Assembly (NCBI RefSeq): GCF_009834545.1
Contig: NZ_CP019427.1
Span: 4,036,001 to 4,100,000 of the forward strand
Direction: 5' to 3'
Source: Pseudomonas sp. S04
Lineage (GTDB): Bacteria; Pseudomonadota; Gammaproteobacteria; Pseudomonadales; Pseudomonadaceae
Length of the DNA stretch: 64,000 nucleotides
Part shown: positions 1 through 64,000 of the stretch, one piece after another
Numbering within the stretch: position 1 is the first letter of the stretch
Layout of the letters: each line of letters starts with the position of its first letter
Made by a program: the position numbers and the translations under genes
Notes under the pieces: model-generated
Databases searched by the model: none
Told to the model about the DNA's origin: nothing
The model's input: the letters and a program-made list of their open reading frames with translations, nothing else

Positions 1-597
1 CCGCCACGCCTGGCCCATTGTGGCGTCGCCGTGGATGACTGCCTGACCTATTCGGTAGGCTTCCGCGCGCCGAGCGCCGCTGAAGTGCTGACCCACTTCA
101 CCGACTTCCTCAGCCAGTTCCTGCCGGACGAAGAACGCTACACCGACGCCGACGCACAACCGGCTGCCGACCCACACCAGATCCAGCATGACGCTCTCGA
201 CCGCTTGAAAGGCCTGCTGGCCGAGCACATGAGCGACGAGCGCCTGTTGCTGACCTGGTTCGGCCAGTTCATGACCGAGCCGCGCTACCCGGAGCTGGTA
301 GCAGGCCCGGAAGATGTGACCGAGGACGACTTCCTTGGCGCCCTGGAACAAGGCGCAGTGCTGATTCGCAACCCGAGCGCGCGCCTGGCCTGGTCCGAAG
401 TCGACGACGACCTGCTGCTGTTTGCCAGCGGCCAGAGCCGTTACCTGCCAGGCAAGCTGCGCGAGTTGCTGAAAATGATTTGCGCCGCCGATGCGCTGCA
501 TGTCGACAACCTCGGCCCATGGCTCAGCGACGAAGACGGCCGCGGCCTGCTGTGCGAACTGGTCAAGCAAGGTAGCCTGGGGTTTGCCGATGAATAA
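1..597 (+). CDS. roxA: 50S ribosomal protein L16 arginine hydroxylase-type cupin oxygenase (C-terminal part)
   Basis: The gene enters from the left edge; the frame is open from base 1 (PPRLAHCGVAVDD...), so the GTG at 31 is an internal valine codon, not a start. The visible 198 codons contain the motif YSVGFRAPS, which follows the JmjC/cupin core in the YcfD/RoxA family, then the C-terminal dimerisation and winged-helix part (LLTWFGQFMTEPRYPE). Family knowledge: a 2-oxoglutarate/Fe(II) oxygenase that hydroxylates an arginine of ribosomal protein L16 in the cytoplasm. The metal-binding HxD...H core lies mostly outside the window and cannot be checked. The stop overlaps the next gene's start by 8 nt, suggesting translational coupling. 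Confidence 0.85.
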   Translation, partial: PPRLAHCGVAVDDCLTYSVGFRAPSAAEVLTHFTDFLSQFLPDEERYTDADAQPAADPHQIQHDALDRLKGLLAEHMSDERLLLTWFGQFMTEPRYPELVAGPEDVTEDDFLGALEQGAVLIRNPSARLAWSEVDDDLLLFASGQSRYLPGKLRELLKMICAADALHVDNLGPWLSDEDGRGLLCELVKQGSLGFADE

Positions 598-1015
598 GAT
601 TCGCGTACGTGTCGCAGACTGGCAAAAGGATAACGCCGAGATCCGGCGCATTCGTGAAGCGGTATTCATCGCCGAGCAATCGGTTCCACCCGAGCTGGAA
701 TGGGATGCCGACGACGCAAGCGCCGTGCACTTCCTCGCATTTGAAGGCGACTTTCCAATTGGTACTGCCCGCCTGCTGTCCGACGGCCACATCGGCCGGG
801 TCTCGGTGCTCAAGGACTGGCGCGGCCTGAAAGTCGGCGACGCCTTGATGCAAGCAGTGATCGGCGAAGCCGAGGAGCGCGGGCTCAAGCAGCAGATGCT
901 CAGCGCCCAGGTGCAGGCCACAGCGTTCTATGAGCGCCTGGGCTTCAAGATTGTCAGTGAAGAGTTCCTCGAAGCCGGGATTCCTCATGTCGACATGGTG
1001 CGTGACTCGGCTTGA
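590..1015 (+). CDS. GNAT family N-acetyltransferase
   Basis: A 141-residue protein starting at the ATG inside the end of the preceding oxygenase gene. It has a typical GNAT fold: an N-terminal strand/helix with REAVFIAEQSVP, then the acetyl-CoA loop in VSVLKDWRGLKVGDAL (R-G-x-x-x-G type), and the C-terminal AFYERLGFK motif common to the family. It should transfer an acetyl group to an unknown amine in the cytoplasm. The same upstream neighbour is, as far as I recall, common in pseudomonads. Substrate unknown. The longer open frame upstream (from 491) is only a shadow of the oxygenase gene. Confidence 0.85.
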   Translation: MNKIRVRVADWQKDNAEIRRIREAVFIAEQSVPPELEWDADDASAVHFLAFEGDFPIGTARLLSDGHIGRVSVLKDWRGLKVGDALMQAVIGEAEERGLKQQMLSAQVQATAFYERLGFKIVSEEFLEAGIPHVDMVRDSA

Positions 1016-1029
1016 AACCGGGTTGCGGC

Positions 1030-1110
1030 CATCGCGGGCAAGCCCGCTCCCACAGGGCTTGCCCATGACCTTGTGGGAGCGGGCCGGGCGGCGCTCCGCT
1101 TGCCCGCGAT
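1030..1110. repeat. REP pair (REPIN), second arm degenerate
   Basis: Two inverted Pseudomonas-type REP units: 1031-1053 reads ATCGCGGGCAAGCCCGCTCC in one orientation, and 1073-1110 starts GTGGGAGCGGGC and ends TTGCCCGCGAT in the other. The second unit carries about 15 extra bases in its middle compared with the intact pair at 26460-26522. Confidence 0.85.
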
Positions 1111-1131
1111 AGCACTATCAGAACCACCCAG

Positions 1132-1166
1132 AACGCCCCGCCATCCAACGATGCCGGGGCGTTTTG
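1132..1166 (+). terminator. Rho-independent terminator after the GNAT gene
   Basis: Inverted repeat AACGCCCCG (1132-1140) / CGGGGCGTT (1155-1163) followed by a short T-run. Confidence 0.7.
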
Positions 1167-1244
1167 CTGTCGACGATTCAACTTGCTCCACCGCAGGCCG
1201 ACAAACTGGCACTATCAAGACACTTGAATGCGGAGATAACGGAT

Positions 1245-1982
1245 ATGTCCCTACGCGCCCTGCTCACCACCCTGCTGCTCGGCTGCAGCTTTGCGGCCAT
1301 GGCGGCGACCGAAGTGGTGCCGCTCAACCACCGCACCAGCGCCGACCTGCTCCCCGTGGCACAGAATTTCATCGGCAAGGACGGCACCGTCAGCGCCTAT
1401 GGCAATCAACTGATTGTCAACGCAGATCCCGCCAGGATCGACGAACTTAAGGCCCTGCTTAGCCAGCTCGACACCGCGCCAAAACGCCTGCTGATCACCG
1501 TCGACACCAACCAGAACAACCAGCAGGACAGCAGCGACCAGCAAACGCAGATCATCAGCTACAGCACCGCCAGTCGCGAAGGCGGCATCCAGCAGATCCA
1601 GGCCAGCGAAGGCGTGCCGGCACTGATCCAGACCGGCCAGAGCGTCCCGCTCACCAGCACCGGGACCGACACTTACGGCCGCCTGCAAAGCCAGACCGAA
1701 TACCGCAATGTCACCCAGGGTTTTTACGTGACCGCCAGCGTCACCGGCGAAACCGTGCACCTGGCCATCAGCACCAACCGTGACCGCATGAGCCAGGAAC
1801 GTCCCGATGTAGTGAATGTGCAAAGCACCGACACAAGTGTCAGCGGCCGCCTGGGCCAATGGATCACCCTGGCCGGGATCAACCGCCAGACCCAGGCCGA
1901 TAAACAGGGCATGACCCGTACCTATGGGACCCAGGGCCGGGATGACCTGAGCTTGCGGGTGAAAGTCGACACCTTGGACTAA
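1245..1982 (+). CDS. Small exported secretin-like protein (type II/III secretion system family)
   Basis: A 245-residue protein. The ATG at 1245 is preceded by GGAG at 1232-1235 and opens a signal peptide (MSLRALLTTLLLGC...AMA|AT). Residues about 24-80 (VVPLNHRTSADLLPVAQNFI ... ELKALLSQLDTAPKRLLITV) match the secretin N-domain pattern. The rest (VPALIQTGQSVPL, YRNVTQGFYVTASV, WITLAGINRQ) resembles part of the secretin beta-domain, but at under 250 residues it is far shorter than a real secretin (usually over 400). No secretion-system genes are next to it. It probably sits in the periplasm or outer membrane; role unknown. Confidence 0.7.
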   Translation: MSLRALLTTLLLGCSFAAMAATEVVPLNHRTSADLLPVAQNFIGKDGTVSAYGNQLIVNADPARIDELKALLSQLDTAPKRLLITVDTNQNNQQDSSDQQTQIISYSTASREGGIQQIQASEGVPALIQTGQSVPLTSTGTDTYGRLQSQTEYRNVTQGFYVTASVTGETVHLAISTNRDRMSQERPDVVNVQSTDTSVSGRLGQWITLAGINRQTQADKQGMTRTYGTQGRDDLSLRVKVDTLD

Positions 1983-2478
1983 CTCACCGAAAACTGACTG
2001 ATTAGTCGTATTAGACCAAAGATGTAGTGCTTGAAAAAAAGCACTACAAAACGTTTGACGAGGCAAAAAAGCAAAGGCATGATGGCCTCGCTCCCGCTAA
2101 TCAGAGGCCCTGGCAAGGGCCTTCGAAGCGTTGCTTGCAACCACCCTGCGAGCCGTTTCGTGTCTGTACCGCCCACAAGGTGTGTTTGACGAGGTTGCCG
2201 ACTGGAACGAAGTTGTCCCGAGGGACGGAAGCGTAAATAGGTAACCCGGCACACCACTGATGTTCGCACCAGGCCCACGACGCCCGAATGCGCCCGACAG
2301 CTCGCCCTTACCTGCTCAGCCTCCATCCTCGAGCCCATCGTTCATCCCGTCGCCACCCCCGCCAAACCCGCCTTGACCGGCCAAGCTTCTGGTCAGCGAG
2401 CAGCCTGTTACGCCTTTTGACACGCGTACCCGGCAAACGGAATTTTCCACCAAGACCTATGCGACGAGGTTTATCTCC
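1983..2478. other. aceA upstream region, no convincing gene
   Basis: About 500 bp without a supported gene. It holds the palindrome at 2023-2048 and a direct repeat GTTTGACGAGG at 2053-2063 and 2184-2194. Short open frames here lack ribosome binding sites and family resemblance. It probably contains the aceA promoter and a long 5' leader; I could not place the -10/-35 with confidence. Confidence 0.6.
2023..2048. promoter_or_regulatory. Operator-like perfect inverted repeat upstream of aceA (possible RccR site)
   Basis: Perfect 10-bp arms TGTAGTGCTT (2023-2032) and AAGCACTACA (2039-2048) around a 6-nt A-rich centre. The outer half-sites TGTAGT...ACTACA resemble those I recall for RccR, an RpiR-family regulator of aceA in P. 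fluorescens; the exact published spacing is from memory. No T-run follows, so it is not a standard terminator. Confidence 0.55.
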
Positions 2479-3804
2479 ATGGCACTGACACGCGAACAGC
2501 AAATTGCAGCCCTCGAAAAAGACTGGGCTGAAAACCCACGCTGGAAAGGCGTGACACGCGCTTACTCCGCTGCTGACGTCGTCCGCCTGCGCGGCTCGGT
2601 TCAACCTGAGCACACCTTTGCAAAACTGGGCGCCGAGAAGCTGTGGAACCTGGTGACCCAGGGCGCCAAGCCGTCCTTCCGCCCTGAGAAAGATTTCGTC
2701 AACTGCATGGGCGCCCTGACCGGCGGCCAGGCTGTACAACAAGTCAAAGCCGGTATCCAGGCGATCTACCTGTCTGGCTGGCAAGTGGCCGCGGACAACA
2801 ACTCCGCCGAATCGATGTACCCAGACCAGTCGCTGTACCCGGTTGACTCGGTACCGACCGTGGTCAAGCGCATCAACAACTCGTTCCGTCGTGCTGACCA
2901 GATCCAGTGGAAAGCCGGCAAAGGCCCGGGCGACGAAGGCTACATCGACTACTTCGCACCCATCGTGGCTGACGCTGAAGCCGGTTTCGGCGGCGTCCTG
3001 AACGCCTACGAGCTGATGAAGAGCATGATCGAGGCAGGCGCTGCCGGCGTCCACTTCGAAGACCAACTGGCCTCCGTCAAAAAATGCGGGCACATGGGCG
3101 GCAAGGTACTGGTTCCTACCCAGGAAGCTGTACAGAAGCTGACCGCTGCTCGTCTGGCAGCTGACGTCGCCGGTACTCCGACCATCATCCTGGCCCGTAC
3201 TGACGCTAACGCCGCTGACCTGCTGACTTCCGACTGCGACCCGTACGACCAGCCATTCGTGACTGGCGAACGCACCCAGGAAGGCTTCTACAAAGTGCGC
3301 GCCGGCCTGGACCAGGCCATCGCTCGCGGCCTGGCTTACGCTCCGTACGCCGACCTGATCTGGTGCGAAACCGCCAAGCCGGACCTGGACGAAGCTCGTC
3401 GCTTCGCTGAAGCGATCAAGAAGGAATACCCGGACCAACTGCTGTCGTACAACTGCTCGCCTTCCTTCAACTGGAAGAAGAACCTGGACGACGCGACCAT
3501 CGCCAAGTTCCAGCGCGAACTGTCCGCCATGGGCTACAAGCACCAGTTCATCACCCTGGCTGGCATTCACAACATGTGGCACAGCATGTTCAACCTGGCG
3601 CACGACTACGCCCGCAACGACATGACTGCCTACGTGAAGCTGCAAGAGCAGGAATTCGCTGACGCTGCCAAAGGCTACACCTTCGTGGCGCACCAGCAGG
3701 AAGTGGGCACTGGCTACTTCGACGACATGACCACCGTGATCCAGGGCGGCTCGTCTTCGGTGACCGCACTGACCGGCTCCACCGAAGAAGAACAGTTCCA
3801 CTGA
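2479..3804 (+). CDS. aceA: Isocitrate lyase
   Basis: A 441-residue cytoplasmic enzyme of the glyoxylate shunt, cleaving isocitrate to succinate and glyoxylate so that cells can grow on acetate or fatty acids. The signature KKCGHMGGK is at residues 201-209 with the catalytic cysteine at C203. The substrate- and metal-binding stretches ([10 protein letters not shown] at 99-108, [10 protein letters not shown] at 163-172) are intact. Its length matches the shorter enterobacterial-type isocitrate lyases. It is monocistronic, between a long regulatory leader and a strong terminator. Expression is probably controlled through the upstream palindrome. Confidence 0.97.
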
Positions 3805-3872
3805 TCGACTTCGCCTTGAGCACACGGCCATCGCAGACCTGGTAGAAAGCTAACTGCAATGCCGAAAATCTG

Positions 3873-3902
3873 ACGCCCCGACTGGTTCGGGGCGTTTTTT
3901 TT
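3873..3902 (+). terminator. Rho-independent terminator of aceA
   Basis: ACGCCCCG (3873-3880) / CGGGGCGT (3888-3895) followed by eight T residues. Confidence 0.9.
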
Positions 3903-4360
3903 GCGTGGGATCCCACGAACACCGTGCGCGCCCCTCCCACAGGACGCATGAAGCAAAACATTGATCCAGAGCGGTGTCGGCAATGGTCAAAACGGTTAAA
4001 ACCTGCCCCCGGGCAACTTGCTGTAGCAGGCAAGTAACCGTAACTTTGCGCTTACCCGGCCGTGGAATAGTTTAAAAACCGCTACAAATAATATTGATTA
4101 TCATTCAGCTCAAACTATATTCATTGCAACAGCCACAAAACATAATTAACAAAACCCCGGCTAATGCCCGTACCGCACGGGCTGCAGGGCCTCGCAGGTG
4201 CGCTATGTCCTTATTCCTATAAATAATTTCGCTATAGGAATTTTACTTGCACGGTGTTTAGCCATAAAATCACCGCGATTGATTGCGCTGCGACATATCG
4301 TCACTGCTTTATTTCTTTATCAAGCTCAGAGACCCTTGCTCTCTGTTAAGGATTACCAGC
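3903..4360. other. nuo operon upstream region
   Basis: About 460 bp between the aceA terminator and nuoA with no supported gene. AT content rises sharply from 4060 to 4330, as expected for the nuo promoter. A Fur-box-like sequence AATATTGATTATCATTCAG lies at 4090-4108 (13 of 19 matches to the classical consensus by eye). I could not choose one -10/-35 pair with confidence. Confidence 0.5.
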
Positions 4361-4774
4361 ATGCCCGAAGCGACAGGACTCATGGCCCACAACTGGGGCT
4401 TTGCCATTTTCCTTCTGGGTGTCGGCGGCCTTTGTGCCTTCATGCTCGGCGTCTCCAGCCTCCTCGGGTCAAAAGCCTGGGGCCGCAGCAAAAACGAACC
4501 GTTCGAGTCCGGCATGCTACCTACAGGTGGCGCCCGCTTGCGGCTCTCAGCCAAATTCTATCTGGTCGCGATGTTGTTCGTGATCTTCGATATCGAAGCC
4601 CTCTTTCTCTTTGCATGGTCTGTGTCCGTCCGCGAAAGCGGCTGGACCGGATTCGTCGAAGCTCTCGTTTTCATAGCAATTCTGTTGGCAGGTCTTGTCT
4701 ACCTATTTCGAGTGGGCGCCCTTGACTGGGCTCCGGAAGCTCGTCGTAAGCGGCAGGCGAAGCTGAAACAATGA
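4361..4774 (+). CDS. nuoA: NADH-quinone oxidoreductase subunit A
   Basis: A 137-residue membrane subunit of complex I and the first gene of the nuo operon. Three transmembrane segments are visible (about residues 13-35, 67-89 and 97-119), with the conserved loop [20 protein letters not shown] between the first two and the acidic F-D-I-E-A motif in the second. The ATG at 4361 is preceded by AAGGA; the longer open frame upstream lacks such a site. The gene ends 10 nt before nuoB. Confidence 0.96.
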
Positions 4775-4784
4775 GGCTTTGGCA

Positions 4785-5459
4785 ATGCAATACAATCTCA
4801 CCAGGATCGACCCGGATGCTCCTAACGAGCAGTACCCGATCGGCGAGCGGGAAACCGTTTCCGATCCGTTAGAAGATCAAGTCCACAAAAACATCTACAT
4901 GGGCAAGCTCGAAGACGTGCTGAACGGCGCGGTCAACTGGGGACGTAAGAACTCCCTGTGGCCGTACAACTTCGGCCTTTCGTGCTGCTACGTGGAAATG
5001 ACCACTGCCTTCACGGCGCCCCACGACATCGCGCGCTTTGGCGCCGAGGTTATCCGGGCATCGCCGCGCCAGGCGGATTTCATGGTTATCGCCGGTACCT
5101 GCTTCATCAAGATGGCGCCGATCATTCAGCGTCTCTACGAGCAAATGCTCGAGCCGAAGTGGGTAATCTCCATGGGCTCGTGCGCCAACTCCGGTGGCAT
5201 GTACGACATCTACTCCGTGGTTCAGGGAGTGGACAAGTTCCTGCCCGTGGACGTCTACGTGCCTGGCTGCCCGCCCCGCCCTGAAGCTTTCCTGCAAGGC
5301 CTGATGCTGCTGCAGGAGTCGATTGGCCAAGAGCGTCGCCCGCTTTCCTGGGTCGTCGGCGATCAAGGCGTGTACCGCGCCGAGATGCCTTCGCAAAAGG
5401 AACAGCGCCGCGAACAGCGAATCGCAGTCACCAACCTGCGCAGCCCCGACGAAGTCTGA
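4785..5459 (+). CDS. nuoB: NADH-quinone oxidoreductase subunit B
   Basis: A 224-residue peripheral-arm subunit that carries iron-sulfur cluster N2, the last electron donor to quinone. The four cluster ligands are present: C67 and C68 (GLSCCYVE), C133 (MGSCANS) and C162 (VPGCPPRPE). The ATG at 4785, with GAGG about 8 nt upstream, gives the usual [11 protein letters not shown]-terminus; the TTG at 4779 would add two residues and is less likely. Confidence 0.97.
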
Positions 5460-5525
5460 TCCAGATCTGTTCCTGCAAAGAAACCGAAAACTGGCTTCAT
5501 TCTTTACGTTGACCGAAAGCGATAA

Positions 5526-7316
<1,791 letters not shown>

Positions 7317-7318
7317 GC

Positions 7319-7816
7319 ATGAACAGCACGCTTATCCAGACAGACCGTTTCACCTTGAGTGAAACCGAGCGCTCGGCCATCGAGCACGAGTTGCATCACT
7401 ACGAAGACCCGCGCGCGGCGTCGATCGAAGCCCTGAAGATCGTCCAGAAGGAACGTGGCTGGGTGCCCGATGGCGCCCTGTACGCCATCGGCGAGATCCT
7501 CGGCATCCCGGCCAGCGACGTTGAAGGCGTGGCGACGTTCTACAGCCAGATCTTCCGCCAGCCAGTGGGCCGCCACATCATTCGCGTCTGCGACAGCATG
7601 GTCTGCTACATCGGCGGCCATGAGTCGGTGGTCAGTGAAATCCAGAGCAAACTGGGGATCGGCCTCGGCCAGACCACTGCCGACGGTCGTTTCACCCTGC
7701 TGCCTGTCTGCTGCCTCGGCAACTGCGACAAGGCGCCGGCGTTGATGATCGACGACGACACTTTCGGTGACGTACAGCCTGCTGGCGTTGCCAAACTGTT
7801 GGAGGGCTACGTATGA
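7319..7816 (+). CDS. nuoE: NADH-quinone oxidoreductase subunit E
   Basis: A 165-residue thioredoxin-fold subunit of the NADH dehydrogenase module, holding the 2Fe-2S cluster N1a. The ligand cysteines are visible at C91 and C96 ([12 protein letters not shown]) and C132 and C136 ([10 protein letters not shown]). It starts 2 nt after nuoCD and overlaps nuoF by 4 nt (ATGA), so it is translated as part of a tightly coupled block. Confidence 0.97.
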
Positions 7817-9168
7817 CCCTGACTTCCTTCGGCCCGGCCAACCGCATCAAGCGCTCGGCAGAGACCCATCCGCTGACCTGGCGCCTGCGTGACGACGGCG
7901 AGGCCGTATGGCTCGACGAGTACCAGGCCAAGAACGGTTACGCCGCGGCACGCAAGGCCTTCGCCGACATGGCCCAGGACGACATCGTCCAGACCGTGAA
8001 AGACGCCGGCCTCAAGGGTCGCGGTGGCGCGGGCTTCCCCACGGGTGTGAAGTGGGGCCTGATGCCCAAAGACGAATCCATCAACATCCGCTACCTGCTG
8101 TGCAACGCGGATGAAATGGAGCCCAACACCTGGAAAGACCGCATGCTGATGGAGCAACTGCCCCATCTGCTGATCGAAGGCATGCTGATCAGCGCCCGCG
8201 CGCTGAAAACCTACCGTGGCTACATCTTCCTGCGTGGCGAATACACCACCGCCGCCAAGCACCTCAACCGTGCCGTGGAAGAAGCCAAGGCCGCTGGCCT
8301 GCTGGGTAAAAACATCCTCGGTTCGGGTTTTGATTTCGAGCTGTTCGTGCACACCGGCGCCGGGCGTTACATCTGCGGTGAAGAAACCGCACTGATCAAC
8401 TCCCTCGAAGGCCGTCGCGCCAACCCGCGCTCCAAGCCACCCTTCCCTGCCGCCGTAGGCGTGTGGGGCAAGCCGACCTGCGTGAACAACGTTGAAACCC
8501 TGTGCAACGTGCCGGCGATCATTGCCGACGGCGTGGACTGGTACAAATCGTTGTCCCGCGAAGGCAGCGAAGACATGGGCACCAAGCTCATGGGCTTCTC
8601 CGGCAAGGTCAAGAACCCGGGCCTGTGGGAGCTGCCATTCGGCGTTACCGGCCGCGAACTGTTCGAAGACTACGCTGGCGGCATGCGCGATGGCTTCAAG
8701 CTCAAGGCCTGGCAGCCAGGCGGCGCCGGTACCGGCTTCTTGCTGCCGGAACACCTGGACGCACAAATGTACGCCGGCGGCATCGCCAAGGTGGGCACCC
8801 GTATGGGTACCGGCCTGGCCATGGCGGTGGACGACAGCGTCAACATGGTGTCCCTGCTGCGCAATATGGAACAGTTCTTCGCCCGTGAGTCGTGCGGTTT
8901 CTGCACCCCTTGCCGCGATGGCTTGCCATGGAGCGTCAAGCTGCTGATGGCTATCGAGAAAGGCGAAGGCCAACCCGGTGACATCGAGACCCTGCTGGGT
9001 CTGGTCGGCTTCCTCGGCCCAGGCAAGACCTTCTGTGCTCACGCACCGGGTGCCGTGGAGCCATTGGGCAGCGCTATCAAATACTTCCGTCCAGAGTTCG
9101 AAGCCGGCATCGCGCCTATCAGCGCCGCCGTCCCGCCCCTGGCAAGGCCGATCGTAATCGGCGCGTAA
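7813..9168 (+). CDS. nuoF: NADH-quinone oxidoreductase subunit F
   Basis: A 451-residue flavoprotein that binds NADH and FMN and passes electrons to cluster N3. It shows the glycine-rich nucleotide loop [10 protein letters not shown] (residues 69-78), the FMN-site motif [14 protein letters not shown], and N3 ligands C361, C364, C367 ([11 protein letters not shown]) and C408 (KTFCAHAPG). The gene is followed by a hairpin and a 136-nt gap before nuoG. Confidence 0.97.
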
Positions 9169-9176
9169 CGCTTAAC

Positions 9177-9204
9177 AAGGCGAAGGGTCCGTGCCCTTCG
9201 CCTT
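9177..9204 (+). other. Perfect 11-bp hairpin between nuoF and nuoG
   Basis: AAGGCGAAGGG (9177-9187) and CCCTTCGCCTT (9194-9204) around loop TCCGTG, 8 nt after the nuoF stop. No proper T-run follows (TCTCGTG), so it may be a weak attenuator, an mRNA-stabilising structure or a processing site inside the operon. Confidence 0.6.
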
Positions 9205-9304
9205 CTCGTGTGATGACGCCGCCCGCGGCTGTTTTGACTCACGCGAATGACAAGATTCCATTAGCCACGCCCGCTGACACCGGGCCAACGAAGAACTTTG
9301 AACC

Positions 9305-12019
9305 ATGGCCACTATCCACGTAGACGGCAAAGCGCTCGAAGTCGACGGGGCAGACAACCTGTTACAGGCATGTCTGTCGCTAGGCCTCGATATTCCTTAC
9401 TTCTGCTGGCACCCCGCCCTTGGCAGCGTTGGCGCTTGCCGCCAGTGCGCGGTCAAGCAGTACACCGACGAGAACGACACCCGCGGTCGTATCGTCATGT
9501 CCTGCATGACCCCTGCCACCGATGGCACCTGGATCTCCATCGACGATGAAGAGTCCAAGGCCTTTCGCGCCAGCGTTGTTGAATGGCTGATGACCAACCA
9601 CCCTCACGACTGCCCGGTCTGTGAGGAAGGCGGTCACTGCCACCTGCAAGACATGACGGTAATGACCGGCCACAACGAGCGCCGTTACCGCTTCACCAAG
9701 CGTACCCACCAGAACCAGCAACTGGGCCCGTTCATTTCCCACGAGATGAACCGCTGCATCGCCTGCTACCGCTGCGTGCGCTTCTATAAAGACTACGCCG
9801 GCGGCACCGACCTGGGCGTGTTCGGCGCCCACGACAACGTGTACTTCGGTCGCGTTGAAGACGGCACCCTGGAAAGCGAGTTCTCCGGCAACCTCACCGA
9901 GGTCTGCCCGACCGGTGTGTTCACCGACAAGACTCACTCCGAGCGCTACAACCGCAAGTGGGACATGCAGTTCTCGCCGAGCATCTGCCATGGCTGCTCC
10001 AGCGGTTGCAACATCTCCCCAGGTGAGCGCTACGGCGAACTGCGGCGCATCGAGAACCGTTTCAACGGTTCGGTGAACCAGTACTTCCTGTGCGACCGTG
10101 GCCGTTTCGGTTATGGCTACGTCAACCGCGAAGATCGCCCGCGCCAGCCTCTGCTGGCCAATGGTGCCAAGCTGAGCCTCGACGAAGCGCTGGATAAAGC
10201 CGCCGACCTGCTGCGCGGTCGCAACATCGTCGGTATCGGTTCGCCGCGGGCCAGCCTCGAAAGCAACTACGCGTTGCGCGAGCTGGTCGGCGCCGAGCAC
10301 TTCTACAGCGGTATCGAAGCCGCTGAGCTGGAGCGTATTCGCCTGGTCCTGCAAGTGCTGAACGACAGCCCGCTGCCAGTGCCGAACATGCGTGACATCG
10401 AAGACCACGACGCGATCTTCGTCCTCGGTGAAGACCTGACCCAGACCGCCGCCCGCATGGCGCTGTCCCTGCGTCAATCGGTCAAGGGCAAGGCTGAAGA
10501 CATGGCCGACGCCATGCGCGTCCAGCCTTGGCTCGACGCCGCCGTGAAGAACATCGGCCAGCACGCGCTGAACCCGCTGTTCATCGCCAGCATCGCTGAG
10601 ACCAAGCTCGACGACATCGCCGAAGAGTGCGTACACGCCGCGCCCGACGACCTGGCCCGCATCGGTTTTGCCGTGGCTCACGCCCTCGACGCCAGCGCTC
10701 CAGCCGTTGAAGGCCTGGACAGCGAAGCCCTCGAACTGGCCAAGCGCATCGCCGACGCCCTGCTCGCGGCCAAGCGTCCATTAATCATTGCCGGCACCTC
10801 GTTGGGCTCCAAGGCGCTGATCGAAGCTGCCGCGAACATCGCCAAGGCGCTGAAGCTGCGCGAGAAGAACGGCTCCATCAGCCTGATCGTGCCAGAGGCC
10901 AACAGCCTCGGCCTGGCCATGCTCGGTGGCGAATCGGTCGATGCAGCCCTGCAAGCAGTCATCGACGGCCAGGCCGACGCCATCGTCGTGCTGGAAAACG
11001 ACCTGTACACCCGCACCACCAAGGCCAAGGTCGATGCAGCCCTGAGCGCCGCGAAAGTAGTAATCGTCGCTGACCATCAGAAGACCGCCACCAGTGATCG
11101 CGCGCACCTGGTCCTGCCAGCTGCCAGCTTCGCCGAAGGCGATGGCACCCTGGTCAGCCAGGAAGGTCGCGCCCAGCGCTTCTTCCAGGTGTTCGATCCG
11201 AAGTACATGGACGCCAGCATCCTGGTCCACGAAGGCTGGCGCTGGCTGCACGCCCTGCGCGCCACCCTGCTGAACCAGCCAATCGACTGGACCCAGCTCG
11301 ACCACGTGACCGCTGCCGTCGCTTCCAGCACGCCGCAACTGGCACGCATCGTCGATGCCGCCCCGTCCGCCGCGTTCCGCATCAAGGGCATGAAACTCGC
11401 CCGTGAGCCGCTGCGTTACTCCGGCCGGACCGCCATGCGCGCCGACATCAGCGTGCACGAGCCGCGCACCCCGCAAGACAACGACACCGCGTTCGCCTTC
11501 TCCATGGAAGGTTACTCGGGTTCGGTCGAGCCGCGTCAGCAAGTGCCATTCGCCTGGTCCCCGGGCTGGAACTCGCCGCAAGCCTGGAACAAATTCCAGG
11601 ACGAAGTCGGTGGTCACATCCGCGCTGGCGACCCAGGCACCCGCCTGATCGAAAGCACGGGTGATGCGCTGAACTGGTTCGCCAATGTGCCTCGCGCCTT
11701 CAACCCGGCCCAGGGTACCTGGCAGGTCGTGCCGTTCTTCCACCTGCTCGGCAGCGAAGAGAACTCTTCCAAGGCCGCTCCGGTACAAGAACGCATTCCC
11801 GCGGCCTACGTGGCGCTGGCCAAGTCCGAAGCCGATCGCCTGGGGGTCAACGATGGCGCCCTGCTGAGCCTGAACGTGGCCGGCCAGACCCTGCGTCTGC
11901 CACTGCGCATCAATGAGCAGCTGGGTGCTGGCCTGGTGGCCTTGCCTGCCGGCCTGGCTGGCATTCCACCAGCGATCGCAGGCTTTTCCGTTGACGGTCT
12001 GCAGGAGGCAGCGCAATGA
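9305..12019 (+). CDS. nuoG: NADH-quinone oxidoreductase subunit G
   Basis: A 904-residue subunit that wires electrons through the peripheral arm. The N-terminus has a ferredoxin-like 2Fe-2S site ([18 protein letters not shown] plus SCMTPA), then the histidine/cysteine site [14 protein letters not shown] (N5), and the N4 site built from [11 protein letters not shown] and [10 protein letters not shown] molybdopterin-oxidoreductase-like domain follows, opening with [10 protein letters not shown], the ligand set of the extra cluster N7 found in some bacteria. The ATG at 9305 starts [13 protein letters not shown]. The stop overlaps nuoH by 4 nt. Confidence 0.96.
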
Positions 12020-13023
12020 CCTGGTTCACCCCTGAAGTGATCGACACCATCATCGCGGTCGTCAAGGCCCTGGTGGTGATGCTGGCCGTGGTGGTTGCAG
12101 GTGCCCTGCTCAGCTTCGTCGAACGTCGCCTGCTGGGCTGGTGGCAGGACCGTTATGGTCCGAACCGCGTTGGCCCGTTCGGCATGTTCCAGATCGCCGC
12201 CGACATGCTCAAGATGTTCTTCAAGGAAGACTGGACCCCGCCCTTTGCCGACAAGGTGATTTTCACCCTGGCACCGGTCGTGGCCATGAGCGCCTTGCTG
12301 ATCGCCTTCGCGATCATCCCGATCACCCCGACCTGGGGTGTGGCGGACCTGAACATCGGCCTGCTGTTCTTCTTCGCCATGGCCGGCCTTTCGGTCTACG
12401 CGGTGCTGTTCGCCGGCTGGTCGAGCAACAACAAGTTCGCCCTGCTGGGTGCCTTGCGTGCCTCGGCCCAGACCGTGTCCTACGAAGTGTTCATGGGCCT
12501 TGCGCTCATGGGCATCGTGGTCCAGGTCGGCTCGTTCAACATGCGCGACATCGTCGAGTACCAGGCGCAGAACCTGTGGTTCATCATTCCGCAGTTCTTC
12601 GGTTTCTGTACCTTCTTCGTCGCTGGCGTCGCTGTGACTCACCGTCACCCGTTCGACCAGCCGGAAGCAGAACAGGAACTGGCCGACGGTTACCACATCG
12701 AATATGCCGGCATGAAGTGGGGCATGTTCTTCGTCGGCGAGTACATCGGCATCATCCTGATCTCGGCGCTGCTGGTCACCCTGTTCTTCGGTGGCTGGCA
12801 CGGTCCGTTCGGCATCCTGCCGCAACTGGCTTTCTTCTGGTTCGCATTGAAGACCGCGTTCTTCATCATGCTGTTCATCCTGCTGCGCGCTTCGATTCCG
12901 CGCCCGCGTTATGACCAGGTGATGGATTTCAGCTGGAAATTCTGCCTGCCGCTGACCCTGATCAATTTGCTGGTGACCGCTGCGGTTGTGTTGTTGAACA
13001 CGCCTGCGGGCGCGGTTCAGTGA
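12016..13023 (+). CDS. nuoH: NADH-quinone oxidoreductase subunit H
   Basis: A 335-residue membrane subunit that forms much of the quinone chamber. About eight hydrophobic helices can be seen, with the conserved cytoplasmic loops [18 protein letters not shown] (near residue 40) and [20 protein letters not shown] (near 215). The start overlaps the nuoG stop by 4 nt. Confidence 0.97.
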
Positions 13024-13034
13024 GGATTTGACCC

Positions 13035-13583
13035 ATGTTCAAATATATTGGCGACATCGTTAAGGGTACTGGTACCCAGTTGCGCAGCCTGATCATGGTT
13101 TTCGGCCATGGCTTTCGCAAGCGCGACACCCTGCAATACCCGGAAGAGGCGGTGTACCTGCCGCCTCGCTACCGTGGCCGTATCGTCCTGACCCGCGACC
13201 CCGATGGTGAAGAGCGTTGTGTAGCCTGCAACCTGTGCGCCGTGGCCTGCCCGGTCGGCTGCATCTCGCTGCAGAAAGCTGAAACCGAAGACGGTCGCTG
13301 GTACCCGGACTTCTTCCGTATCAACTTCTCGCGCTGCATTTTCTGCGGCCTGTGCGAAGAAGCCTGCCCGACCACCGCGATCCAGCTCACGCCGGATTTC
13401 GAAATGGCCGAGTTCAAGCGTCAGGACCTGGTTTACGAGAAAGAAGATCTGCTGATCGCAGGTCCCGGTAAAAACCCTGACTACAACTTCTATCGTGTTG
13501 CAGGTATGGCCATTGCCGGTAAGCCAAAAGGCTCCGCGCAAAATGAAGCCGAGCCGATCAACGTGAAGAGCTTGCTGCCTTAA
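13035..13583 (+). CDS. nuoI: NADH-quinone oxidoreductase subunit I
   Basis: A 182-residue 2x(4Fe-4S) ferredoxin-type subunit carrying clusters N6a and N6b, linking NuoG to NuoB. The two ligand sets are complete: C62, C65, C68, C72 and C101, C104, C107, C111 (CxxCxxCxxxCP twice). An amphipathic N-terminal helix probably anchors it to the membrane arm. It follows nuoH by 11 nt. Confidence 0.97.
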
Positions 13584-13592
13584 GGAAGAAAG

Positions 13593-14093
13593 ATGGAATT
13601 CGCTTTCTATTTCGCATCGGGTATCGCGGTGGTGTCCACGCTTCGTGTGATCACCAACACCAACCCTGTGCACGCCCTGCTCTACCTGATTATTTCGCTG
13701 ATCGCCGTGGCGATGACCTTCTTCAGCCTCGGTGCGCCATTTGCCGGGGTCCTGGAAGTGATTGCCTACGCCGGCGCCATCATGGTGCTGTTCGTGTTCG
13801 TGGTGATGATGCTGAACCTGGGCCCGGCCGCGGTTCAGCAGGAACGTGTCTGGCTCAAGCCCGGTATCTGGCTGGGCCCGGTCGTGCTCGCTGCGCTGCT
13901 GCTGGCTGAACTGCTGTACGTACTGTTCAGCCACTCCAGCGGCGCTGCCATTGGTCTTACCACCGTGGACGCCAAGGCCGTGGGCATCAGCCTGTTCGGT
14001 CCTTACCTGCTGGTGGTCGAACTCGCCTCGATGCTGCTGCTCGCTGCAGCCGTCACGGCGTTCCATTTGGGCCGCAACGAGGCGAAGGAGTAA
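13593..14093 (+). CDS. nuoJ: NADH-quinone oxidoreductase subunit J
   Basis: A 166-residue membrane subunit with five hydrophobic helices. The family motif VIAYAGAIMVLFVFVVMMLN, which contains the pi-bulge helix (TM3), is intact near residues 54-73. A good AAGGAAG ribosome site precedes the ATG. It ends 3 nt before nuoK. Confidence 0.96.
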   Translation: MEFAFYFASGIAVVSTLRVITNTNPVHALLYLIISLIAVAMTFFSLGAPFAGVLEVIAYAGAIMVLFVFVVMMLNLGPAAVQQERVWLKPGIWLGPVVLAALLLAELLYVLFSHSSGAAIGLTTVDAKAVGISLFGPYLLVVELASMLLLAAAVTAFHLGRNEAKE

Positions 14094-14096
14094 TTC

Positions 14097-14405
14097 ATGC
14101 CTGCTATCCCTTTAGAGCATGGACTGGCTGTCGCCGGCATCCTGTTCTGCCTCGGCCTGGTCGGCCTGATGGTCCGCCGCAACATTCTTTTCGTGTTGAT
14201 GAGCCTGGAAGTGATGATGAACGCCGCTGCCCTGGCATTCATCGTTGCCGGTGCACGTTGGGGCCAGCCGGATGGACAAGTCATGTTCATCCTGGTGATC
14301 AGCCTGGCAGCCGCCGAGGCCAGTATTGGCCTGGCGATCCTGCTGCAACTGTATCGCCGCTTCCACACGCTCGATATCGACGCTGCCAGTGAGATGCGCG
14401 GATGA
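14097..14405 (+). CDS. nuoK: NADH-quinone oxidoreductase subunit K
   Basis: A 102-residue, three-helix membrane subunit homologous to MrpC antiporter subunits. The proton-path glutamates are present: one in [10 protein letters not shown] (TM2) and one in [11 protein letters not shown] (TM3). It overlaps nuoL by 4 nt. Confidence 0.97.
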
Positions 14406-16255
14406 ACCTACTCTTCCTGACTTTCGTATTCCCCCTGATCGGGTTCCTGCTGCTGTCGTTCTCCCGCGGACGCATCTCGGAAAACCTCGCGGCGCTGATC
14501 GGTGTCGGCTCCATCGGCCTCTCGGCGATCGTCACTGCCTACGTGATCTGGCAGTTCAACGTCGCACCGCCTGAAGGCGGCCACTACACCCAGGTGTTGT
14601 GGCAGTGGATGGCGGTGGAAGGTTTCACCCCCAACTTCGCCCTGTACCTGGATGGCCTGTCGGTCACCATGCTTGGCGTAGTAGTGGGCGTGGGCTTCCT
14701 GATCCACCTGTTCGCGTCCTGGTACATGCGCGGTGAAGCCGGCTACTCGCGCTTCTTCGCCTACACCAACCTGTTTATCGCCAGCATGCTGTTCCTGGTG
14801 CTGGGCGATAACCTGCTGTTCCTGTACTTCGGCTGGGAAGGCGTGGGCCTGTGCTCCTACCTGTTGATCGGTTTCTACTACAGCAACCGCAACAACGGTA
14901 ACGCAGCACTCAAGGCGTTCATCGTCACCCGTATCGGCGACGTGTTCATGGCCATCGGCCTGTTCATCCTGTTCCAACAGGTGGGCACGCTGAACATCCA
15001 GGAACTGCTGGTGCTGGCACCGCAGAAATTCCAGGCTGGCGACTTCTGGATCGTGTTGGCGACCCTGATGCTGCTGGGTGGCGCAGTCGGTAAATCGGCT
15101 CAGTTGCCGCTGCAAACCTGGTTGGCGGACGCAATGGCCGGCCCAACCCCGGTTTCGGCACTGATCCACGCCGCGACCATGGTGACCGCCGGTGTCTACC
15201 TGATTGCCCGTACCCACGGTCTGTTTGCCCTGGCACCGGACATCCTGCAACTGGTCGGCATCGTCGGCGGTGTGACCCTGGTGCTGGCGGGTTTCGCAGC
15301 CCTGGTGCAGACCGACATCAAGCGTATCCTCGCCTACTCGACCATGAGCCAGATCGGCTACATGTTCCTCGCCCTGGGCGTCGGTGCCTGGGATGGCGCG
15401 ATCTTCCACCTGATGACCCACGCCTTCTTCAAGGCGCTGCTGTTCCTCGCATCCGGTGCGGTGATCGTGGCCTGCCACCACGAGCAGAACATCTTCAAGA
15501 TGGGCGGCCTGTGGAAAAAGCTGCCACTGGCGTACGCCAGCTTCATCGTTGGCGGCGCGGCCCTCGCGGCCCTGCCACTGGTTACCGCAGGTTTCTACTC
15601 GAAAGACGAAATCCTCTGGGAAGCCTTTGCCAGCGGCAACCACGCCCTGCTGTACGCAGGCCTGGTGGGTGCATTCATGACCTCGCTGTACACCTTCCGC
15701 CTGATCTTCATCGCGTTCCACGGTGAAGCGAAGACCGAAGCCCACGCCGGCCACGGCATTGCCCACTGGCTGCCACTGTCGGTGCTGATCGTACTGTCGA
15801 CCGCCATTGGCGCGATGATCGTGCCGCCACTGCACGGTGTGCTGCCGCAAAGCGTCGGGCATGCCGGTGGCGAAGCCAAGCACAGCCTGGAAATCGCCTC
15901 GGGCGCCATCGCCCTGTCCGGTATCCTGCTGGCCGCCCTGCTGTTCCTGGGCAAGCGTCGGTTTGTCACGGCCATCGCCAACAGCGGCATCGGCCGCCTG
16001 CTCTCGGCCTGGTGGTTCGCCGCCTGGGGCTTCGACTGGATCTACGACAAGCTGTTCGTCAAGCCGTACCTGGCGATCAGCCATCTGCTGCGCAAAGACC
16101 CGTTCGACCAAACCATCGGTTTGATCCCGCGTCTGGCCAAAGGGGGTCACAACTCCCTGAGCCGCACCGAGACGGGTCAACTGCGTTGGTACGCCGCCTC
16201 GATGGCTGCTGGTGCCGTGCTGGTAATCGGCGCCATCGTGCTGGTAGCGGTCTGA
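14402..16255 (+). CDS. nuoL: NADH-quinone oxidoreductase subunit L
   Basis: A 617-residue antiporter-like proton-pumping subunit at the distal end of the membrane arm. The core signature is present: [20 protein letters not shown] (TM5 glutamate), [20 protein letters not shown] (TM7 lysine) and the histidine-containing [13 protein letters not shown] region. The C-terminal part carries the long lateral helix and a final transmembrane anchor, so it is full length. Confidence 0.97.
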
Positions 16256-16294
16256 TATGAACCTTGCGAATTTGCGAAAGGAAACGAGCCCGTC

Positions 16295-17827
16295 ATGATT
16301 CTGCCTTGGCTAATCCTGATCCCCTTCATCGGCGGCCTGCTGTGCTGGATGGGTGAGCGCTTCGGCGCCACCCTCCCTCGCTGGATTGCGCTGTTGACCA
16401 TGACCCTGGAACTCGCCCTCGGCCTCTGGCTGTGGGCCCACGGTGACTATTCATTTGCTCCGGCACCTGGTGCCGATCCGACCTGGGCGCTTGAGTTCAA
16501 GCACGTCTGGATCGAGCGTTTTGGCATCAACGTGCACCTGGCCCTCGACGGCCTGTCACTGTTGATGATCCTGCTGACCGGCCTGCTGGGTATCCTCTCG
16601 GTACTCTGCTCCTGGAAAGAGATTCAGCGTCACGTGGGTTTCTTCCACCTGAACCTGATGTGGATCCTGGGCGGCGTTGTCGGCGTGTTCCTCGCCCTCG
16701 ACCTGTTCATGTTCTTCTTCTTCTGGGAAATGATGCTGGTGCCGATGTACTTCCTCATCGCGCTCTGGGGTCACAGTTCTTCGGACGGCAAGAAAACCCG
16801 GATCTACGCAGCGACCAAGTTCTTCATCTTCACTCAGGCTTCCGGCCTGATCATGCTGGTGGCGATCCTCGGTCTGGTCCTGGTCAACTTCAACAGCACG
16901 GGCGTGATTACGTTCAACTACGCCGACCTGCTGAAAACCAAGATGTCGATGACCACCGAGTACATCCTGATGCTCGGCTTCTTCATCGCCTTCGCGGTCA
17001 AGCTGCCCGTGGTGCCGTTCCACTCCTGGCTGCCTGACGCTCACGCCCAGGCACCGACCGCAGGTTCCGTCGACCTCGCCGGTATCTTGCTGAAAACCGC
17101 GGCCTACGGCCTGCTGCGTTTCGCCCTGCCGCTGTTCCCGAACGCCTCGGCCGAGTTCGCGCCGATCGCCATGGCCCTGGGCCTGGTCGGGATCTTCTAC
17201 GGTGCGTTCCTGGCATTTGCCCAGACCGACATCAAGCGTCTGATCGCGTTCTCCAGCGTTTCGCACATGGGCTTCGTGCTGATCGGTATCTACTCCGGCA
17301 GCCAGTTGGCCCTGCAAGGCGCGGTGATCCAGATGCTTGCCCACGGCCTGTCCGCGGCGGCACTGTTTATCCTCAGCGGCCAGTTGTACGAGCGCACCCA
17401 CACCCGCGACATGCGTGAAATGGGTGGCCTGTGGTCGAAGATCGCCTACCTGCCGGCCATCAGCCTGTTCTTCGCAGCCGCCTCCCTGGGCCTGCCGGGT
17501 ACCGGCAACTTCGTCGGTGAGTTCCTGATCCTGATCGGCACCTTCGCCAGTGCGCCATGGATCACCGCGATTGCCACCTCCGGCCTGGTGTTCGGTTCGG
17601 TCTACTCGCTGATCATGATCCACCGTGCCTACTTCGGCCCGTCCAAGTCGGACGCGGTGCTGCACGGTATGGATGCTCGCGAACTGATCATGGTGCTCGG
17701 CCTTGCGGTACTGCTGATCTACCTCGGCGTCTACCCGCAACCGTTCCTCGATACCTCTGCTGCGACGATGCATGGTGTGCAGCAATGGCTCGGTACCGCC
17801 TTCACTCAACTCGCTTCGGCCCGGTAA
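16295..17827 (+). CDS. nuoM: NADH-quinone oxidoreductase subunit M
   Basis: A 510-residue antiporter-like subunit with about 14 helices. The TM5 glutamate ([15 protein letters not shown]), TM7 lysine ([20 protein letters not shown]) and the [15 protein letters not shown] segment are intact. GAAAGGAAACGAG just upstream gives a good ribosome site for the ATG at 16295. It is separated from nuoL by 39 nt and from nuoN by 7 nt. Confidence 0.97.
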
Positions 17828-17834
17828 GAGCGCT

Positions 17835-19298
17835 ATGGAATTCACGATTCAACACTTTATCGCGCTAGCGCCACTGTTGATCACCAGCCTCACCGTGATT
17901 GTGGTGATGCTGGCTATCGCATGGCGCCGCAACCACTCACAGACTTTCCTGCTCTCGGTGGCGGGTCTTAACCTGGCCTTGCTGTCTATCCTGCCGGCAC
18001 TCAAGGTCGCGCCGCTGGTCGTCACCCCGCTGATGCTGGTCGACAACTTCGCGCTGCTGTACATCGCACTGATCCTCGTGGCGACCCTGGCCTGCGTCAC
18101 CCTCGCCCACGCCTACCTCGGCGAAGGCGGCACTGGCTACCCGGGCAACCGCGAAGAGCTGTACCTGCTGATCCTGCTGGCTGCGGCCGGCGGTATCGTG
18201 CTGGTCAGCGCGCAACACCTGGCCGGCTTGTTCATCGGCCTGGAGCTGCTCTCGGTACCGGTCTACGGTCTGGTGGCGTATGCCTTCTTCAACAAGCGCT
18301 CGCTGGAAGCCGGCATCAAGTACATGGTGCTGTCGGCCGCCGGTTCCGCGTTCCTGTTGTTCGGCATGGCGCTGCTCTATGCCGATGCTGGCAGCCTGAG
18401 CTTCAGCGGTATCGGTCACGCCCTGGCCGCCAGCGGCGCGGCCAGCCCGCTGGCGCAACTGGGCATGGCGATGATGCTGGTGGGCCTGGCGTTCAAACTG
18501 TCCCTGGTGCCTTTCCACTTGTGGACGCCGGACGTGTACGAAGGTGCTCCGGCCCCTGTCGCCGCGTTCCTGGCGACTGCCTCGAAAGTCGCAGTGTTTG
18601 CGGTCATGGTGCGTCTGTTCCAGATCTCCCCAGCCGCCAACACCGCCGTGCTGAGCAACGTCCTGACCGTGATCGCGATTGCCTCGATCCTGTTCGGTAA
18701 CCTGTTGGCACTGACCCAGAGCAACCTCAAGCGTCTGCTGGGTTACTCCTCCATTGCCCACTTCGGCTACCTGCTGATCGCCCTGGTGGCGAGCAAGGGC
18801 CTGGCCCTGGAAGCCATCGGCGTGTACCTGGTCACCTACGTGATCACCAGCCTCGGCGCGTTCGGCGTGATCACCCTGATGTCCTCGCCGTACAAAGGCC
18901 GTGACGCCGACGCCCTGTACGAGTATCGCGGCCTGTTCTGGCGCCGTCCGTACCTGACCGCCGTGCTGACCGTGATGATGCTGTCCCTGGCCGGCATCCC
19001 GCTGACCGCAGGCTTCATCGGCAAGTTCTACATCATTGCCACGGGTGTCGAAGCGCACCAATGGTGGCTGGTCGGCTCGCTGGTGCTGGGTAGCGCCATC
19101 GGCGTGTTCTACTACCTGCGCGTGATGGTTACCCTGTTCCTGATCGAGCCTAACCTGCGCCGTGTCGACGCTCAGCTGCACTGGGAGCAAAAGGCTGGTG
19201 GCGTGATGCTGCTGGCCATCGCCGCCCTGGCGTTCTTCCTGGGCGTCTACCCGCAACCGTTGCTGACCCTGGTCCAGCAAGCCGGCCTGGCGGGCTGA
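17835..19298 (+). CDS. nuoN: NADH-quinone oxidoreductase subunit N
   Basis: A 487-residue antiporter-like subunit and last gene of the operon. It shows [19 protein letters not shown] (TM5 glutamate), [20 protein letters not shown] (TM7 lysine) and [18 protein letters not shown]. The ATG at 17835 (MEFTIQHF) fits the family N-terminus; the open frame extends to 17772 only through the nuoM end. A bidirectional terminator follows. Confidence 0.97.
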
Positions 19299-19324
19299 TC
19301 GCTCAAGCGAATCGCAGCAACAAA

Positions 19325-19350
19325 AAAACGGCACCCTCGGGTGCCGTTTT
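19325..19350. terminator. Bidirectional terminator between nuoN and the thioesterase gene
   Basis: AAAACGGCACCC (19325-19336) / GGGTGCCGTTTT (19339-19350), with A-rich and T-rich tails on both sides. It can end nuo transcripts rightward and the tetR-hydrolase-thioesterase transcript leftward. Confidence 0.9.
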
Positions 19351-19368
19351 TGCATTTCATCAATCCGT

Positions 19369-19806
19369 TCAGGCGCGAGCGTGCAACGCCGGGCCGTAGC
19401 CTTCAATGAACTCGGCGGGCATGCGCTTGGGCTTGCCGCTGGACAGTTCAATACAGACAAAGGTGGTTTGCGCGCGCAGCAGGGTCGCGTTGTCACTGGG
19501 GCGAACCAACTGGAAATGCCGGGTCATTTTCAGGCGCTGGTCCCAGTCGACGATCCAGGTCGCCAACTGCAACTCGTCACCTTCATAGGCCGCTGCCAGG
19601 TAATCGATCTCGTGGCGCACCACGGCCATGGCCCGGTCCAGCCGCCGATACTCCACCAGGTCCAGCCCCAGACGCTGTGAGTGGCGCCAGGCGCAGCGCT
19701 CGAGCCAGGTAACGTACACCGCGTTATTGGCGTGTCCCAGCCCGTCGATGTCCTCCGCGGCCACCTGCAGGTCAATCACAAAGGGTGTTGCCCGATCCCA
19801 GCCCAT
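19369..19806 (-). CDS. Acyl-CoA thioesterase, hot-dog fold (4-hydroxybenzoyl-CoA thioesterase/YbgC-like)
   Basis: A 145-residue single hot-dog domain. The family's active-site stretch is visible as DIDGLGHANNAVYVTWLE (aspartate and the H-x-N-N-x-x-Y pattern near residues 19-36). It should hydrolyse acyl- or aroyl-CoA thioesters in the cytoplasm; the chain-length preference cannot be read from sequence. It is the last gene of a leftward three-gene operon (tetR, hydrolase, thioesterase). A 9-bp GC-rich inverted repeat (19813-19821 / 19831-19839) lies just upstream of its start. Confidence 0.85.
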   Translation of the reverse strand: MGWDRATPFVIDLQVAAEDIDGLGHANNAVYVTWLERCAWRHSQRLGLDLVEYRRLDRAMAVVRHEIDYLAAAYEGDELQLATWIVDWDQRLKMTRHFQLVRPSDNATLLRAQTTFVCIELSSGKPKRMPAEFIEGYGPALHARA

Positions 19807-19854
19807 GCCTCACTCCCGGTCCGCTTATTCGACCGGGAGCAGTGTAACGGATGA

Positions 19855-20688
19855 TCAGGCCGATTGCCGCGCCTGCAGGCTGCTACCCGCGAGCAATCCC
19901 AGCACCCCTTCGATCACTCGCGGGTCGGCCAGCACCCGTTGGTGACCGCCCTCCTCCAGGCGCAGCAGGCGACTGTCGAACCAGGCTTCATGGATCAGCT
20001 GCGACTCGCTCACCGGGACAAAGGTGTCGTCCTCGGCATGCACAATCAATCCGGGCATATCCAATTGATAGTGGGCGACATCGAGCCTTGAAGCCTGCAT
20101 GCCGACATCCTGCTCGACCTTGCGGATAAACGCCGAGCGCGCACGCGGTGGCAAACCGAAGTAGCGGGCAAAACCACGCAGCACGCCAAGAATCCGCGCC
20201 GGTGCCGCGATGCTCACCAGGGTCTGTGTACGCAGCCCCAACTGCACCGCAAGCATTGCACTGGCGCCGCCCATGGAGTGGCCGACGACCCCTTGCAGCG
20301 GCGGTAACTCGGCCGCCGCTTCGAGCATGGCGCGGGCAAACAGTACGACGTTGGCCTCGCGTCCCGGCGAACGACCGTGGGCAGGACCGTCCAGGGCAAT
20401 CACCGTATAACCGGCGTCCACCAGGGCGCTGATCAGGCTGGCGAACTGGGTCGGCCGCCCTTCCCAACCATGCATCAGCAACACTGCCGGGCCCTGGCCC
20501 CAGCGCAAGGCCGAGAGCCCAAAGCGCAAGGTAATGCGCTCGGCACTGGCCAGCAGCGGCATCTCCCAGTCACGGGGCGGTAATTCTCGCGGCGTCATGA
20601 ACACCTGACGCATCTTGTTCGCAATCAACTTCGGCGCCACCCAGCCCAACGTGCCGTTAACGCCGCGAACCCAACTCAAGGTGTTCAT
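19855..20688 (-). CDS. Alpha/beta hydrolase
   Basis: A 277-residue alpha/beta-fold hydrolase. The nucleophile elbow GHSMGG puts the serine at S138; the likely acid is D220 or D221 (HAEDDTFVP) and the histidine is H249 (EGGHQRV). The oxyanion-side motif LMHGWEG is at 71-77. No signal peptide, so it is probably a cytoplasmic esterase or lipase-like enzyme. It lies 29 nt after tetR and 48 nt before the thioesterase, so the three probably share one transcript and may deal with the same ester or thioester compounds. Confidence 0.85.
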   Translation of the reverse strand: MNTLSWVRGVNGTLGWVAPKLIANKMRQVFMTPRELPPRDWEMPLLASAERITLRFGLSALRWGQGPAVLLMHGWEGRPTQFASLISALVDAGYTVIALDGPAHGRSPGREANVVLFARAMLEAAAELPPLQGVVGHSMGGASAMLAVQLGLRTQTLVSIAAPARILGVLRGFARYFGLPPRARSAFIRKVEQDVGMQASRLDVAHYQLDMPGLIVHAEDDTFVPVSESQLIHEAWFDSRLLRLEEGGHQRVLADPRVIEGVLGLLAGSSLQARQSA

Positions 20689-20717
20689 CGCTCATCTCCA
20701 AAGGCCAACGCTTCAGG

Positions 20718-21257
20718 TCACAGCACCGCCGACTTGGCGGCACGCAGCAATCGATCAGACAACTCACCGGCTCCCAGCGCCCGCGCCAGGGCCAGGCCTC
20801 CCACCATCAGCGCCAGGTCCGCGAGGACCTTATCGGCGTCTTCCGGGCTGCTGGCCAACTGCGCGACCATCAGCTCGACGTGCTCGTTCAAGGCCACCCG
20901 GAAGTCATCCGGCAGGCGACCCAACTCCCCCACCGACGCCGGAATCGGACAGGCGTTTTCGGTGGAGTCGCGGTGTTTGCGCGACAGGTAGAACGCCGCG
21001 ACCAACGCCCGGCGCTCTTCCCCGGTCAGCTCGGCATCCATGTCGGCGATCAACGCCCGACGCTGGCCGAGCAACTGGGTGAAGGCTTCCAGCATCATTG
21101 CGTCCTTGCTTTCGAAGTGCGCATAGAAGCCGCCGACGGTCAGGCCGGCCGCCCCCATCACTTCGCCCACGCTCGGTTCCGCCGGGCCACGTTGAATCAG
21201 CGCAGAGCTGGCGGCCTGGAGAATGCGTTCACGGGTTTGAGCTTTTTTGTCGTTCAT
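20718..21257 (-). CDS. TetR family transcriptional regulator
   Basis: A 179-residue regulator. The N-terminal helix-turn-helix is clear (TRERILQAASSALIQRG ... GLTVGGFYAHFESKDAM, residues about 8-54), followed by a ligand-binding helical domain without close resemblance I can name. The ATG at 21257 has a strong GGAGG site. It is first in the leftward operon with the hydrolase and thioesterase and probably represses itself and that operon through the inverted repeat just upstream. Confidence 0.9.
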   Translation of the reverse strand: MNDKKAQTRERILQAASSALIQRGPAEPSVGEVMGAAGLTVGGFYAHFESKDAMMLEAFTQLLGQRRALIADMDAELTGEERRALVAAFYLSRKHRDSTENACPIPASVGELGRLPDDFRVALNEHVELMVAQLASSPEDADKVLADLALMVGGLALARALGAGELSDRLLRAAKSAVL

Positions 21258-21284
21258 CGTTGCCTCCGAATATTACGATGGAAA

Positions 21285-21300
21285 TATTATTCTCATAATA
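21285..21300. promoter_or_regulatory. Candidate TetR operator
   Basis: Inverted repeat TATTAT (21285-21290) / ATAATA (21295-21300), 28 bp upstream of the tetR start in an AT-rich stretch that should hold its promoter. The link to this regulator is inferred from position. Confidence 0.4.
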
Positions 21301-21381
21301 AATTTACGCAAGGGCTGGATTTGACCGTTGGTCAGAAGAGCAGAGAGGGTATGGGGGAATTGGCCAAACGCCAGACAAACA

Positions 21382-21411
21382 AAAGGGCCATTCAATAATT
21401 GAATGACCCTT
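21382..21411 (-). terminator. Terminator of the tRNA array
   Basis: Read leftward: AAGGGTCATTCAAT / ATTGAATGGCCCTTTT, nearly perfect arms ending in a T-run, 27 nt beyond the last tRNA-Glu. A second small GC hairpin (CCCGCTCTGCGGG, then ATTTT) sits between. Confidence 0.75.
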
Positions 21412-21437
21412 ATAAAATCCCGCAGAGCGGGTAATCG

Positions 21438-21513
21438 TGGCGTCCCCTAGGGGACTCGAACCCCTGTTACCGCCGTGAAAGGGCGGTGTCCTAGGCCACT
21501 AGACGAAGGGGAC
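21438..21513 (-). tRNA. tRNA-Glu (anticodon TTC), second copy in transcription order
   Basis: 76 nt including an encoded CCA. Acceptor GTCCCCT/AGGGGAC, anticodon arm CCGCC-CTTTCAC-GGCGG with TTC, T-loop TTCGAGT. Identical to the other tRNA-Glu at 21722-21797. Confidence 0.97.
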
Positions 21514-21592
21514 GCAAACCCTTCTATACACTGATCAGCGCTGAGTACTGATCGCTTCAAGGCCGGTGTGGCCAGACCTTGAAGTGTAAAAT

Positions 21593-21668
21593 TGGTGGAG
21601 CTTAGCGGGATCGAACCGCTGACCTCCTGCATGCCATGCAGGCGCTCTCCCAGCTGAGCTAAAGCCCC
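21593..21668 (-). tRNA. tRNA-Ala (anticodon GGC), second copy in transcription order
   Basis: 76 nt including CCA. Acceptor GGGGCTT/AAGCTCC, D-stem GCTC/GAGC, anticodon arm CCTGC-ATGGCAT-GCAGG, T-arm AGCGG/CCGCT. It differs from the other tRNA-Ala by paired changes in three stems. Confidence 0.97.
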
Positions 21669-21721
21669 GGATTTTTCGCCTCGCGGCGGAGTGACATCTT
21701 GCAACATCACTTCTGTAAAAC

Positions 21722-21797
21722 TGGCGTCCCCTAGGGGACTCGAACCCCTGTTACCGCCGTGAAAGGGCGGTGTCCTAGGCCACTAGACGAAGGGGAC
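21722..21797 (-). tRNA. tRNA-Glu (anticodon TTC), first copy in transcription order
   Basis: Same 76-nt gene as at 21438-21513. The spacer between each tRNA-Ala and the following tRNA-Glu differs, but the spacer following each Ala/Glu unit carries the inverted repeat TTCAAGG...CCTTGAA with inner GGCC/GGCC. Confidence 0.97.
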
Positions 21798-21875
21798 ACA
21801 AACCTTCTATACAACTGATCAACGCTGAGTGCTGATCGCTTCAAGGCCGGTGTGGCCAGACCTTGAAGTGTAAAT

Positions 21876-21951
<76 letters not shown>

Positions 21952-21984
21952 TCATCGTTGATGTCATCGCTGAGGACGGGGCGA

Positions 21985-22013
21985 ATCTTAAGGGCGTATC
22001 GAATGTCTGTCAA
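21985..22013 (-). promoter_or_regulatory. Strong sigma-70 promoter for the tRNA array
   Basis: Read leftward: TTGACA (-35, 22008-22013), 17-bp spacer, TAAGAT (-10, 21985-21990). A GC-rich discriminator (TCGCCCCGTCC) follows, typical of stringently controlled stable RNA promoters, and an A/T-rich UP-element-like tract lies upstream at about 22017-22050. Confidence 0.85.
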
Positions 22014-22131
22014 ACTTATTTTTCAAAAAATTTAAAATTTTTTGCCGACATAACAATCACTTACCGCCCTCCCCCCGGAAATCCGGGGGTTTGGCACAGG
22101 CCAAGGGCCTGCCAGGAGCTACCGCAGGGAA

Positions 22132-23613
22132 TCAGGCAATCGCGGCCAGCAGCTTTTCCCACTCCTTGTTTTCTTTCTTCGACACGCCACCGAGCAGGTC
22201 GATGGCCTGGCGCAGGCGGAAACGGGTCAGGTCCGGGCCGAGGATTTCCATGGCGTCGAGCACCGACACCGAGCTCGCCTGGCCGGTAATCGCGGCGAAC
22301 ATCAACGGCATGGCATCGCGCAGTTTCAGCTCGAGGGATTCGACCACCGCCTGAATCGTCGCGGTGATGTTGTCCTTCTGCCACTGACGCAGGCTCTCCA
22401 GCTTCCACAGGATCAACTGCATCAACTGGCGCACCTGGTCGCCCGAGAGCTTCTTGGATTCGAACAGCTTGGCATCCGGGTTGACGCCACCGGCGAAGAA
22501 GAACCCGGCGAGCGGTGCCACCTGGCTGAAGGTTTCCACCCGGCCCTGCACGTGGGGGGCGATCTTCATCATGTACTCAGGGTTCAGCGCCCACGTCTGC
22601 AGGCGGCTGGCGAACTCTTCCACCGGCAGGTCACGCAGCCACTGGCCGTTGAGCCAGGACAGCTTCTCGATGTCGAAGATCGGCCCGCCCAGGGACACGC
22701 GCTTGAGGTCGAAGTTGTCGACCATCTCTTGCAGGGAGAACTTCTCGCGCTCGTCCGGCATCGACCAGCCCATGCGCCCCAGGTAGTTGAGCATCGCTTC
22801 CGGCATGAAGCCCATGCGCTCGTAGAAGGTCACCGAGGTCGGGTTCTTGCGCTTGGACAGCTTGCTCTTGTCCGGGTTGCGCAACAGCGGCATGTAGCAC
22901 AGCTCCGGCTGTTCCCAACCGAAGTATTCGTACAGCAGGATCAGTTTGGGCGCCGATGGCAGCCACTCTTCGCCGCGCAGGACGTGGGTGATGCCCATCA
23001 GGTGGTCATCGACCACGTTGGCCAGGAAGTAGGTCGGCAGGCCGTCGGTCTTCATCAGCACTTGCATGTCCATGCGATCCCACGGGATCTCGACGTCGCC
23101 ACGCAGCATGTCCGGCACCACGCAGACGCCTTCGGTCGGCACCTTCATGCGGATCACGTGAGGTTCGCCAGCGGCCAGGCGGCGAGCCACTTCTTCCTTG
23201 GACAGCAGCAGGGCACGACCGTCGTAGCGCGGGGTCTCGCCGCGAGCCATTTGCTCGGCGCGCATCTGGTCCAGCTCCTCGGCGGTGCAGAAGCACGGGA
23301 ACGCGTGGCCCATCTCCACGAGCTGCTGGCAGTACTTCTGGTAGATCTCGCCACGCTCGCTCTGCCGGTACGGGCCGTGCGGGCCGCCGACGTCCGGGCC
23401 TTCGGCCCAGTCGATGCCCAGCCAACGCAAGGCATCGAAAATCTGCTGTTCGGACTCGCGGGTCGAGCGCAACTGGTCGGTGTCTTCAATGCGCAGGATG
23501 AACTCACCGCCATGCTGCTTGGCAAAGCAGTAGTTGAACAAAGCGATGTAAGCGGTGCCGACATGGGGATCGCCGGTAGGCGATGGCGCGATGCGAGTGC
23601 GGACGGTGGTCAT
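22132..23613 (-). CDS. gltX: Glutamate--tRNA ligase
   Basis: A 493-residue class I aminoacyl-tRNA synthetase that charges tRNA-Glu in the cytoplasm. The HIGH-type motif is [10 protein letters not shown] (residues 10-19) and the KMSKS-type motif is KLSKR at 251-255. The start [12 protein letters not shown] at 23613 is the family N-terminus; the open frame extends another 49 codons upstream without resemblance. It is encoded just upstream of the tRNA-Ala/Glu array that contains its substrate tRNA. Confidence 0.97.
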
Positions 23614-23844
23614 GGCGTGTCTCGAAAGATGATGAAAAGCGGAGATGAAACAAAGGGCGAATGGTAACAGGCGACACCCGCCCGGCTCCAGTGAGCAGGG
23701 CATATAAGCCAAGATTGAGGCTACAAAAGGCGCTAACAGCGGCAAATGCCTGATTATCATTTAGTGGCATTTACCACCTGTCGGCTATGTGCCAGATTCA
23801 CCGCCTGTTAAATTTCCTTACACTTTATCGACTACAAGCTGCCC

Positions 23845-24891
23845 ATGCCTGCCCAACTCAAGCGTCGCCTGTTTATCTTCCTGTTTATCGTCCTGCTGGT
23901 CGCCGGCGGATTTTTCGCCGAATGGTTCTTCAAGGGACGGTTTTACGAAAGCACCGATAACGCCTATGTGCAGGGTGAAATCACCCGCGTTTCCAGCCAG
24001 TTGAGCGCGCGCATCGACGAGGTGCTGGTGCATGACAACCAGCACGTGGAAAAAGGCCAGTTGCTGATCCGTCTCGAAGGTGAGGACTTCCGCCTTGCCG
24101 TCGACCGCGCTGCCGCCGCCCTCGCCACCCGCCAGGCCGAGCGCCTGCAGGCCCAGAGCAAACTGACGCAGCAAGCCAGCCTGATCGCCTCCAGCGAAGC
24201 CCAGGTCGCCTCCAGCCAGGCCAGCCTGGGGCGCTCGCAAATTGACCTGTCCCGCGCCGAAACGCTGCGCAAACCCGGCTATGTCTCGGAAGAACGGGTC
24301 ACCACCCTGTCGGCGGAAAACCATATCGCCCGCTCACAAGTCACCAAGGCCCAGGCCGACGCCCAGGCACAGCGCCAGCAGGTCAACGCCCTGAGCGCCG
24401 AAATCAAGCGCCTCGACGCGCAGATCGCCAACGCCCAGGCCGACCTGGCCCAGGCCGAGCTGAACCTGACCCGCAGCGAGATCCGCTCGCCGATCAGCGG
24501 CCTGGTTGGCCAGCGCGCGGCGCGCAACGGCCAGGTGGTTCAAGCCGGCGCGTACCTGCTGTCGATCGTCCCGGACCAGGACATCTGGATTCAGGCCAAC
24601 TTCAAGGAAACCCAGATCGGCCACATGCAGCCCGGGCAAAAGGCCGAGCTGATTTTTGATGCCTACGGCGACACCCCGATCGAAGCTCGGGTCGACAGCC
24701 TGTTCGCCGCCTCCGGCGCCCAGTTCAGCCTGCTGCCGCCAGACAATGCCACCGGCAACTTCACCAAGGTGGTGCAACGGATTCCAGTGAAGCTGACGTT
24801 TGCCGCGGATAACCCGCTGCACGGCAAGATCCGCCCGGGCATGTCGGTCACCGCCAAAGTGAACATCAAAGACCCTGTCGATGGCCGGTGA
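23845..24891 (+). CDS. HlyD/EmrA-type membrane fusion protein
   Basis: A 348-residue periplasmic adaptor. One N-terminal transmembrane anchor (about residues 9-27), then the lipoyl/barrel half ESTDNAYVQGEITRVSSQLS typical of EmrA, a long alpha-helical hairpin rich in A/Q/S (about 85-195), and the second barrel half IRSPISGLVGQRAARNGQVV. It should bridge the inner-membrane pump encoded next to it to an outer-membrane channel that is not encoded here. It overlaps the MFS gene by 11 nt. Confidence 0.9.
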   Translation: MPAQLKRRLFIFLFIVLLVAGGFFAEWFFKGRFYESTDNAYVQGEITRVSSQLSARIDEVLVHDNQHVEKGQLLIRLEGEDFRLAVDRAAAALATRQAERLQAQSKLTQQASLIASSEAQVASSQASLGRSQIDLSRAETLRKPGYVSEERVTTLSAENHIARSQVTKAQADAQAQRQQVNALSAEIKRLDAQIANAQADLAQAELNLTRSEIRSPISGLVGQRAARNGQVVQAGAYLLSIVPDQDIWIQANFKETQIGHMQPGQKAELIFDAYGDTPIEARVDSLFAASGAQFSLLPPDNATGNFTKVVQRIPVKLTFAADNPLHGKIRPGMSVTAKVNIKDPVDGR

Positions 24892-26431
24892 TCAACTGAT
24901 CCGCCCGGTCGGCGAACCGACCCGGCGGGACTGGATTGCGGTGATGAGCGTGATGCTCGGCGCCTTCATGGCGGTACTCGACATCCAGATCACCAACTCC
25001 TCGCTCAAGGACATCCAGGGCGCGCTGTCGGCGACGCTTGAGGAGGGCTCGTGGATTTCCACCTCCTACCTGGTGGCGGAAATCATCATGATCCCCCTCA
25101 CCGCCTGGCTGGTGCAGTTGCTCTCGGCACGCCGCCTGGCGGTCTGGGTCTCGGCCGGTTTCCTGTTCGCCTCCCTGCTCTGCTCCATGGCCTGGAGCCT
25201 GGAAAGCATGATCGTGTTCCGCGCCTTGCAGGGCTTCACCGGCGGCGCGCTGATCCCCCTGGCATTCACCCTGACCCTGATCAAGCTGCCCGAACACCAC
25301 CGCGCCAAAGGCATGGCCATGTTCGCCATGACCGCCACCTTCGCCCCCTCCATCGGCCCGACCCTGGGTGGCTGGCTCACGGAAAACTGGGGCTGGGAGT
25401 ACATCTTCTACATCAACATCCCGCCCGGCCTGATCATGATTGCCGGCCTGATGTATGGCCTGGAGAAGAAAGCAGCGCACTGGGAACTGCTCAAGAGCAC
25501 CGACTACACCGGCATCCTCACCTTGGGTGTCGGCCTGGGCTGCCTGCAGGTATTCCTCGAGGAAGGCCATCGCAAGGACTGGCTGGAGTCGAGCCTGATC
25601 GTGACCCTGGGCAGTATTGCCCTGGTCAGCCTGATCACCTTTGTCATCGTCCAGGTGTCCAAGCCCAACCCGCTGATCAACCTGGGCATCCTGCGCAACC
25701 GCAACTTCGGCCTGTCGAGTATCTCCAGCCTGGGCATGGGGGTGGGGCTGTATGGCTCGATCTACCTGTTGCCGCTGTACCTGGCGCAGATCCAGAACTA
25801 CAACGCGCTGCAGATCGGCGAAGTGATCATGTGGATGGGCGTGCCCCAGTTGTTCCTGATTCCGCTGGTGCCCAAGCTGATGCAGTACATCTCGCCGAAG
25901 TGGCTGTGCACCCTGGGTTTTGGCCTGTTCGGCCTGGCGAGTTTTTCTTCGGGAGTGCTCAACCCGGACTTTGCCGGGCCGCAGTTCAATCAGATCCAGA
26001 TTATCCGCGCGCTGGGGCAGCCGCTGATCATGGTCACCATCTCGCTGATCGCCACCGCCTACATCCTGCCCCAGGATGCCGGCTCGGCGTCGAGCCTGTT
26101 CAACATCCTGCGTAACCTCGGTGGCGCCATCGGCATCGCCCTGCTCGCCACTCTGCTGGATGCCCGGACCAAGACCTACTTCGATTACCTGCGCGAGGCC
26201 ATCGTGCCGACCAATCCGCAAGTGGCCGAACGCCTGGCCAGCCTCACCGACCGTTTTGGCAGCGAGACGGCCGCGCTGGGCAAGCTCAGTGAGATCGCCC
26301 ACCAACAGGCATCGATCATGGCGTACAACGACGCCTTTCATTTCGTCGGGATTGCGCTGGGGGTGAGCATGTTGGCGATTTTGCTGACCAAGGCATTGCC
26401 GGCGGGGCTCAAGGCGGGTGAGGCGCACTAG
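24881..26431 (+). CDS. DHA2-family MFS drug transporter (EmrB-like)
   Basis: A 516-residue inner-membrane proton-driven exporter with about 14 helices. It shows the DHA2 TM1 motif AVLDIQITNSSLKDIQG, motif A-like region near residue 80, and the motif C-type region ATFAPSIGPTLGGWL in TM5. Its start lies inside the end of the membrane fusion gene (11-nt overlap), so the two form an EmrAB-type tripartite efflux pair. Substrates probably include hydrophobic toxic compounds; not determinable here. Confidence 0.9.
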   Translation: MAGDQLIRPVGEPTRRDWIAVMSVMLGAFMAVLDIQITNSSLKDIQGALSATLEEGSWISTSYLVAEIIMIPLTAWLVQLLSARRLAVWVSAGFLFASLLCSMAWSLESMIVFRALQGFTGGALIPLAFTLTLIKLPEHHRAKGMAMFAMTATFAPSIGPTLGGWLTENWGWEYIFYINIPPGLIMIAGLMYGLEKKAAHWELLKSTDYTGILTLGVGLGCLQVFLEEGHRKDWLESSLIVTLGSIALVSLITFVIVQVSKPNPLINLGILRNRNFGLSSISSLGMGVGLYGSIYLLPLYLAQIQNYNALQIGEVIMWMGVPQLFLIPLVPKLMQYISPKWLCTLGFGLFGLASFSSGVLNPDFAGPQFNQIQIIRALGQPLIMVTISLIATAYILPQDAGSASSLFNILRNLGGAIGIALLATLLDARTKTYFDYLREAIVPTNPQVAERLASLTDRFGSETAALGKLSEIAHQQASIMAYNDAFHFVGIALGVSMLAILLTKALPAGLKAGEAH

Positions 26432-26459
26432 GTGAATTTGTAGCGCACTGGCGGGCCTC

Positions 26460-26522
26460 ATCGCGGGCAAGCCCGCTCCCACAGTGATTGAAGGACCCTG
26501 TGGGAGCGGGCTTGCCCGCGAT
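26460..26522. repeat. REP pair (REPIN)
   Basis: Two nearly perfect inverted REP units: ATCGCGGGCAAGCCCGCTCC... (26460-26482) and GTGGGAGCGGGCTTGCCCGC... (26500-26522), separated by 17 bp, between the converging MFS and uvrB genes. Confidence 0.92.
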
Positions 26523-26545
26523 GTGGCCCTGCCAGGCGCCGAGGA

Positions 26546-28561
<2,016 letters not shown>

Positions 28562-28911
28562 ACCTACCTCTGGTTTTGCGCGGCGCGGGTGCCTGCCTGA
28601 GCGGGAGGGCCAGGCAGCCACGATAAACAACGCTGACGACGGATGTCGCGGGGAAAAATCATGATAACCGTTGATGTGGTGGCGAATACCTGTAGTTTCA
28701 AGGTAATCGTCCTACATGCCCCGTAATAGACCGTCATGACAATAAGACTAACGGTTGGCAAATAATCCGAAAAACTTGCCGGAAAAGGTCAAACGCCTGT
28801 CGCCCTGCCCGGTGATGGCCTCTATACTAGCTCCCCGTTTGTGCACCGCTCTAGTGCATTCGGCTGGAGCGCTACACGTCCCTCCATATTCCATTCAGAG
28901 CCGCCGCAATA
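28562..28911. other. Divergent intergenic region uvrB / aminotransferase
   Basis: 350 bp expected to hold both promoters. A TATACT box at 28823-28828 is a plausible -10 for the rightward aminotransferase gene, but no convincing -35 is at the right distance. No gene or SOS box seen. Confidence 0.5.
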
Positions 28912-30108
28912 ATGAGCCTGTTCTCCGCTGTCGAAATGGCACCACGCGATCCAATCCTGGGCCTCAACGAAGCATTCAACGCTGACACCCGAACCAACAA
29001 GGTCAACCTGGGGGTCGGTGTTTACTGCAACGAGGAGGGGCGAATTCCACTCCTGCGCGCCGTAGTCGAAGCCGAGACAACTCGCGCCGCTCAACACGCT
29101 TCCCGCGGCTACCTGCCGATCGACGGCATCGCTGCCTACGACCAGGCCGTGCAAAAGCTGCTGTTTGGCGCTGATTCGCCGCTGCTGGCCGCTGGCCGCG
29201 TAGTCACTACCCAGTCCGTGGGCGGTACCGGCGCACTGAAAATCGGTGCCGACTTCCTCAAGCAACTGCTGCCGGACGCCGTAGTCGCCATCAGCGACCC
29301 GAGCTGGGAAAACCACCGCGCGCTGTTCGAAACCGCTGGCTTCCCAGTGCAGAACTACCGCTACTACGACGCCGCCACCCATGACGTCAACCGCGTCGGC
29401 CTGCTGGAAGACCTCAACGCCCTGCCTGCCAACTCGATCGTGGTGCTGCACGCCTGCTGCCACAACCCGACTGGCGTTGACCTGAGCCCAGCGGACTGGA
29501 AAAACGTCCTGGAAGTGGTCAAGGCGAAAAACCTCGTGCCGTTCCTCGACATGGCCTACCAGGGCTTTGGCGACGGTATCGACGAAGACGCCGCTGCCGT
29601 GCGCTTGTTCGCCGAGTCGGGGCTGAATTTCTTCGTTTCCAGCTCGTTCTCCAAATCGTTCTCGTTGTACGGCGAGCGCGTCGGCGCACTGTCGATCGTC
29701 AGCGAATCGAAAGAAGAAAGCGCGCGCGTGCTGTCGCAAGTCAAGCGCGTGATCCGCACCAACTACTCCAACCCGCCAACCCATGGCGCAGCAGTGGTTG
29801 CCGCCGTGCTCAACAGCCCGGAACTGCGCGCCCAGTGGGAGCAGGAACTGGCCGAGATGCGCCTGCGCATTCGTGGCATGCGCACCCAGATGGTCGACCT
29901 GCTGGCACAACACGCCCCGGATCACGATTTCAGCTTTGTTGGCCGCCAGTGCGGGATGTTCTCCTACTCCGGCCTGACCGTTGAACAAGTGACCCGCCTG
30001 CGCAACGAGTTCGGCATCTACGCCCTGGACACCGGCCGCATCTGCGTGGCCGCGCTGAACCAGAACAACATCGACGTAGTGACCAAGGCTATCGTTGCGG
30101 TGATCTAA
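28912..30108 (+). CDS. Aromatic/aspartate aminotransferase (class I, PLP-dependent)
   Basis: A 398-residue PLP enzyme of the AspC/TyrB subgroup. The cofactor lysine is K248 in SSSFSKSFSLYGERVG, and the family N-terminus (APRDPILGLNEAF, VNLGVGVY) and the HACCHNPTGVD motif are present. It moves amino groups between aspartate or aromatic amino acids and 2-oxoglutarate in the cytoplasm. AspC and TyrB activities cannot be told apart by eye, so no symbol is given. It is divergent from uvrB and has its own terminator. Confidence 0.93.
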   Translation: MSLFSAVEMAPRDPILGLNEAFNADTRTNKVNLGVGVYCNEEGRIPLLRAVVEAETTRAAQHASRGYLPIDGIAAYDQAVQKLLFGADSPLLAAGRVVTTQSVGGTGALKIGADFLKQLLPDAVVAISDPSWENHRALFETAGFPVQNYRYYDAATHDVNRVGLLEDLNALPANSIVVLHACCHNPTGVDLSPADWKNVLEVVKAKNLVPFLDMAYQGFGDGIDEDAAAVRLFAESGLNFFVSSSFSKSFSLYGERVGALSIVSESKEESARVLSQVKRVIRTNYSNPPTHGAAVVAAVLNSPELRAQWEQELAEMRLRIRGMRTQMVDLLAQHAPDHDFSFVGRQCGMFSYSGLTVEQVTRLRNEFGIYALDTGRICVAALNQNNIDVVTKAIVAVI

Positions 30109-30126
30109 GCCACGCCCGCGACAAGC

Positions 30127-30155
30127 AAAGGGGAAGCCGTCTGGCTTCCCCTTTT
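30127..30155 (+). terminator. Terminator of the aminotransferase gene
   Basis: AAAGGGGAAGCC (30127-30138) / GGCTTCCCCTTT (30143-30154), followed by T. Confidence 0.9.
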
Positions 30156-30221
30156 CGTTGCTGCGCGGACAATCACTAGACTGAAAGATCCATCCAGTAG
30201 CCCGCCCTTTCGAGAGATCCC

Positions 30222-30425
30222 ATGAAAAACGACAATTTACGCGCCGACCGCGATGACGACCTCGATCACTTCACCCCTCGCTCCACCACCAAGCGCGGCA
30301 ACAGCCTGGTGCTGCAAGTGGCAAGCGGAGTGTTTCTCGGTGGCCTGGCCCTGTGGCTGGTACAACTGGCCGCCACTTCGCTGTATGCCAAGTTCATGCT
30401 CGGCACCGTCACCTTCGGCGGCTGA
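30222..30425 (+). CDS. Small membrane protein, function unknown
   Basis: A 67-residue protein with a charged N-terminus (DDDLDHFTPRSTTKRG, about residues 1-25) and one clear transmembrane helix (about 30-52, VASGVFLGGLALWLVQLAAT). The ribosome site is weak (GAGAG upstream). It ends 4 nt before the converging gene on the other strand. I do not recognise a family; its codon use fits Pseudomonas. Confidence 0.6.
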   Translation: MKNDNLRADRDDDLDHFTPRSTTKRGNSLVLQVASGVFLGGLALWLVQLAATSLYAKFMLGTVTFGG

Positions 30426-30429
30426 CGCT

Positions 30430-30663
30430 TCAGCCGGCCAGTTGGCTCGAACGCTGGCTGGCAGCATCGTCATAAGCCACATACAAAGCCTCGGCCACCT
30501 GGCTCTTGATCGCCTTGGCGCTTTCCAGCCCCAGCACAAACCCTTCGGCCTTGCCTCCGGCACGGTTGAGCTCCTCAGCGGTGCCCGCCTGGGTGATCGC
30601 TTCGAACAGTTTTTCGGCCGGCGCACCCACGCCTTTGGGCAGGCTGATCTGGGCAATGCTCAT
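30430..30663 (-). CDS. Conserved small protein of unknown function
   Basis: A 77-residue protein (MSIAQISLPKGVGAPAEKLF ...), alanine-rich and mostly helical, with no membrane segment or signal peptide. The start at 30663 overlaps (ATGA) the stop of a 17-codon reading frame with a better ribosome site, which suggests coupled translation. I do not recognise a domain. Confidence 0.6.
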   Translation of the reverse strand: MSIAQISLPKGVGAPAEKLFEAITQAGTAEELNRAGGKAEGFVLGLESAKAIKSQVAEALYVAYDDAASQRSSQLAG

Positions 30664-30713
30664 GCAAGCACCCCGTACGCCAGGATTGCGGAGAACTGCG
30701 GTTGTTGAGTCAT
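30660..30713 (-). CDS. Possible 17-codon leader reading frame
   Basis: ATG at 30713 preceded by AAGGTAGGCGTC; it encodes MTQQPQFSAILAYGVLA and its TGA overlaps the next ATG. It is too short to be sure it is made; it may couple translation of the 77-residue protein downstream. Confidence 0.35.
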   Translation of the reverse strand: MTQQPQFSAILAYGVLA

Positions 30714-30877
30714 GACGCCTACCTTGTGGACGAATGGCCGGCAGCGCGTGAACCACGCCCGGGAACGCATGGTAGCCCTCTACCGCGCTTCTGGTAACCG
30801 CCAATGGCTGTCGACTGCCCGCCCCGCAACAAATCGATACCACTCACCGGAAAAGCCGCCACAGATACAATTTTTTG

Positions 30878-30905
30878 TTGACTTGTTCTTTTTAATCAGT
30901 AACAT
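30878..30905 (+). promoter_or_regulatory. Promoter of tRNA-Asn
   Basis: TTGACT (30878-30883) and TAACAT (30900-30905), 16-bp spacing, about 10 nt before the tRNA start, in an AT-rich tract. Confidence 0.6.
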
Positions 30906-30914
30906 ACGGCGAAT

Positions 30915-30990
<76 letters not shown>

Positions 30991-31002
30991 GACAGCAAGA
31001 TC

Positions 31003-31038
31003 AAAAAGCCCCTGAATCGAAAGATCAGGGGCTTTTTT
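31003..31038 (+). terminator. Terminator of tRNA-Asn
   Basis: AAAAAGCCCCTGA / TCAGGGGCTTTTTT with a short AT-rich loop. Confidence 0.9.
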
Positions 31039-31081
31039 GTGGCCGGCAAAAAATTGCGCCGGCTAATGCTCGCTGCCCAAT

Positions 31082-31124
31082 AAAAAAGGCCGCCCTGTCT
31101 AAACAGCAGGTCGGCCTCTTTTTT
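31082..31124. terminator. Bidirectional terminator at the end of the purine permease gene
   Basis: AAAAAAGGCCG (31082-31092) pairs with CGGCC-C-TTTTTT (31112-31124). It mainly serves the leftward permease transcript, whose stop is 15 nt away. Confidence 0.75.
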
Positions 31125-31138
31125 ACCAGTGTCTGTGA

Positions 31139-32662
31139 TCAGACGTGCTCGCTACTCTTCAACTGCGCAGGTCGATGTTCCGGCGTGCCGTGACCGTGGT
31201 CCTCGACTATCACCGGCACTTCATTGCCATCGCAGTCATGCAACTTGCCATCACTGAAGTAGTCGCCTTCGCGTAGCGCTGCAAGATCCTGGAAGCGCAA
31301 GGTGCGCTCGGTGCCCGCAGCGAATACCGATTGCTGGTCCGAGTTGCCGGTCGTGAAGTGGTTGAACGCCAGGTTCAACAGGATCGCCATGATCGCCGAC
31401 GAACTGATGCCGGAATGGAAGATGGTGGCGAACCAGCTTGGGAAGTGATCATAGAAGCTCGGCGCGGCGATCGGGATCATGCCGAAGCCGATCGAGGTGG
31501 CGACGATGATCAGGTTGACGTTGTTGCGGTAATCGACCTTGGACAGGGTACGAATGCCGCTGGCGGCCACGGTGCCGAACAGCACGATACCGGCCCCACC
31601 GAGTACCGAGGTCGGTACTGCGGCAATCACCCGACCCATGAACGGCAGCAGCCCGAGGATCACCAGGAACAGCCCGCCGGTGGCCACCACGTAGCGGCTC
31701 TTGATCCCGGTCACCGCCACCAGCCCGACGTTCTGGGCGAAGGCGCTCTGGGTGAAGGAGCCGAAAATCGGCGCGATCATGCTCGACAGCATGTCAGCCC
31801 GCAGGCCGTTGCCCAGGCGCTTGGAGTCGACCTTGGTGTCGATGATCTCACCGACCGCGAGGATGTCCGCGGAGGTCTCGACCAGGGTCACCATGACCAC
31901 AATGCACATCGACAGGATCGCGGCGAAGTGGAAAGTCGGCATACCGAAGTGGAACGGTGTCGGGAAGCCGAACATCGGCCCTTCGCTGACGCTGGAAAAG
32001 TCCGCCATGCCGAGGAATACCGCGATCAGGGTACCGATGACCATGGCCAACAGGATCGACAGGCGGGAGATGGTGGCGCTGCCGATCTTGCTCAGCAGCA
32101 ATACCAGCATCAGGGTCACGGCCGCCAGGCCGATGTTGGCCATGCTGCCGAAGTCTTCGGCATGACTGTTGCCACCCATGGCCCAGCGCGCGGCCACCGG
32201 CATTAGCGTCAGACCGATGGTGGTGATCACGATACCGGTCACCAGCGGCGGGAAGAACTTGGTGATCCGCGAGAACACCGGAGTGATCAATAAGCCGATC
32301 AACGAGGCGGCAATCACCGCCCCCAGGATCGACTGGAAGCCGCCCTCCCCACCACTGCTGACAATCGCCACCATGGTCGCGACGCCGGAGAACGACACAC
32401 CCTGCACCAGCGGCAACTGACAACCGAAAAACGGCAGACCCAGGGTTTGCAGCAGCGTTGCCAACCCCCCTGCAAACAACGATGCCGCGATCAACAGACC
32501 AATGTCTGCCGGAGAAAGCCCGGCCGCCTGGCCGATGATCAGTGGTACCGCAACGATACCGCCATACATGGTCAGAACGTGTTGCAGGCCGTAAGCCATA
32601 TTCGCGCCGACCCCGAGGTTTTCATCCTCGGGCCGTTGGTGTGAAACAGAGGGCGTTTTCAT
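31139..32662 (-). CDS. NCS2 family nucleobase permease (xanthine/urate type)
   Basis: A 507-residue inner-membrane proton symporter with about 14 helices. Family marks: MYGGIVAVPLIIG near residue 32, GCQLPLVQGVSF near 80, the signature QNVGLVAVTGIKSRYV (near 307) and the acidic residue in LVETSADILAVGE. These point to the xanthine/uric acid branch rather than uracil. The hydrophilic tail after residue 450 is longer than in many relatives. A perfect 14-bp palindrome of GntR-operator type lies 67 bp upstream of the start. Confidence 0.88.
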   Translation of the reverse strand: MKTPSVSHQRPEDENLGVGANMAYGLQHVLTMYGGIVAVPLIIGQAAGLSPADIGLLIAASLFAGGLATLLQTLGLPFFGCQLPLVQGVSFSGVATMVAIVSSGGEGGFQSILGAVIAASLIGLLITPVFSRITKFFPPLVTGIVITTIGLTLMPVAARWAMGGNSHAEDFGSMANIGLAAVTLMLVLLLSKIGSATISRLSILLAMVIGTLIAVFLGMADFSSVSEGPMFGFPTPFHFGMPTFHFAAILSMCIVVMVTLVETSADILAVGEIIDTKVDSKRLGNGLRADMLSSMIAPIFGSFTQSAFAQNVGLVAVTGIKSRYVVATGGLFLVILGLLPFMGRVIAAVPTSVLGGAGIVLFGTVAASGIRTLSKVDYRNNVNLIIVATSIGFGMIPIAAPSFYDHFPSWFATIFHSGISSSAIMAILLNLAFNHFTTGNSDQQSVFAAGTERTLRFQDLAALREGDYFSDGKLHDCDGNEVPVIVEDHGHGTPEHRPAQLKSSEHV

Positions 32663-32729
32663 CGTGGGGGGTTCCCTGGGTTTTTGTTATGCGCACACTG
32701 TATTCAACACCCAAGACAAATGTCCATAG

Positions 32730-32743
32730 AGTTGTATACAACT
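32730..32743. promoter_or_regulatory. Perfect palindrome, candidate GntR-type operator of the permease
   Basis: AGTTGTATACAACT, a 14-bp perfect palindrome with the TTGTATACAA core used by many FCD-type GntR regulators, placed upstream of the leftward permease gene. The cognate regulator is not in the window. Confidence 0.55.
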
Positions 32744-32826
32744 TATCAGTCACATAATGGACAAGCATCCACCCAAGCCCGCTTCGAACCGTCTAGCCTG
32801 CACTTTCCGGGCTTTACCGTCGGTCG

Positions 32827-32857
32827 AAAAAAAGCTGATCAACTGATCAGCTTTTTT
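32827..32857 (-). terminator. Terminator of the N-acetyltransferase gene
   Basis: AAAAAAGCTGATCA / TGATCAGCTTTTTT, nearly perfect inverted repeat just past the stop at 32873; it could work in both directions. Confidence 0.8.
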
Positions 32858-32872
32858 CTGCGAAGTCGCTAC

Positions 32873-33703
32873 TTATTGCTCAATGGCGATCAATCCTGCC
32901 AGGGTCGCCCGCAGTGCCGGATGCTCGGGTACCTCGAGCGAGAACTCACTGCGCAGCAACTCGATCAGCTCCTGCACATCATTGATCTCGCGCCGCTCGC
33001 TGGGACTGCCCAGGCGATGCACGGCATAGCTGCCGTTGTTCAGGGTGCGGCGCACGCCCTCCCCGGTCCGCGCCACCATCAGGCGCTGCAAGAACGGTGA
33101 TTGCGGGTGAGTCGAGACGTACCAGTTGCCGATCTCATAATCGATATCGCCCTGACGCTGCAGGTCGAAGACATACATTGCCCGCCACTCGCCAGCGACC
33201 TTGGCGTGCAGGGTGTAGCTTTCGTCCTCGCGGAGGATGCGATACGGCTCATGGGGCGTGGCCTGCTCCTGTTCGGTATCGAGCAGCAGCGGCGCCGTCG
33301 GCACCATGCCGCCAAAGCCGACATCGGTGATGTAGCGCAGGCCGTTGAGGGTCACCAGGGTCAGGCGATGGGTACGGGCCGCCCAGGCGTCCGGTGGCGC
33401 GTTCATCACCACGCGCCCGGTGATACCGCGCACCTGGTACCCCAGGCGCTCCAGCAGGGTCATGTATAGATTGTTGAGCTCGTAGCAATAACCGCCACGG
33501 CCCTCATGCAGCACTTTGTGCTGGATCGATGGCAGGTCGAGGGGCACCGGCAATCCGGCCAGGGGCGAGAGATTTTCGAAAACAAAGGTGCTGGTGTGCC
33601 TTAGCTGCAGTTCACCCAAGGCTTCCAGGGTGGGCTTGGGTGGCGCGGCAAAACCAAGACGCTGAAGGTACAGGTCGATGTGTTCGAGCGCAGTCGCGGT
33701 CAT
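32873..33703 (-). CDS. Arylamine N-acetyltransferase
   Basis: A 276-residue cytoplasmic enzyme moving acetyl groups from acetyl-CoA to arylamines and hydrazines. The Cys-His-Asp triad is complete: C73 (RGGYCYELN), H112 (ARTHRLTLV) and D127 (ITDVGFGG). The ATG at 33703 is chosen because AAGGA sits 8 nt upstream; an ATG at 33721 would add six residues without a good ribosome site. Length is normal for bacterial NATs. Confidence 0.93.
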   Translation of the reverse strand: MTATALEHIDLYLQRLGFAAPPKPTLEALGELQLRHTSTFVFENLSPLAGLPVPLDLPSIQHKVLHEGRGGYCYELNNLYMTLLERLGYQVRGITGRVVMNAPPDAWAARTHRLTLVTLNGLRYITDVGFGGMVPTAPLLLDTEQEQATPHEPYRILREDESYTLHAKVAGEWRAMYVFDLQRQGDIDYEIGNWYVSTHPQSPFLQRLMVARTGEGVRRTLNNGSYAVHRLGSPSERREINDVQELIELLRSEFSLEVPEHPALRATLAGLIAIEQ

Positions 33704-33846
33704 GAGCGATTCCTTGGACATGAAGGCGCACCGGACCTGGAGCGGTCGAGTGCCGTGCCGATGGGCAAACGTTATACGATAGCCGCCACAGGCAACGACA
33801 ATTGATTTCCCTCATCGGCCCGGTGAAGAAAAGGTGACGCCCGAGC

Positions 33847-34332
33847 ATGCACATCGACCCACAGCTGATCGTCCATCAAACCGCCCACTGGATCGTCAAT
33901 CACCGGGTCAACTCGCACCTGCCGGGTTACCTGATGCTCGGAGCCAGGGCCAATGTCAATGCGCTCCACGAGCTGCCCGCCGAGGCGCTGGCTGAACTCG
34001 GGGGGTTAATGGCGCGCACCCAGCAGGTGATGCAGAGCCAGCTGCAGCCAAAACGCCTGTACATAGGCCGCTATGGCCATACCCCCGACCAGCCCATCCA
34101 CTTTCACTTCATCCCGGTGTTCGACTGGGTGGAAAACCTGTTCTGGCAGGACTCGCGCTATCGGCTCCTGCAGGGTTTTGGCGCGCCCACCCCGCAAACC
34201 CTTACCGATGGCGCAGAGCTGACGCTGTTTGTCTGGCGCGAGTTCTGTGAACGCCCCGATCCGCCGCCAACTCCCGGGCTGTCCACCGAGCAGACCATCG
34301 AACGGCTACGCAAGGCGTTCAGCGCCGACTAG
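33847..34332 (+). CDS. HIT-like family protein
   Basis: A 161-residue protein resembling histidine-triad nucleotide hydrolases/transferases: NSHLPGYLMLGARANVNALH (N-terminal HIT-like strand and N-motif) and IHFHFIPV (residues about 88-95), which gives the H-x-H of the triad though the third position is not a histidine. It probably acts on nucleotide-like phosphoesters in the cytoplasm; substrate unknown. Its 3' end overlaps the converging diguanylate cyclase gene by 14 nt. Confidence 0.7.
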   Translation: MHIDPQLIVHQTAHWIVNHRVNSHLPGYLMLGARANVNALHELPAEALAELGGLMARTQQVMQSQLQPKRLYIGRYGHTPDQPIHFHFIPVFDWVENLFWQDSRYRLLQGFGAPTPQTLTDGAELTLFVWREFCERPDPPPTPGLSTEQTIERLRKAFSAD

Positions 34333-35896
34333 GGGCATCGCTCGGACGCCCCTCCAGGGAGGCCACCTGCGTGCGATTCCTGCCGAAGTTCTTGGCCTGG
34401 TACAACGCCGCATCCGCGCACTCGATGAGCCTCTCGATGCTGTCGCCCTCCCTGGGCACAATCGCATGGCAACCAAGACTGACGGTCAACTGCCCCGAAG
34501 GTGCGCCGCTGTGGAGAATGTTGGCGCCCTGGACACTGTGCCGGATCTGCTCGGCAATGGCGACGGCACCCTGGATATCGGTATCCGGCAACAGCACCGC
34601 AAACTCTTCCCCGCCGTAGCGCACCACCAGGTCGGACGGGCGTTGGCAGCACCCCTTGACCACGCCAGCCACCCGCGCCAGGCACTGGTCGCCGGCGACG
34701 TGGCCGTAGTTGTCGTTGAAGCGCTTGAAGTAATCAACATCGAGCATGATCAGGCTTAGCGGACGTTGCTGGCGCAGCCCCCGGGCAAACTCGATCTGCA
34801 GCGCCCGCTCGAACAACCGTCGATTCGCCAGGCCGGTCAGGCTGTCATGGGTGGCGATCACTTCCAGACGCTCCTGGGCCGCACGCAGATCTGCTTCGAT
34901 GCGCTCACCGTTGCGCACCTGCAGCACGAACACCCAACCGAACAGGCTCACGCCGAGCACCACCAGGGCCACGATGACACTGGACTGCACCGCATTGGCA
35001 TACCAACCGCGCAGCACCACCGCCTCAGGAGTAGCCGCCGCTACCACCAGCGGATACGCGTCCAACTGCTGGTAGCCGTACAGCCGCAGCTCGCCGTCCA
35101 CCTTCGAGCGAATCATCGCAGTACCCGAGGGTGCATTCGGCAAGTAGTCCTTGAAGATCGCCCCCTGGGCCAGCGACTCACCAATGCGCAACTCCGCACC
35201 TGGCCGCCGGGCCAATAAAGTGCCATCCGCCAGGGCCAGAAACATCAAGGCGTGGTCGTCGAGGCTGAAACTTTTGAAAAACCGGTCGAAATACTCCATG
35301 CGGATGCCCGCCATCAGCACGCCCTGGAATTGACCATTGTGGTCATTCACCCGTCGCGACAACGGGATGATCCACTCACCATTCTGCCGACTGCGGATCG
35401 CCGGACCGATATGGGCCTGCAACGAAGCGTTCTGTTGATGGAACCTGAAATACTCACGATCGGCGACGCCCGGCCAGGTCGGCAACTCACCAAAGGAGGT
35501 CACCACCCACTGCCCCTGGCGATCGAACAGAAACAGTCCATGCAATTGTTCCAAGGCCTGCACCCGACGGGTAAAGGTGCGCTGCAGGCGCGGGCTCGAC
35601 GCCACGCCAAAACCGTCGGCCTGAATCCAGTCGACCAGGCTGGTCACCACCAGATCGGCAGCCAGGAAGGTATCCTCGGCCTGTTGCGCCATCGCCCGCG
35701 TGAGGTTCACCGAAGCAATTTGCGCCTGGGACAAGTCGTGATGCCGGGATTGTTCGAGCTGCAGGTACAGCAGGCCGCACAGGCTCAGGCACACCGCCGC
35801 AATAAAGATCACCGCCGCCTTGCGCAGGGGTAATCGCTTCAATGGGCCGCCGAGCGTATCGTGGGGGTCGTGAATGGGGGTTGGCAAATGCATCAT
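34319..35896 (-). CDS. Membrane sensor diguanylate cyclase (dCache-like sensor + GGDEF)
   Basis: A 525-residue inner-membrane protein. A first transmembrane helix (about residues 27-47), a periplasmic cache-like sensor with LFLFDRQGQWVVTSFG and the REYFRFH motif, a second helix (about 310-332), then a GGDEF domain. The active site is GGEEF (428-432) and the inhibitory site RxxD (RPSD) sits the usual five residues before it, so it should make cyclic di-GMP with product inhibition. The start is uncertain: two adjacent ATGs (35896, 35893) have only a weak ribosome site and a TTG at 35944 is possible. Confidence 0.9.
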   Translation of the reverse strand: MMHLPTPIHDPHDTLGGPLKRLPLRKAAVIFIAAVCLSLCGLLYLQLEQSRHHDLSQAQIASVNLTRAMAQQAEDTFLAADLVVTSLVDWIQADGFGVASSPRLQRTFTRRVQALEQLHGLFLFDRQGQWVVTSFGELPTWPGVADREYFRFHQQNASLQAHIGPAIRSRQNGEWIIPLSRRVNDHNGQFQGVLMAGIRMEYFDRFFKSFSLDDHALMFLALADGTLLARRPGAELRIGESLAQGAIFKDYLPNAPSGTAMIRSKVDGELRLYGYQQLDAYPLVVAAATPEAVVLRGWYANAVQSSVIVALVVLGVSLFGWVFVLQVRNGERIEADLRAAQERLEVIATHDSLTGLANRRLFERALQIEFARGLRQQRPLSLIMLDVDYFKRFNDNYGHVAGDQCLARVAGVVKGCCQRPSDLVVRYGGEEFAVLLPDTDIQGAVAIAEQIRHSVQGANILHSGAPSGQLTVSLGCHAIVPREGDSIERLIECADAALYQAKNFGRNRTQVASLEGRPSDAPSRR

Positions 35897-36067
35897 CCTT
35901 GAAGGGTAAAACGCGAGCAGGCGCTCGGATCCCTTGATCGACAAAGCTTAGCCTACGGCAGTGACGAGGGGCAAACCGCGGCAGCGCGACGACACCTATA
36001 CCGGCAGCCCCCATGTGTTCTGCTAGGCTGAGCCCCTCATTCTTATCGGCTACCCATGGAGGAACGC

Positions 36068-36700
36068 ATGAACCATCAGGACCTTCCACCCACCATCGAC
36101 ACCGTGGTTTTCGACCTGGGTAATGTGCTGATTCGCTGGAACCCGAGAAACCTCTACCGCAAGCTGTTTGGCGATGATGAGCAAGCCATGGAGACCTTTC
36201 TGTCCGAGGTCTGCAGTACCGACTGGAACGAACGCCAGGACGCCGGACGCTCATGGCAGGAAGCCATCGACGAAGCCATCGCCCGCCACCCGACACACGA
36301 GACGCTGATTCGTGCCTACCGGGAACGCTGGGAAGAAATGCTCGGCGGCGCACTGGAAGAAACCGTCGAGATCCTCGAAGAACTGCACGCCAAGCAAGTA
36401 CGCCTGCTGGCCCTGACCAACTGGTCGGCGGAAACCTTCCCCATTGCCCTTGAGCGCTTCGCCTTCCTGGACAAATTCGAGGGCATCCTGGTCTCGGGCG
36501 CAGAAGGCATCATCAAGCCCGCACCGCAGATTTTCCAACTGCTCAAGTCGCGTTACCAGTTCGAAGGTCACCACGCCGTGTTTATCGACGACCACGCCCC
36601 CAACATCGAAGGCGCCCGCCGCGAAGGCTTCAATGCACTGCAGTTCAGCAACGCCGGGCAACTGCGCAAAGACCTGGCCGCCCTGGGCCTGCCCCTATAA
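36068..36700 (+). CDS. HAD family phosphatase (YihX-like)
   Basis: A 210-residue HAD-superfamily hydrolase. Motif I is VVFDLGNVL with the nucleophile D16, motif II LLALTNWS, motif III lysine in GIIKPAPQIF, and motif IV VFIDDHAPNIEGA. The helical cap between motifs I and II places it with the YihX/haloacid-dehalogenase-like group, often sugar-phosphate phosphatases. The ATG at 36068 is preferred over that at 36056 because GGAGGA lies 4-9 nt before it. Confidence 0.88.
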   Translation: MNHQDLPPTIDTVVFDLGNVLIRWNPRNLYRKLFGDDEQAMETFLSEVCSTDWNERQDAGRSWQEAIDEAIARHPTHETLIRAYRERWEEMLGGALEETVEILEELHAKQVRLLALTNWSAETFPIALERFAFLDKFEGILVSGAEGIIKPAPQIFQLLKSRYQFEGHHAVFIDDHAPNIEGARREGFNALQFSNAGQLRKDLAALGLPL

Positions 36701-36728
36701 AAGCGGCCGTGTCGAACGCCTGCGCACC

Positions 36729-36765
36729 TGTAGCAGCTATCGAGCAACGCGAGGCAGCTGCTACA
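36729..36765. repeat. Single REP-like inverted repeat
   Basis: TGTAGCAGCT (36729-36738) / AGCTGCTACA (36756-36765) around ATCGAGCAACGCGAGGC, a second REP type common in fluorescent pseudomonads, placed between the converging HAD and RNase genes. Confidence 0.65.
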
Positions 36766-36782
36766 AAAACGCATCCAACCCC

Positions 36783-37448
36783 TCAACGCATCGGCGGCAC
36801 TCGGATATCACCCGAGCGACACTGGTTTTTCACTCCCTTGCCGCACGCCTGGAACGACAGGTCCTTGGCCATGCACACCCGCACCTCAGACAACTCCGGG
36901 CCGCGACAGATCACCGCAATACCGTCAGCCGGTATCCCGGGGTTGCTGCGGCGAAACATCTGCGTGATGTCCTGGGCAGAGAAATACACCTCTTTGCTCA
37001 AAGGCTGCAGCGGCTCGGGTATCTTCACCGCGCCGAGCGCCTTGTCCGCAGCCGCCAGGTAGCCCATGGCACCCAGCCCGCTGCAGGTACCGTGCTTGGC
37101 CCACTCATGCTTGAGCAAGGCCGGCGTGACAAACAGCGTCAGCCCCCGCGCCCGCTCGGCCGCCGACAACCGCGCATTCGGCACGCAAGACTGCGGCCAG
37201 CCACCCTTGGCGTACTGCGGCCACAGACCGTGCAACACAAACCCGTAGCCCTTGCCCGAACACTGGGCATTTTCCGGACGTGTCAGACAAAAGGTCGGCG
37301 ACCAGGACAACGCCAGCAGGTAATAGTCGAACACCCCCGACGCCGACTCGTTCTGCTGTTTGTTGCGCGAGGATTGCGGTGTATTGCTCAGGATCACACT
37401 GCCAATCGCCAGCACAGCAAACAGGACCCATACAGACAGTTTTTTCAT
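36783..37448 (-). CDS. Ribonuclease T2 family enzyme (RNase I-like)
   Basis: A 221-residue secreted endoribonuclease. N-terminal hydrophobic signal or anchor (residues about 5-21), then the two catalytic segments: FVLHGLWPQ (H73) and KHEWAKHGTC (H114, E115, K118, H119). Paired cysteines suggest disulfides, fitting a periplasmic location. It cleaves single-stranded RNA through 2',3'-cyclic phosphates. It stands alone, converging on the HAD gene. Confidence 0.92.
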   Translation of the reverse strand: MKKLSVWVLFAVLAIGSVILSNTPQSSRNKQQNESASGVFDYYLLALSWSPTFCLTRPENAQCSGKGYGFVLHGLWPQYAKGGWPQSCVPNARLSAAERARGLTLFVTPALLKHEWAKHGTCSGLGAMGYLAAADKALGAVKIPEPLQPLSKEVYFSAQDITQMFRRSNPGIPADGIAVICRGPELSEVRVCMAKDLSFQACGKGVKNQCRSGDIRVPPMR

Positions 37449-37622
37449 TCACCCACCTGAAAACCAAACATCCAATGGGCCTATTGTGAGGGCTGGCCGC
37501 GCATCAGCAGAAGACATTCTTCTCTAACCCGCACCAGGGTGGTGCCGGCGACTGGCAATCACTCGGTCAAGTGCAGTACCTTGAAAGCGCAGACTACTCT
37601 GAACGCACGATAGGGAATCGGA

Positions 37623-38111
37623 ATGAGCAAGGCAGACGAACTCGCCACGAAACTGAAGCAAAAACAAAAAAGCCGTGTGGACGCCGAAGCCCGCGCCGAC
37701 CTGGCCATCGAACACTGGCCAAGCCAGGTCTATGACATGTACCACCAACTGGAAACCTGGCTCGAGCCGCTGACCCACGCCGGCCTCAACATCCGCCGGG
37801 TACCGACCCGCGTGTTTGAGAGCCTGCCATCCGGCGAGACCTTCAACTACGCCATCGACAAGCTGCAGATCGAAGGCAACCACAACACCATCACCCTGGA
37901 CCCCATTGCCCGTTTCGTCATCGGCGGCACAGGCCAGGTCGACATCCGCAGCAAAGGCCAGGCGCTGTACATCCGCCGCACCGAGAACGACATGGCCGAG
38001 CCCGTATGGCAAATCCAGCCCGTGGCCCGCACCGGACAACCACGCCCCACTCCGGTGGCACTGGATGAGCTGAACTTTCTCGCGGTGATCGAGCAAGGGC
38101 TGGAGCTCTAA
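37623..38111 (+). CDS. Conserved protein of unknown function
   Basis: A 162-residue soluble protein. The N-terminus is lysine/alanine-rich and helical (MSKADELATKLKQKQKSR), then a mixed domain with YNAID-like and strand-rich stretches (NHNTITLDPIARFVIGGTG, QALYIRRT). No signal peptide, membrane segment or catalytic motif that I recognise. The ATG follows GGAATCGG; a terminator follows the stop. Codon use matches core Pseudomonas genes. Confidence 0.7.
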   Translation: MSKADELATKLKQKQKSRVDAEARADLAIEHWPSQVYDMYHQLETWLEPLTHAGLNIRRVPTRVFESLPSGETFNYAIDKLQIEGNHNTITLDPIARFVIGGTGQVDIRSKGQALYIRRTENDMAEPVWQIQPVARTGQPRPTPVALDELNFLAVIEQGLEL

Positions 38112-38136
38112 CGACTCCCGAGCGATGCACTAGAAC

Positions 38137-38162
38137 GGGCGACCCACAACGGTCGCCCTTTT
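38137..38162 (+). terminator. Terminator of the hypothetical gene
   Basis: GGGCGACC (38137-38144) / GGTCGCCC (38151-38158) followed by TTTT. Confidence 0.85.
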
Positions 38163-38216
38163 CGTTTAAGCCGCCGGCGCCGCATCGATAAAAATCACTC
38201 CCGCGCTTTACCTAAT

Positions 38217-38248
38217 ATTCGATAATTCGTATATTCGATAATCCATAT
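38217..38248. promoter_or_regulatory. Direct-repeat ArsR-type operator upstream of arsC
   Basis: Two abutting 16-bp near-repeats, ATTCGATAATTCGTAT (38217-38232) and ATTCGATAATCCATAT (38233-38248), in an AT-rich promoter-like stretch 45 bp before arsC. ATTCGATA-type half-sites are usual for ArsR/SmtB repressors; no arsR is present in the window. Confidence 0.6.
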
Positions 38249-38292
38249 GTATGACCAGTCACGACTCTGGCCTACACACCACGGAGAAATCG

Positions 38293-38763
38293 ATGAAAGT
38301 CCTGTTCATGTGCACAGCCAACAGCTGTCGCAGCATCCTGTCCGAAGCGCTGTTCAACCACCTCGCCCCCACAGGCTTCACGGCAGTGAGTGCCGGCAGC
38401 TTCCCCAAGGGCCAGGTCCTGCCCCGCAGCCTGAGCACCTTGCAGGCGGCCGGTATCGCCACCACAGGATTGCACAGCAAAGGCAACGAGGCCTTCGCCG
38501 ACAGCCCGCCGGACATTGTCATCACCGTCTGTGACAAAGCCGCCGGGGAAACCTGCCCCGTGTACTTCGGCCCCGCACTCAAGGCCCATTGGGGCCTCGA
38601 AGACCCCTCCGAGATCAGCGGCAGCGAAGCCCAGATCAATGGCGCATTCAACGCCACGTTGGCCATCATCGAAACCCGTTGCCGCGCATTCTTCCAACTG
38701 CCCTTCGCCCAACTCGACGCCGCCGCCCTGCAAACCGAACTCGAACGCATCGCCCGCCTCTGA
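38293..38763 (+). CDS. arsC: Arsenate reductase, low-molecular-weight phosphatase type
   Basis: A 156-residue cytoplasmic enzyme reducing arsenate to arsenite. The P-loop is CTANSCRS (C7 to R13, the CX5R signature), with the later cysteine [12 protein letters not shown] that takes part in the disulfide relay, and the DP loop LEDPSEI. The ATG at 38293 has GGAGA upstream; an in-frame ATG at 38251 would add 14 residues over the operator and is unlikely. arsH follows 14 nt later. The usual arsR and arsB upstream are missing. Confidence 0.93.
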
Positions 38764-38777
38764 CCCGGAGCCTCCTG

Positions 38778-39473
38778 ATGAACGAACACCTGCCCAACCT
38801 CGACACCCAGCTATCCGACACCCTGCACCCGGCCAGCAGCGACCAGCACCCACCGCGCATCCTGCTGCTCTACGGCTCAACCCGCCCGCGCTCCTTCAGC
38901 CGCCTGCTGGTAGAGGAAGCCGCCCGCCTGCTGCAACACTTCGGCGCCGAGACACGCATCTTCAACCCATCCGGCCTGCCCCTACCCGATGACGCCCCCA
39001 GCGACCACCCGAAAGTCCAAGAACTGCTACAGCTGATGCAATGGTCAGAAGGCCAGGTCTGGTGCTCGCCGGAACGCCACGGCTCAATGTCCGCTGTATT
39101 CAAGGCGCAGATCGACTGGGTGCCCCTGGCCCTCGGCGCCATCCGCCCGACCCAGGGTAAAACCCTGGCCGTGATGCAAGTCTCAGGCGGCTCGCAGTCC
39201 TTCAACACCGTCAACCAACTGCGGGTCCTGGGCCGCTGGATGCGCATGTTCACCATCCCCAACCAGTCCTCCGTGCCAAAAGCCTTCATCGAGTTCGACG
39301 AACACAACCGCATGAAACCCTCGGCGCTCTATGACCGAGTGGTAGATGTGATGGAAGAGCTGGTGAAGTTCACGCTGCTGCTGCGTGATCGGCCGGACCT
39401 GGTGGATCGGTATTCGGAGCGCAAGGAGACTGCGCAGGAGTTGAGCGGGCGGGTTAATCAGCGGGGGATTTGA
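38778..39473 (+). CDS. arsH: ArsH, NADPH-dependent FMN reductase / organoarsenical oxidase
   Basis: A 231-residue flavodoxin-like protein. The FMN phosphate loop [14 protein letters not shown] is near residues 28-41, and the family core [18 protein letters not shown] and [11 protein letters not shown] are present. ArsH oxidises trivalent organoarsenicals to less toxic pentavalent forms. It directly follows arsC, the usual Pseudomonas order. It is the last gene before the IS-rich junction: its stop is about 150 bp from the first IS66 fragment. Confidence 0.93.
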
Positions 39474-39620
39474 GGGTTGGATGTACAGCGGATGTGTCCA
39501 ACCACTGGCCAGCCAGGGGAGTCGGCACGTATTGAAGGAAATCTCTGTGTTTACTTAACCACCATAGGGTGTTTCAGGGCTCAATATCCAATACTCATCC
39601 CTACATTTACCCACCGAGCC

Positions 39621-39820
39621 ACATTGCAAGCATGGCTGGAGAAAACCCAGCCACAAGTGACGGCGCAAAAGGCACTGGACAAAGCGATCAGCTACCTAGC
39701 CCGCAACTGGATCAAGTTGGTGCGTTACACCGGAGTCGGTTACGTGCCGATCGACAACAATGCGGTAGAACGTGCGATCATGCCCTTCTTTGTCGGGCGC
39801 AAGAACTGGCTGTTCTGCGT
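39621..39820 (+). pseudogene. Fragment of an IS66 transposase (tnpC) gene
   Basis: About 200 bp coding [13 protein letters not shown] ... [20 protein letters not shown], matching the last catalytic part of the complete IS66 transposases at 40316 and 44301 but clearly diverged (for example GVGYVP for EAGYLP). Both sides are cut: the upstream 145 bp (39477-39620) and the 32 bp to the next IS end show nothing recognisable. It is a relic older than the intact copies. Confidence 0.85.
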
Positions 39821-39937
39821 TCAGGCGAATAGTACGGCACGACCAGTCTATTGTAAGCGCTCCATAAACCCCACATTCAAACTCACCACCTGATCCCCGA
39901 TGCTGTGCTCCCGATTCCTTTCCGGAGCCAGCACCTC

Positions 39938-40297
39938 ATGATGCGTCCCGACGCAAAAGTCGAAAAAGTCTATCTCTACCCCAAGCCCGTCGACTTCCGA
40001 AAATCCATCGACGGCCTTGCCGCTCTGGTCGAACAGGACATCAAGGTCGCGGTGTTTGACCCGGTGCTTTTCGTGTTCCTCAACAAGCCTCGAAACCGAG
40101 TGAAGATTTTGTATTGGGAGCGCAACGGCTTCTGCCTTTGGCTAAAGCGCCTGGAGTCCGAGCGCTTCAAAACATCGCCGGATTGTTCGGATGAAGCCAT
40201 CGTACTGACGGTTCAAGAACTCAACTGGTTACTGGACGGTTTTGATTTGTGGCGCAACCGTCCGCATCAAGTTTTGACGCCTCGATTCGTCGCTTGA
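39938..40297 (+). CDS. tnpB: IS66 accessory protein TnpB, copy 1
   Basis: A 119-residue IS66 Orf2-family protein (VDFRKSIDGLAALV, FLNKPRNRVKILYWERNGFC). It is required for transposition of IS66 elements though its biochemical role is not known. The start at 39938 follows a GGAG site by about 11 nt; a GTG at 39905 would add 11 residues. Complete, 18 nt before tnpC. Confidence 0.92.
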   Translation: MMRPDAKVEKVYLYPKPVDFRKSIDGLAALVEQDIKVAVFDPVLFVFLNKPRNRVKILYWERNGFCLWLKRLESERFKTSPDCSDEAIVLTVQELNWLLDGFDLWRNRPHQVLTPRFVA

Positions 40298-40315
40298 TTC
40301 GGTATAATCCAGGGC

Positions 40316-41848
40316 ATGATTTCCATGCCCAAAGACCTTCCTGACGACCCTGTTTTGCTCAAGCGACTGCTTGAGCAAATGCTGAGTGAGCGCGAGTCGG
40401 ATAAGGGCAAAATCGTTCATCTCGAAGAAGAAAACGCGCTGTTGCGTCAGCGCCTTTTCGGGCGCAAGTCAGAGCAAACAGCCGATCCCGCGACCCCGCA
40501 AATGGCCTTGTTCAACGAAGCTGAAAGCGTGGCCGAGTCTGTCGACGAAACGGTGGAAGAAGAGGTCGTAGCTCCGACCAAACATCGCGGTAAACGCCAG
40601 CCTCTGCCCGCCGATCTTCCGCGCATTGAAGTCATCCACGAACTGCCCGAGCACGAACTGATCTGCGCCTGCGGTTGCCGTAAACACACCATTGGCGAGG
40701 AAATCAGCGAGCAGCTTGAGATCGTGCCGATGCAAATCCGCGTGATCAAACATGTGCGCAAGATCTACGGTTGCCGCGATTGCGAAACTGCACCGGTTAC
40801 AGCGGACAAGCCCGCTCAACTGATTGAAAAAAGCATGGCCAGCCCGAGTGTCCTGGCGATGCTGCTGACGACCAAATACGTCGACGGCTTACCGCTTCAC
40901 CGCTTCGAAAAAGTGCTGGGCCGCCACGGTATCGATATCCCACGCCAGACCTTGGCTCGATGGGTTATCCAGTGCGGTGAACACTTGCAGCCGTTGCTGA
41001 ATTTGATGCGCGACCGGCTACTGGAAAGCCGCGTCATCCACTGCGACGAAACGCGTGTACAGGTGCTGAAAGAGCCAGATCGAGAGCCCACCAGCCAATC
41101 CTGGATGTGGGTGCAAACCGGCGGGCCGCCGGATCAACCCGTTATCTTATTTGACTACTCGACCAGCCGGGCACAGGAGGTTCCGTCGCGCCTGCTCGAA
41201 GGTTATCGCGGCTACCTGATGACCGATGATTACGCTGGTTATAACTCCTTGGGGGCGCAATCCGGTGTCGACTGTTTAGGCTGTTGGGCACATGCGCGGC
41301 GCAAGTTTGTCGAGGCGCAAAAAGTGCAGCCTAAAGGCAAAACCGGGCGTGCCGATATCGCCCTGAATCTGATCAACAAGCTGTACGGTATCGAGCGAGA
41401 TTTGAAAGAAGTCGGCGATGAATATCGCCACGAGAGCCGACAGCAAAACAGCCTGCCGGTGTTGGCGCAGTTGCACACATGGCTGGAGAAAACCCAGCCA
41501 CAAGTGACGGCGCAAAATGCACTGGGCAAAGCCATCAGCTACCTGGCCAGCAACTGGATCAAGTTGGTGCGCTACACCGAAGCCGGTTACTTGCCGATCG
41601 ACAACAATGCGGCCGAGCGTGCGATCCGGCCCTTCGTTATCGGGCGCAAGAATTGGCTGTTCAGCGACACGCCCAAAGGCGCGATGGCCAGCGCTCAACT
41701 TTACAGCCTGGTCGAGACGGCTAAAGCCAACGGCCAAGAGCCCTATGCGTGGCTGCGCCACGCACTTGAACGCCTGCCACAGGCAACCTCGGTTGAAGAT
41801 TACGAAGCCTTACTGCCTTGGAACTGCTCGTTCGCATCGCACCGCTAA
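40316..41848 (+). CDS. tnpC: IS66 transposase TnpC, copy 1
   Basis: A 510-residue DDE transposase. N-terminal leucine-zipper-like helix (about residues 20-50), a zinc-binding cysteine cluster (CACGCRKH ... CRDCE), then the catalytic core with aspartates in IHCDETRVQ and [11 protein letters not shown] and the glutamate in [11 protein letters not shown], and a short IS66 C-terminal domain. The frame is intact, so the element may be active. Confidence 0.95.
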
Positions 41849-41893
41849 GCGCGCCGCCTATTTTTGAATAGGTGGGGTTCATGGAGCGCTTAC

Positions 41894-42102
41894 GGTCAAA
41901 CACCGCGACCTTGATGTCCAGTTCGACCAGAGCGGCAAGGCCGTCGATGGATTTTCGGAAGTCGACGGGCTTGGGGTAGAGATAGACTTTTTCGACTTTT
42001 GCGTCGGGATGCATCATGAGGTGCTGGCTCCGGAAAGGAATCGGGAGCACAGCATCGGGGATCAGGTGGTGAGTTTGAATGTGGGGTTTATGGAGCGCTT
42101 AC
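41894..42102 (-). pseudogene. Truncated left end of another IS66 copy, inverted
   Basis: Reads leftward from an intact left terminal repeat at 42102 (GTAAGCGCTCCAT...) into the first ~42 codons of tnpB (MMHPDAKVEKVYLYPKPVDF...), then stops exactly at the right end of copy 1. It differs by a few bases from the intact copies (H for R, L for Q in TnpB). Confidence 0.9.
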
Positions 42103-42232
42103 AGAGGATCTAGCCGAAGGCGTGTGAAGGGCTATGATTTGACTAGCCCCACTCCACGCTTCATACAGCAATATCAAAAAGCCCAGCAGGATTGTTACTA
42201 GGCTAGATTGTTTTTAGGTAAAGAAAATATCG

Positions 42233-43558
42233 TTAATGGCTGGCGTCAGGATGCAATGACTTTATCATACGTTTCACAAAGTCCTCTTTTGACTCGGATC
42301 GTGCGTCCGGAACCAATACCATATTGCTCGTTCGCTCAATAGAATTATAGCGCAGCTCGTGATTGGAATAGTGATAATCGAGCAAGCAGAATAATGCCGT
42401 CTGATCTACAAACCAATAATTTTGGTCATTCTTTTGAATAAAATGCATTAGAAATTTCTTCAAATTATTTGCGAGCTTTATTGTTGGATCGCTGTATTTA
42501 AAAATCACAAAGGAAGCAATTAATTGTCTCCATGGATAATAGTGTAGCGCGCATGAGTGGTCTGACTTTATCGCTACATCATCCTCCCCAAGCAAAGCTC
42601 GCGCATCAAAATCCGAAACAAAACAGGAGTCCATATCGCAAACTACAATATCTTTTTTGTAAAAGCTAAGAAACTCTTCGAGCCTAACGAATCTAGAGCA
42701 TGCAAATTCCAATTTTTGTGCGCCTGGATTTGCCTCATAGGAAAAGTTAAAAAAATCGTATTTCCCCGACAGCTCCGAACACCTATCTAGTGTACTACTT
42801 ACTGGATTGATAAGGTGTATGTGCAATAATTTCCTGGTGAGTTTTTTGGAGAAGCTAGCAATAATCAGATCTATGAAAATATTAAAATAACCATCATCAC
42901 AGGATGCTAAAAGCACAGTTTCGAAATTAGATATCGAAACGTTATTTTTGCTGAAGTAGATTACTGGCAAGCTTTCACTATAATCGCCTTCCAAGACTTC
43001 TATTAATGACGCGCCATAGCTAAATGATGCAGCGCCAGTTGACCGCACCCCAAATTTCTCGACATTGGTTATCTTGTTAAAGTTATCTGACGCAAGTTCC
43101 ATTTTTTTCGTATTGGCGTTTACTATTCCTTTATAGAAGTTGTAAAAATCATCCTCGCCCAACCTGTACTTGTAATATTCTAAAAGGCTATCTATCAAAG
43201 TCAGTACGCCTGGAATATTGTAATCCAAGATCGTATTAAATACCAAGTGATATGAGTTCTCTCTATCCGTTAGTTTTTCGCTGTGGTTTATCATATCTAT
43301 CAGAGTAGGAACAATAGAATCAAATTGTTTCTGATTATATAGAACAGATATTTTTATTCCGTAGGCGCCAACCCAGTCCTGCTTTAAAGATATTACTTTG
43401 TCTATGCTAGTTAACGCTGCATTGTAGTCTTTGAGCGCCAAATATGATTTAGCTGCCTCACAGTAATGATAACGGTCTTTGTTCTCAATCCCTTCTAAGG
43501 CCTCAAGTGCACCATTATAGTTTCCAATTTTGTTAAGTTTTCTTACATTATCAATCAT
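42233..43558 (-). CDS. TPR-like / glycosyltransferase-like protein, AT-rich
   Basis: A 441-residue protein, much richer in A+T than the core genome. Residues about 1-110 look like tetratricopeptide helices (YNGALEALEGI, YNAALTSIDKVISLK). The second half has a DIVVCDMDSCFV segment (D-x-D, as in GT-A glycosyltransferases) and FVDQTALFCLLDY, reminiscent of nucleotide-diphospho-sugar transferases. Function is inferred, not certain. The ATG at 43558 has AAGG upstream; the open frame continues 34 codons into phage-like DNA and that part is probably not native. It lies between the two IS66 copies. Confidence 0.6.
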   Translation of the reverse strand: MIDNVRKLNKIGNYNGALEALEGIENKDRYHYCEAAKSYLALKDYNAALTSIDKVISLKQDWVGAYGIKISVLYNQKQFDSIVPTLIDMINHSEKLTDRENSYHLVFNTILDYNIPGVLTLIDSLLEYYKYRLGEDDFYNFYKGIVNANTKKMELASDNFNKITNVEKFGVRSTGAASFSYGASLIEVLEGDYSESLPVIYFSKNNVSISNFETVLLASCDDGYFNIFIDLIIASFSKKLTRKLLHIHLINPVSSTLDRCSELSGKYDFFNFSYEANPGAQKLEFACSRFVRLEEFLSFYKKDIVVCDMDSCFVSDFDARALLGEDDVAIKSDHSCALHYYPWRQLIASFVIFKYSDPTIKLANNLKKFLMHFIQKNDQNYWFVDQTALFCLLDYHYSNHELRYNSIERTSNMVLVPDARSESKEDFVKRMIKSLHPDASH

Positions 43559-43634
43559 CTGTAGCACCTTTTTCTGCTCTTTGCATTGCACGATCCGATT
43601 TGCTGGCCAGTTGGTGGCGAACAATGCGGCTAGG

Positions 43635-43736
43635 TTACCAGCGATTAATTTGTATTTCACTAAGGTAGCCGCCTAACGGGTCTCGTTCGGCAGCCTTCGC
43701 AGCCAGATCCAGCATTTCGCGACCTGTCATGCTCAT
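43635..43736 (-). CDS. Tiny reading frame, probably a truncated gene
   Basis: 33 codons: MSMTGREMLDLAAKAAERDP then LGGYLSEIQINRW. It starts 4 nt after the stop of the IS-split 57-codon gene with a GGAGGGG-like site before that stop. High-GC composition ends at about 43655, where AT-rich DNA begins, so its original 3' part was probably replaced. The compact overlapping arrangement is phage-like; no family recognised. Confidence 0.45.
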   Translation of the reverse strand: MSMTGREMLDLAAKAAERDPLGGYLSEIQINRW

Positions 43737-43829
43737 CGACCTATCCCCTCCTAAAGGTATCTAACATGCGGCCCGGACGCAGAATCACGCGATAGACTTT
43801 GGTGCCTCGCGGATCTGCTGCGAGCCCTT

Positions 43830-43837
43830 CCAGAACC
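43830..43837. repeat. Target site duplication, left copy
   Basis: CCAGAACC directly before the left end of IS66 copy 2; repeated at 45879-45886. Eight bp is the usual IS66 duplication length. Confidence 0.95.
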
Positions 43838-43922
43838 GTAAGCGCTCCATAAACCCCACATTCAAACTCACCACCTGATCCCCGATGCTGTGCTCCCGAT
43901 TCCTTTCCGGAGCCAGCACCTC

Positions 43923-44282
43923 ATGATGCGTCCCGACGCAAAAGTCGAAAAAGTCTATCTCTACCCCAAGCCCGTCGACTTCCGAAAATCCATCGACGGC
44001 CTTGCCGCTCTGGTCGAACAGGACATCAAGGTCGCGGTGTTTGACCCGGTGCTTTTCGTGTTCCTCAACAAGCCTCGAAACCGAGTGAAGATTTTGTATT
44101 GGGAGCGCAACGGCTTCTGCCTTTGGCTAAAGCGCCTGGAGTCCGAGCGCTTCAAAACATCGCCGGATTGTTCGGATGAAGCCATCGTACTGACGGTTCA
44201 AGAACTCAACTGGTTACTGGACGGTTTTGATTTGTGGCGCAACCGTCCGCATCAAGTTTTGACGCCTCGATTCGTCGCTTGA
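43923..44282 (+). CDS. tnpB: IS66 accessory protein TnpB, copy 2
   Basis: A 119-residue protein identical in sequence to the copy 1 TnpB, with the same spacing (18 nt) to tnpC and the same choice between ATG 43923 and an upstream GTG. Confidence 0.92.
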   Translation: MMRPDAKVEKVYLYPKPVDFRKSIDGLAALVEQDIKVAVFDPVLFVFLNKPRNRVKILYWERNGFCLWLKRLESERFKTSPDCSDEAIVLTVQELNWLLDGFDLWRNRPHQVLTPRFVA

Positions 44283-44300
44283 TTCGGTATAATCCAGGGC

Positions 44301-45833
44301 ATGATTTCCATGCCCAAAGACCTTCCTGACGACCCTGTTTTGCTCAAGCGACTGCTTGAGCAAATGCTGAGTGAGCGCGAGTCGGATAAGGGCAAAATCG
44401 TTCATCTCGAAGAAGAAAACGCGCTGTTGCGTCAGCGCCTTTTCGGGCGCAAGTCAGAGCAAACAGCCGATCCCGCGACCCCGCAAATGGCCTTGTTCAA
44501 CGAAGCTGAAAGCGTGGCCGAGTCTGTCGACGAAACGGTGGAAGAAGAGGTCGTAGCTCCGACCAAACATCGCGGTAAACGCCAGCCTCTGCCCGCCGAT
44601 CTTCCGCGCATTGAAGTCATCCACGAACTGCCCGAGCACGAACTGATCTGCGCCTGCGGTTGCCGTAAACACACCATTGGCGAGGAAATCAGCGAGCAGC
44701 TTGAGATCGTGCCGATGCAAATCCGCGTGATCAAACATGTGCGCAAGATCTACGGTTGCCGCGATTGCGAAACTGCACCGGTTACAGCGGACAAGCCCGC
44801 TCAACTGATTGAAAAAAGCATGGCCAGCCCGAGTGTCCTGGCGATGCTGCTGACGACCAAATACGTCGACGGCTTACCGCTTCACCGCTTCGAAAAAGTG
44901 CTGGGCCGCCACGGTATCGATATCCCACGCCAGACCTTGGCTCGATGGGTTATCCAGTGCGGTGAACACTTGCAGCCGTTGCTGAATTTGATGCGCGACC
45001 GGCTACTGGAAAGCCGCGTCATCCACTGCGACGAAACGCGTGTACAGGTGCTGAAAGAGCCAGATCGAGAGCCCACCAGCCAATCCTGGATGTGGGTGCA
45101 AACCGGCGGGCCGCCGGATCAACCCGTTATCTTATTTGACTACTCGACCAGCCGGGCGCAGGAGGTTCCGTCGCGCCTGCTCGAAGGTTATCGCGGCTAC
45201 CTGATGACCGATGATTACGCTGGTTATAACTCCTTGGGGGCGCAATCCGGTGTCGACTGTTTAGGCTGTTGGGCACATGCGCGGCGCAAGTTTGTCGAGG
45301 CGCAAAAAGTGCAGCCTAAAGGCAAAACCGGGCGTGCCGATATCGCCCTGAATCTGATCAACAAGCTGTACGGTATCGAGCGAGATTTGAAAGAAGTCGG
45401 CGATGAATATCGCCACGAGAGCCGACAGCAAAACAGCCTGCCGGTGTTGGCGCAGTTGCACACATGGCTGGAGAAAACCCAGCCACAAGTGACGGCGCAA
45501 AATGCACTGGGCAAAGCCATCAGCTACCTGGCCAGCAACTGGATCAAGTTGGTGCGCTACACCGAAGCCGGTTACTTGCCGATCGACAACAATGCGGCCG
45601 AGCGTGCGATCCGGCCCTTCGTTATCGGGCGCAAGAATTGGCTGTTCAGCGACACGCCCAAAGGCGCGATGGCCAGCGCTCAACTTTACAGCCTGGTCGA
45701 GACGGCTAAAGCCAACGGCCAAGAGCCCTATGCGTGGCTGCGCCACGCACTTGAACGCCTGCCACAGGCAACCTCGGTTGAAGATTACGAAGCCTTACTG
45801 CCTTGGAACTGCTCGTTCGCATCGCACCGCTAA
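44301..45833 (+). CDS. tnpC: IS66 transposase TnpC, copy 2
   Basis: A 510-residue DDE transposase with the same protein sequence as copy 1; the only base difference I noticed is G45158 for A41173, a silent alanine change. All catalytic segments ([29 protein letters not shown]) are intact. Confidence 0.95.
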
Positions 45834-45878
45834 GCGCGCCGCCTATTTTTGAATAGGTGGGGTTCATGGAGCGCTTAC

Positions 45879-45886
45879 CCAGAACC
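45879..45886. repeat. Target site duplication, right copy
   Basis: CCAGAACC directly after the right end of IS66 copy 2, matching 43830-43837. Confidence 0.95.
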
Positions 45887-45962
45887 GGAGCGACATAGCG
45901 GCGCTGAAGGCTAACGATTTCGCCGTGCTCGAGAATGAAGCGTATTTCAGTCATCGTTTCCA

Positions 45963-46127
45963 TCAGCGCGCCTCCTTGGACTTTCCAATCTCGGCGGCGG
46001 TGCGGACGATGACGCGACGGGTGGCTGCTGCGGGATCAAGGCCGTACAGTTCGCTCAGCTTCACGTCGTAGCTGCGCAGACTGTATACCGCATATTTTGC
46101 GGCGGTCAGCTTAGTGTTACTTGATGA
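45963..46127 (-). pseudogene. 5'-truncated small gene of unknown function
   Basis: Open frame without a start codon: LTAAKYAVYSLRSYDVKLSE ... RRVIVRTAAEIGKSKEAR, ending in a TGA that overlaps the ATG of the IS-split gene. High-GC coding character stops near 46110, where AT-rich sequence and then a stop (46127) begin, so the 5' end seems to have been lost at a junction. The 148 bp beyond it (46128-46275) show no gene. Confidence 0.55.
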
Positions 46128-46275
46128 TTAGATATGCTCACGTCCTGCGGCCACAGACCGAGCCACACAAAGCTATAAAAAATACAGCTTAGTTTGCGAA
46201 ACCAGCACCGACAAGTAACCCCGAGCGATCAAACATAAATTCCCCCAGTATAAAGCACTTCGAGAATCAATGAGT

Positions 46276-47472
46276 TTAAGCTTCAACAACTTTAAACGCA
46301 CCGTCAACATTCGCACGCCCCATCAAAGGCAAAAGCCCTTGAATTTCAACCATCCCTAAGGATTTAACCATATCAATATCACCACCAAACAAGAAAGGAA
46401 CACCAATTTTATATCGGTCAGATCTAATAATTACAGATGAAATTAGCGCCTGACAGACCTTAGAACTGTCAACCTCGCCCGAGTTCGCCGTTACTCTCAC
46501 ACAAACTTTTCCGCTCGACGATACAACAGTATTTTTCAGCGGTCTAAAAGCCAAAATCACTCCTGCGCCAGTGGAGCTCCAGTCCTCATTGTAATAAGAG
46601 CTAGATAACTTATACTCACACTCGTTATCACCTATGATTTTCAGGAAGCCACACGAAGCCTTCAAATCGATACAGACAGAAATTATTTCGGCCCCTCTGG
46701 GAACTGAAATTTCAAAATCACCATGCGATTGCGAAACATGAGAAAACACTTCACCAGCACGCGACGTTCTTCGCACACAAACATCATCGCCAAACTGCGA
46801 ACCAAGATGTAAAACGTGATGCCTCACCAGAGTCTTAAAAACGAAGGAATCACCTACCCCCAAATTTTTTTTATAATTTGCTAAGCACCCATCGATCAGC
46901 CTAGACAACTCGACACCAAAATCATCACGTACGTGCACGCTGTCTTTGAATAACCGTAGCAATTCGCCATGCGAAGAATCGCGATCAGACTTGAGTTTTT
47001 CCATCAACTCATAACAATCAAAATAGGGGATCCGCAATTCCATGCACAACTCCCGCAAGAGAGCCGTTATTTTGCCGCTATCCGAAATCAAGTCAGGGGT
47101 CGGCAGCACCAGAATCACGGGCACACACCCCGACGAAAGAATGCGACAACATACCTCAGCTAGAATATCTATCCAATGCTGTGGATCGACATGCTTCGCC
47201 TTCATCCACAAGCCATCATTCACACACAGATCCAGAATGCAAAAATCATAGTTAGCCATGTTGATTTTTGCGAGGTTATAGAAGACGAAAGAACTAGTAC
47301 ACGCCCCAATTGAAAAATTATCAAAACACTTCACATTGCTTGAGGAAGAAAAATATGAAGAATAGCCGTTTTTTATTACCCCGTTCGAGGTGCCTAATAG
47401 ACACAGAGAATATCCATCATCAGATCTATCATCAGCACTTGAACGTAAATCCACAACCACCCCCAAAAACAC
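46276..47472 (-). CDS. SGNH-hydrolase-like protein, AT-rich
   Basis: A 398-residue protein with AT-rich, non-core codon use. The N-terminal 200 residues fit the SGNH/GDSL hydrolase layout: block I LCLLGTSNGV (the serine near residue 29), block III ILDLCVND (asparagine), and block V DSVHVRDDFG (D-x-x-H). Residues after about 220 are strand-rich (FEISVPRGAEIISVCIDL) and may be a binding domain. Such enzymes are often polysaccharide O-acetyl esterases or transferases; the role here is inferred from the nearby capsule genes. The GTG start at 47472 is uncertain. No clear signal peptide. Confidence 0.6.
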   Translation of the reverse strand: MFLGVVVDLRSSADDRSDDGYSLCLLGTSNGVIKNGYSSYFSSSSNVKCFDNFSIGACTSSFVFYNLAKINMANYDFCILDLCVNDGLWMKAKHVDPQHWIDILAEVCCRILSSGCVPVILVLPTPDLISDSGKITALLRELCMELRIPYFDCYELMEKLKSDRDSSHGELLRLFKDSVHVRDDFGVELSRLIDGCLANYKKNLGVGDSFVFKTLVRHHVLHLGSQFGDDVCVRRTSRAGEVFSHVSQSHGDFEISVPRGAEIISVCIDLKASCGFLKIIGDNECEYKLSSSYYNEDWSSTGAGVILAFRPLKNTVVSSSGKVCVRVTANSGEVDSSKVCQALISSVIIRSDRYKIGVPFLFGGDIDMVKSLGMVEIQGLLPLMGRANVDGAFKVVEA

Positions 47473-48077
47473 CTAAAAATAAAAAACTTAAAAACAACAA
47501 AAACCTACGCTAAACACTTCTACTCGAAAACATCCTAACTCAACAACGGCTCAACCTTATAAACTCAAAATTCTGAAAATCTGAACTCATGATCAACAGA
47601 AACAAGTTGACAACTGGGACGCTTATTCGGCATGAAGCCCGACTCAAAACCTCAAGGCGCCAGAATCGACGTAAAATACGGGTAGAATTGTATTGCCAGC
47701 ATCGCAAAATTGTACACAATCTTCGGCAGCCTATCGCCCAGCAGGACACAGCGCATCCTAAAAAATAAGCGAACCGTGATGGCATTGCAACACCATTGGT
47801 GCGGAATTGGAATTCACTCTGTCACTTTTAAGAAGTTATATATTTTCGCACTTCTGTACAACCCGTGAAGTGATATGCACCCATAGGAAAGCATTTTAAT
47901 CCTTGTAGGCATAAAGGAATGATTCTCGCTTGACGCTAATACCACCCAGCGATTAATCTCACGCCCCTTGAGCACGGAAGCCGCCCGAATCCCCAAGTCA
48001 CCGCGCGGATACGGGCCATTTCTGAAACGAATTCACCGGCGCGCCCAGGCACGCCGCTTTGCTGTGCGGTAAAAATC
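47473..48077. other. Intergenic region before the capsule export genes
   Basis: About 600 bp between diverging genes. Composition changes from AT-rich (to about 47900) to high GC. Short open frames (47540-47785 and 47814-47996, reverse) lack ribosome sites and family resemblance. A possible promoter for kpsM is TTGACG (47930-47935) with ATTAAT (47952-47957) at 16-bp spacing. No convincing JUMPstart/ops element was found. Confidence 0.45.
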
Positions 48078-48869
48078 GTGAAACCTCGCTCCTCTTTCCA
48101 GATTCAAAAATCAGTCATCTTTGCTCTGATACTGCGTGAGGCCCGGGCGCGGTTCGGCGACCGTAGAATGGGGGCTGTGTGGACGTTGATTGAGCCGATC
48201 TGCCATCTATTGCTTTTCACCCTACTTTTTTCTCTGATTCGCGGCAGAACTGTCGCTGGCGTCGAATATCCCGTATTCGTGCTTGTCGGAATGGCCCCAT
48301 TTTTACTCTATCGCAACATTGCGCTTCGATTAATGGACAGCCTTAGGGAAAATCGCTCACTTTTTGCTTACAAACAGATCAAACCGCTGGATACCTACAT
48401 CGCTCGCGCATTGGTAGAAGCGTGTATCAGCGCCACGGTGTACGCGATATTGGTATTTGGCTTCGCTTGGTTCGGTTTCGATATGACGGTGCACAGTCCA
48501 CTACAGTGGACGGCTACGCTCAGCATCGGGCTTCTATTTGCTTTCGGCCTGGGGATGCTGCTGGCATTGGTCACTCACGCCCTACCCAGCCTAAAAATAG
48601 TGATTCGGATGGCTTTTTTCCCTCTTTACTTCATTTCTGGTGTTCTGATGCCCGCATCCTACCTTCCTCAAGAGATGATGCCTTTGTTGCTATTAAATCC
48701 ATTTCTGCATCTGGTTGAACTGGTCCGCGCCGAAGTGTTGCCGCACTACGCCCCCGTAGACGGCGTATCTATCCAGTATGTGATTACGTTCACTGTGATT
48801 TTGCTGTTCGTAGCTCTGGGCAGCTATCGCGCTCGTCGCCTGCATTTGATTTCCACGAAGAACGGATGA
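48078..48869 (+). CDS. kpsM: Capsular polysaccharide ABC transporter permease (KpsM-like)
   Basis: A 263-residue ABC-2 type inner-membrane permease with six hydrophobic helices. The amphipathic start LILREARARFGDRRMGAVWT and the PLYFISGVLMPASYLP and LLLNPFLHLVELVRAEVLP segments match KpsM/CtrC/BexB closely in order. It pairs with the ATPase encoded 12 nt downstream to export lipid-linked capsule polymer. The start is a GTG at 48078 with a weak ribosome site. It is the first gene of the rightward capsule operon. Confidence 0.92.
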   Translation: MKPRSSFQIQKSVIFALILREARARFGDRRMGAVWTLIEPICHLLLFTLLFSLIRGRTVAGVEYPVFVLVGMAPFLLYRNIALRLMDSLRENRSLFAYKQIKPLDTYIARALVEACISATVYAILVFGFAWFGFDMTVHSPLQWTATLSIGLLFAFGLGMLLALVTHALPSLKIVIRMAFFPLYFISGVLMPASYLPQEMMPLLLLNPFLHLVELVRAEVLPHYAPVDGVSIQYVITFTVILLFVALGSYRARRLHLISTKNG

Positions 48870-48881
48870 GGATCGGCAAAC

Positions 48882-49535
48882 GTGTTTGAGCTCAAGAACG
48901 TCACCAAGTCCTACCTCACTCCAAAAGGTCGGAGGCATGTTTTCCGCAACCTTTCACTATCGATTCCACCAGACAAGAATATTGCTCTGATCGGACGAAA
49001 CGGCGCAGGCAAATCAACGCTGATGCGTCTCCTTGGTGCCGCCGACATTCCTGACTCAGGCTCCATCGTTACTGACAAAAGCATTTCCTGGCCCGTCGGA
49101 CTCTCGGGTGGTTTTCAAGGTAGCATGACCGGTCGCGACAACATCAAATTCGTTTGCCGAGTTTACGGCGCTGAAGGCGATGCAATGCGTGAAAAGGTTC
49201 GATACGTGCAAGACTTCGCTGAAATCGGCGACTGGATTGACGAACCCATCAAGACCTATTCGTCAGGCATGCGTTCACGCTTAGCCTTCGGCCTCAGTAT
49301 GGCCTTTGACTTCGATTACTACTTGATCGACGAGGTAATGTCAGTGGGCGACGCCCAATTTCGACGCAAGTGCGCAGAAGTTTTTCAGGAAAAGCGCCAG
49401 CAATCAAAAGTCGTACTGGTAACTCACAACATGCCCGAAGTCGAAAAGCTCTGCGACATCGTTCTATTGATCAACGACGGCAATATCCAGATCTACGAAG
49501 ACGTCGCCGAAGGCATCAAGGCATACAACACCTGA
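48882..49535 (+). CDS. kpsT: Capsular polysaccharide ABC transporter ATPase (KpsT-like)
   Basis: A 217-residue ATPase. Walker A is GRNGAGKST (near residue 38), signature YSSGMRSRLAFGLSMA (near 125), Walker B YYLIDEVMS, and the switch histidine in VTHNM. Its short length without a C-terminal carbohydrate-binding domain is typical of KpsT/CtrD rather than the O-antigen Wzt type. GTG start. It powers export of capsule polymer through the KpsM-like permease. Confidence 0.93.
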   Translation: MFELKNVTKSYLTPKGRRHVFRNLSLSIPPDKNIALIGRNGAGKSTLMRLLGAADIPDSGSIVTDKSISWPVGLSGGFQGSMTGRDNIKFVCRVYGAEGDAMREKVRYVQDFAEIGDWIDEPIKTYSSGMRSRLAFGLSMAFDFDYYLIDEVMSVGDAQFRRKCAEVFQEKRQQSKVVLVTHNMPEVEKLCDIVLLINDGNIQIYEDVAEGIKAYNT

Positions 49536-49587
49536 ACAAACATCTTCCTATATCGCAGCACCGTTTCACATCAAGGATGCATCACAT

Positions 49588-50694
49588 ATGAGCAGTACGG
49601 GTAAACTCAAGAGCTGGCGCCTGGCAATTGGCCTGGTCGTCCTTCCACTAGCCTTGGCAGCCATTTACTACGGCATGTTCGCCATTGATCGTTATGTGAG
49701 CTCCGCGCAAGTGGTCGTGCGCCAGGACGGTGGCAACCCAGGCGCTGCCGTACCCGGACTGGCAACCTTGCTCACTGGCACCAATCCTGCCTCGCGCGAA
49801 GAAACCCTCTATCTGCGCGAGTATATCGTGTCCATGGACATGATGCTGCTGCTGGAAGAACGCTTGCACTGGATCGAGCAATACGCCGCCCAGCGCAACG
49901 ATATTTTCTTCTGGCTGGACAAGGACGCCGAGCGCGAAGACCTGCTCAAGTACTACCAGCGCATGGTTTCTGCCCACTACGACGAAACCACCGGCCTGCT
50001 GCGCGTCGAAGTCCAGGCGTTCACCCCGGAATTGTCCGAACAGATGCTGCGCACCATCCTTGAGGCCAGCGAGCATTTCGTCAACGAAGTCAGCCACAGC
50101 ATCGCTCGCGAGCAAATGGCCTTCGCCAAGAGCGAACTGGAAACCGCGCGCGTCAACTACGCCGAACGCAAAACCGAGTTGCTGGACTTCCAGAACGACA
50201 ACAAGGTACTGGACGGTGCCAACACTGCACAAAGCCGCGCAACCATCATTGCCGACTTGGAAGGCCAGTACACCAAGGAACAGGCAATCCTCACCGAGAT
50301 GCAATTCAAGTTGCGCGCCGACTCACCGCAGGTGAAACAGCAAAAGCAAAAGGTCAATGCCATTACTCAGCAACTAGCCAAGGAAAAGCGCCTGCTGGTT
50401 TCCTCGCCCAATGGCTCGCAACTGAACGTCGTCGCCTCGCGCTTCCAGCAACTGACCCTGGATGCAGGCATCGCCGAAGAAAGCTACAAGACAGCCGTCG
50501 CTGCCCTCGACAATGCCCGTATTGAAGCCAGCAAAAAAATTCGCACCCTGGTCACAGTAGTCAGCCCGAACAGTCCGCAACTCGCCTTGTACCCAGAGCG
50601 TCTGTACAACCTGGCAACGATCTTGCTTGGCCTGCTCATGCTGTACGGCATCACCCGCTTCATCCTGGCTTCGATCGAGGATCATCGTGATTAA
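49588..50694 (+). CDS. kpsE: Capsule export inner-membrane protein (KpsE/CtrB-like, PCP-3 family)
   Basis: A 368-residue polysaccharide co-polymerase-type protein. Two transmembrane segments (about residues 12-32 and 341-362) flank a large periplasmic coiled-coil domain (IAREQMAFAKSELETARVNY ... ILTEMQFKLRADSPQVKQQ). The PNSPQLALYPERLYN segment before the last helix is characteristic of the family. It links the ABC transporter to the outer-membrane channel. The kpsD gene begins 8 nt inside its end. Confidence 0.92.
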   Translation: MSSTGKLKSWRLAIGLVVLPLALAAIYYGMFAIDRYVSSAQVVVRQDGGNPGAAVPGLATLLTGTNPASREETLYLREYIVSMDMMLLLEERLHWIEQYAAQRNDIFFWLDKDAEREDLLKYYQRMVSAHYDETTGLLRVEVQAFTPELSEQMLRTILEASEHFVNEVSHSIAREQMAFAKSELETARVNYAERKTELLDFQNDNKVLDGANTAQSRATIIADLEGQYTKEQAILTEMQFKLRADSPQVKQQKQKVNAITQQLAKEKRLLVSSPNGSQLNVVASRFQQLTLDAGIAEESYKTAVAALDNARIEASKKIRTLVTVVSPNSPQLALYPERLYNLATILLGLLMLYGITRFILASIEDHRD

Positions 50695-51778
50695 ATCCCT
50701 TACAACTCCAGCAAAATTCAAACTGAAACTGGCAGCGCTGGCCCTCGCCGGCCTGGGACTCAGCGGTTGTGGCGGCACGCTGTCGGGCGCAGGCCCGTAC
50801 AAGGGTGATATCGAGAGCAAGAACGAAACCTACAACCTGGTCGAGATCAACGCCAACACCATCGGCCCCTACATGCGCGGTGCCGTGCGCCCGGTGCAAG
50901 CCTCGATTGCCAAGCCAGTCGCGCCTTCCGCGCGCCTGATGGCTGGCGACATCCTCAATGTGCTGATCACCGACAACGCCCCTGAAGGCTCGGCGCTGTT
51001 CGCCCCGCTCTCCAGCGGCGGCACCCAACTGAAGACCCGCATTGACGATCAAGGCATGATTTCCCTGCCCTACGTCGGTCGTCAGTTCGTGGCGGGTATG
51101 ACCCTCAACCAGGTTGAGAACATGATCCGCAAGCAGCTCAAAGGTGTCACAACCGACGTACAAACTCACGTTGAACTGGTGGGCGATCTGTCGGGGTCGG
51201 TACTGGTTGCCGGCGCGGTGAAATCCCCTGGCCGCTTCAGCACCCTGCAGGGTCCACTGACCTTGCTGGACGCCGTCAACCAGGCCGGTGGTCCGGTGCT
51301 TGAGCCTCATCTGGTCAATGTCACAGTGCGTACCGGCAGCCAGGTGCAACAGTTCAACTATGAAGACGTGCTGGCCGGCAACAACATGGTGCTGCGCCCG
51401 AACTCGGAAGTCGTCCTGGACCGCGCTCGCCAACGCTTCGTTGCAATGGGCGCTGTCGGCGAGCCCGGCCTTAAGGATCTTCCTGGGCAGAACACCAGTT
51501 TGCTTGACGCTTTGGGTAGCGTCGGCGGCCTGAGAGAAGCCAGCGCGAACCCAGAGGGCGTATTTGTCTTTCGCATGGGCGAAGGAACCAATGCCAAGCC
51601 TACTGTTCTACGCCTGGACATGCGTGATCCAGCAGCCGTTTTCTATGCTCGCCAGATCATAGTCAAGCCTGATGACACCATTTACGTAACCAACGCAGCA
51701 GTTTACGAGTGGCAAAAAGTTATCTCGCCAGTCGTACAAACCATGATGTTGGGCCGTGCCACTGGCGCCTACAAGTAA
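50687..51778 (+). CDS. kpsD: Capsule export outer-membrane lipoprotein (KpsD/Wza family)
   Basis: A 363-residue polysaccharide export protein. A signal peptide ends in the lipobox LSGC (lipidated cysteine C28). It contains the poly-export domain (LMAGDILNVLITD ... DDQGMISLPYVG) and two SLBB-type repeats (VAGAVKSPGRFSTLQGPLT; MGAVGEPGLKDLPGQNTSL). At this length it is closer to Wza/CtrA/BexD than to E. coli KpsD (over 550 residues). The GTG start at 50687 has GAGG upstream and overlaps kpsE. Confidence 0.9.
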   Translation: MIKSLTTPAKFKLKLAALALAGLGLSGCGGTLSGAGPYKGDIESKNETYNLVEINANTIGPYMRGAVRPVQASIAKPVAPSARLMAGDILNVLITDNAPEGSALFAPLSSGGTQLKTRIDDQGMISLPYVGRQFVAGMTLNQVENMIRKQLKGVTTDVQTHVELVGDLSGSVLVAGAVKSPGRFSTLQGPLTLLDAVNQAGGPVLEPHLVNVTVRTGSQVQQFNYEDVLAGNNMVLRPNSEVVLDRARQRFVAMGAVGEPGLKDLPGQNTSLLDALGSVGGLREASANPEGVFVFRMGEGTNAKPTVLRLDMRDPAAVFYARQIIVKPDDTIYVTNAAVYEWQKVISPVVQTMMLGRATGAYK

Positions 51779-51811
51779 CTTTATAAATTCGATCAGCGAT
51801 AGGGAAATTAC

Positions 51812-53242
51812 ATGATCCCGGTAATTCTTTCTGGCGGCTCCGGCTCCCGACTTTGGCCACTTTCGCGTGCCATGCACCCGAAGCAATTCCTGACCCTGCA
51901 CGGCGACCAGTCGCTATTCCAGAATACGCTGTCGCGCCTCGCTGGCATTCAGGATGGACCACTGACACCGATTGTCGTCAGCAACGAAGACCACCGTTTC
52001 CTGGTTGCCGAACAGTGCCGCGCACTGGGCATCAACCCACAAGCCATCCTGCTCGAGCCAATCGGTCGCAATACTGCGCCTGCGATTGCTGCAGCGGTCG
52101 TGAAAGCACTGGCAACCGGCAAGGATGAGCTGCTGCTGGTGCTGCCAGCTGACCACGTCTTCGATGACCTGGAAGCACTGCGCGCCGCCTTCCAGAAGGG
52201 CGTGCCCGCTGCCCGTGATGGCCGCATCGTGACATTCGGCATCGTGCCTAACAAAGCGGAAACCGGCTACGGCTACATCCGTGTGGCCGAGAAGTCGAAT
52301 GCTATTCAGGCAGTCGATGAGTTTGTCGAAAAGCCGGATCTGCCTACCGCCGAACACTACGTCGCCGACGGCCGCTACTACTGGAACAGCGGCATGTTCC
52401 TGTTCCAGGCGTCGAGCATGCTCGCCCAGTTGCGCGAGCACGCACCCCAAGTGCTGGCAGCGGTAGAAGCTGCACTGAGCAACGCCAAAGAAGACATGGA
52501 TTTCACGCGCCTCGACATGCTGAGCTTCGCGGCCGCTGAAAACATCTCGATCGACTATGCCGTGATGGAACGCTCCGACCAGGTCTCGGTTGTGCCTCTG
52601 GATGCAGGCTGGAACGACGTGGGCTCGTGGTCGGCGGTCTGGGAGATCGCAGACAAAGACGCGCAAGGCAATGCCTCTCGTGGCGACGTGATGCTTGAAT
52701 CCACCAGCAATGCCTATGTTCACGCTGAACATCGTATGGTGACAGTCCTGGGACTCGATGACGTGATCGTGGTGGAAACCGCAGACGCTGTGATGGTCGC
52801 CGCCAAAGACAAGTCACAAGACGTCAAGCTCCTGGTTGATCGCATCAAACAGAGCGCCCGCACGGAAGCGACCAACCATCGCAAGGTATATCGTCCATGG
52901 GGCGCCTACGATTCCATTGATAATGGACCTCGTTACCAGGTGAAGCGCATCACTGTTTCCCCAGGACAGAAACTCTCGGTACAGATGCACCATCACCGTG
53001 CAGAACACTGGATTGTTGTGACTGGCACAGCAAAAGTGTCGATTGGCGATAAGCAGATACTGCTCACCGAAAACCAGTCGACCTATATTCCAGTTGGGGT
53101 AGTACACGCACTTGAGAACCCAGGGAAAATCCCTCTGGAAATGATTGAGGTGCAGTCGGGTGGTTACTTGGGCGAAGATGACATTGTCCGTTTTGAGGAC
53201 CGCTACGGCCGTAGCGTTGAGTCCCAGCGAGTGCCTGCATAA
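51812..53242 (+). CDS. manC: Mannose-1-phosphate guanylyltransferase / mannose-6-phosphate isomerase
   Basis: A 476-residue bifunctional type II enzyme of the ManC/AlgA/WbpW family. The N-terminal nucleotidyltransferase shows LSGGSGSRLWPLSR (residues 6-19), EKPDLPTA and YYWNSGMFLF; the C-terminal cupin isomerase shows PGQKLSVQMHHHRAEHWIVV. It makes GDP-mannose from fructose-6-phosphate via mannose-6- and mannose-1-phosphate (with a phosphomannomutase from elsewhere). In this locus it suggests mannose or a GDP-mannose-derived sugar in the capsule. Confidence 0.93.
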   Translation: MIPVILSGGSGSRLWPLSRAMHPKQFLTLHGDQSLFQNTLSRLAGIQDGPLTPIVVSNEDHRFLVAEQCRALGINPQAILLEPIGRNTAPAIAAAVVKALATGKDELLLVLPADHVFDDLEALRAAFQKGVPAARDGRIVTFGIVPNKAETGYGYIRVAEKSNAIQAVDEFVEKPDLPTAEHYVADGRYYWNSGMFLFQASSMLAQLREHAPQVLAAVEAALSNAKEDMDFTRLDMLSFAAAENISIDYAVMERSDQVSVVPLDAGWNDVGSWSAVWEIADKDAQGNASRGDVMLESTSNAYVHAEHRMVTVLGLDDVIVVETADAVMVAAKDKSQDVKLLVDRIKQSARTEATNHRKVYRPWGAYDSIDNGPRYQVKRITVSPGQKLSVQMHHHRAEHWIVVTGTAKVSIGDKQILLTENQSTYIPVGVVHALENPGKIPLEMIEVQSGGYLGEDDIVRFEDRYGRSVESQRVPA

Positions 53243-53339
53243 CCTCGAGTAACCGCGTACAAAAACCTTGTGCGAATTAGTAGCAAGCCCTGCTCCTCAA
53301 CGTTAAAACGTCGGGAGCACGGCAAATCAAAGTGCAGAT

Positions 53340-54791
53340 ATGAACATACTTATTCAATGCGGCGACCACTTAGAGAACCAAAACAGAATAATGACACTGG
53401 CCCTTGAACTCAAAGAGGCTGGGCATTCACCGACAATCCTTTTGTACTCTAACTTAAAGGGACGTTACTTCGAGAACAAGGGAATCAATACCATTTCACT
53501 CGAAGCGCATGCTTTCCAAGACACTCCAGCAAAAGAGATTACAATCGATTCCTTTCTCGAGGACGGGATCAAATATAACGATGTAATGGTTGCTGAAGCA
53601 AGAAGACGTCCAATCGTGGGCTGGCCCGGACAGCGCGTAAAAACCATCCGAGACATCCATAGGATCCACAAGACGCTTTCTCACATCATATCAACCCAAA
53701 ACCCAGAAAAAATAATCATCTGGAACGGGTTCACAGGATATGTTGCCAATATCCTGCGGCTTGTCTGCGAGCATCGAAAAATAGAGTGCGCATTCCTTGA
53801 GCGCGGACTGCTTAAGGGCTCACTTTTTATTGATCGCCTAGGCGTGAATGGCGCTTCATCGCTAAATCAACTGACCCCTACCTCAGTCGACAATTACTTA
53901 CTGTCGAGCGAGGAGACAACATTTGTAAAGCAGCTATTCAATATCGGCTCTCAAGCCATTGAAAAAGCCGAGCCCAAGAAAAACCTAAATATTTTTTTCC
54001 CACTGCAGGTTCAACTGGATACGAACATTATCCTGTACTGCAAATACCGCTCGATGCGAGAGACATTTTTAGACATTTACTCGGCACTGAATACTGCTGA
54101 CAGCTCCTTCCTGATTCGGCCACATCCAGAAGAGACCGCTGAAACGCTGATTAACATCCCTCGCTTTGACAATGTTAAAGTATCCAGTGAGAAAAGTCTC
54201 GACCATTGGCTGGACTGGTCGGATTTGGTCGTCACTATCAACAGCACCGTGGGTCTTGAGGCACTGATCAAAGGGAAACAGGTCATTTCCTTGGGACAGT
54301 CAATCTACTCCTCTGCGGGGCTGACAAGCGCACTCAACACCAAGAAACTACCTGGCGCCGTAAACCACCAAAGATTGATAAATTACTTAGGCATACTAGT
54401 AAAATCAAACTTACTTCTGCCGGATGGCCCGTACAACAAATCAGTAGTGAGCGAACAGCTTTCAATTAGTCCTGACAGCGTCTCGACCACTGACAAACAG
54501 CAAAATTCAGGAGCTGTTAAGCCCAAAGCCGAGACCGCCGAAGTGCACCTTGCCTTCCCACTTAACGCAACACTTGACCTGACATACAGAAAAAACAAGG
54601 CGCCCATCACCAAAGACTGGCTAACTGAAATAGCGAAGAAACATATAGATGCCAAGCAATATGAGTTCTCAACTTCAAGAAAGCCAAATAAAGACCGATA
54701 CTCTATTAAAATAGTCAATGAAGGCAAATCAGCAAAAGCTGACTATAAATTCAACAAGACTATCGACATTTACGGCAATGAAGTACGATAA
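53340..54791 (+). CDS. Capsule polysaccharide biosynthesis / glycosyltransferase-like protein (KpsC/KpsS-type fold)
   Basis: A 483-residue cytoplasmic protein, AT-rich compared with its neighbours. The first half resembles a nucleotide-sugar transferase (IIWNGFTGYVANILRLVCEH); the segment FLIRPHPEETAET (near residue 260) and VVTINSTVGLEALIKGKQVI (near 300) match the RPHP and S-x-x-G-x-E-A motifs shared with Kdo-transferase-type capsule proteins. The last 120 residues look unrelated and lysine-rich. Probably a strain-specific glycosyltransferase; acceptor and donor unknown. Confidence 0.65.
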   Translation: MNILIQCGDHLENQNRIMTLALELKEAGHSPTILLYSNLKGRYFENKGINTISLEAHAFQDTPAKEITIDSFLEDGIKYNDVMVAEARRRPIVGWPGQRVKTIRDIHRIHKTLSHIISTQNPEKIIIWNGFTGYVANILRLVCEHRKIECAFLERGLLKGSLFIDRLGVNGASSLNQLTPTSVDNYLLSSEETTFVKQLFNIGSQAIEKAEPKKNLNIFFPLQVQLDTNIILYCKYRSMRETFLDIYSALNTADSSFLIRPHPEETAETLINIPRFDNVKVSSEKSLDHWLDWSDLVVTINSTVGLEALIKGKQVISLGQSIYSSAGLTSALNTKKLPGAVNHQRLINYLGILVKSNLLLPDGPYNKSVVSEQLSISPDSVSTTDKQQNSGAVKPKAETAEVHLAFPLNATLDLTYRKNKAPITKDWLTEIAKKHIDAKQYEFSTSRKPNKDRYSIKIVNEGKSAKADYKFNKTIDIYGNEVR

Positions 54792-54806
54792 CCAGAGAAC
54801 ATACTC

Positions 54807-56375
54807 ATGAAAAAAATTGCGATCTTTATTGATACTATCAACGCCGCTCAGCAAGCAACAGTCAGCGAGCTATTGTCCAAGAACAAAGACAACACTTACA
54901 TTGGATTAAATCTAAAAAAAGTAACTCCACACCCCAATTTAAAGGACGCCAAGGATACTCAAGCCTTTTTGGACTTCTGCTGCAGCGCCCAAGACTTGAT
55001 CCTGATTGCACCGGACAATTTTTCTGTCGACGAAAAAATGCTCAACAGCTTTTTTTCCAACAGCCTTGGAAATGTTTGGCATATCCGTACCGATGGTAAA
55101 CTCGCCCGGTATAGGCTCAACCCGAACAGAAAAGCATCTACCCTGCTAGTATTCCCCGGCTCCATCCTGCCATTGACATTAGGGTCACATCAGCGCGTAT
55201 TCAATTTGCTGGTCAACCTCGGCAAGAATGGCATCCTGGTTGACGTATTGATCACCACCCCGAAAAATGTAAAACAAAGCGAATACCAAACAGCTCTAAA
55301 AACAATTTGTAATAATGTTTACATCTATAAAAACAACAAGAAAAAACATAGCACCACCGTAAACACCAAGCGCTACCTTGAATCCAAGGCACGAACTTTC
55401 CTGGGCAAATCAAAAGAGCTTCCCGAGCTATTCTCGGAGCGTTTGAATACTCGCCCAACAGAGTCGTGCAAACGCTGGGTAAACTCGCTCCATCTCGCAA
55501 ACAAATACGAGTCAGTTATCGTTTCTTATGCGTGGATGATGGGCGCACTTGAATACATAATACATGACAGCGATAACTTCAAAGTCATTTGCGACACCCA
55601 TGATGTCCAGTTCACCCGGAACGATGATATCTTGAATCGCAAGGAGCGCATTTTCTTCAATAGCTTAGCTGAAAAAAAATGCGAACTCGACGAGTTGAAA
55701 AAATGCGATTCGGTGCTTGCGATATCAGTATCAGATGAAGACATTCTAAATAAAGCCCTAAAAAAATCCGTTAACACCAATGTTATTCGCGCGTCTTCCG
55801 GATTTGATTATGCGCTTTCGCAGGTCAAGTCTCGCCCGCACGGAAAACCTCTGTTCTTCGGTTTTATCGGCGGCCAGATGTCGGCCAACGTAAAATCCCT
55901 GGTGCACATCCTGGACATTTGGTGGCCTGCGATAAAACAGTACTCGCCAGACAGCAAGCTGTTCATAGCAGGCTCCATTTGCAAATCCGCAGAAATCCTG
56001 CCAAAGATCTTTCTTGACACCAATATCGTACCGCTGGGCTTCGTAAACAACATCGGTGAATTTTACAATAACATCGATGTTTCACTTAACCCGGTACTGG
56101 TGCAGGGCGGCCTTAATTTCAAAAGTGTTGAAGCTGTATTTTCCGGCAAGCACTTGGTCACGAACAAACTTGGCCAAGAGTGCTTAGGCACGGAGTTCCC
56201 CTCAACAATTGTTGAAAAGCCTGAAGATATCATTGAATTTATTTCAAAGTACGAATTCAATCTAAAAAAATGTTACGGCATTCGGGTAGCCAACCAGAAC
56301 AAAGCGAAACAACTCTTCGCAAACAAAAAGACCTACCGCGAGCTCGTCAATTATCTAGCCGGCCAGCACGCATAG
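54807..56375 (+). CDS. Glycosyltransferase-like protein (GT-B, GT4-type)
   Basis: A 522-residue protein, AT-rich. Residues about 110-200 (VFPGSILPLTLGSHQRVFNL) and 235-340 (VICDTHDVQFTRND, SDEDILNKAL) fit the acceptor domain of GT4-like enzymes; FFGFIGGQMSANVKSLVHIL, LFIAGSICKSAEI and VSLNPVLVQGGLNFKSVEA (about 350-445) fit the donor domain, with the E of the GT-B E-x7-E region. It lies 15 nt after the previous gene, so the two probably work together on the strain-specific glycan. Confidence 0.7.
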   Translation: MKKIAIFIDTINAAQQATVSELLSKNKDNTYIGLNLKKVTPHPNLKDAKDTQAFLDFCCSAQDLILIAPDNFSVDEKMLNSFFSNSLGNVWHIRTDGKLARYRLNPNRKASTLLVFPGSILPLTLGSHQRVFNLLVNLGKNGILVDVLITTPKNVKQSEYQTALKTICNNVYIYKNNKKKHSTTVNTKRYLESKARTFLGKSKELPELFSERLNTRPTESCKRWVNSLHLANKYESVIVSYAWMMGALEYIIHDSDNFKVICDTHDVQFTRNDDILNRKERIFFNSLAEKKCELDELKKCDSVLAISVSDEDILNKALKKSVNTNVIRASSGFDYALSQVKSRPHGKPLFFGFIGGQMSANVKSLVHILDIWWPAIKQYSPDSKLFIAGSICKSAEILPKIFLDTNIVPLGFVNNIGEFYNNIDVSLNPVLVQGGLNFKSVEAVFSGKHLVTNKLGQECLGTEFPSTIVEKPEDIIEFISKYEFNLKKCYGIRVANQNKAKQLFANKKTYRELVNYLAGQHA

Positions 56376-56430
56376 GCGTGCAACTAATATTAGTCTTCAG
56401 AATAATGCAGTCAGTTACTGACTGCTATAA

Positions 56431-57297
<867 letters not shown>

Positions 57298-57328
57298 AAC
57301 AGCGGTTCTTGACGCAAGGATTGTGAAC

Positions 57329-58615
57329 ATGGCAAGTACAGAACAACGGGTCGCGATCGTCATTCCGGCCCGCTATGGCTCGACACGCCTGCCGGGCAAA
57401 CCGCTGGCCGACATTGCCGGCAAGCCGATGGTGCAGCACGTTTACGAACGCGCCCTGCAAGTGGGCAATGCCCAGGTAGTGGTAGTAGCCACCGACGATG
57501 AGCGCGTCGCGCAAGCGGTGCGGGCTTTCGGCGGTGTATGTGTAATGACCTCGCCGGACCATCCGTCCGGCACCGACCGCCTGGCAGAAGTCATGGCCCA
57601 GGTCGACGCGGACATCTACATCAACCTGCAGGGTGATGAACCGCTGGTGCGTCCAGCCGACATCGAAGCCCTCGCGGCCGGCATGCTCGCCGATGCGCAG
57701 GTGAAGGTCGGCACCCTGTGCCACCCGATCGATGCGCACGAAGCCGGCAACCCCAACACCGTGAAAGTGGTGTTGGCCAACAACGGCAACGCCCTGTATT
57801 TCAGCCGCTCACCGATCCCCTACCCACGGGATGGCGAAGTTGCGCACTACCTCAAGCACGTAGGTGTGTATGGCTATCGTCGCGAAGTGCTGGCCGACTA
57901 CAGCGGCTTGCCGCAACCGATGCTCGAGCACGCCGAGAAACTCGAACAACTGCGACTGATGGCGGCTGGTTACTGCATTCGTGCGTATCTGGTTGAACCG
58001 ACCGGTCCGGGGGTCGATACACCGGAGTGCCTGGAGCAAGTGCGGGCAATCATGAGCGGCCAGGCGCCTGCGCCACAGCCGACCCTGAACGACGTGCGCC
58101 TGGTGATCACCGATGTCGATGGCGTACTGACCGATGGTGGCATCTATTACGACGCCACGGGTGAATGCCTGAAGCGCTTCCATGTGCGTGATGGCATGGG
58201 CATGCGCCTGCTCGAAGAGAACGGTGTACGGGTGGCGGTGCTGTCCGGCCGCGACTCGGCGACGCTGCGCAAGCGCGTGGCTGACCTGGGCATCACCCTC
58301 TGCCAGTTCGGCGTCAAGGACAAGCAGGCCGCCTGCAATCAACTGATGGCCGAGGCCGGCGTCAGCGCAGCGCACACTGCGTGCATCGGCGACGACTGCA
58401 TCGACCTGCCGGCCTTTGCGGCCTGCGCCCTGTCCTTCGCAGTGGCTGACGCGCCGGTGTACGTGAAAGCCGCGGCCACCCACACGCTGAACGCAGCAGG
58501 CGGTACTGGCGCGTTCCGTGAAGTCGCGGACGCGATTCTGTTTGCCCAGGGCAAGGAGGCCGTACTCGGCACTGCGGCAGGTTATGCGCAGGTGATGGCG
58601 AAGATGGCGCAGTAG
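57329..58615 (+). CDS. Fused CMP-Kdo synthetase / Kdo-8-phosphate phosphatase (KdsB-KdsC)
   Basis: A 428-residue two-domain enzyme. Residues 1 to about 248 are KdsB: IPARYGSTRLPGKPLADIAG (nucleotide loop), INLQGDEPLV and the SRSPIPYPRD segment. Residues about 255-428 are KdsC, a HAD phosphatase: motif I VITDVDGVLTDGG (D262, D264), VAVLSGRDS, K in GVKDKQAA, and GDDCIDLPAF. One protein would remove phosphate from Kdo-8-phosphate and then activate Kdo with CTP. The ATG at 57329 follows AAGGA by 8 nt. No frameshift or stop at the domain junction. Confidence 0.92.
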   Translation: MASTEQRVAIVIPARYGSTRLPGKPLADIAGKPMVQHVYERALQVGNAQVVVVATDDERVAQAVRAFGGVCVMTSPDHPSGTDRLAEVMAQVDADIYINLQGDEPLVRPADIEALAAGMLADAQVKVGTLCHPIDAHEAGNPNTVKVVLANNGNALYFSRSPIPYPRDGEVAHYLKHVGVYGYRREVLADYSGLPQPMLEHAEKLEQLRLMAAGYCIRAYLVEPTGPGVDTPECLEQVRAIMSGQAPAPQPTLNDVRLVITDVDGVLTDGGIYYDATGECLKRFHVRDGMGMRLLEENGVRVAVLSGRDSATLRKRVADLGITLCQFGVKDKQAACNQLMAEAGVSAAHTACIGDDCIDLPAFAACALSFAVADAPVYVKAAATHTLNAAGGTGAFREVADAILFAQGKEAVLGTAAGYAQVMAKMAQ

Positions 58616-58669
58616 TGGATGGACTAGCTGGCGCGGGCGATCTGTTGGTCGCCTTCGCTGACTGAAACG

Positions 58670-58708
58670 AAAAAACGGTAGGAGCCACTAGCTCCTACCG
58701 TTTTTTTT
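58670..58708. terminator. Strong terminator after the kdsBC fusion
   Basis: AAAAAACGGTAGGAGC / GCTCCTACCGTTTTTTTT around loop CACTA; A and T tails on both sides let it stop both the rightward kdsBC and leftward kdsD transcripts. Confidence 0.93.
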
Positions 58709-58767
58709 GCTACCGAACATGGCAGCTCAGGGTCGTCTCGACCCCGAACTTTGCACCTGCAATACGA

Positions 58768-59700
58768 TCAGTCGAAGATTTCGACCACGCCAACCACCGC
58801 GTTTTCGTGGTTGGTCACAGCCAGGGCACGGATCTTGTTATCAAGCATGTAGGCTTCGGCCTCGGCCAGCTGCGAATCATCCTTGATGGTGTGCGGCTTG
58901 GGGGTCATGAAGTGAGCGACGGTGGTGTGGATTACCCCTTCGTCTTCCAGCAGCGCACGACGCAAGTCGCCGTCGGTAACGATGCCGACCAGAACACCGT
59001 CGTCCATCACAACCGTCAGGCCCATGCGGCTTTGGGTCATGACCATCAGGCAGTCGTGGAAACTGGTGGCCGGCGTCACGATCGGTGCCGGTGTGTGCAT
59101 CACGTCGCTGACGCGGGTCAGCAGTTTACGTCCCAGGCTGCCGCCCGGGTGGTAGCGTGCGAAGTCCATCGGTTTGAATTGCAGGGCCTCGATCAAGGCC
59201 ACTGCCAGGGCGTCACCCATGGCCATGGTCGCCAGGGTCGAGGTGGTCGGCGCCAGGTTGTTCGGGCACACTTCGCGCTCGACGGAGATATCCAGCCAGA
59301 TATCGGCGTGCTTGGCCAACGTCGATTTACCGTTGCCGGTCATCGCGATGATTTTGTTGCCGAAGGACTTCAGGCTAGGGATCAGCTTGATCACTTCTTC
59401 GGTTTCGCCGCTGTAGCTGATCAGGATCAGCACGTCGATCGGCTTGAGCATGCCCAGGTCGCCGTGGAAGGCTTCGGCTGGATGCAGGAAGAAGCTCGGG
59501 GTGCCGGTGGAGGCGAAGGTGGCAACCATTTTTTGCCCGATCAGGCCGGATTTGCCCATGCCACAGACCACAGCACGACCTTTGCAACCGAAGATCAGCT
59601 CGACGGCATTCTGGAACTCACCATCCAGGCGAGCGGCCATCTGAGTGACGGCCTGCGCCTGGGCGATAAGGGCTTCTTTAGCGATAGCGAGGTGATTCAT
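58768..59700 (-). CDS. kdsD: Arabinose-5-phosphate isomerase (KdsD/KpsF)
   Basis: A 310-residue isomerase converting ribulose-5-phosphate to arabinose-5-phosphate, the KdsA substrate. SIS domain (about residues 35-165) with GMGKSGLIGQKMVATFASTG and ISYSGETEEVI; the family's PTTSTLATMAMGDALAV and ARYHPGGSLGRKLL motifs; then two CBS domains. The start MNHLAIAKEAL at 59700 is family-like; the open frame upstream is not. It is the only capsule-locus gene here on the reverse strand. Confidence 0.93.
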   Translation of the reverse strand: MNHLAIAKEALIAQAQAVTQMAARLDGEFQNAVELIFGCKGRAVVCGMGKSGLIGQKMVATFASTGTPSFFLHPAEAFHGDLGMLKPIDVLILISYSGETEEVIKLIPSLKSFGNKIIAMTGNGKSTLAKHADIWLDISVEREVCPNNLAPTTSTLATMAMGDALAVALIEALQFKPMDFARYHPGGSLGRKLLTRVSDVMHTPAPIVTPATSFHDCLMVMTQSRMGLTVVMDDGVLVGIVTDGDLRRALLEDEGVIHTTVAHFMTPKPHTIKDDSQLAEAEAYMLDNKIRALAVTNHENAVVGVVEIFD

Positions 59701-59938
59701 GTTTGACTTTCGTCCCTGAAAACAACGTAGTGTTAAGCGGCGAATTTTAAGGTCTTTGCAACATTTAGCAAAGTCCCAATCCTGCACGCAGAGGATTTTA
59801 ACCGGTTTAATGCCGCCTCGAGCCACGGCAGCGGCGTTTTTAGTAAACTTTTCGTTGAATCAGTGATCTGTATCACGCAGCATATTGTTACCAAAACCGC
59901 TACAAATCGGACATACGGCACTTGCCTAAGTTGAAGTC
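59701..59938. promoter_or_regulatory. Divergent promoter region kdsD / kinase
   Basis: 238 bp, AT-rich around 59720-59910, which must carry promoters for kdsD (leftward) and the kinase-kpsC-kpsS transcript (rightward). I could not fix a single -10/-35 pair. Confidence 0.4.
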
Positions 59939-60979
59939 ATGAATCTGGATCTACACCCCCTGCAAGGCCGCAGAATCATCTACCGTTGGCAACAAGGCAC
60001 CCTGCAACAGCACTTACGCGCCTTGCTGCCCCACTGGGGCAATGAGCCACTTTCCATTAGCAGTCAGGACCTGGACTCCAACGCCTCCTTCGTCAATTAC
60101 GTGCGCCATCATCGCCTGGTGGATCCAAGCAATGGTCAGACCTTGGATCTGGTGGAAAAGTCCATTCGCAAAGTGGCTTTTATTGGCAGTCAGGAAGCGC
60201 GCTTCTATCGCACCGGGGAGATGCTCGAGGGCAGCGAACATTTTCAGTACCCGGCCTGCCTGGGGGTAATCGAAACCCCGTGGGAAAGCTTGATCTTCAC
60301 TGACTTCGTCATTGGCAAACCGCCGCGCATGCACGCGATCGCTCCCCAACTGGCGCTGGGCATCGCTGAACTGGAAAGCCTCAGTCACCGCTTTCTCGAT
60401 TCTCGTCCAGTGCATCAGGCGCCCCTGTACTGGAGCATGGACTTCTACCGCCCGTGGTTCCTGCTGCGCCCGCGCTTCAACTTCGCCCGCTGCCTGCCCG
60501 AGCTCGAACGCCTGGCGCAGAGCGATGAGCGCTTCGCCGGCCTGGCCGATTCATTCAAGGCTTTCGAGCCCGAGTTGGCCCGCCTTGGTCGAGCCGCACG
60601 TCGTAGCCCACGCTGCATCAGTCACATGGACTATCTGCGTAAAAACTTGTTCGTCGATGGCGCAAAACTGCAATTGATCGACTGGAGCGAGGTCAAGGTC
60701 GGGCGCGTGGGTTTCGATGGCGGAGCCTACCTGGGGAGCTTGTTCCGGCGTAAGGACATGACATTGTTTCTTACCGCACAAAAGCAGTTCATCGAGACTT
60801 ATCGCAAAGCATTACCGGCAGAGTTCGATACCGACGATGCGCTGCGTAATCTGCACTACATGTTCCTGCTTAATGCACTCTTCCATTGCCTGCGCCCGGA
60901 GACTATCGCCGAGTACCAGGACAAGGAACGCATGCCCCTGCTTCGGCAGAAATATGATTACTTGCTCAGCTTGCTCTAA
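59939..60979 (+). CDS. Phosphotransferase of the aminoglycoside-phosphotransferase/kinase fold, capsule locus
   Basis: A 346-residue soluble kinase-like protein. Brenner-type catalytic loop ISHMDYLRKNLFVD (H229, D231, N236), metal aspartate in QLIDWSEV (D248), and N-lobe lysine and glutamate in DLVEKSIRK (K74) and GSQEARFY (E86). All key residues for phosphotransfer are present. No standard kps gene product has this fold. It may phosphorylate a sugar, a lipid-linked intermediate or Kdo. It is encoded between kdsD and kpsC in a rightward run with the Kdo transferases. Confidence 0.7.
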   Translation: MNLDLHPLQGRRIIYRWQQGTLQQHLRALLPHWGNEPLSISSQDLDSNASFVNYVRHHRLVDPSNGQTLDLVEKSIRKVAFIGSQEARFYRTGEMLEGSEHFQYPACLGVIETPWESLIFTDFVIGKPPRMHAIAPQLALGIAELESLSHRFLDSRPVHQAPLYWSMDFYRPWFLLRPRFNFARCLPELERLAQSDERFAGLADSFKAFEPELARLGRAARRSPRCISHMDYLRKNLFVDGAKLQLIDWSEVKVGRVGFDGGAYLGSLFRRKDMTLFLTAQKQFIETYRKALPAEFDTDDALRNLHYMFLLNALFHCLRPETIAEYQDKERMPLLRQKYDYLLSLL

Positions 60980-61144
60980 CGCCGCGGCGAAAATGATGGC
61001 ACACTGTCATCAAGGATTTTGTTGATCTATGTTGCGTATTCGTCCGAAAGACCGTTCTCCAATTATTAAATTGTATTAACATCCTCGCGATATTTGTTAA
61101 CGGTGGAGACCTCCAGCGTTAACACCTCCACAGCACACACTCGA

Positions 61145-63187
61145 ATGGATCTGCGCTTCACGTTTATGGATGACGTTTCTCCTCGCCCGCGTTTGTTGGT
61201 CCTCTCCAAGGGTGCCCAGCGCATCGTCACGCTACCCGCCTTGCTGCCCGATTACGCGCTGCATAACGGGAGCGTGGGCGATATGAATCAGGTCGACTGT
61301 GTCATGGCCTGGGGCCGCAAACCCAGTGCATTGAAGGCCATTTCCCACGCCTCGCAAGCGAACTTGCCGATCCTGACGTTGGAAGATGGCTTCATTCGTT
61401 CGGTGGGCCTGGGTGCCGATGAGCCACCACTCTCCCTGGTTGTCGACGACATGGGCGTCTACTACGATGCCAACGCGCCTTCACGACTCGAGCAACTTAT
61501 CGCCGAACCACTGAGTGGCGCCCAGGCCGAGCGAGCCCTCGCGCTGCAACAGCTGTGGCAACAGCAGCGAGTGTCAAAATACAACGACGCGCGTATCACC
61601 CACCCCGAACTGCCAGCCGATTGCGTACTGGTGGCCGACCAGACTTTCGCCGATGCGTCCCTGCAAGGGGCCACTGCGGCCGATTTCAGCGCCATGCTCG
61701 AAGCCGCCCTGGCGCGCTACCCCGCCAGCACCATTGTGCTCAAGGTCCACCCGGATGTGATCGCCGGGCGCAAGCGCGGGCATTTCGACCTCGCAGCCCT
61801 GGCCAACCACCCGCGAGTGCAGGTGTTGGTACAGAATGTCCATCCCGCCGAACTGCTGCCACACATGCGCGCGGTGTATGTGATGACTTCGCAGCTGGGC
61901 TTCGATGCCCTGCTGTGGAATGTCCCCGTGCACACCTGGGGCATGCCGTTCTACGCCGGCTGGGGGCTGACCGAGGATCGTCTGCCTGCACCGTCACGGC
62001 GCCAACCCGCCAGCCTTGCGCAGTTGATACACGCCAGCCTGGTGCGTTATCCGCGCTATGTCAGCCCCGAAACCGGTCAGCCCTGTACACCAGAAGTGCT
62101 GATGAATTGGCTCGGGCTGCAGCGTCGCCAGCGCAGTGCGCTGCCGGAGTCCGTGCAGATGCTGGGCTTCAGTCGCTGGAAAGAGCCACTGGTTAAGCTG
62201 TTCTTCAATGGTTGTGCCATTCAGTTCGTCAACCCCGCACAACCATTGGACGCCGCTCTCCCAGTGGTGTCCTGGGGCTGTAAGCATGACAGCGACCTGA
62301 CGCGACATGCGCAATTGGTCAGCCGGGTAGAGGACGGATTCCTGCGCTCGGTCGGCCTCGGCGCCGGCAAGGCCCGCCCGCTGTCGTGGGTCGTCGATGA
62401 CCTGGGCATCTATTACGACGCCACGCGCACCTCGCGCCTGGAACACATCTTGCTCAATAAGTCCTTTGACCCAGCGCTGGTAGCCCGGGCGCGAGCCCTG
62501 CGCGAAGCCATCTGCCACGCCGGGCTGACCAAATACAACTTGCCTGGCAACGCCTGGCAACGCCCCACCGCGGCACAACGAGTGATCCTGGTAACCGGCC
62601 AGGTTGAGGGCGATGCGTCTATCCGTTTTGGAGCAAACCGCATCCGCAGCAACCTGCAATTATTGCAGGCGGTACGCGAGCAGAACCCCGGTGCCTGGGT
62701 GCTCTACAAGCCGCACCCCGAAGTACTGGCTGGCACCCGCGCCCGAGGCGACGACGAGGCGCAGACCGTTAACTGGTGCGACGAAGTGATCGGCGATACA
62801 CCGTTGCAACAATTGCTGGAGTTGGTCGACGAAGTTCACGTCCTGACCTCGCAATCGGGCTTCGAAGCCCTGCTGCGCGGCGTACCGGTGACCACCTACG
62901 GCCAGCCGTTCTATGCCGGCTGGGGGTTGACCCAAGATCAGGACCTGCAACCCGAAGTACAGGCCAGGCGCATGCGCCGCCTGGACCTCGACGAACTGGT
63001 GGCCGGCACCTTGCTGCTCTACCCCACCTATGTCAGCCGCATCACCAACCGCTTTACCACTGCAGAACAGACTCTTTACGAATTACAGAATTGGCATGCT
63101 TTACCGCAGCCAGGAGCACCATCCAGATGGCAGGAATTGAAACAGCGCTTGAGCAGTTTATTGGGCATCAGTCGCCTGAGAAGCTGA
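61145..63187 (+). CDS. kpsC: Capsule beta-Kdo transferase KpsC, two modules
   Basis: A protein of about 680 residues made of two related modules. Each contains EDGF(I/L)RSVGLGA, VDD(M/L)G(V/I)YYDA, a HP(D/E)V(I/L)AG segment and a TSQ-x-GF(D/E)ALL...PFYAGWGLT block, once in each half. KpsC adds alternating beta-Kdo units to phosphatidylglycerol to form the capsule's lipid linker at the inner membrane. The start is uncertain: ATG 61145 is chosen, but GTG 61103 and ATG 61166 are possible and no site has a strong ribosome signal. The kpsS start lies 61 nt inside the end. Confidence 0.93.
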   Translation: MDLRFTFMDDVSPRPRLLVLSKGAQRIVTLPALLPDYALHNGSVGDMNQVDCVMAWGRKPSALKAISHASQANLPILTLEDGFIRSVGLGADEPPLSLVVDDMGVYYDANAPSRLEQLIAEPLSGAQAERALALQQLWQQQRVSKYNDARITHPELPADCVLVADQTFADASLQGATAADFSAMLEAALARYPASTIVLKVHPDVIAGRKRGHFDLAALANHPRVQVLVQNVHPAELLPHMRAVYVMTSQLGFDALLWNVPVHTWGMPFYAGWGLTEDRLPAPSRRQPASLAQLIHASLVRYPRYVSPETGQPCTPEVLMNWLGLQRRQRSALPESVQMLGFSRWKEPLVKLFFNGCAIQFVNPAQPLDAALPVVSWGCKHDSDLTRHAQLVSRVEDGFLRSVGLGAGKARPLSWVVDDLGIYYDATRTSRLEHILLNKSFDPALVARARALREAICHAGLTKYNLPGNAWQRPTAAQRVILVTGQVEGDASIRFGANRIRSNLQLLQAVREQNPGAWVLYKPHPEVLAGTRARGDDEAQTVNWCDEVIGDTPLQQLLELVDEVHVLTSQSGFEALLRGVPVTTYGQPFYAGWGLTQDQDLQPEVQARRMRRLDLDELVAGTLLLYPTYVSRITNRFTTAEQTLYELQNWHALPQPGAPSRWQELKQRLSSLLGISRLRS

Positions 63188-64000
63188 AGGCGCGGGCGCC
63201 CGATCGCCCTCTTCCGCCTCAGCCACACAACAGCTTCTTGTTCCTGCAGGGCGTCAGCTCGCCGTTCTTCGCGCGACTGGCGAAGGCCTTGCGGGCGATC
63301 GACCAGCGGGTGCACAGCATCAATTTCAACGTCGGTGATGTGCTGTATAGCGCCGGCTCGCGCCATGGTTTTTCGGCGCGCCCAGAAGAGCTCGATGCGT
63401 TCTATAGCCAACGGTTTCGCGACCTGGACATCACCGACCTGGTACTGTTCGGCGACTGCCGCCCGGTGCATCGCCCGGCCATCGCCCTGGCCCGGCGCCT
63501 GGGCATTCGTGTGCACGTGTTCGAAGAAGGTTACTTCCGGCCCTACTGGATCACCCTTGAGCGCGATGGAGTCAACAACAACTCCCTGCTGCCCCGGGAC
63601 CCGGATTGGTACCGTGAAGTCGGCAAGCACGTACCGCGCTATGACAATGGCAGCCCGTTCAAATTATCGTTCGTCTCCCGCGCCGCACACGATGTGGCCT
63701 ACCACTGTGGCGGCGCACTGAACAAACTGTGCTTCCCGCATTACCGCACCCACGCGCCCTTCAATGCCGCCAAGGAGTACGCCGGTTTCATTCGCCAGGG
63801 CGTGCGCCTGTTGTTCGCCGGACGGCGTGACGATGCGCTGGTGACCGAAGTGGCGCGTGAACGCCACCCGACCTTTTTGCTGCCGCTGCAACTGGACAGT
63901 GATGCGCAAATCAAGGATCACTCGGCGTTCGCCAACATGTTCGAAGTCATCGACCATGTCATTGCTTCGTTCGCCGCCTTTGCCCCAGGCGAGGTCCGCT
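63127..64000 (+). CDS. kpsS: Capsule Kdo transferase KpsS (N-terminal part, runs off the window)
   Basis: An open frame from the ATG at 63127 (GGAG about 10 nt upstream) to the window edge, 291 codons so far. It shows NSFLFLQGVSSPFFARLAKA, LVLFGDCRPVHRPA and VFEEGYFRPYWITLERDGVN, the typical KpsS pattern. KpsS adds the first Kdo to phosphatidylglycerol, after which KpsC extends it. The 61-nt overlap with kpsC suggests coupled translation. The C-terminus and catalytic second half are outside the window. Confidence 0.92.
   Translation, partial: MAGIETALEQFIGHQSPEKLKARAPDRPLPPQPHNSFLFLQGVSSPFFARLAKALRAIDQRVHSINFNVGDVLYSAGSRHGFSARPEELDAFYSQRFRDLDITDLVLFGDCRPVHRPAIALARRLGIRVHVFEEGYFRPYWITLERDGVNNNSLLPRDPDWYREVGKHVPRYDNGSPFKLSFVSRAAHDVAYHCGGALNKLCFPHYRTHAPFNAAKEYAGFIRQGVRLLFAGRRDDALVTEVARERHPTFLLPLQLDSDAQIKDHSAFANMFEVIDHVIASFAAFAPGEVR

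Follow-up and report, generated by a model that had tools for sequence, protein, structure and literature searches.

A Kdo-primed ABC-transporter capsule locus in Pseudomonas sp. S04 with a putative rkp/wcb-type lipid-anchor cassette

Two kinds of described capsule systems are relevant for comparison with the locus reported here. In the available passages of PMC10148158, KpsS of the Escherichia coli group 2 systems (KpsFEDUCS-MT) is described as acting on phosphatidylglycerol, and a (lyso)phosphatidylglycerol-(Kdo)n terminus as defining group 2. The Sinorhizobium rkp-1 region is presented in the part of PMC4881576 that could be consulted as involved in capsule export and required for poly-Kdo secretion. 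Its products are credited there with the synthesis of a “specific lipid carrier”; no structure is given in these passages for this lipid, made by the rkp/wcb polyketide enzymes. Likewise, type I polyketide synthases (PKS; WcbR/RkpA) are placed inside the capsule export clusters of Burkholderia (wcb) and Nitrosomonas (rkp) by the available passages of PMC3908369. Among the literature matches listed, none was on the rkp/wcb lipid and none named rkpA, rkpG and rkpJ together, while the matches on Pseudomonas capsules, KpsC or KpsS included no title about a Pseudomonas kps locus, as far as titles and abstract starts reveal.

The window, i.e. the whole stretch of DNA that was analysed, comprises 64,000 nucleotides (4036001-4100000) of the Pseudomonas sp. 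S04 genome, a single contig of 6.10 Mb with a completeness of 100. Features past its edge are given in window-equivalent positions (genome coordinate minus 4036000). A first-pass annotation had claimed KpsM, T, E and D, KpsC and KpsS in this window, together with Kdo enzymes and a GDP-mannose enzyme; all were recovered as open ORFs where it had placed them, with family matches far beyond chance, and E-values together with gene order rule out a chance similarity of the cluster. Following its advice to extend the sequence past 64000, KpsS was found complete in the genome, ending at 64443, and the locus to run from 48078 to about 81004 (~33 kb, ~17 kb of it beyond the window).

The export genes come first in the locus, as had been noted, and all lie on the plus strand: a KpsM-type ABC-2 permease (48078..48869; Pfam ABC2_membrane 6e-16; NCBIfam KpsM NF050053 4e-52, 177.6 of the 300 bits cut-off), a KpsT-type ABC ATPase (48882..49535; ABC_tran 1e-15, Walker A GRNGAGKST, signature YSSGM), a KpsE/BexC/CtrB inner-membrane polysaccharide co-polymerase (49588..50694; TIGR01010 5e-85, 285.7 of the 437.5 bits cut-off) and a Wza/KpsD-type outer-membrane export protein with Poly_export and SLBB domains (ORF 50627..51778), which carries a lipobox-like LSGC and whose true start is probably later than that of the ORF. 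They are followed on the same strand by ManC, a GDP-mannose pyrophosphorylase/isomerase (51812..53242; NTP_transferase, MannoseP_isomer 3e-59), and by two glycosyltransferases of low GC that are probably serotype-specific, one of the Capsule_synth type with a QxxxD motif (53340..54791; Capsule_synth 6.5e-18) and one GT4-like (54807..56375; Glyco_trans_1_4 1.3e-9).

Kdo synthesis is represented by KdsA, the Kdo-8-P synthase (56455..57297, plus strand; DAHP_synth_1 1e-69), a KdsB-KdsC fusion of CMP-Kdo synthetase and Kdo-8-P phosphatase (57290..58615, plus strand; NF009905 5e-101 and TIGR01670 6e-39, both above cut-off) and the arabinose-5-P isomerase KdsD/KpsF (58768..59826, minus strand; TIGR00393 (KpsF) 1e-114), so that the Kdo genes are indeed split over two strands. 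Separate KdsB and KdsC homologues are also present elsewhere in the genome. An APH-fold kinase-like protein (59939..60979, plus strand; APH 1e-6) has homologues in six of the eight other KpsC-positive Pseudomonas loci and in a plasmid copy. Two transferases complete the window, both on the plus strand: KpsC1, a dual-module β-Kdo transferase (61094..63187; Capsule_synth 2e-85) that matches structures 6mgd, 6mgc and 8fuw and retains every catalytic and acceptor residue checked, and KpsS, the first β-Kdo transferase (about 63127..64443, cut by the window at 64000; Capsule_synth 3e-87; QxxxD motif; NF050054 5.6e-80, 269.5 of the 600 bits cut-off). As KpsM, KpsE and KpsS stay below these NCBIfam cut-offs, they are by those models homologues, not named equivalents.

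The locus thus combines a KpsM/T/E/D-type exporter and CMP-Kdo genes (KdsA, KdsB-KdsC, KdsD) with KpsS and a dual-module KpsC, both with the QxxxD nucleophile and HP motif and KpsC with its base Glu. By sequence, this is an ABC-transporter-dependent, Kdo-primed capsule locus, which bears out one half of its earlier designation as group-2-like; the other half, the comparison with E. coli group 2, is not supported in that form, owing to a KpsS of another clade and an additional lipid cassette.

This cassette lies beyond the window. Downstream of KpsS, on the plus strand, are an SDR (64440-65216), an LTA-synthase-like protein (LTAS; 65209-66735), a GNAT of uncertain start (66635-67318), a second KpsC (KpsC2; 67315-69441; KpsC homology, QxxxD and HP motifs) and a PhyH protein (69445-70488), followed on the minus strand by an alpha-oxoamine synthase (AONS; 72076-73443) and an iterative type I PKS (73451-81004). 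In the latter, a single-module, reducing enzyme, active-site motifs are recognisable, and a domain search gave no match for a thioesterase. Over its protein core AONS matches the structures of serine palmitoyltransferase (SPT), KBL and BioF, but it scores below every listed NCBIfam cut-off for them, has some 70-100 N-terminal residues outside the matches and adjoins a PKS. With such a PKS next to AONS, and SDR and LTAS beside KpsS, the cassette has the composition of those of the rkp/wcb kind. PhyH may hydroxylate either a lipid or a sugar; a sugar role is conceivable because a PhyH (38%) sits between KpsC and KpsS in G319, a genome without the cassette. The GNAT beside the Paraburkholderia AONS showed no significant similarity to that of the locus, which leaves the role of the latter as an N-acyltransferase a guess.

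A close counterpart is the Sinorhizobium rkp-1 cluster (rkpA, G, H, I and J; K-antigen / poly-Kdo capsule). In one stretch of S. meliloti Ak57, tblastn detected PKS (33% over the first 1510 residues), AONS (53%), SDR (31%), LTAS (27%), KpsS (38%) and KdsD (40%); the first five are neighbours, flanked by KdsD and a gene for an export protein, whereas homologues of GNAT, KpsC and PhyH were not found in this 25 kb stretch. The two organisms differ in that Sinorhizobium has other export genes at a distance, in region rkp-3 (PMC4881576, in the passages available), whereas exporter, Kdo synthesis, two KpsCs and cassette share one 33 kb locus in Pseudomonas. The Burkholderia wcb clusters can be likened to it because a type I PKS is described among their capsule export genes (PMC3908369, in part). 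In the locus of N. europaea (L131), PKS (41%), AONS (60%) and homologues of KpsD, M, T and E are present, and KpsS was not found within the 19 kb stretch. E. coli group 2 shares KpsM, T, E, D, C and S and the Kdo genes, and the KpsC modules of the locus align to solved KpsC structures; in contrast, its KpsS belongs to another clade, and the lipid cassette and second KpsC are additions of the Pseudomonas locus. An E. coli plasmid copy of KpsC-KpsS had no SDR, LTAS or PKS in 19 kb and no AONS on the whole plasmid.

Within the genus, across which a comparison of its distribution had been proposed as a check, the locus is rare: nine of 199 sampled Pseudomonas genomes are KpsC-positive, and the order KpsC1-KpsS-SDR-LTAS-GNAT-KpsC2-(PhyH)-AONS-PKS was found, whole or in part, in these nine, the exceptions being G155, G196 and G003. 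AONS occurs at 76-88% identity in seven of the eight other KpsC-positive genomes; it occurs in none of eight controls, their best match being BioF-like (35-37%). Among the exceptions, G003 has retained AONS and PKS though unlinked, G196 has both and has lost KpsS and SDR, and G155 has kept KpsC1, KpsS, exporter, SDR and LTAS with a PKS shortened to 1232 aa and no AONS. In G961, where KpsS is on a 13 kb contig, KpsS, SDR and LTAS are present and AONS was not found. One copy of the locus, in a meat isolate, is plasmid-borne and accompanied by tra/trb genes.

Outside Pseudomonas, 70 of the 73 AONS loci kept have a PKS within the stretch, and 54 hold KpsS, KpsC, ABC/KpsE, SDR or LTAS within ≤10 kb. 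In Acidisoma, KpsS, LTAS, AONS (41%), SDR (30%) and a fatty-acid hydroxylase were found, whereas the 19 kb seen there contained no PKS. A pair of Novosphingobium plasmids carry KpsS, SDR, LTAS and the same fatty-acid hydroxylase, with neither AONS nor PKS found in the stretch seen.

The KpsS phylogeny follows the cassette. KpsS of the locus groups with its homologues from loci in Sinorhizobium, Paraburkholderia, Bordetella, Achromobacter and Methylococcaceae. In a tree that included E. coli KpsS, from which four rows very like others had been thinned out, the E. coli protein fell with nine non-cassette rows at 100/99 and that of the locus with the cassette rows; plain membership of E. coli group 2 was therefore rejected. 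A single branch parted cassette from non-cassette rows at 98/95 in the first KpsS tree, in which three of 73 rows were omitted (L162 as a duplicate, L084 and L124 as partial), L185/G264 was left unlabelled (AONS just 42% identical) and L039/G155 was wrongly labelled cassette-plus. The second tree gave the same split at 93/84, with 52 and 26 rows, when G155 and G961 are counted as cassette; with strict AONS labelling, by which L039/G155 is minus, three changes are needed, or one if both genomes are set aside. Cassette-positive rows were mostly recruited via AONS, and a single family (f48) accounts for 13 of the 21 non-cassette rows in the first tree. AONS presence was correctly predicted from the KpsS score in eight of nine fresh genomes (G279, drawn before, was left out), with scores of the two kinds that almost touch (246.8 vs 245.5 bits).

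Twenty KpsS neighbourhoods were inspected (17 non-cassette, G961 and the cassette-positive G736 and G811), with nine other AONS-minus genomes outside this set. No LTAS homologue was detected at E 1e-6 in the 17 non-cassette neighbourhoods; two of them contain a distant SDR, 29-32% identical to that of the locus. As this is as close as the S. meliloti SDR (31%), SDR identity alone cannot separate the two kinds. SDR was not found near KpsS in nine of 31 KpsS-bearing loci, and the KpsS of Cupriavidus USMAA2-4 falls in the cassette clade although the 19 kb seen of its locus contain no SDR, LTAS or AONS.

What was observed is the gene inventory with its motifs, a gene order that recurs, the co-occurrence of genes, the split of KpsS and the substitutions in KpsC2; from these we infer the nature of the lipid, its role as an anchor, the order of steps and what KpsC2 does. 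The locus would probably be an rkp/wcb-kind KpsMTED, Kdo-primed capsule system with its own factory for a sphingoid-like lipid anchor, made by PKS and AONS and used instead of phosphatidylglycerol. The iterative, fully reducing PKS would build a saturated acyl chain on its ACP, which AONS would condense with an amino acid under decarboxylation and so release as a 3-keto amine; SDR would reduce the latter to a sphingoid-like base. GNAT may N-acylate this base, and the LTA-synthase-like enzyme may add a phosphoglycerol-type head group. KpsS would then put the first β-Kdo on this lipid, not on phosphatidylglycerol, KpsC1 would lengthen the Kdo linker, the two low-GC glycosyltransferases with GDP-mannose would make the serotype chain, and KpsMTED would export the product. 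Since LTAS-type enzymes work outside the cytoplasm while KpsS works within it, a head group could be attached ahead of the KpsS step only if the lipid were flipped, which speaks against this order.

The earlier proposal that the capsule is lipid-anchored accordingly remains likely in sequence terms, with the amendment, from the KpsS clade and the rkp/wcb-like cassette, that the lipid is probably not the E. coli (lyso)phosphatidylglycerol. An E. coli-like group 2 capsule on that lipid, with the PKS/AONS cassette a chance neighbour of other purpose, seems unlikely. KpsC1 and KpsS do keep their family catalytic motifs, E. coli KpsS acts on phosphatidylglycerol (PMC10148158, in the passages available), and G155 retains KpsC1, KpsS and exporter despite its short PKS and missing AONS. 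However, the KpsS of the locus lies outside the E. coli clade, the presence of the cassette goes with the KpsS clade, G003 has retained AONS and PKS even though they are unlinked there, and rkp-1 is tied to capsule export and poly-Kdo secretion in the available part of PMC4881576. A free secondary metabolite, or a separate glycolipid sharing just the exporter, appears quite improbable as the product of the cassette, although the AONS family extends beyond KpsS loci: KpsS had no match in six of 18 AONS-positive phylum genomes, one AONS relative falls within what is annotated as a type I PKS on a Planktothrix plasmid, and others are aminotransferase genes in two Streptomyces records. Against a separate product stand the co-occurrence of AONS with KpsS and KpsC, the out-of-sample predictions given above and a neighbourhood common to Pseudomonas, Paraburkholderia and, in part, S. 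meliloti.

In the preferred reading of a dedicated lipid anchor, a broader and more tentative generalisation may be considered, namely that two kinds of Kdo-primed ABC capsules differ at their first step. KpsS of the E. coli type would prime phosphatidylglycerol. The other clade, which extends from Pseudomonas to Sinorhizobium, Sphingomonadales and Acetobacteraceae, would instead use a sphingoid-like amino lipid dedicated to this purpose, supplied by PKS and AONS or, in hosts that produce such bases anyway, by an SPT-like route. In Pseudomonas, an acceptor-switched KpsC2 might attach Kdo to an acceptor other than Kdo within that glycolipid. The KpsS split would then provide a sequence rule for which capsules use which anchor, and, as the exporter and the genes for Kdo synthesis share one Pseudomonas stretch with KpsS, both KpsCs and the complete cassette, the question of a sphingoid-like anchor is testable by deletions.

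KpsC2 may be a second β-Kdo-type transferase with a changed acceptor site. Trp42, Glu66 and Asp67 are described as absolutely conserved in both KpsC modules in the available passages of PMC10148158. In the KpsC alignment, from which ten of 75 ORFs were dropped (eight duplicates, two oddly long) and in which 11 of 66 rows were unreadable at the Trp42 column, Ile replaces the acceptor Trp42 in all 15 KpsC2 N-modules (14 distinct), with Glu66 and Asp67 kept, and position 42 is Trp in 40/40 other readable N-modules. A recent duplication of KpsC1 was rejected, the two forming separate clades in a quick-method tree without bootstrap. It is rather doubtful that KpsC2 is a functionless, decaying duplicate instead of a neofunctionalised transferase. 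The C-module is absent in seven copies, P. putida 31753 has kpsC2 in two ORFs and the KpsC2 clade is long-branched, as decay would have it; however, the gene is present in all nine KpsC-positive genomes, with 68-82% identity for the eight apart from S04, and none of the 15 N-modules has lost the QxxxD Asp, the Glu, the Asp or the HP His, all 15 sharing the three substitutions. KpsC2 offers a naturally occurring version of this transferase that is altered at an acceptor Trp called invariant.

The S04 genome consists of one contig of 6.10 Mb, of which bases 4036001-4100000 form the window. On the plus strand from 48078, genes for KpsM, KpsT, KpsE, a Wza/KpsD-type export protein, ManC and two low-GC glycosyltransferases are followed by KdsA, a KdsB-KdsC fusion, an APH-fold kinase-like protein, KpsC (hereafter KpsC1, 61094-63187) and KpsS; KdsD lies on the minus strand. 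The first-pass annotation had placed a set of Kps, Kdo and GDP-mannose genes in this stretch, and family matches bear this out, several of them strong yet below the NCBIfam cut-offs. The locus encodes a capsule system, Kdo-primed and ABC-dependent, of the kind found in the rkp cluster of Sinorhizobium and the wcb clusters of Burkholderia, with a second, altered KpsC. Other KdsB-like (52%) and KdsC-like (41%) loci occur elsewhere in the genome, so the Kdo supply of the capsule seems to be a dedicated one. The fusion (57290-58615) is a single protein comprising CMP-Kdo synthetase and Kdo-8-P phosphatase, and is also full length in three other Pseudomonas genomes (G157, G196, G198) and in a plasmid copy.

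Extension past base 64000, as had been proposed, completed KpsS and revealed adjoining putative lipid genes and the second KpsC (coordinates continue those of the window). These comprise, on the plus strand, an SDR (64440-65216), an LTA-synthase-like membrane enzyme (LTAS; 65209-66735), a GNAT ORF (66635-67318), KpsC2 (67315-69441; 708 aa) and a PhyH dioxygenase (69445-70488); and, on the minus strand, an alpha-oxoamine synthase (AONS; 72076-73443) and a type I PKS of 2517 aa (73451-81004). The PKS has KS, AT, DH, ER, KR and ACP domains with recognisable active-site motifs, of which GHSVGE with YAFH presumably denotes malonyl; the domain search matched no thioesterase domain. AONS falls below every listed cut-off, its similarity being to serine palmitoyltransferase, KBL and BioF. 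For the LTAS protein the matches are LTA primase, GacH (a phosphoglycerol transferase) and LtaS, its GANTVRTEF region aligning to LTA primase and GacH. Just past the PKS, on the opposite strand, lies a free-standing ketoacyl synthase gene (82498-84695; 3498-5695 of L010, the S04 stretch beyond the window), followed by a galU-like gene.

Homologues of PKS, AONS, SDR, LTAS, KpsS and KdsD also lie together in S. meliloti Ak57, an adjacency that likens the S04 locus to rkp-1. According to the part of the source available, the lipid carrier that rkp-1 products make and modify is a specific one, and one strain needs rkp-1 to secrete poly-Kdo (PMC4881576); an excerpt of another describes wcb/rkp clusters as combining PKS with capsule biosynthesis and export genes (PMC3908369). 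In an order-level sample, 26 of 194 genomes had a KpsC match at 1e-50, nine of these with AONS at 1e-80. An alignment-based scan of a species-genome collection gave 593 AONS loci, and among the best 80 of these a PKS was present in the stretch of 77, SDR in 31, LTAS in 35, KpsS in 31, KpsC in 21 and ABC/KpsE genes in 23; capsule, SDR and LTAS genes were all absent in seven of the 51 loci with full flanks. In five AONS loci (L105, L112, L128, L147, L150) the KpsC ORF found spans the C-module alone (346-459 aa), and in a Paraburkholderia dioscoreae plasmid cassette PKS and AONS are separated by the gene of an LpxC-family deacetylase (L254, 25175-26089).

The most useful new result is that a split within KpsS tracks this lipid cassette. 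Under the proposed anchor idea KpsS would prime a different, dedicated lipid, and its sequence would then be expected to diverge in genomes that bear the cassette. In a phylum sample of 299 genomes, KpsS was found in 33 and AONS (1e-80) in 18, with both in 12, AONS without KpsS in six and KpsS without AONS in 21. The best KpsS scored at least 246.8 bits in the 11 AONS genomes with an AONS of at least 50% identity and at most 245.5 in the 21 without AONS, a narrow gap; one further genome (G264) combined an AONS of 42% with a KpsS of 203.8 bits. On a tree of 70 KpsS rows a single label change suffices (98/95), with G155 labelled as cassette-bearing though it lacks AONS, and with rows recruited through AONS and one family (f48) supplying 13 of the 21 non-cassette rows as the weak points of the split. 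Among 321 genomes of the class, ten besides S04 had KpsS, one of them (G279) already part of an earlier draw. KpsS scores of the nine fresh genomes were 340-440 bits in four and 211-239 in five; AONS was present in three of the former (57-71%; internal stop codon in one) and absent from all five of the latter, and thus as expected from the KpsS score in eight of nine. The exception, G961, has SDR and LTAS adjoining KpsS on a 13 kb contig.

On the all-row tree, one branch (93/84) parts 52 cassette rows, G155 and G961 included, from 26 others; scored strictly by AONS, three changes are needed. With named rows added, KpsS of S. meliloti, Paraburkholderia, Acidisoma and Novosphingobium falls with the cassette rows (95/87) and that of E. 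coli with nine non-cassette rows (100/99). Of the initial reading, therefore, the Kdo-primed ABC capsule locus in a Pseudomonas stands, but its E. coli-like kind gives way to the rkp/wcb kind. No LTAS homologue occurred in the 17 non-cassette KpsS neighbourhoods examined; two had an SDR of 29-32%, no further from the S04 SDR than is that of S. meliloti. A further weak point of the split is Cupriavidus USMAA2-4: its KpsS belongs to the cassette clade, and the 19 kb covered contain no SDR, LTAS or AONS.

Some gene sets hint at the nature of the lipid. Acidisoma combines exporter, LTAS, KpsC/KpsS, AONS (41%), SDR (30%) and a fatty-acid hydroxylase; the 19 kb examined contain no PKS. Two Novosphingobium plasmids carry KpsS, SDR, LTAS and hydroxylase, with neither AONS nor PKS in the stretch seen and, for one, no AONS match on the whole plasmid. 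Sphingomonads have their own serine palmitoyltransferase for sphingolipid synthesis, and may therefore need no AONS. These sets fit a sphingoid-like lipid, though they are no proof of it. In a genome without the cassette (G319, locus L236), a PhyH homologue (38%) lies between KpsC and KpsS, which suggests that PhyH may act on a sugar rather than a lipid.

KpsC1 keeps all checked residues. Every readable KpsC2 N-module (15, of which 14 distinct) has Ile in place of Trp42 (E. coli numbering), His for Tyr93 and Arg for the Lys two residues ahead of the HP His, but retains Glu66, Asp67 and the QxxxD Asp; the 40 other readable KpsC N-modules all have Trp, Tyr and Lys at these sites. In the portion available of the KpsC structure paper, Trp42, Glu66 and Asp67 are given as absolutely conserved and Trp42 as contacting acceptor Kdo residues (PMC10148158). 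KpsC2 orthologues form a separate, long-branched clade, and KpsC2 is read as a predicted active transferase with a changed acceptor. C-module and PhyH are both missing in seven copies (G129, G137, G155, G178, L086, L087, L088) and both present in eight (S04, G003, G157, G196, G198, L082, L084 and the plasmid), KpsC2 of L082 being split over two ORFs.

The suggested comparison across Pseudomonas was carried out with KpsC2: 12 of 199 genomes had any match, nine strong (S04 and G196, which is P. paraversuta, included) and three weak, and all nine have two KpsCs. The capsule system is rare within the genus. Gene order is kept among the positive genomes, with variation: in G196 a deletion fuses KpsC1 to the LTAS gene, with KpsS and SDR gone; G155 lacks AONS and any GNAT match, and its PKS is 1232 aa long; and in G003 AONS and PKS lie ~2 Mb off, adjoining another ABC transporter. 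AONS of at least 76% occurred in eight of the nine (S04 included) versus none of eight controls, three of which were the genomes with weak KpsC-like matches. Pseudomonas sp. TMW 2.1634, a poultry-meat isolate, carries a near-complete homologue of the locus on pL21564-1, a 99.7 kb plasmid that was typed as mobilizable and bears tra/trb genes as well; neither KpsM nor ManC turned up in the plasmid parts examined.

Just ahead of kpsM, two minus-strand genes (46276-47472 and 42233-43660) lack a Pfam match and may serve in building or modifying the serotype chain. The former has GTSN and DxxH-like stretches resembling those of SGNH esterases; the start of the latter weakly matches a TPR-type NCBIfam model. 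This second gene, low in GC, is flanked by two near-identical IS66-type elements (39852-45852; 3985 bases apart, 100% alike over the 300 bases compared) and a short inverted third fragment. On the far side, two further ORFs (L010, 6961-9731) look transposase-like by sequence, so this end of the locus also lies near likely mobile elements.
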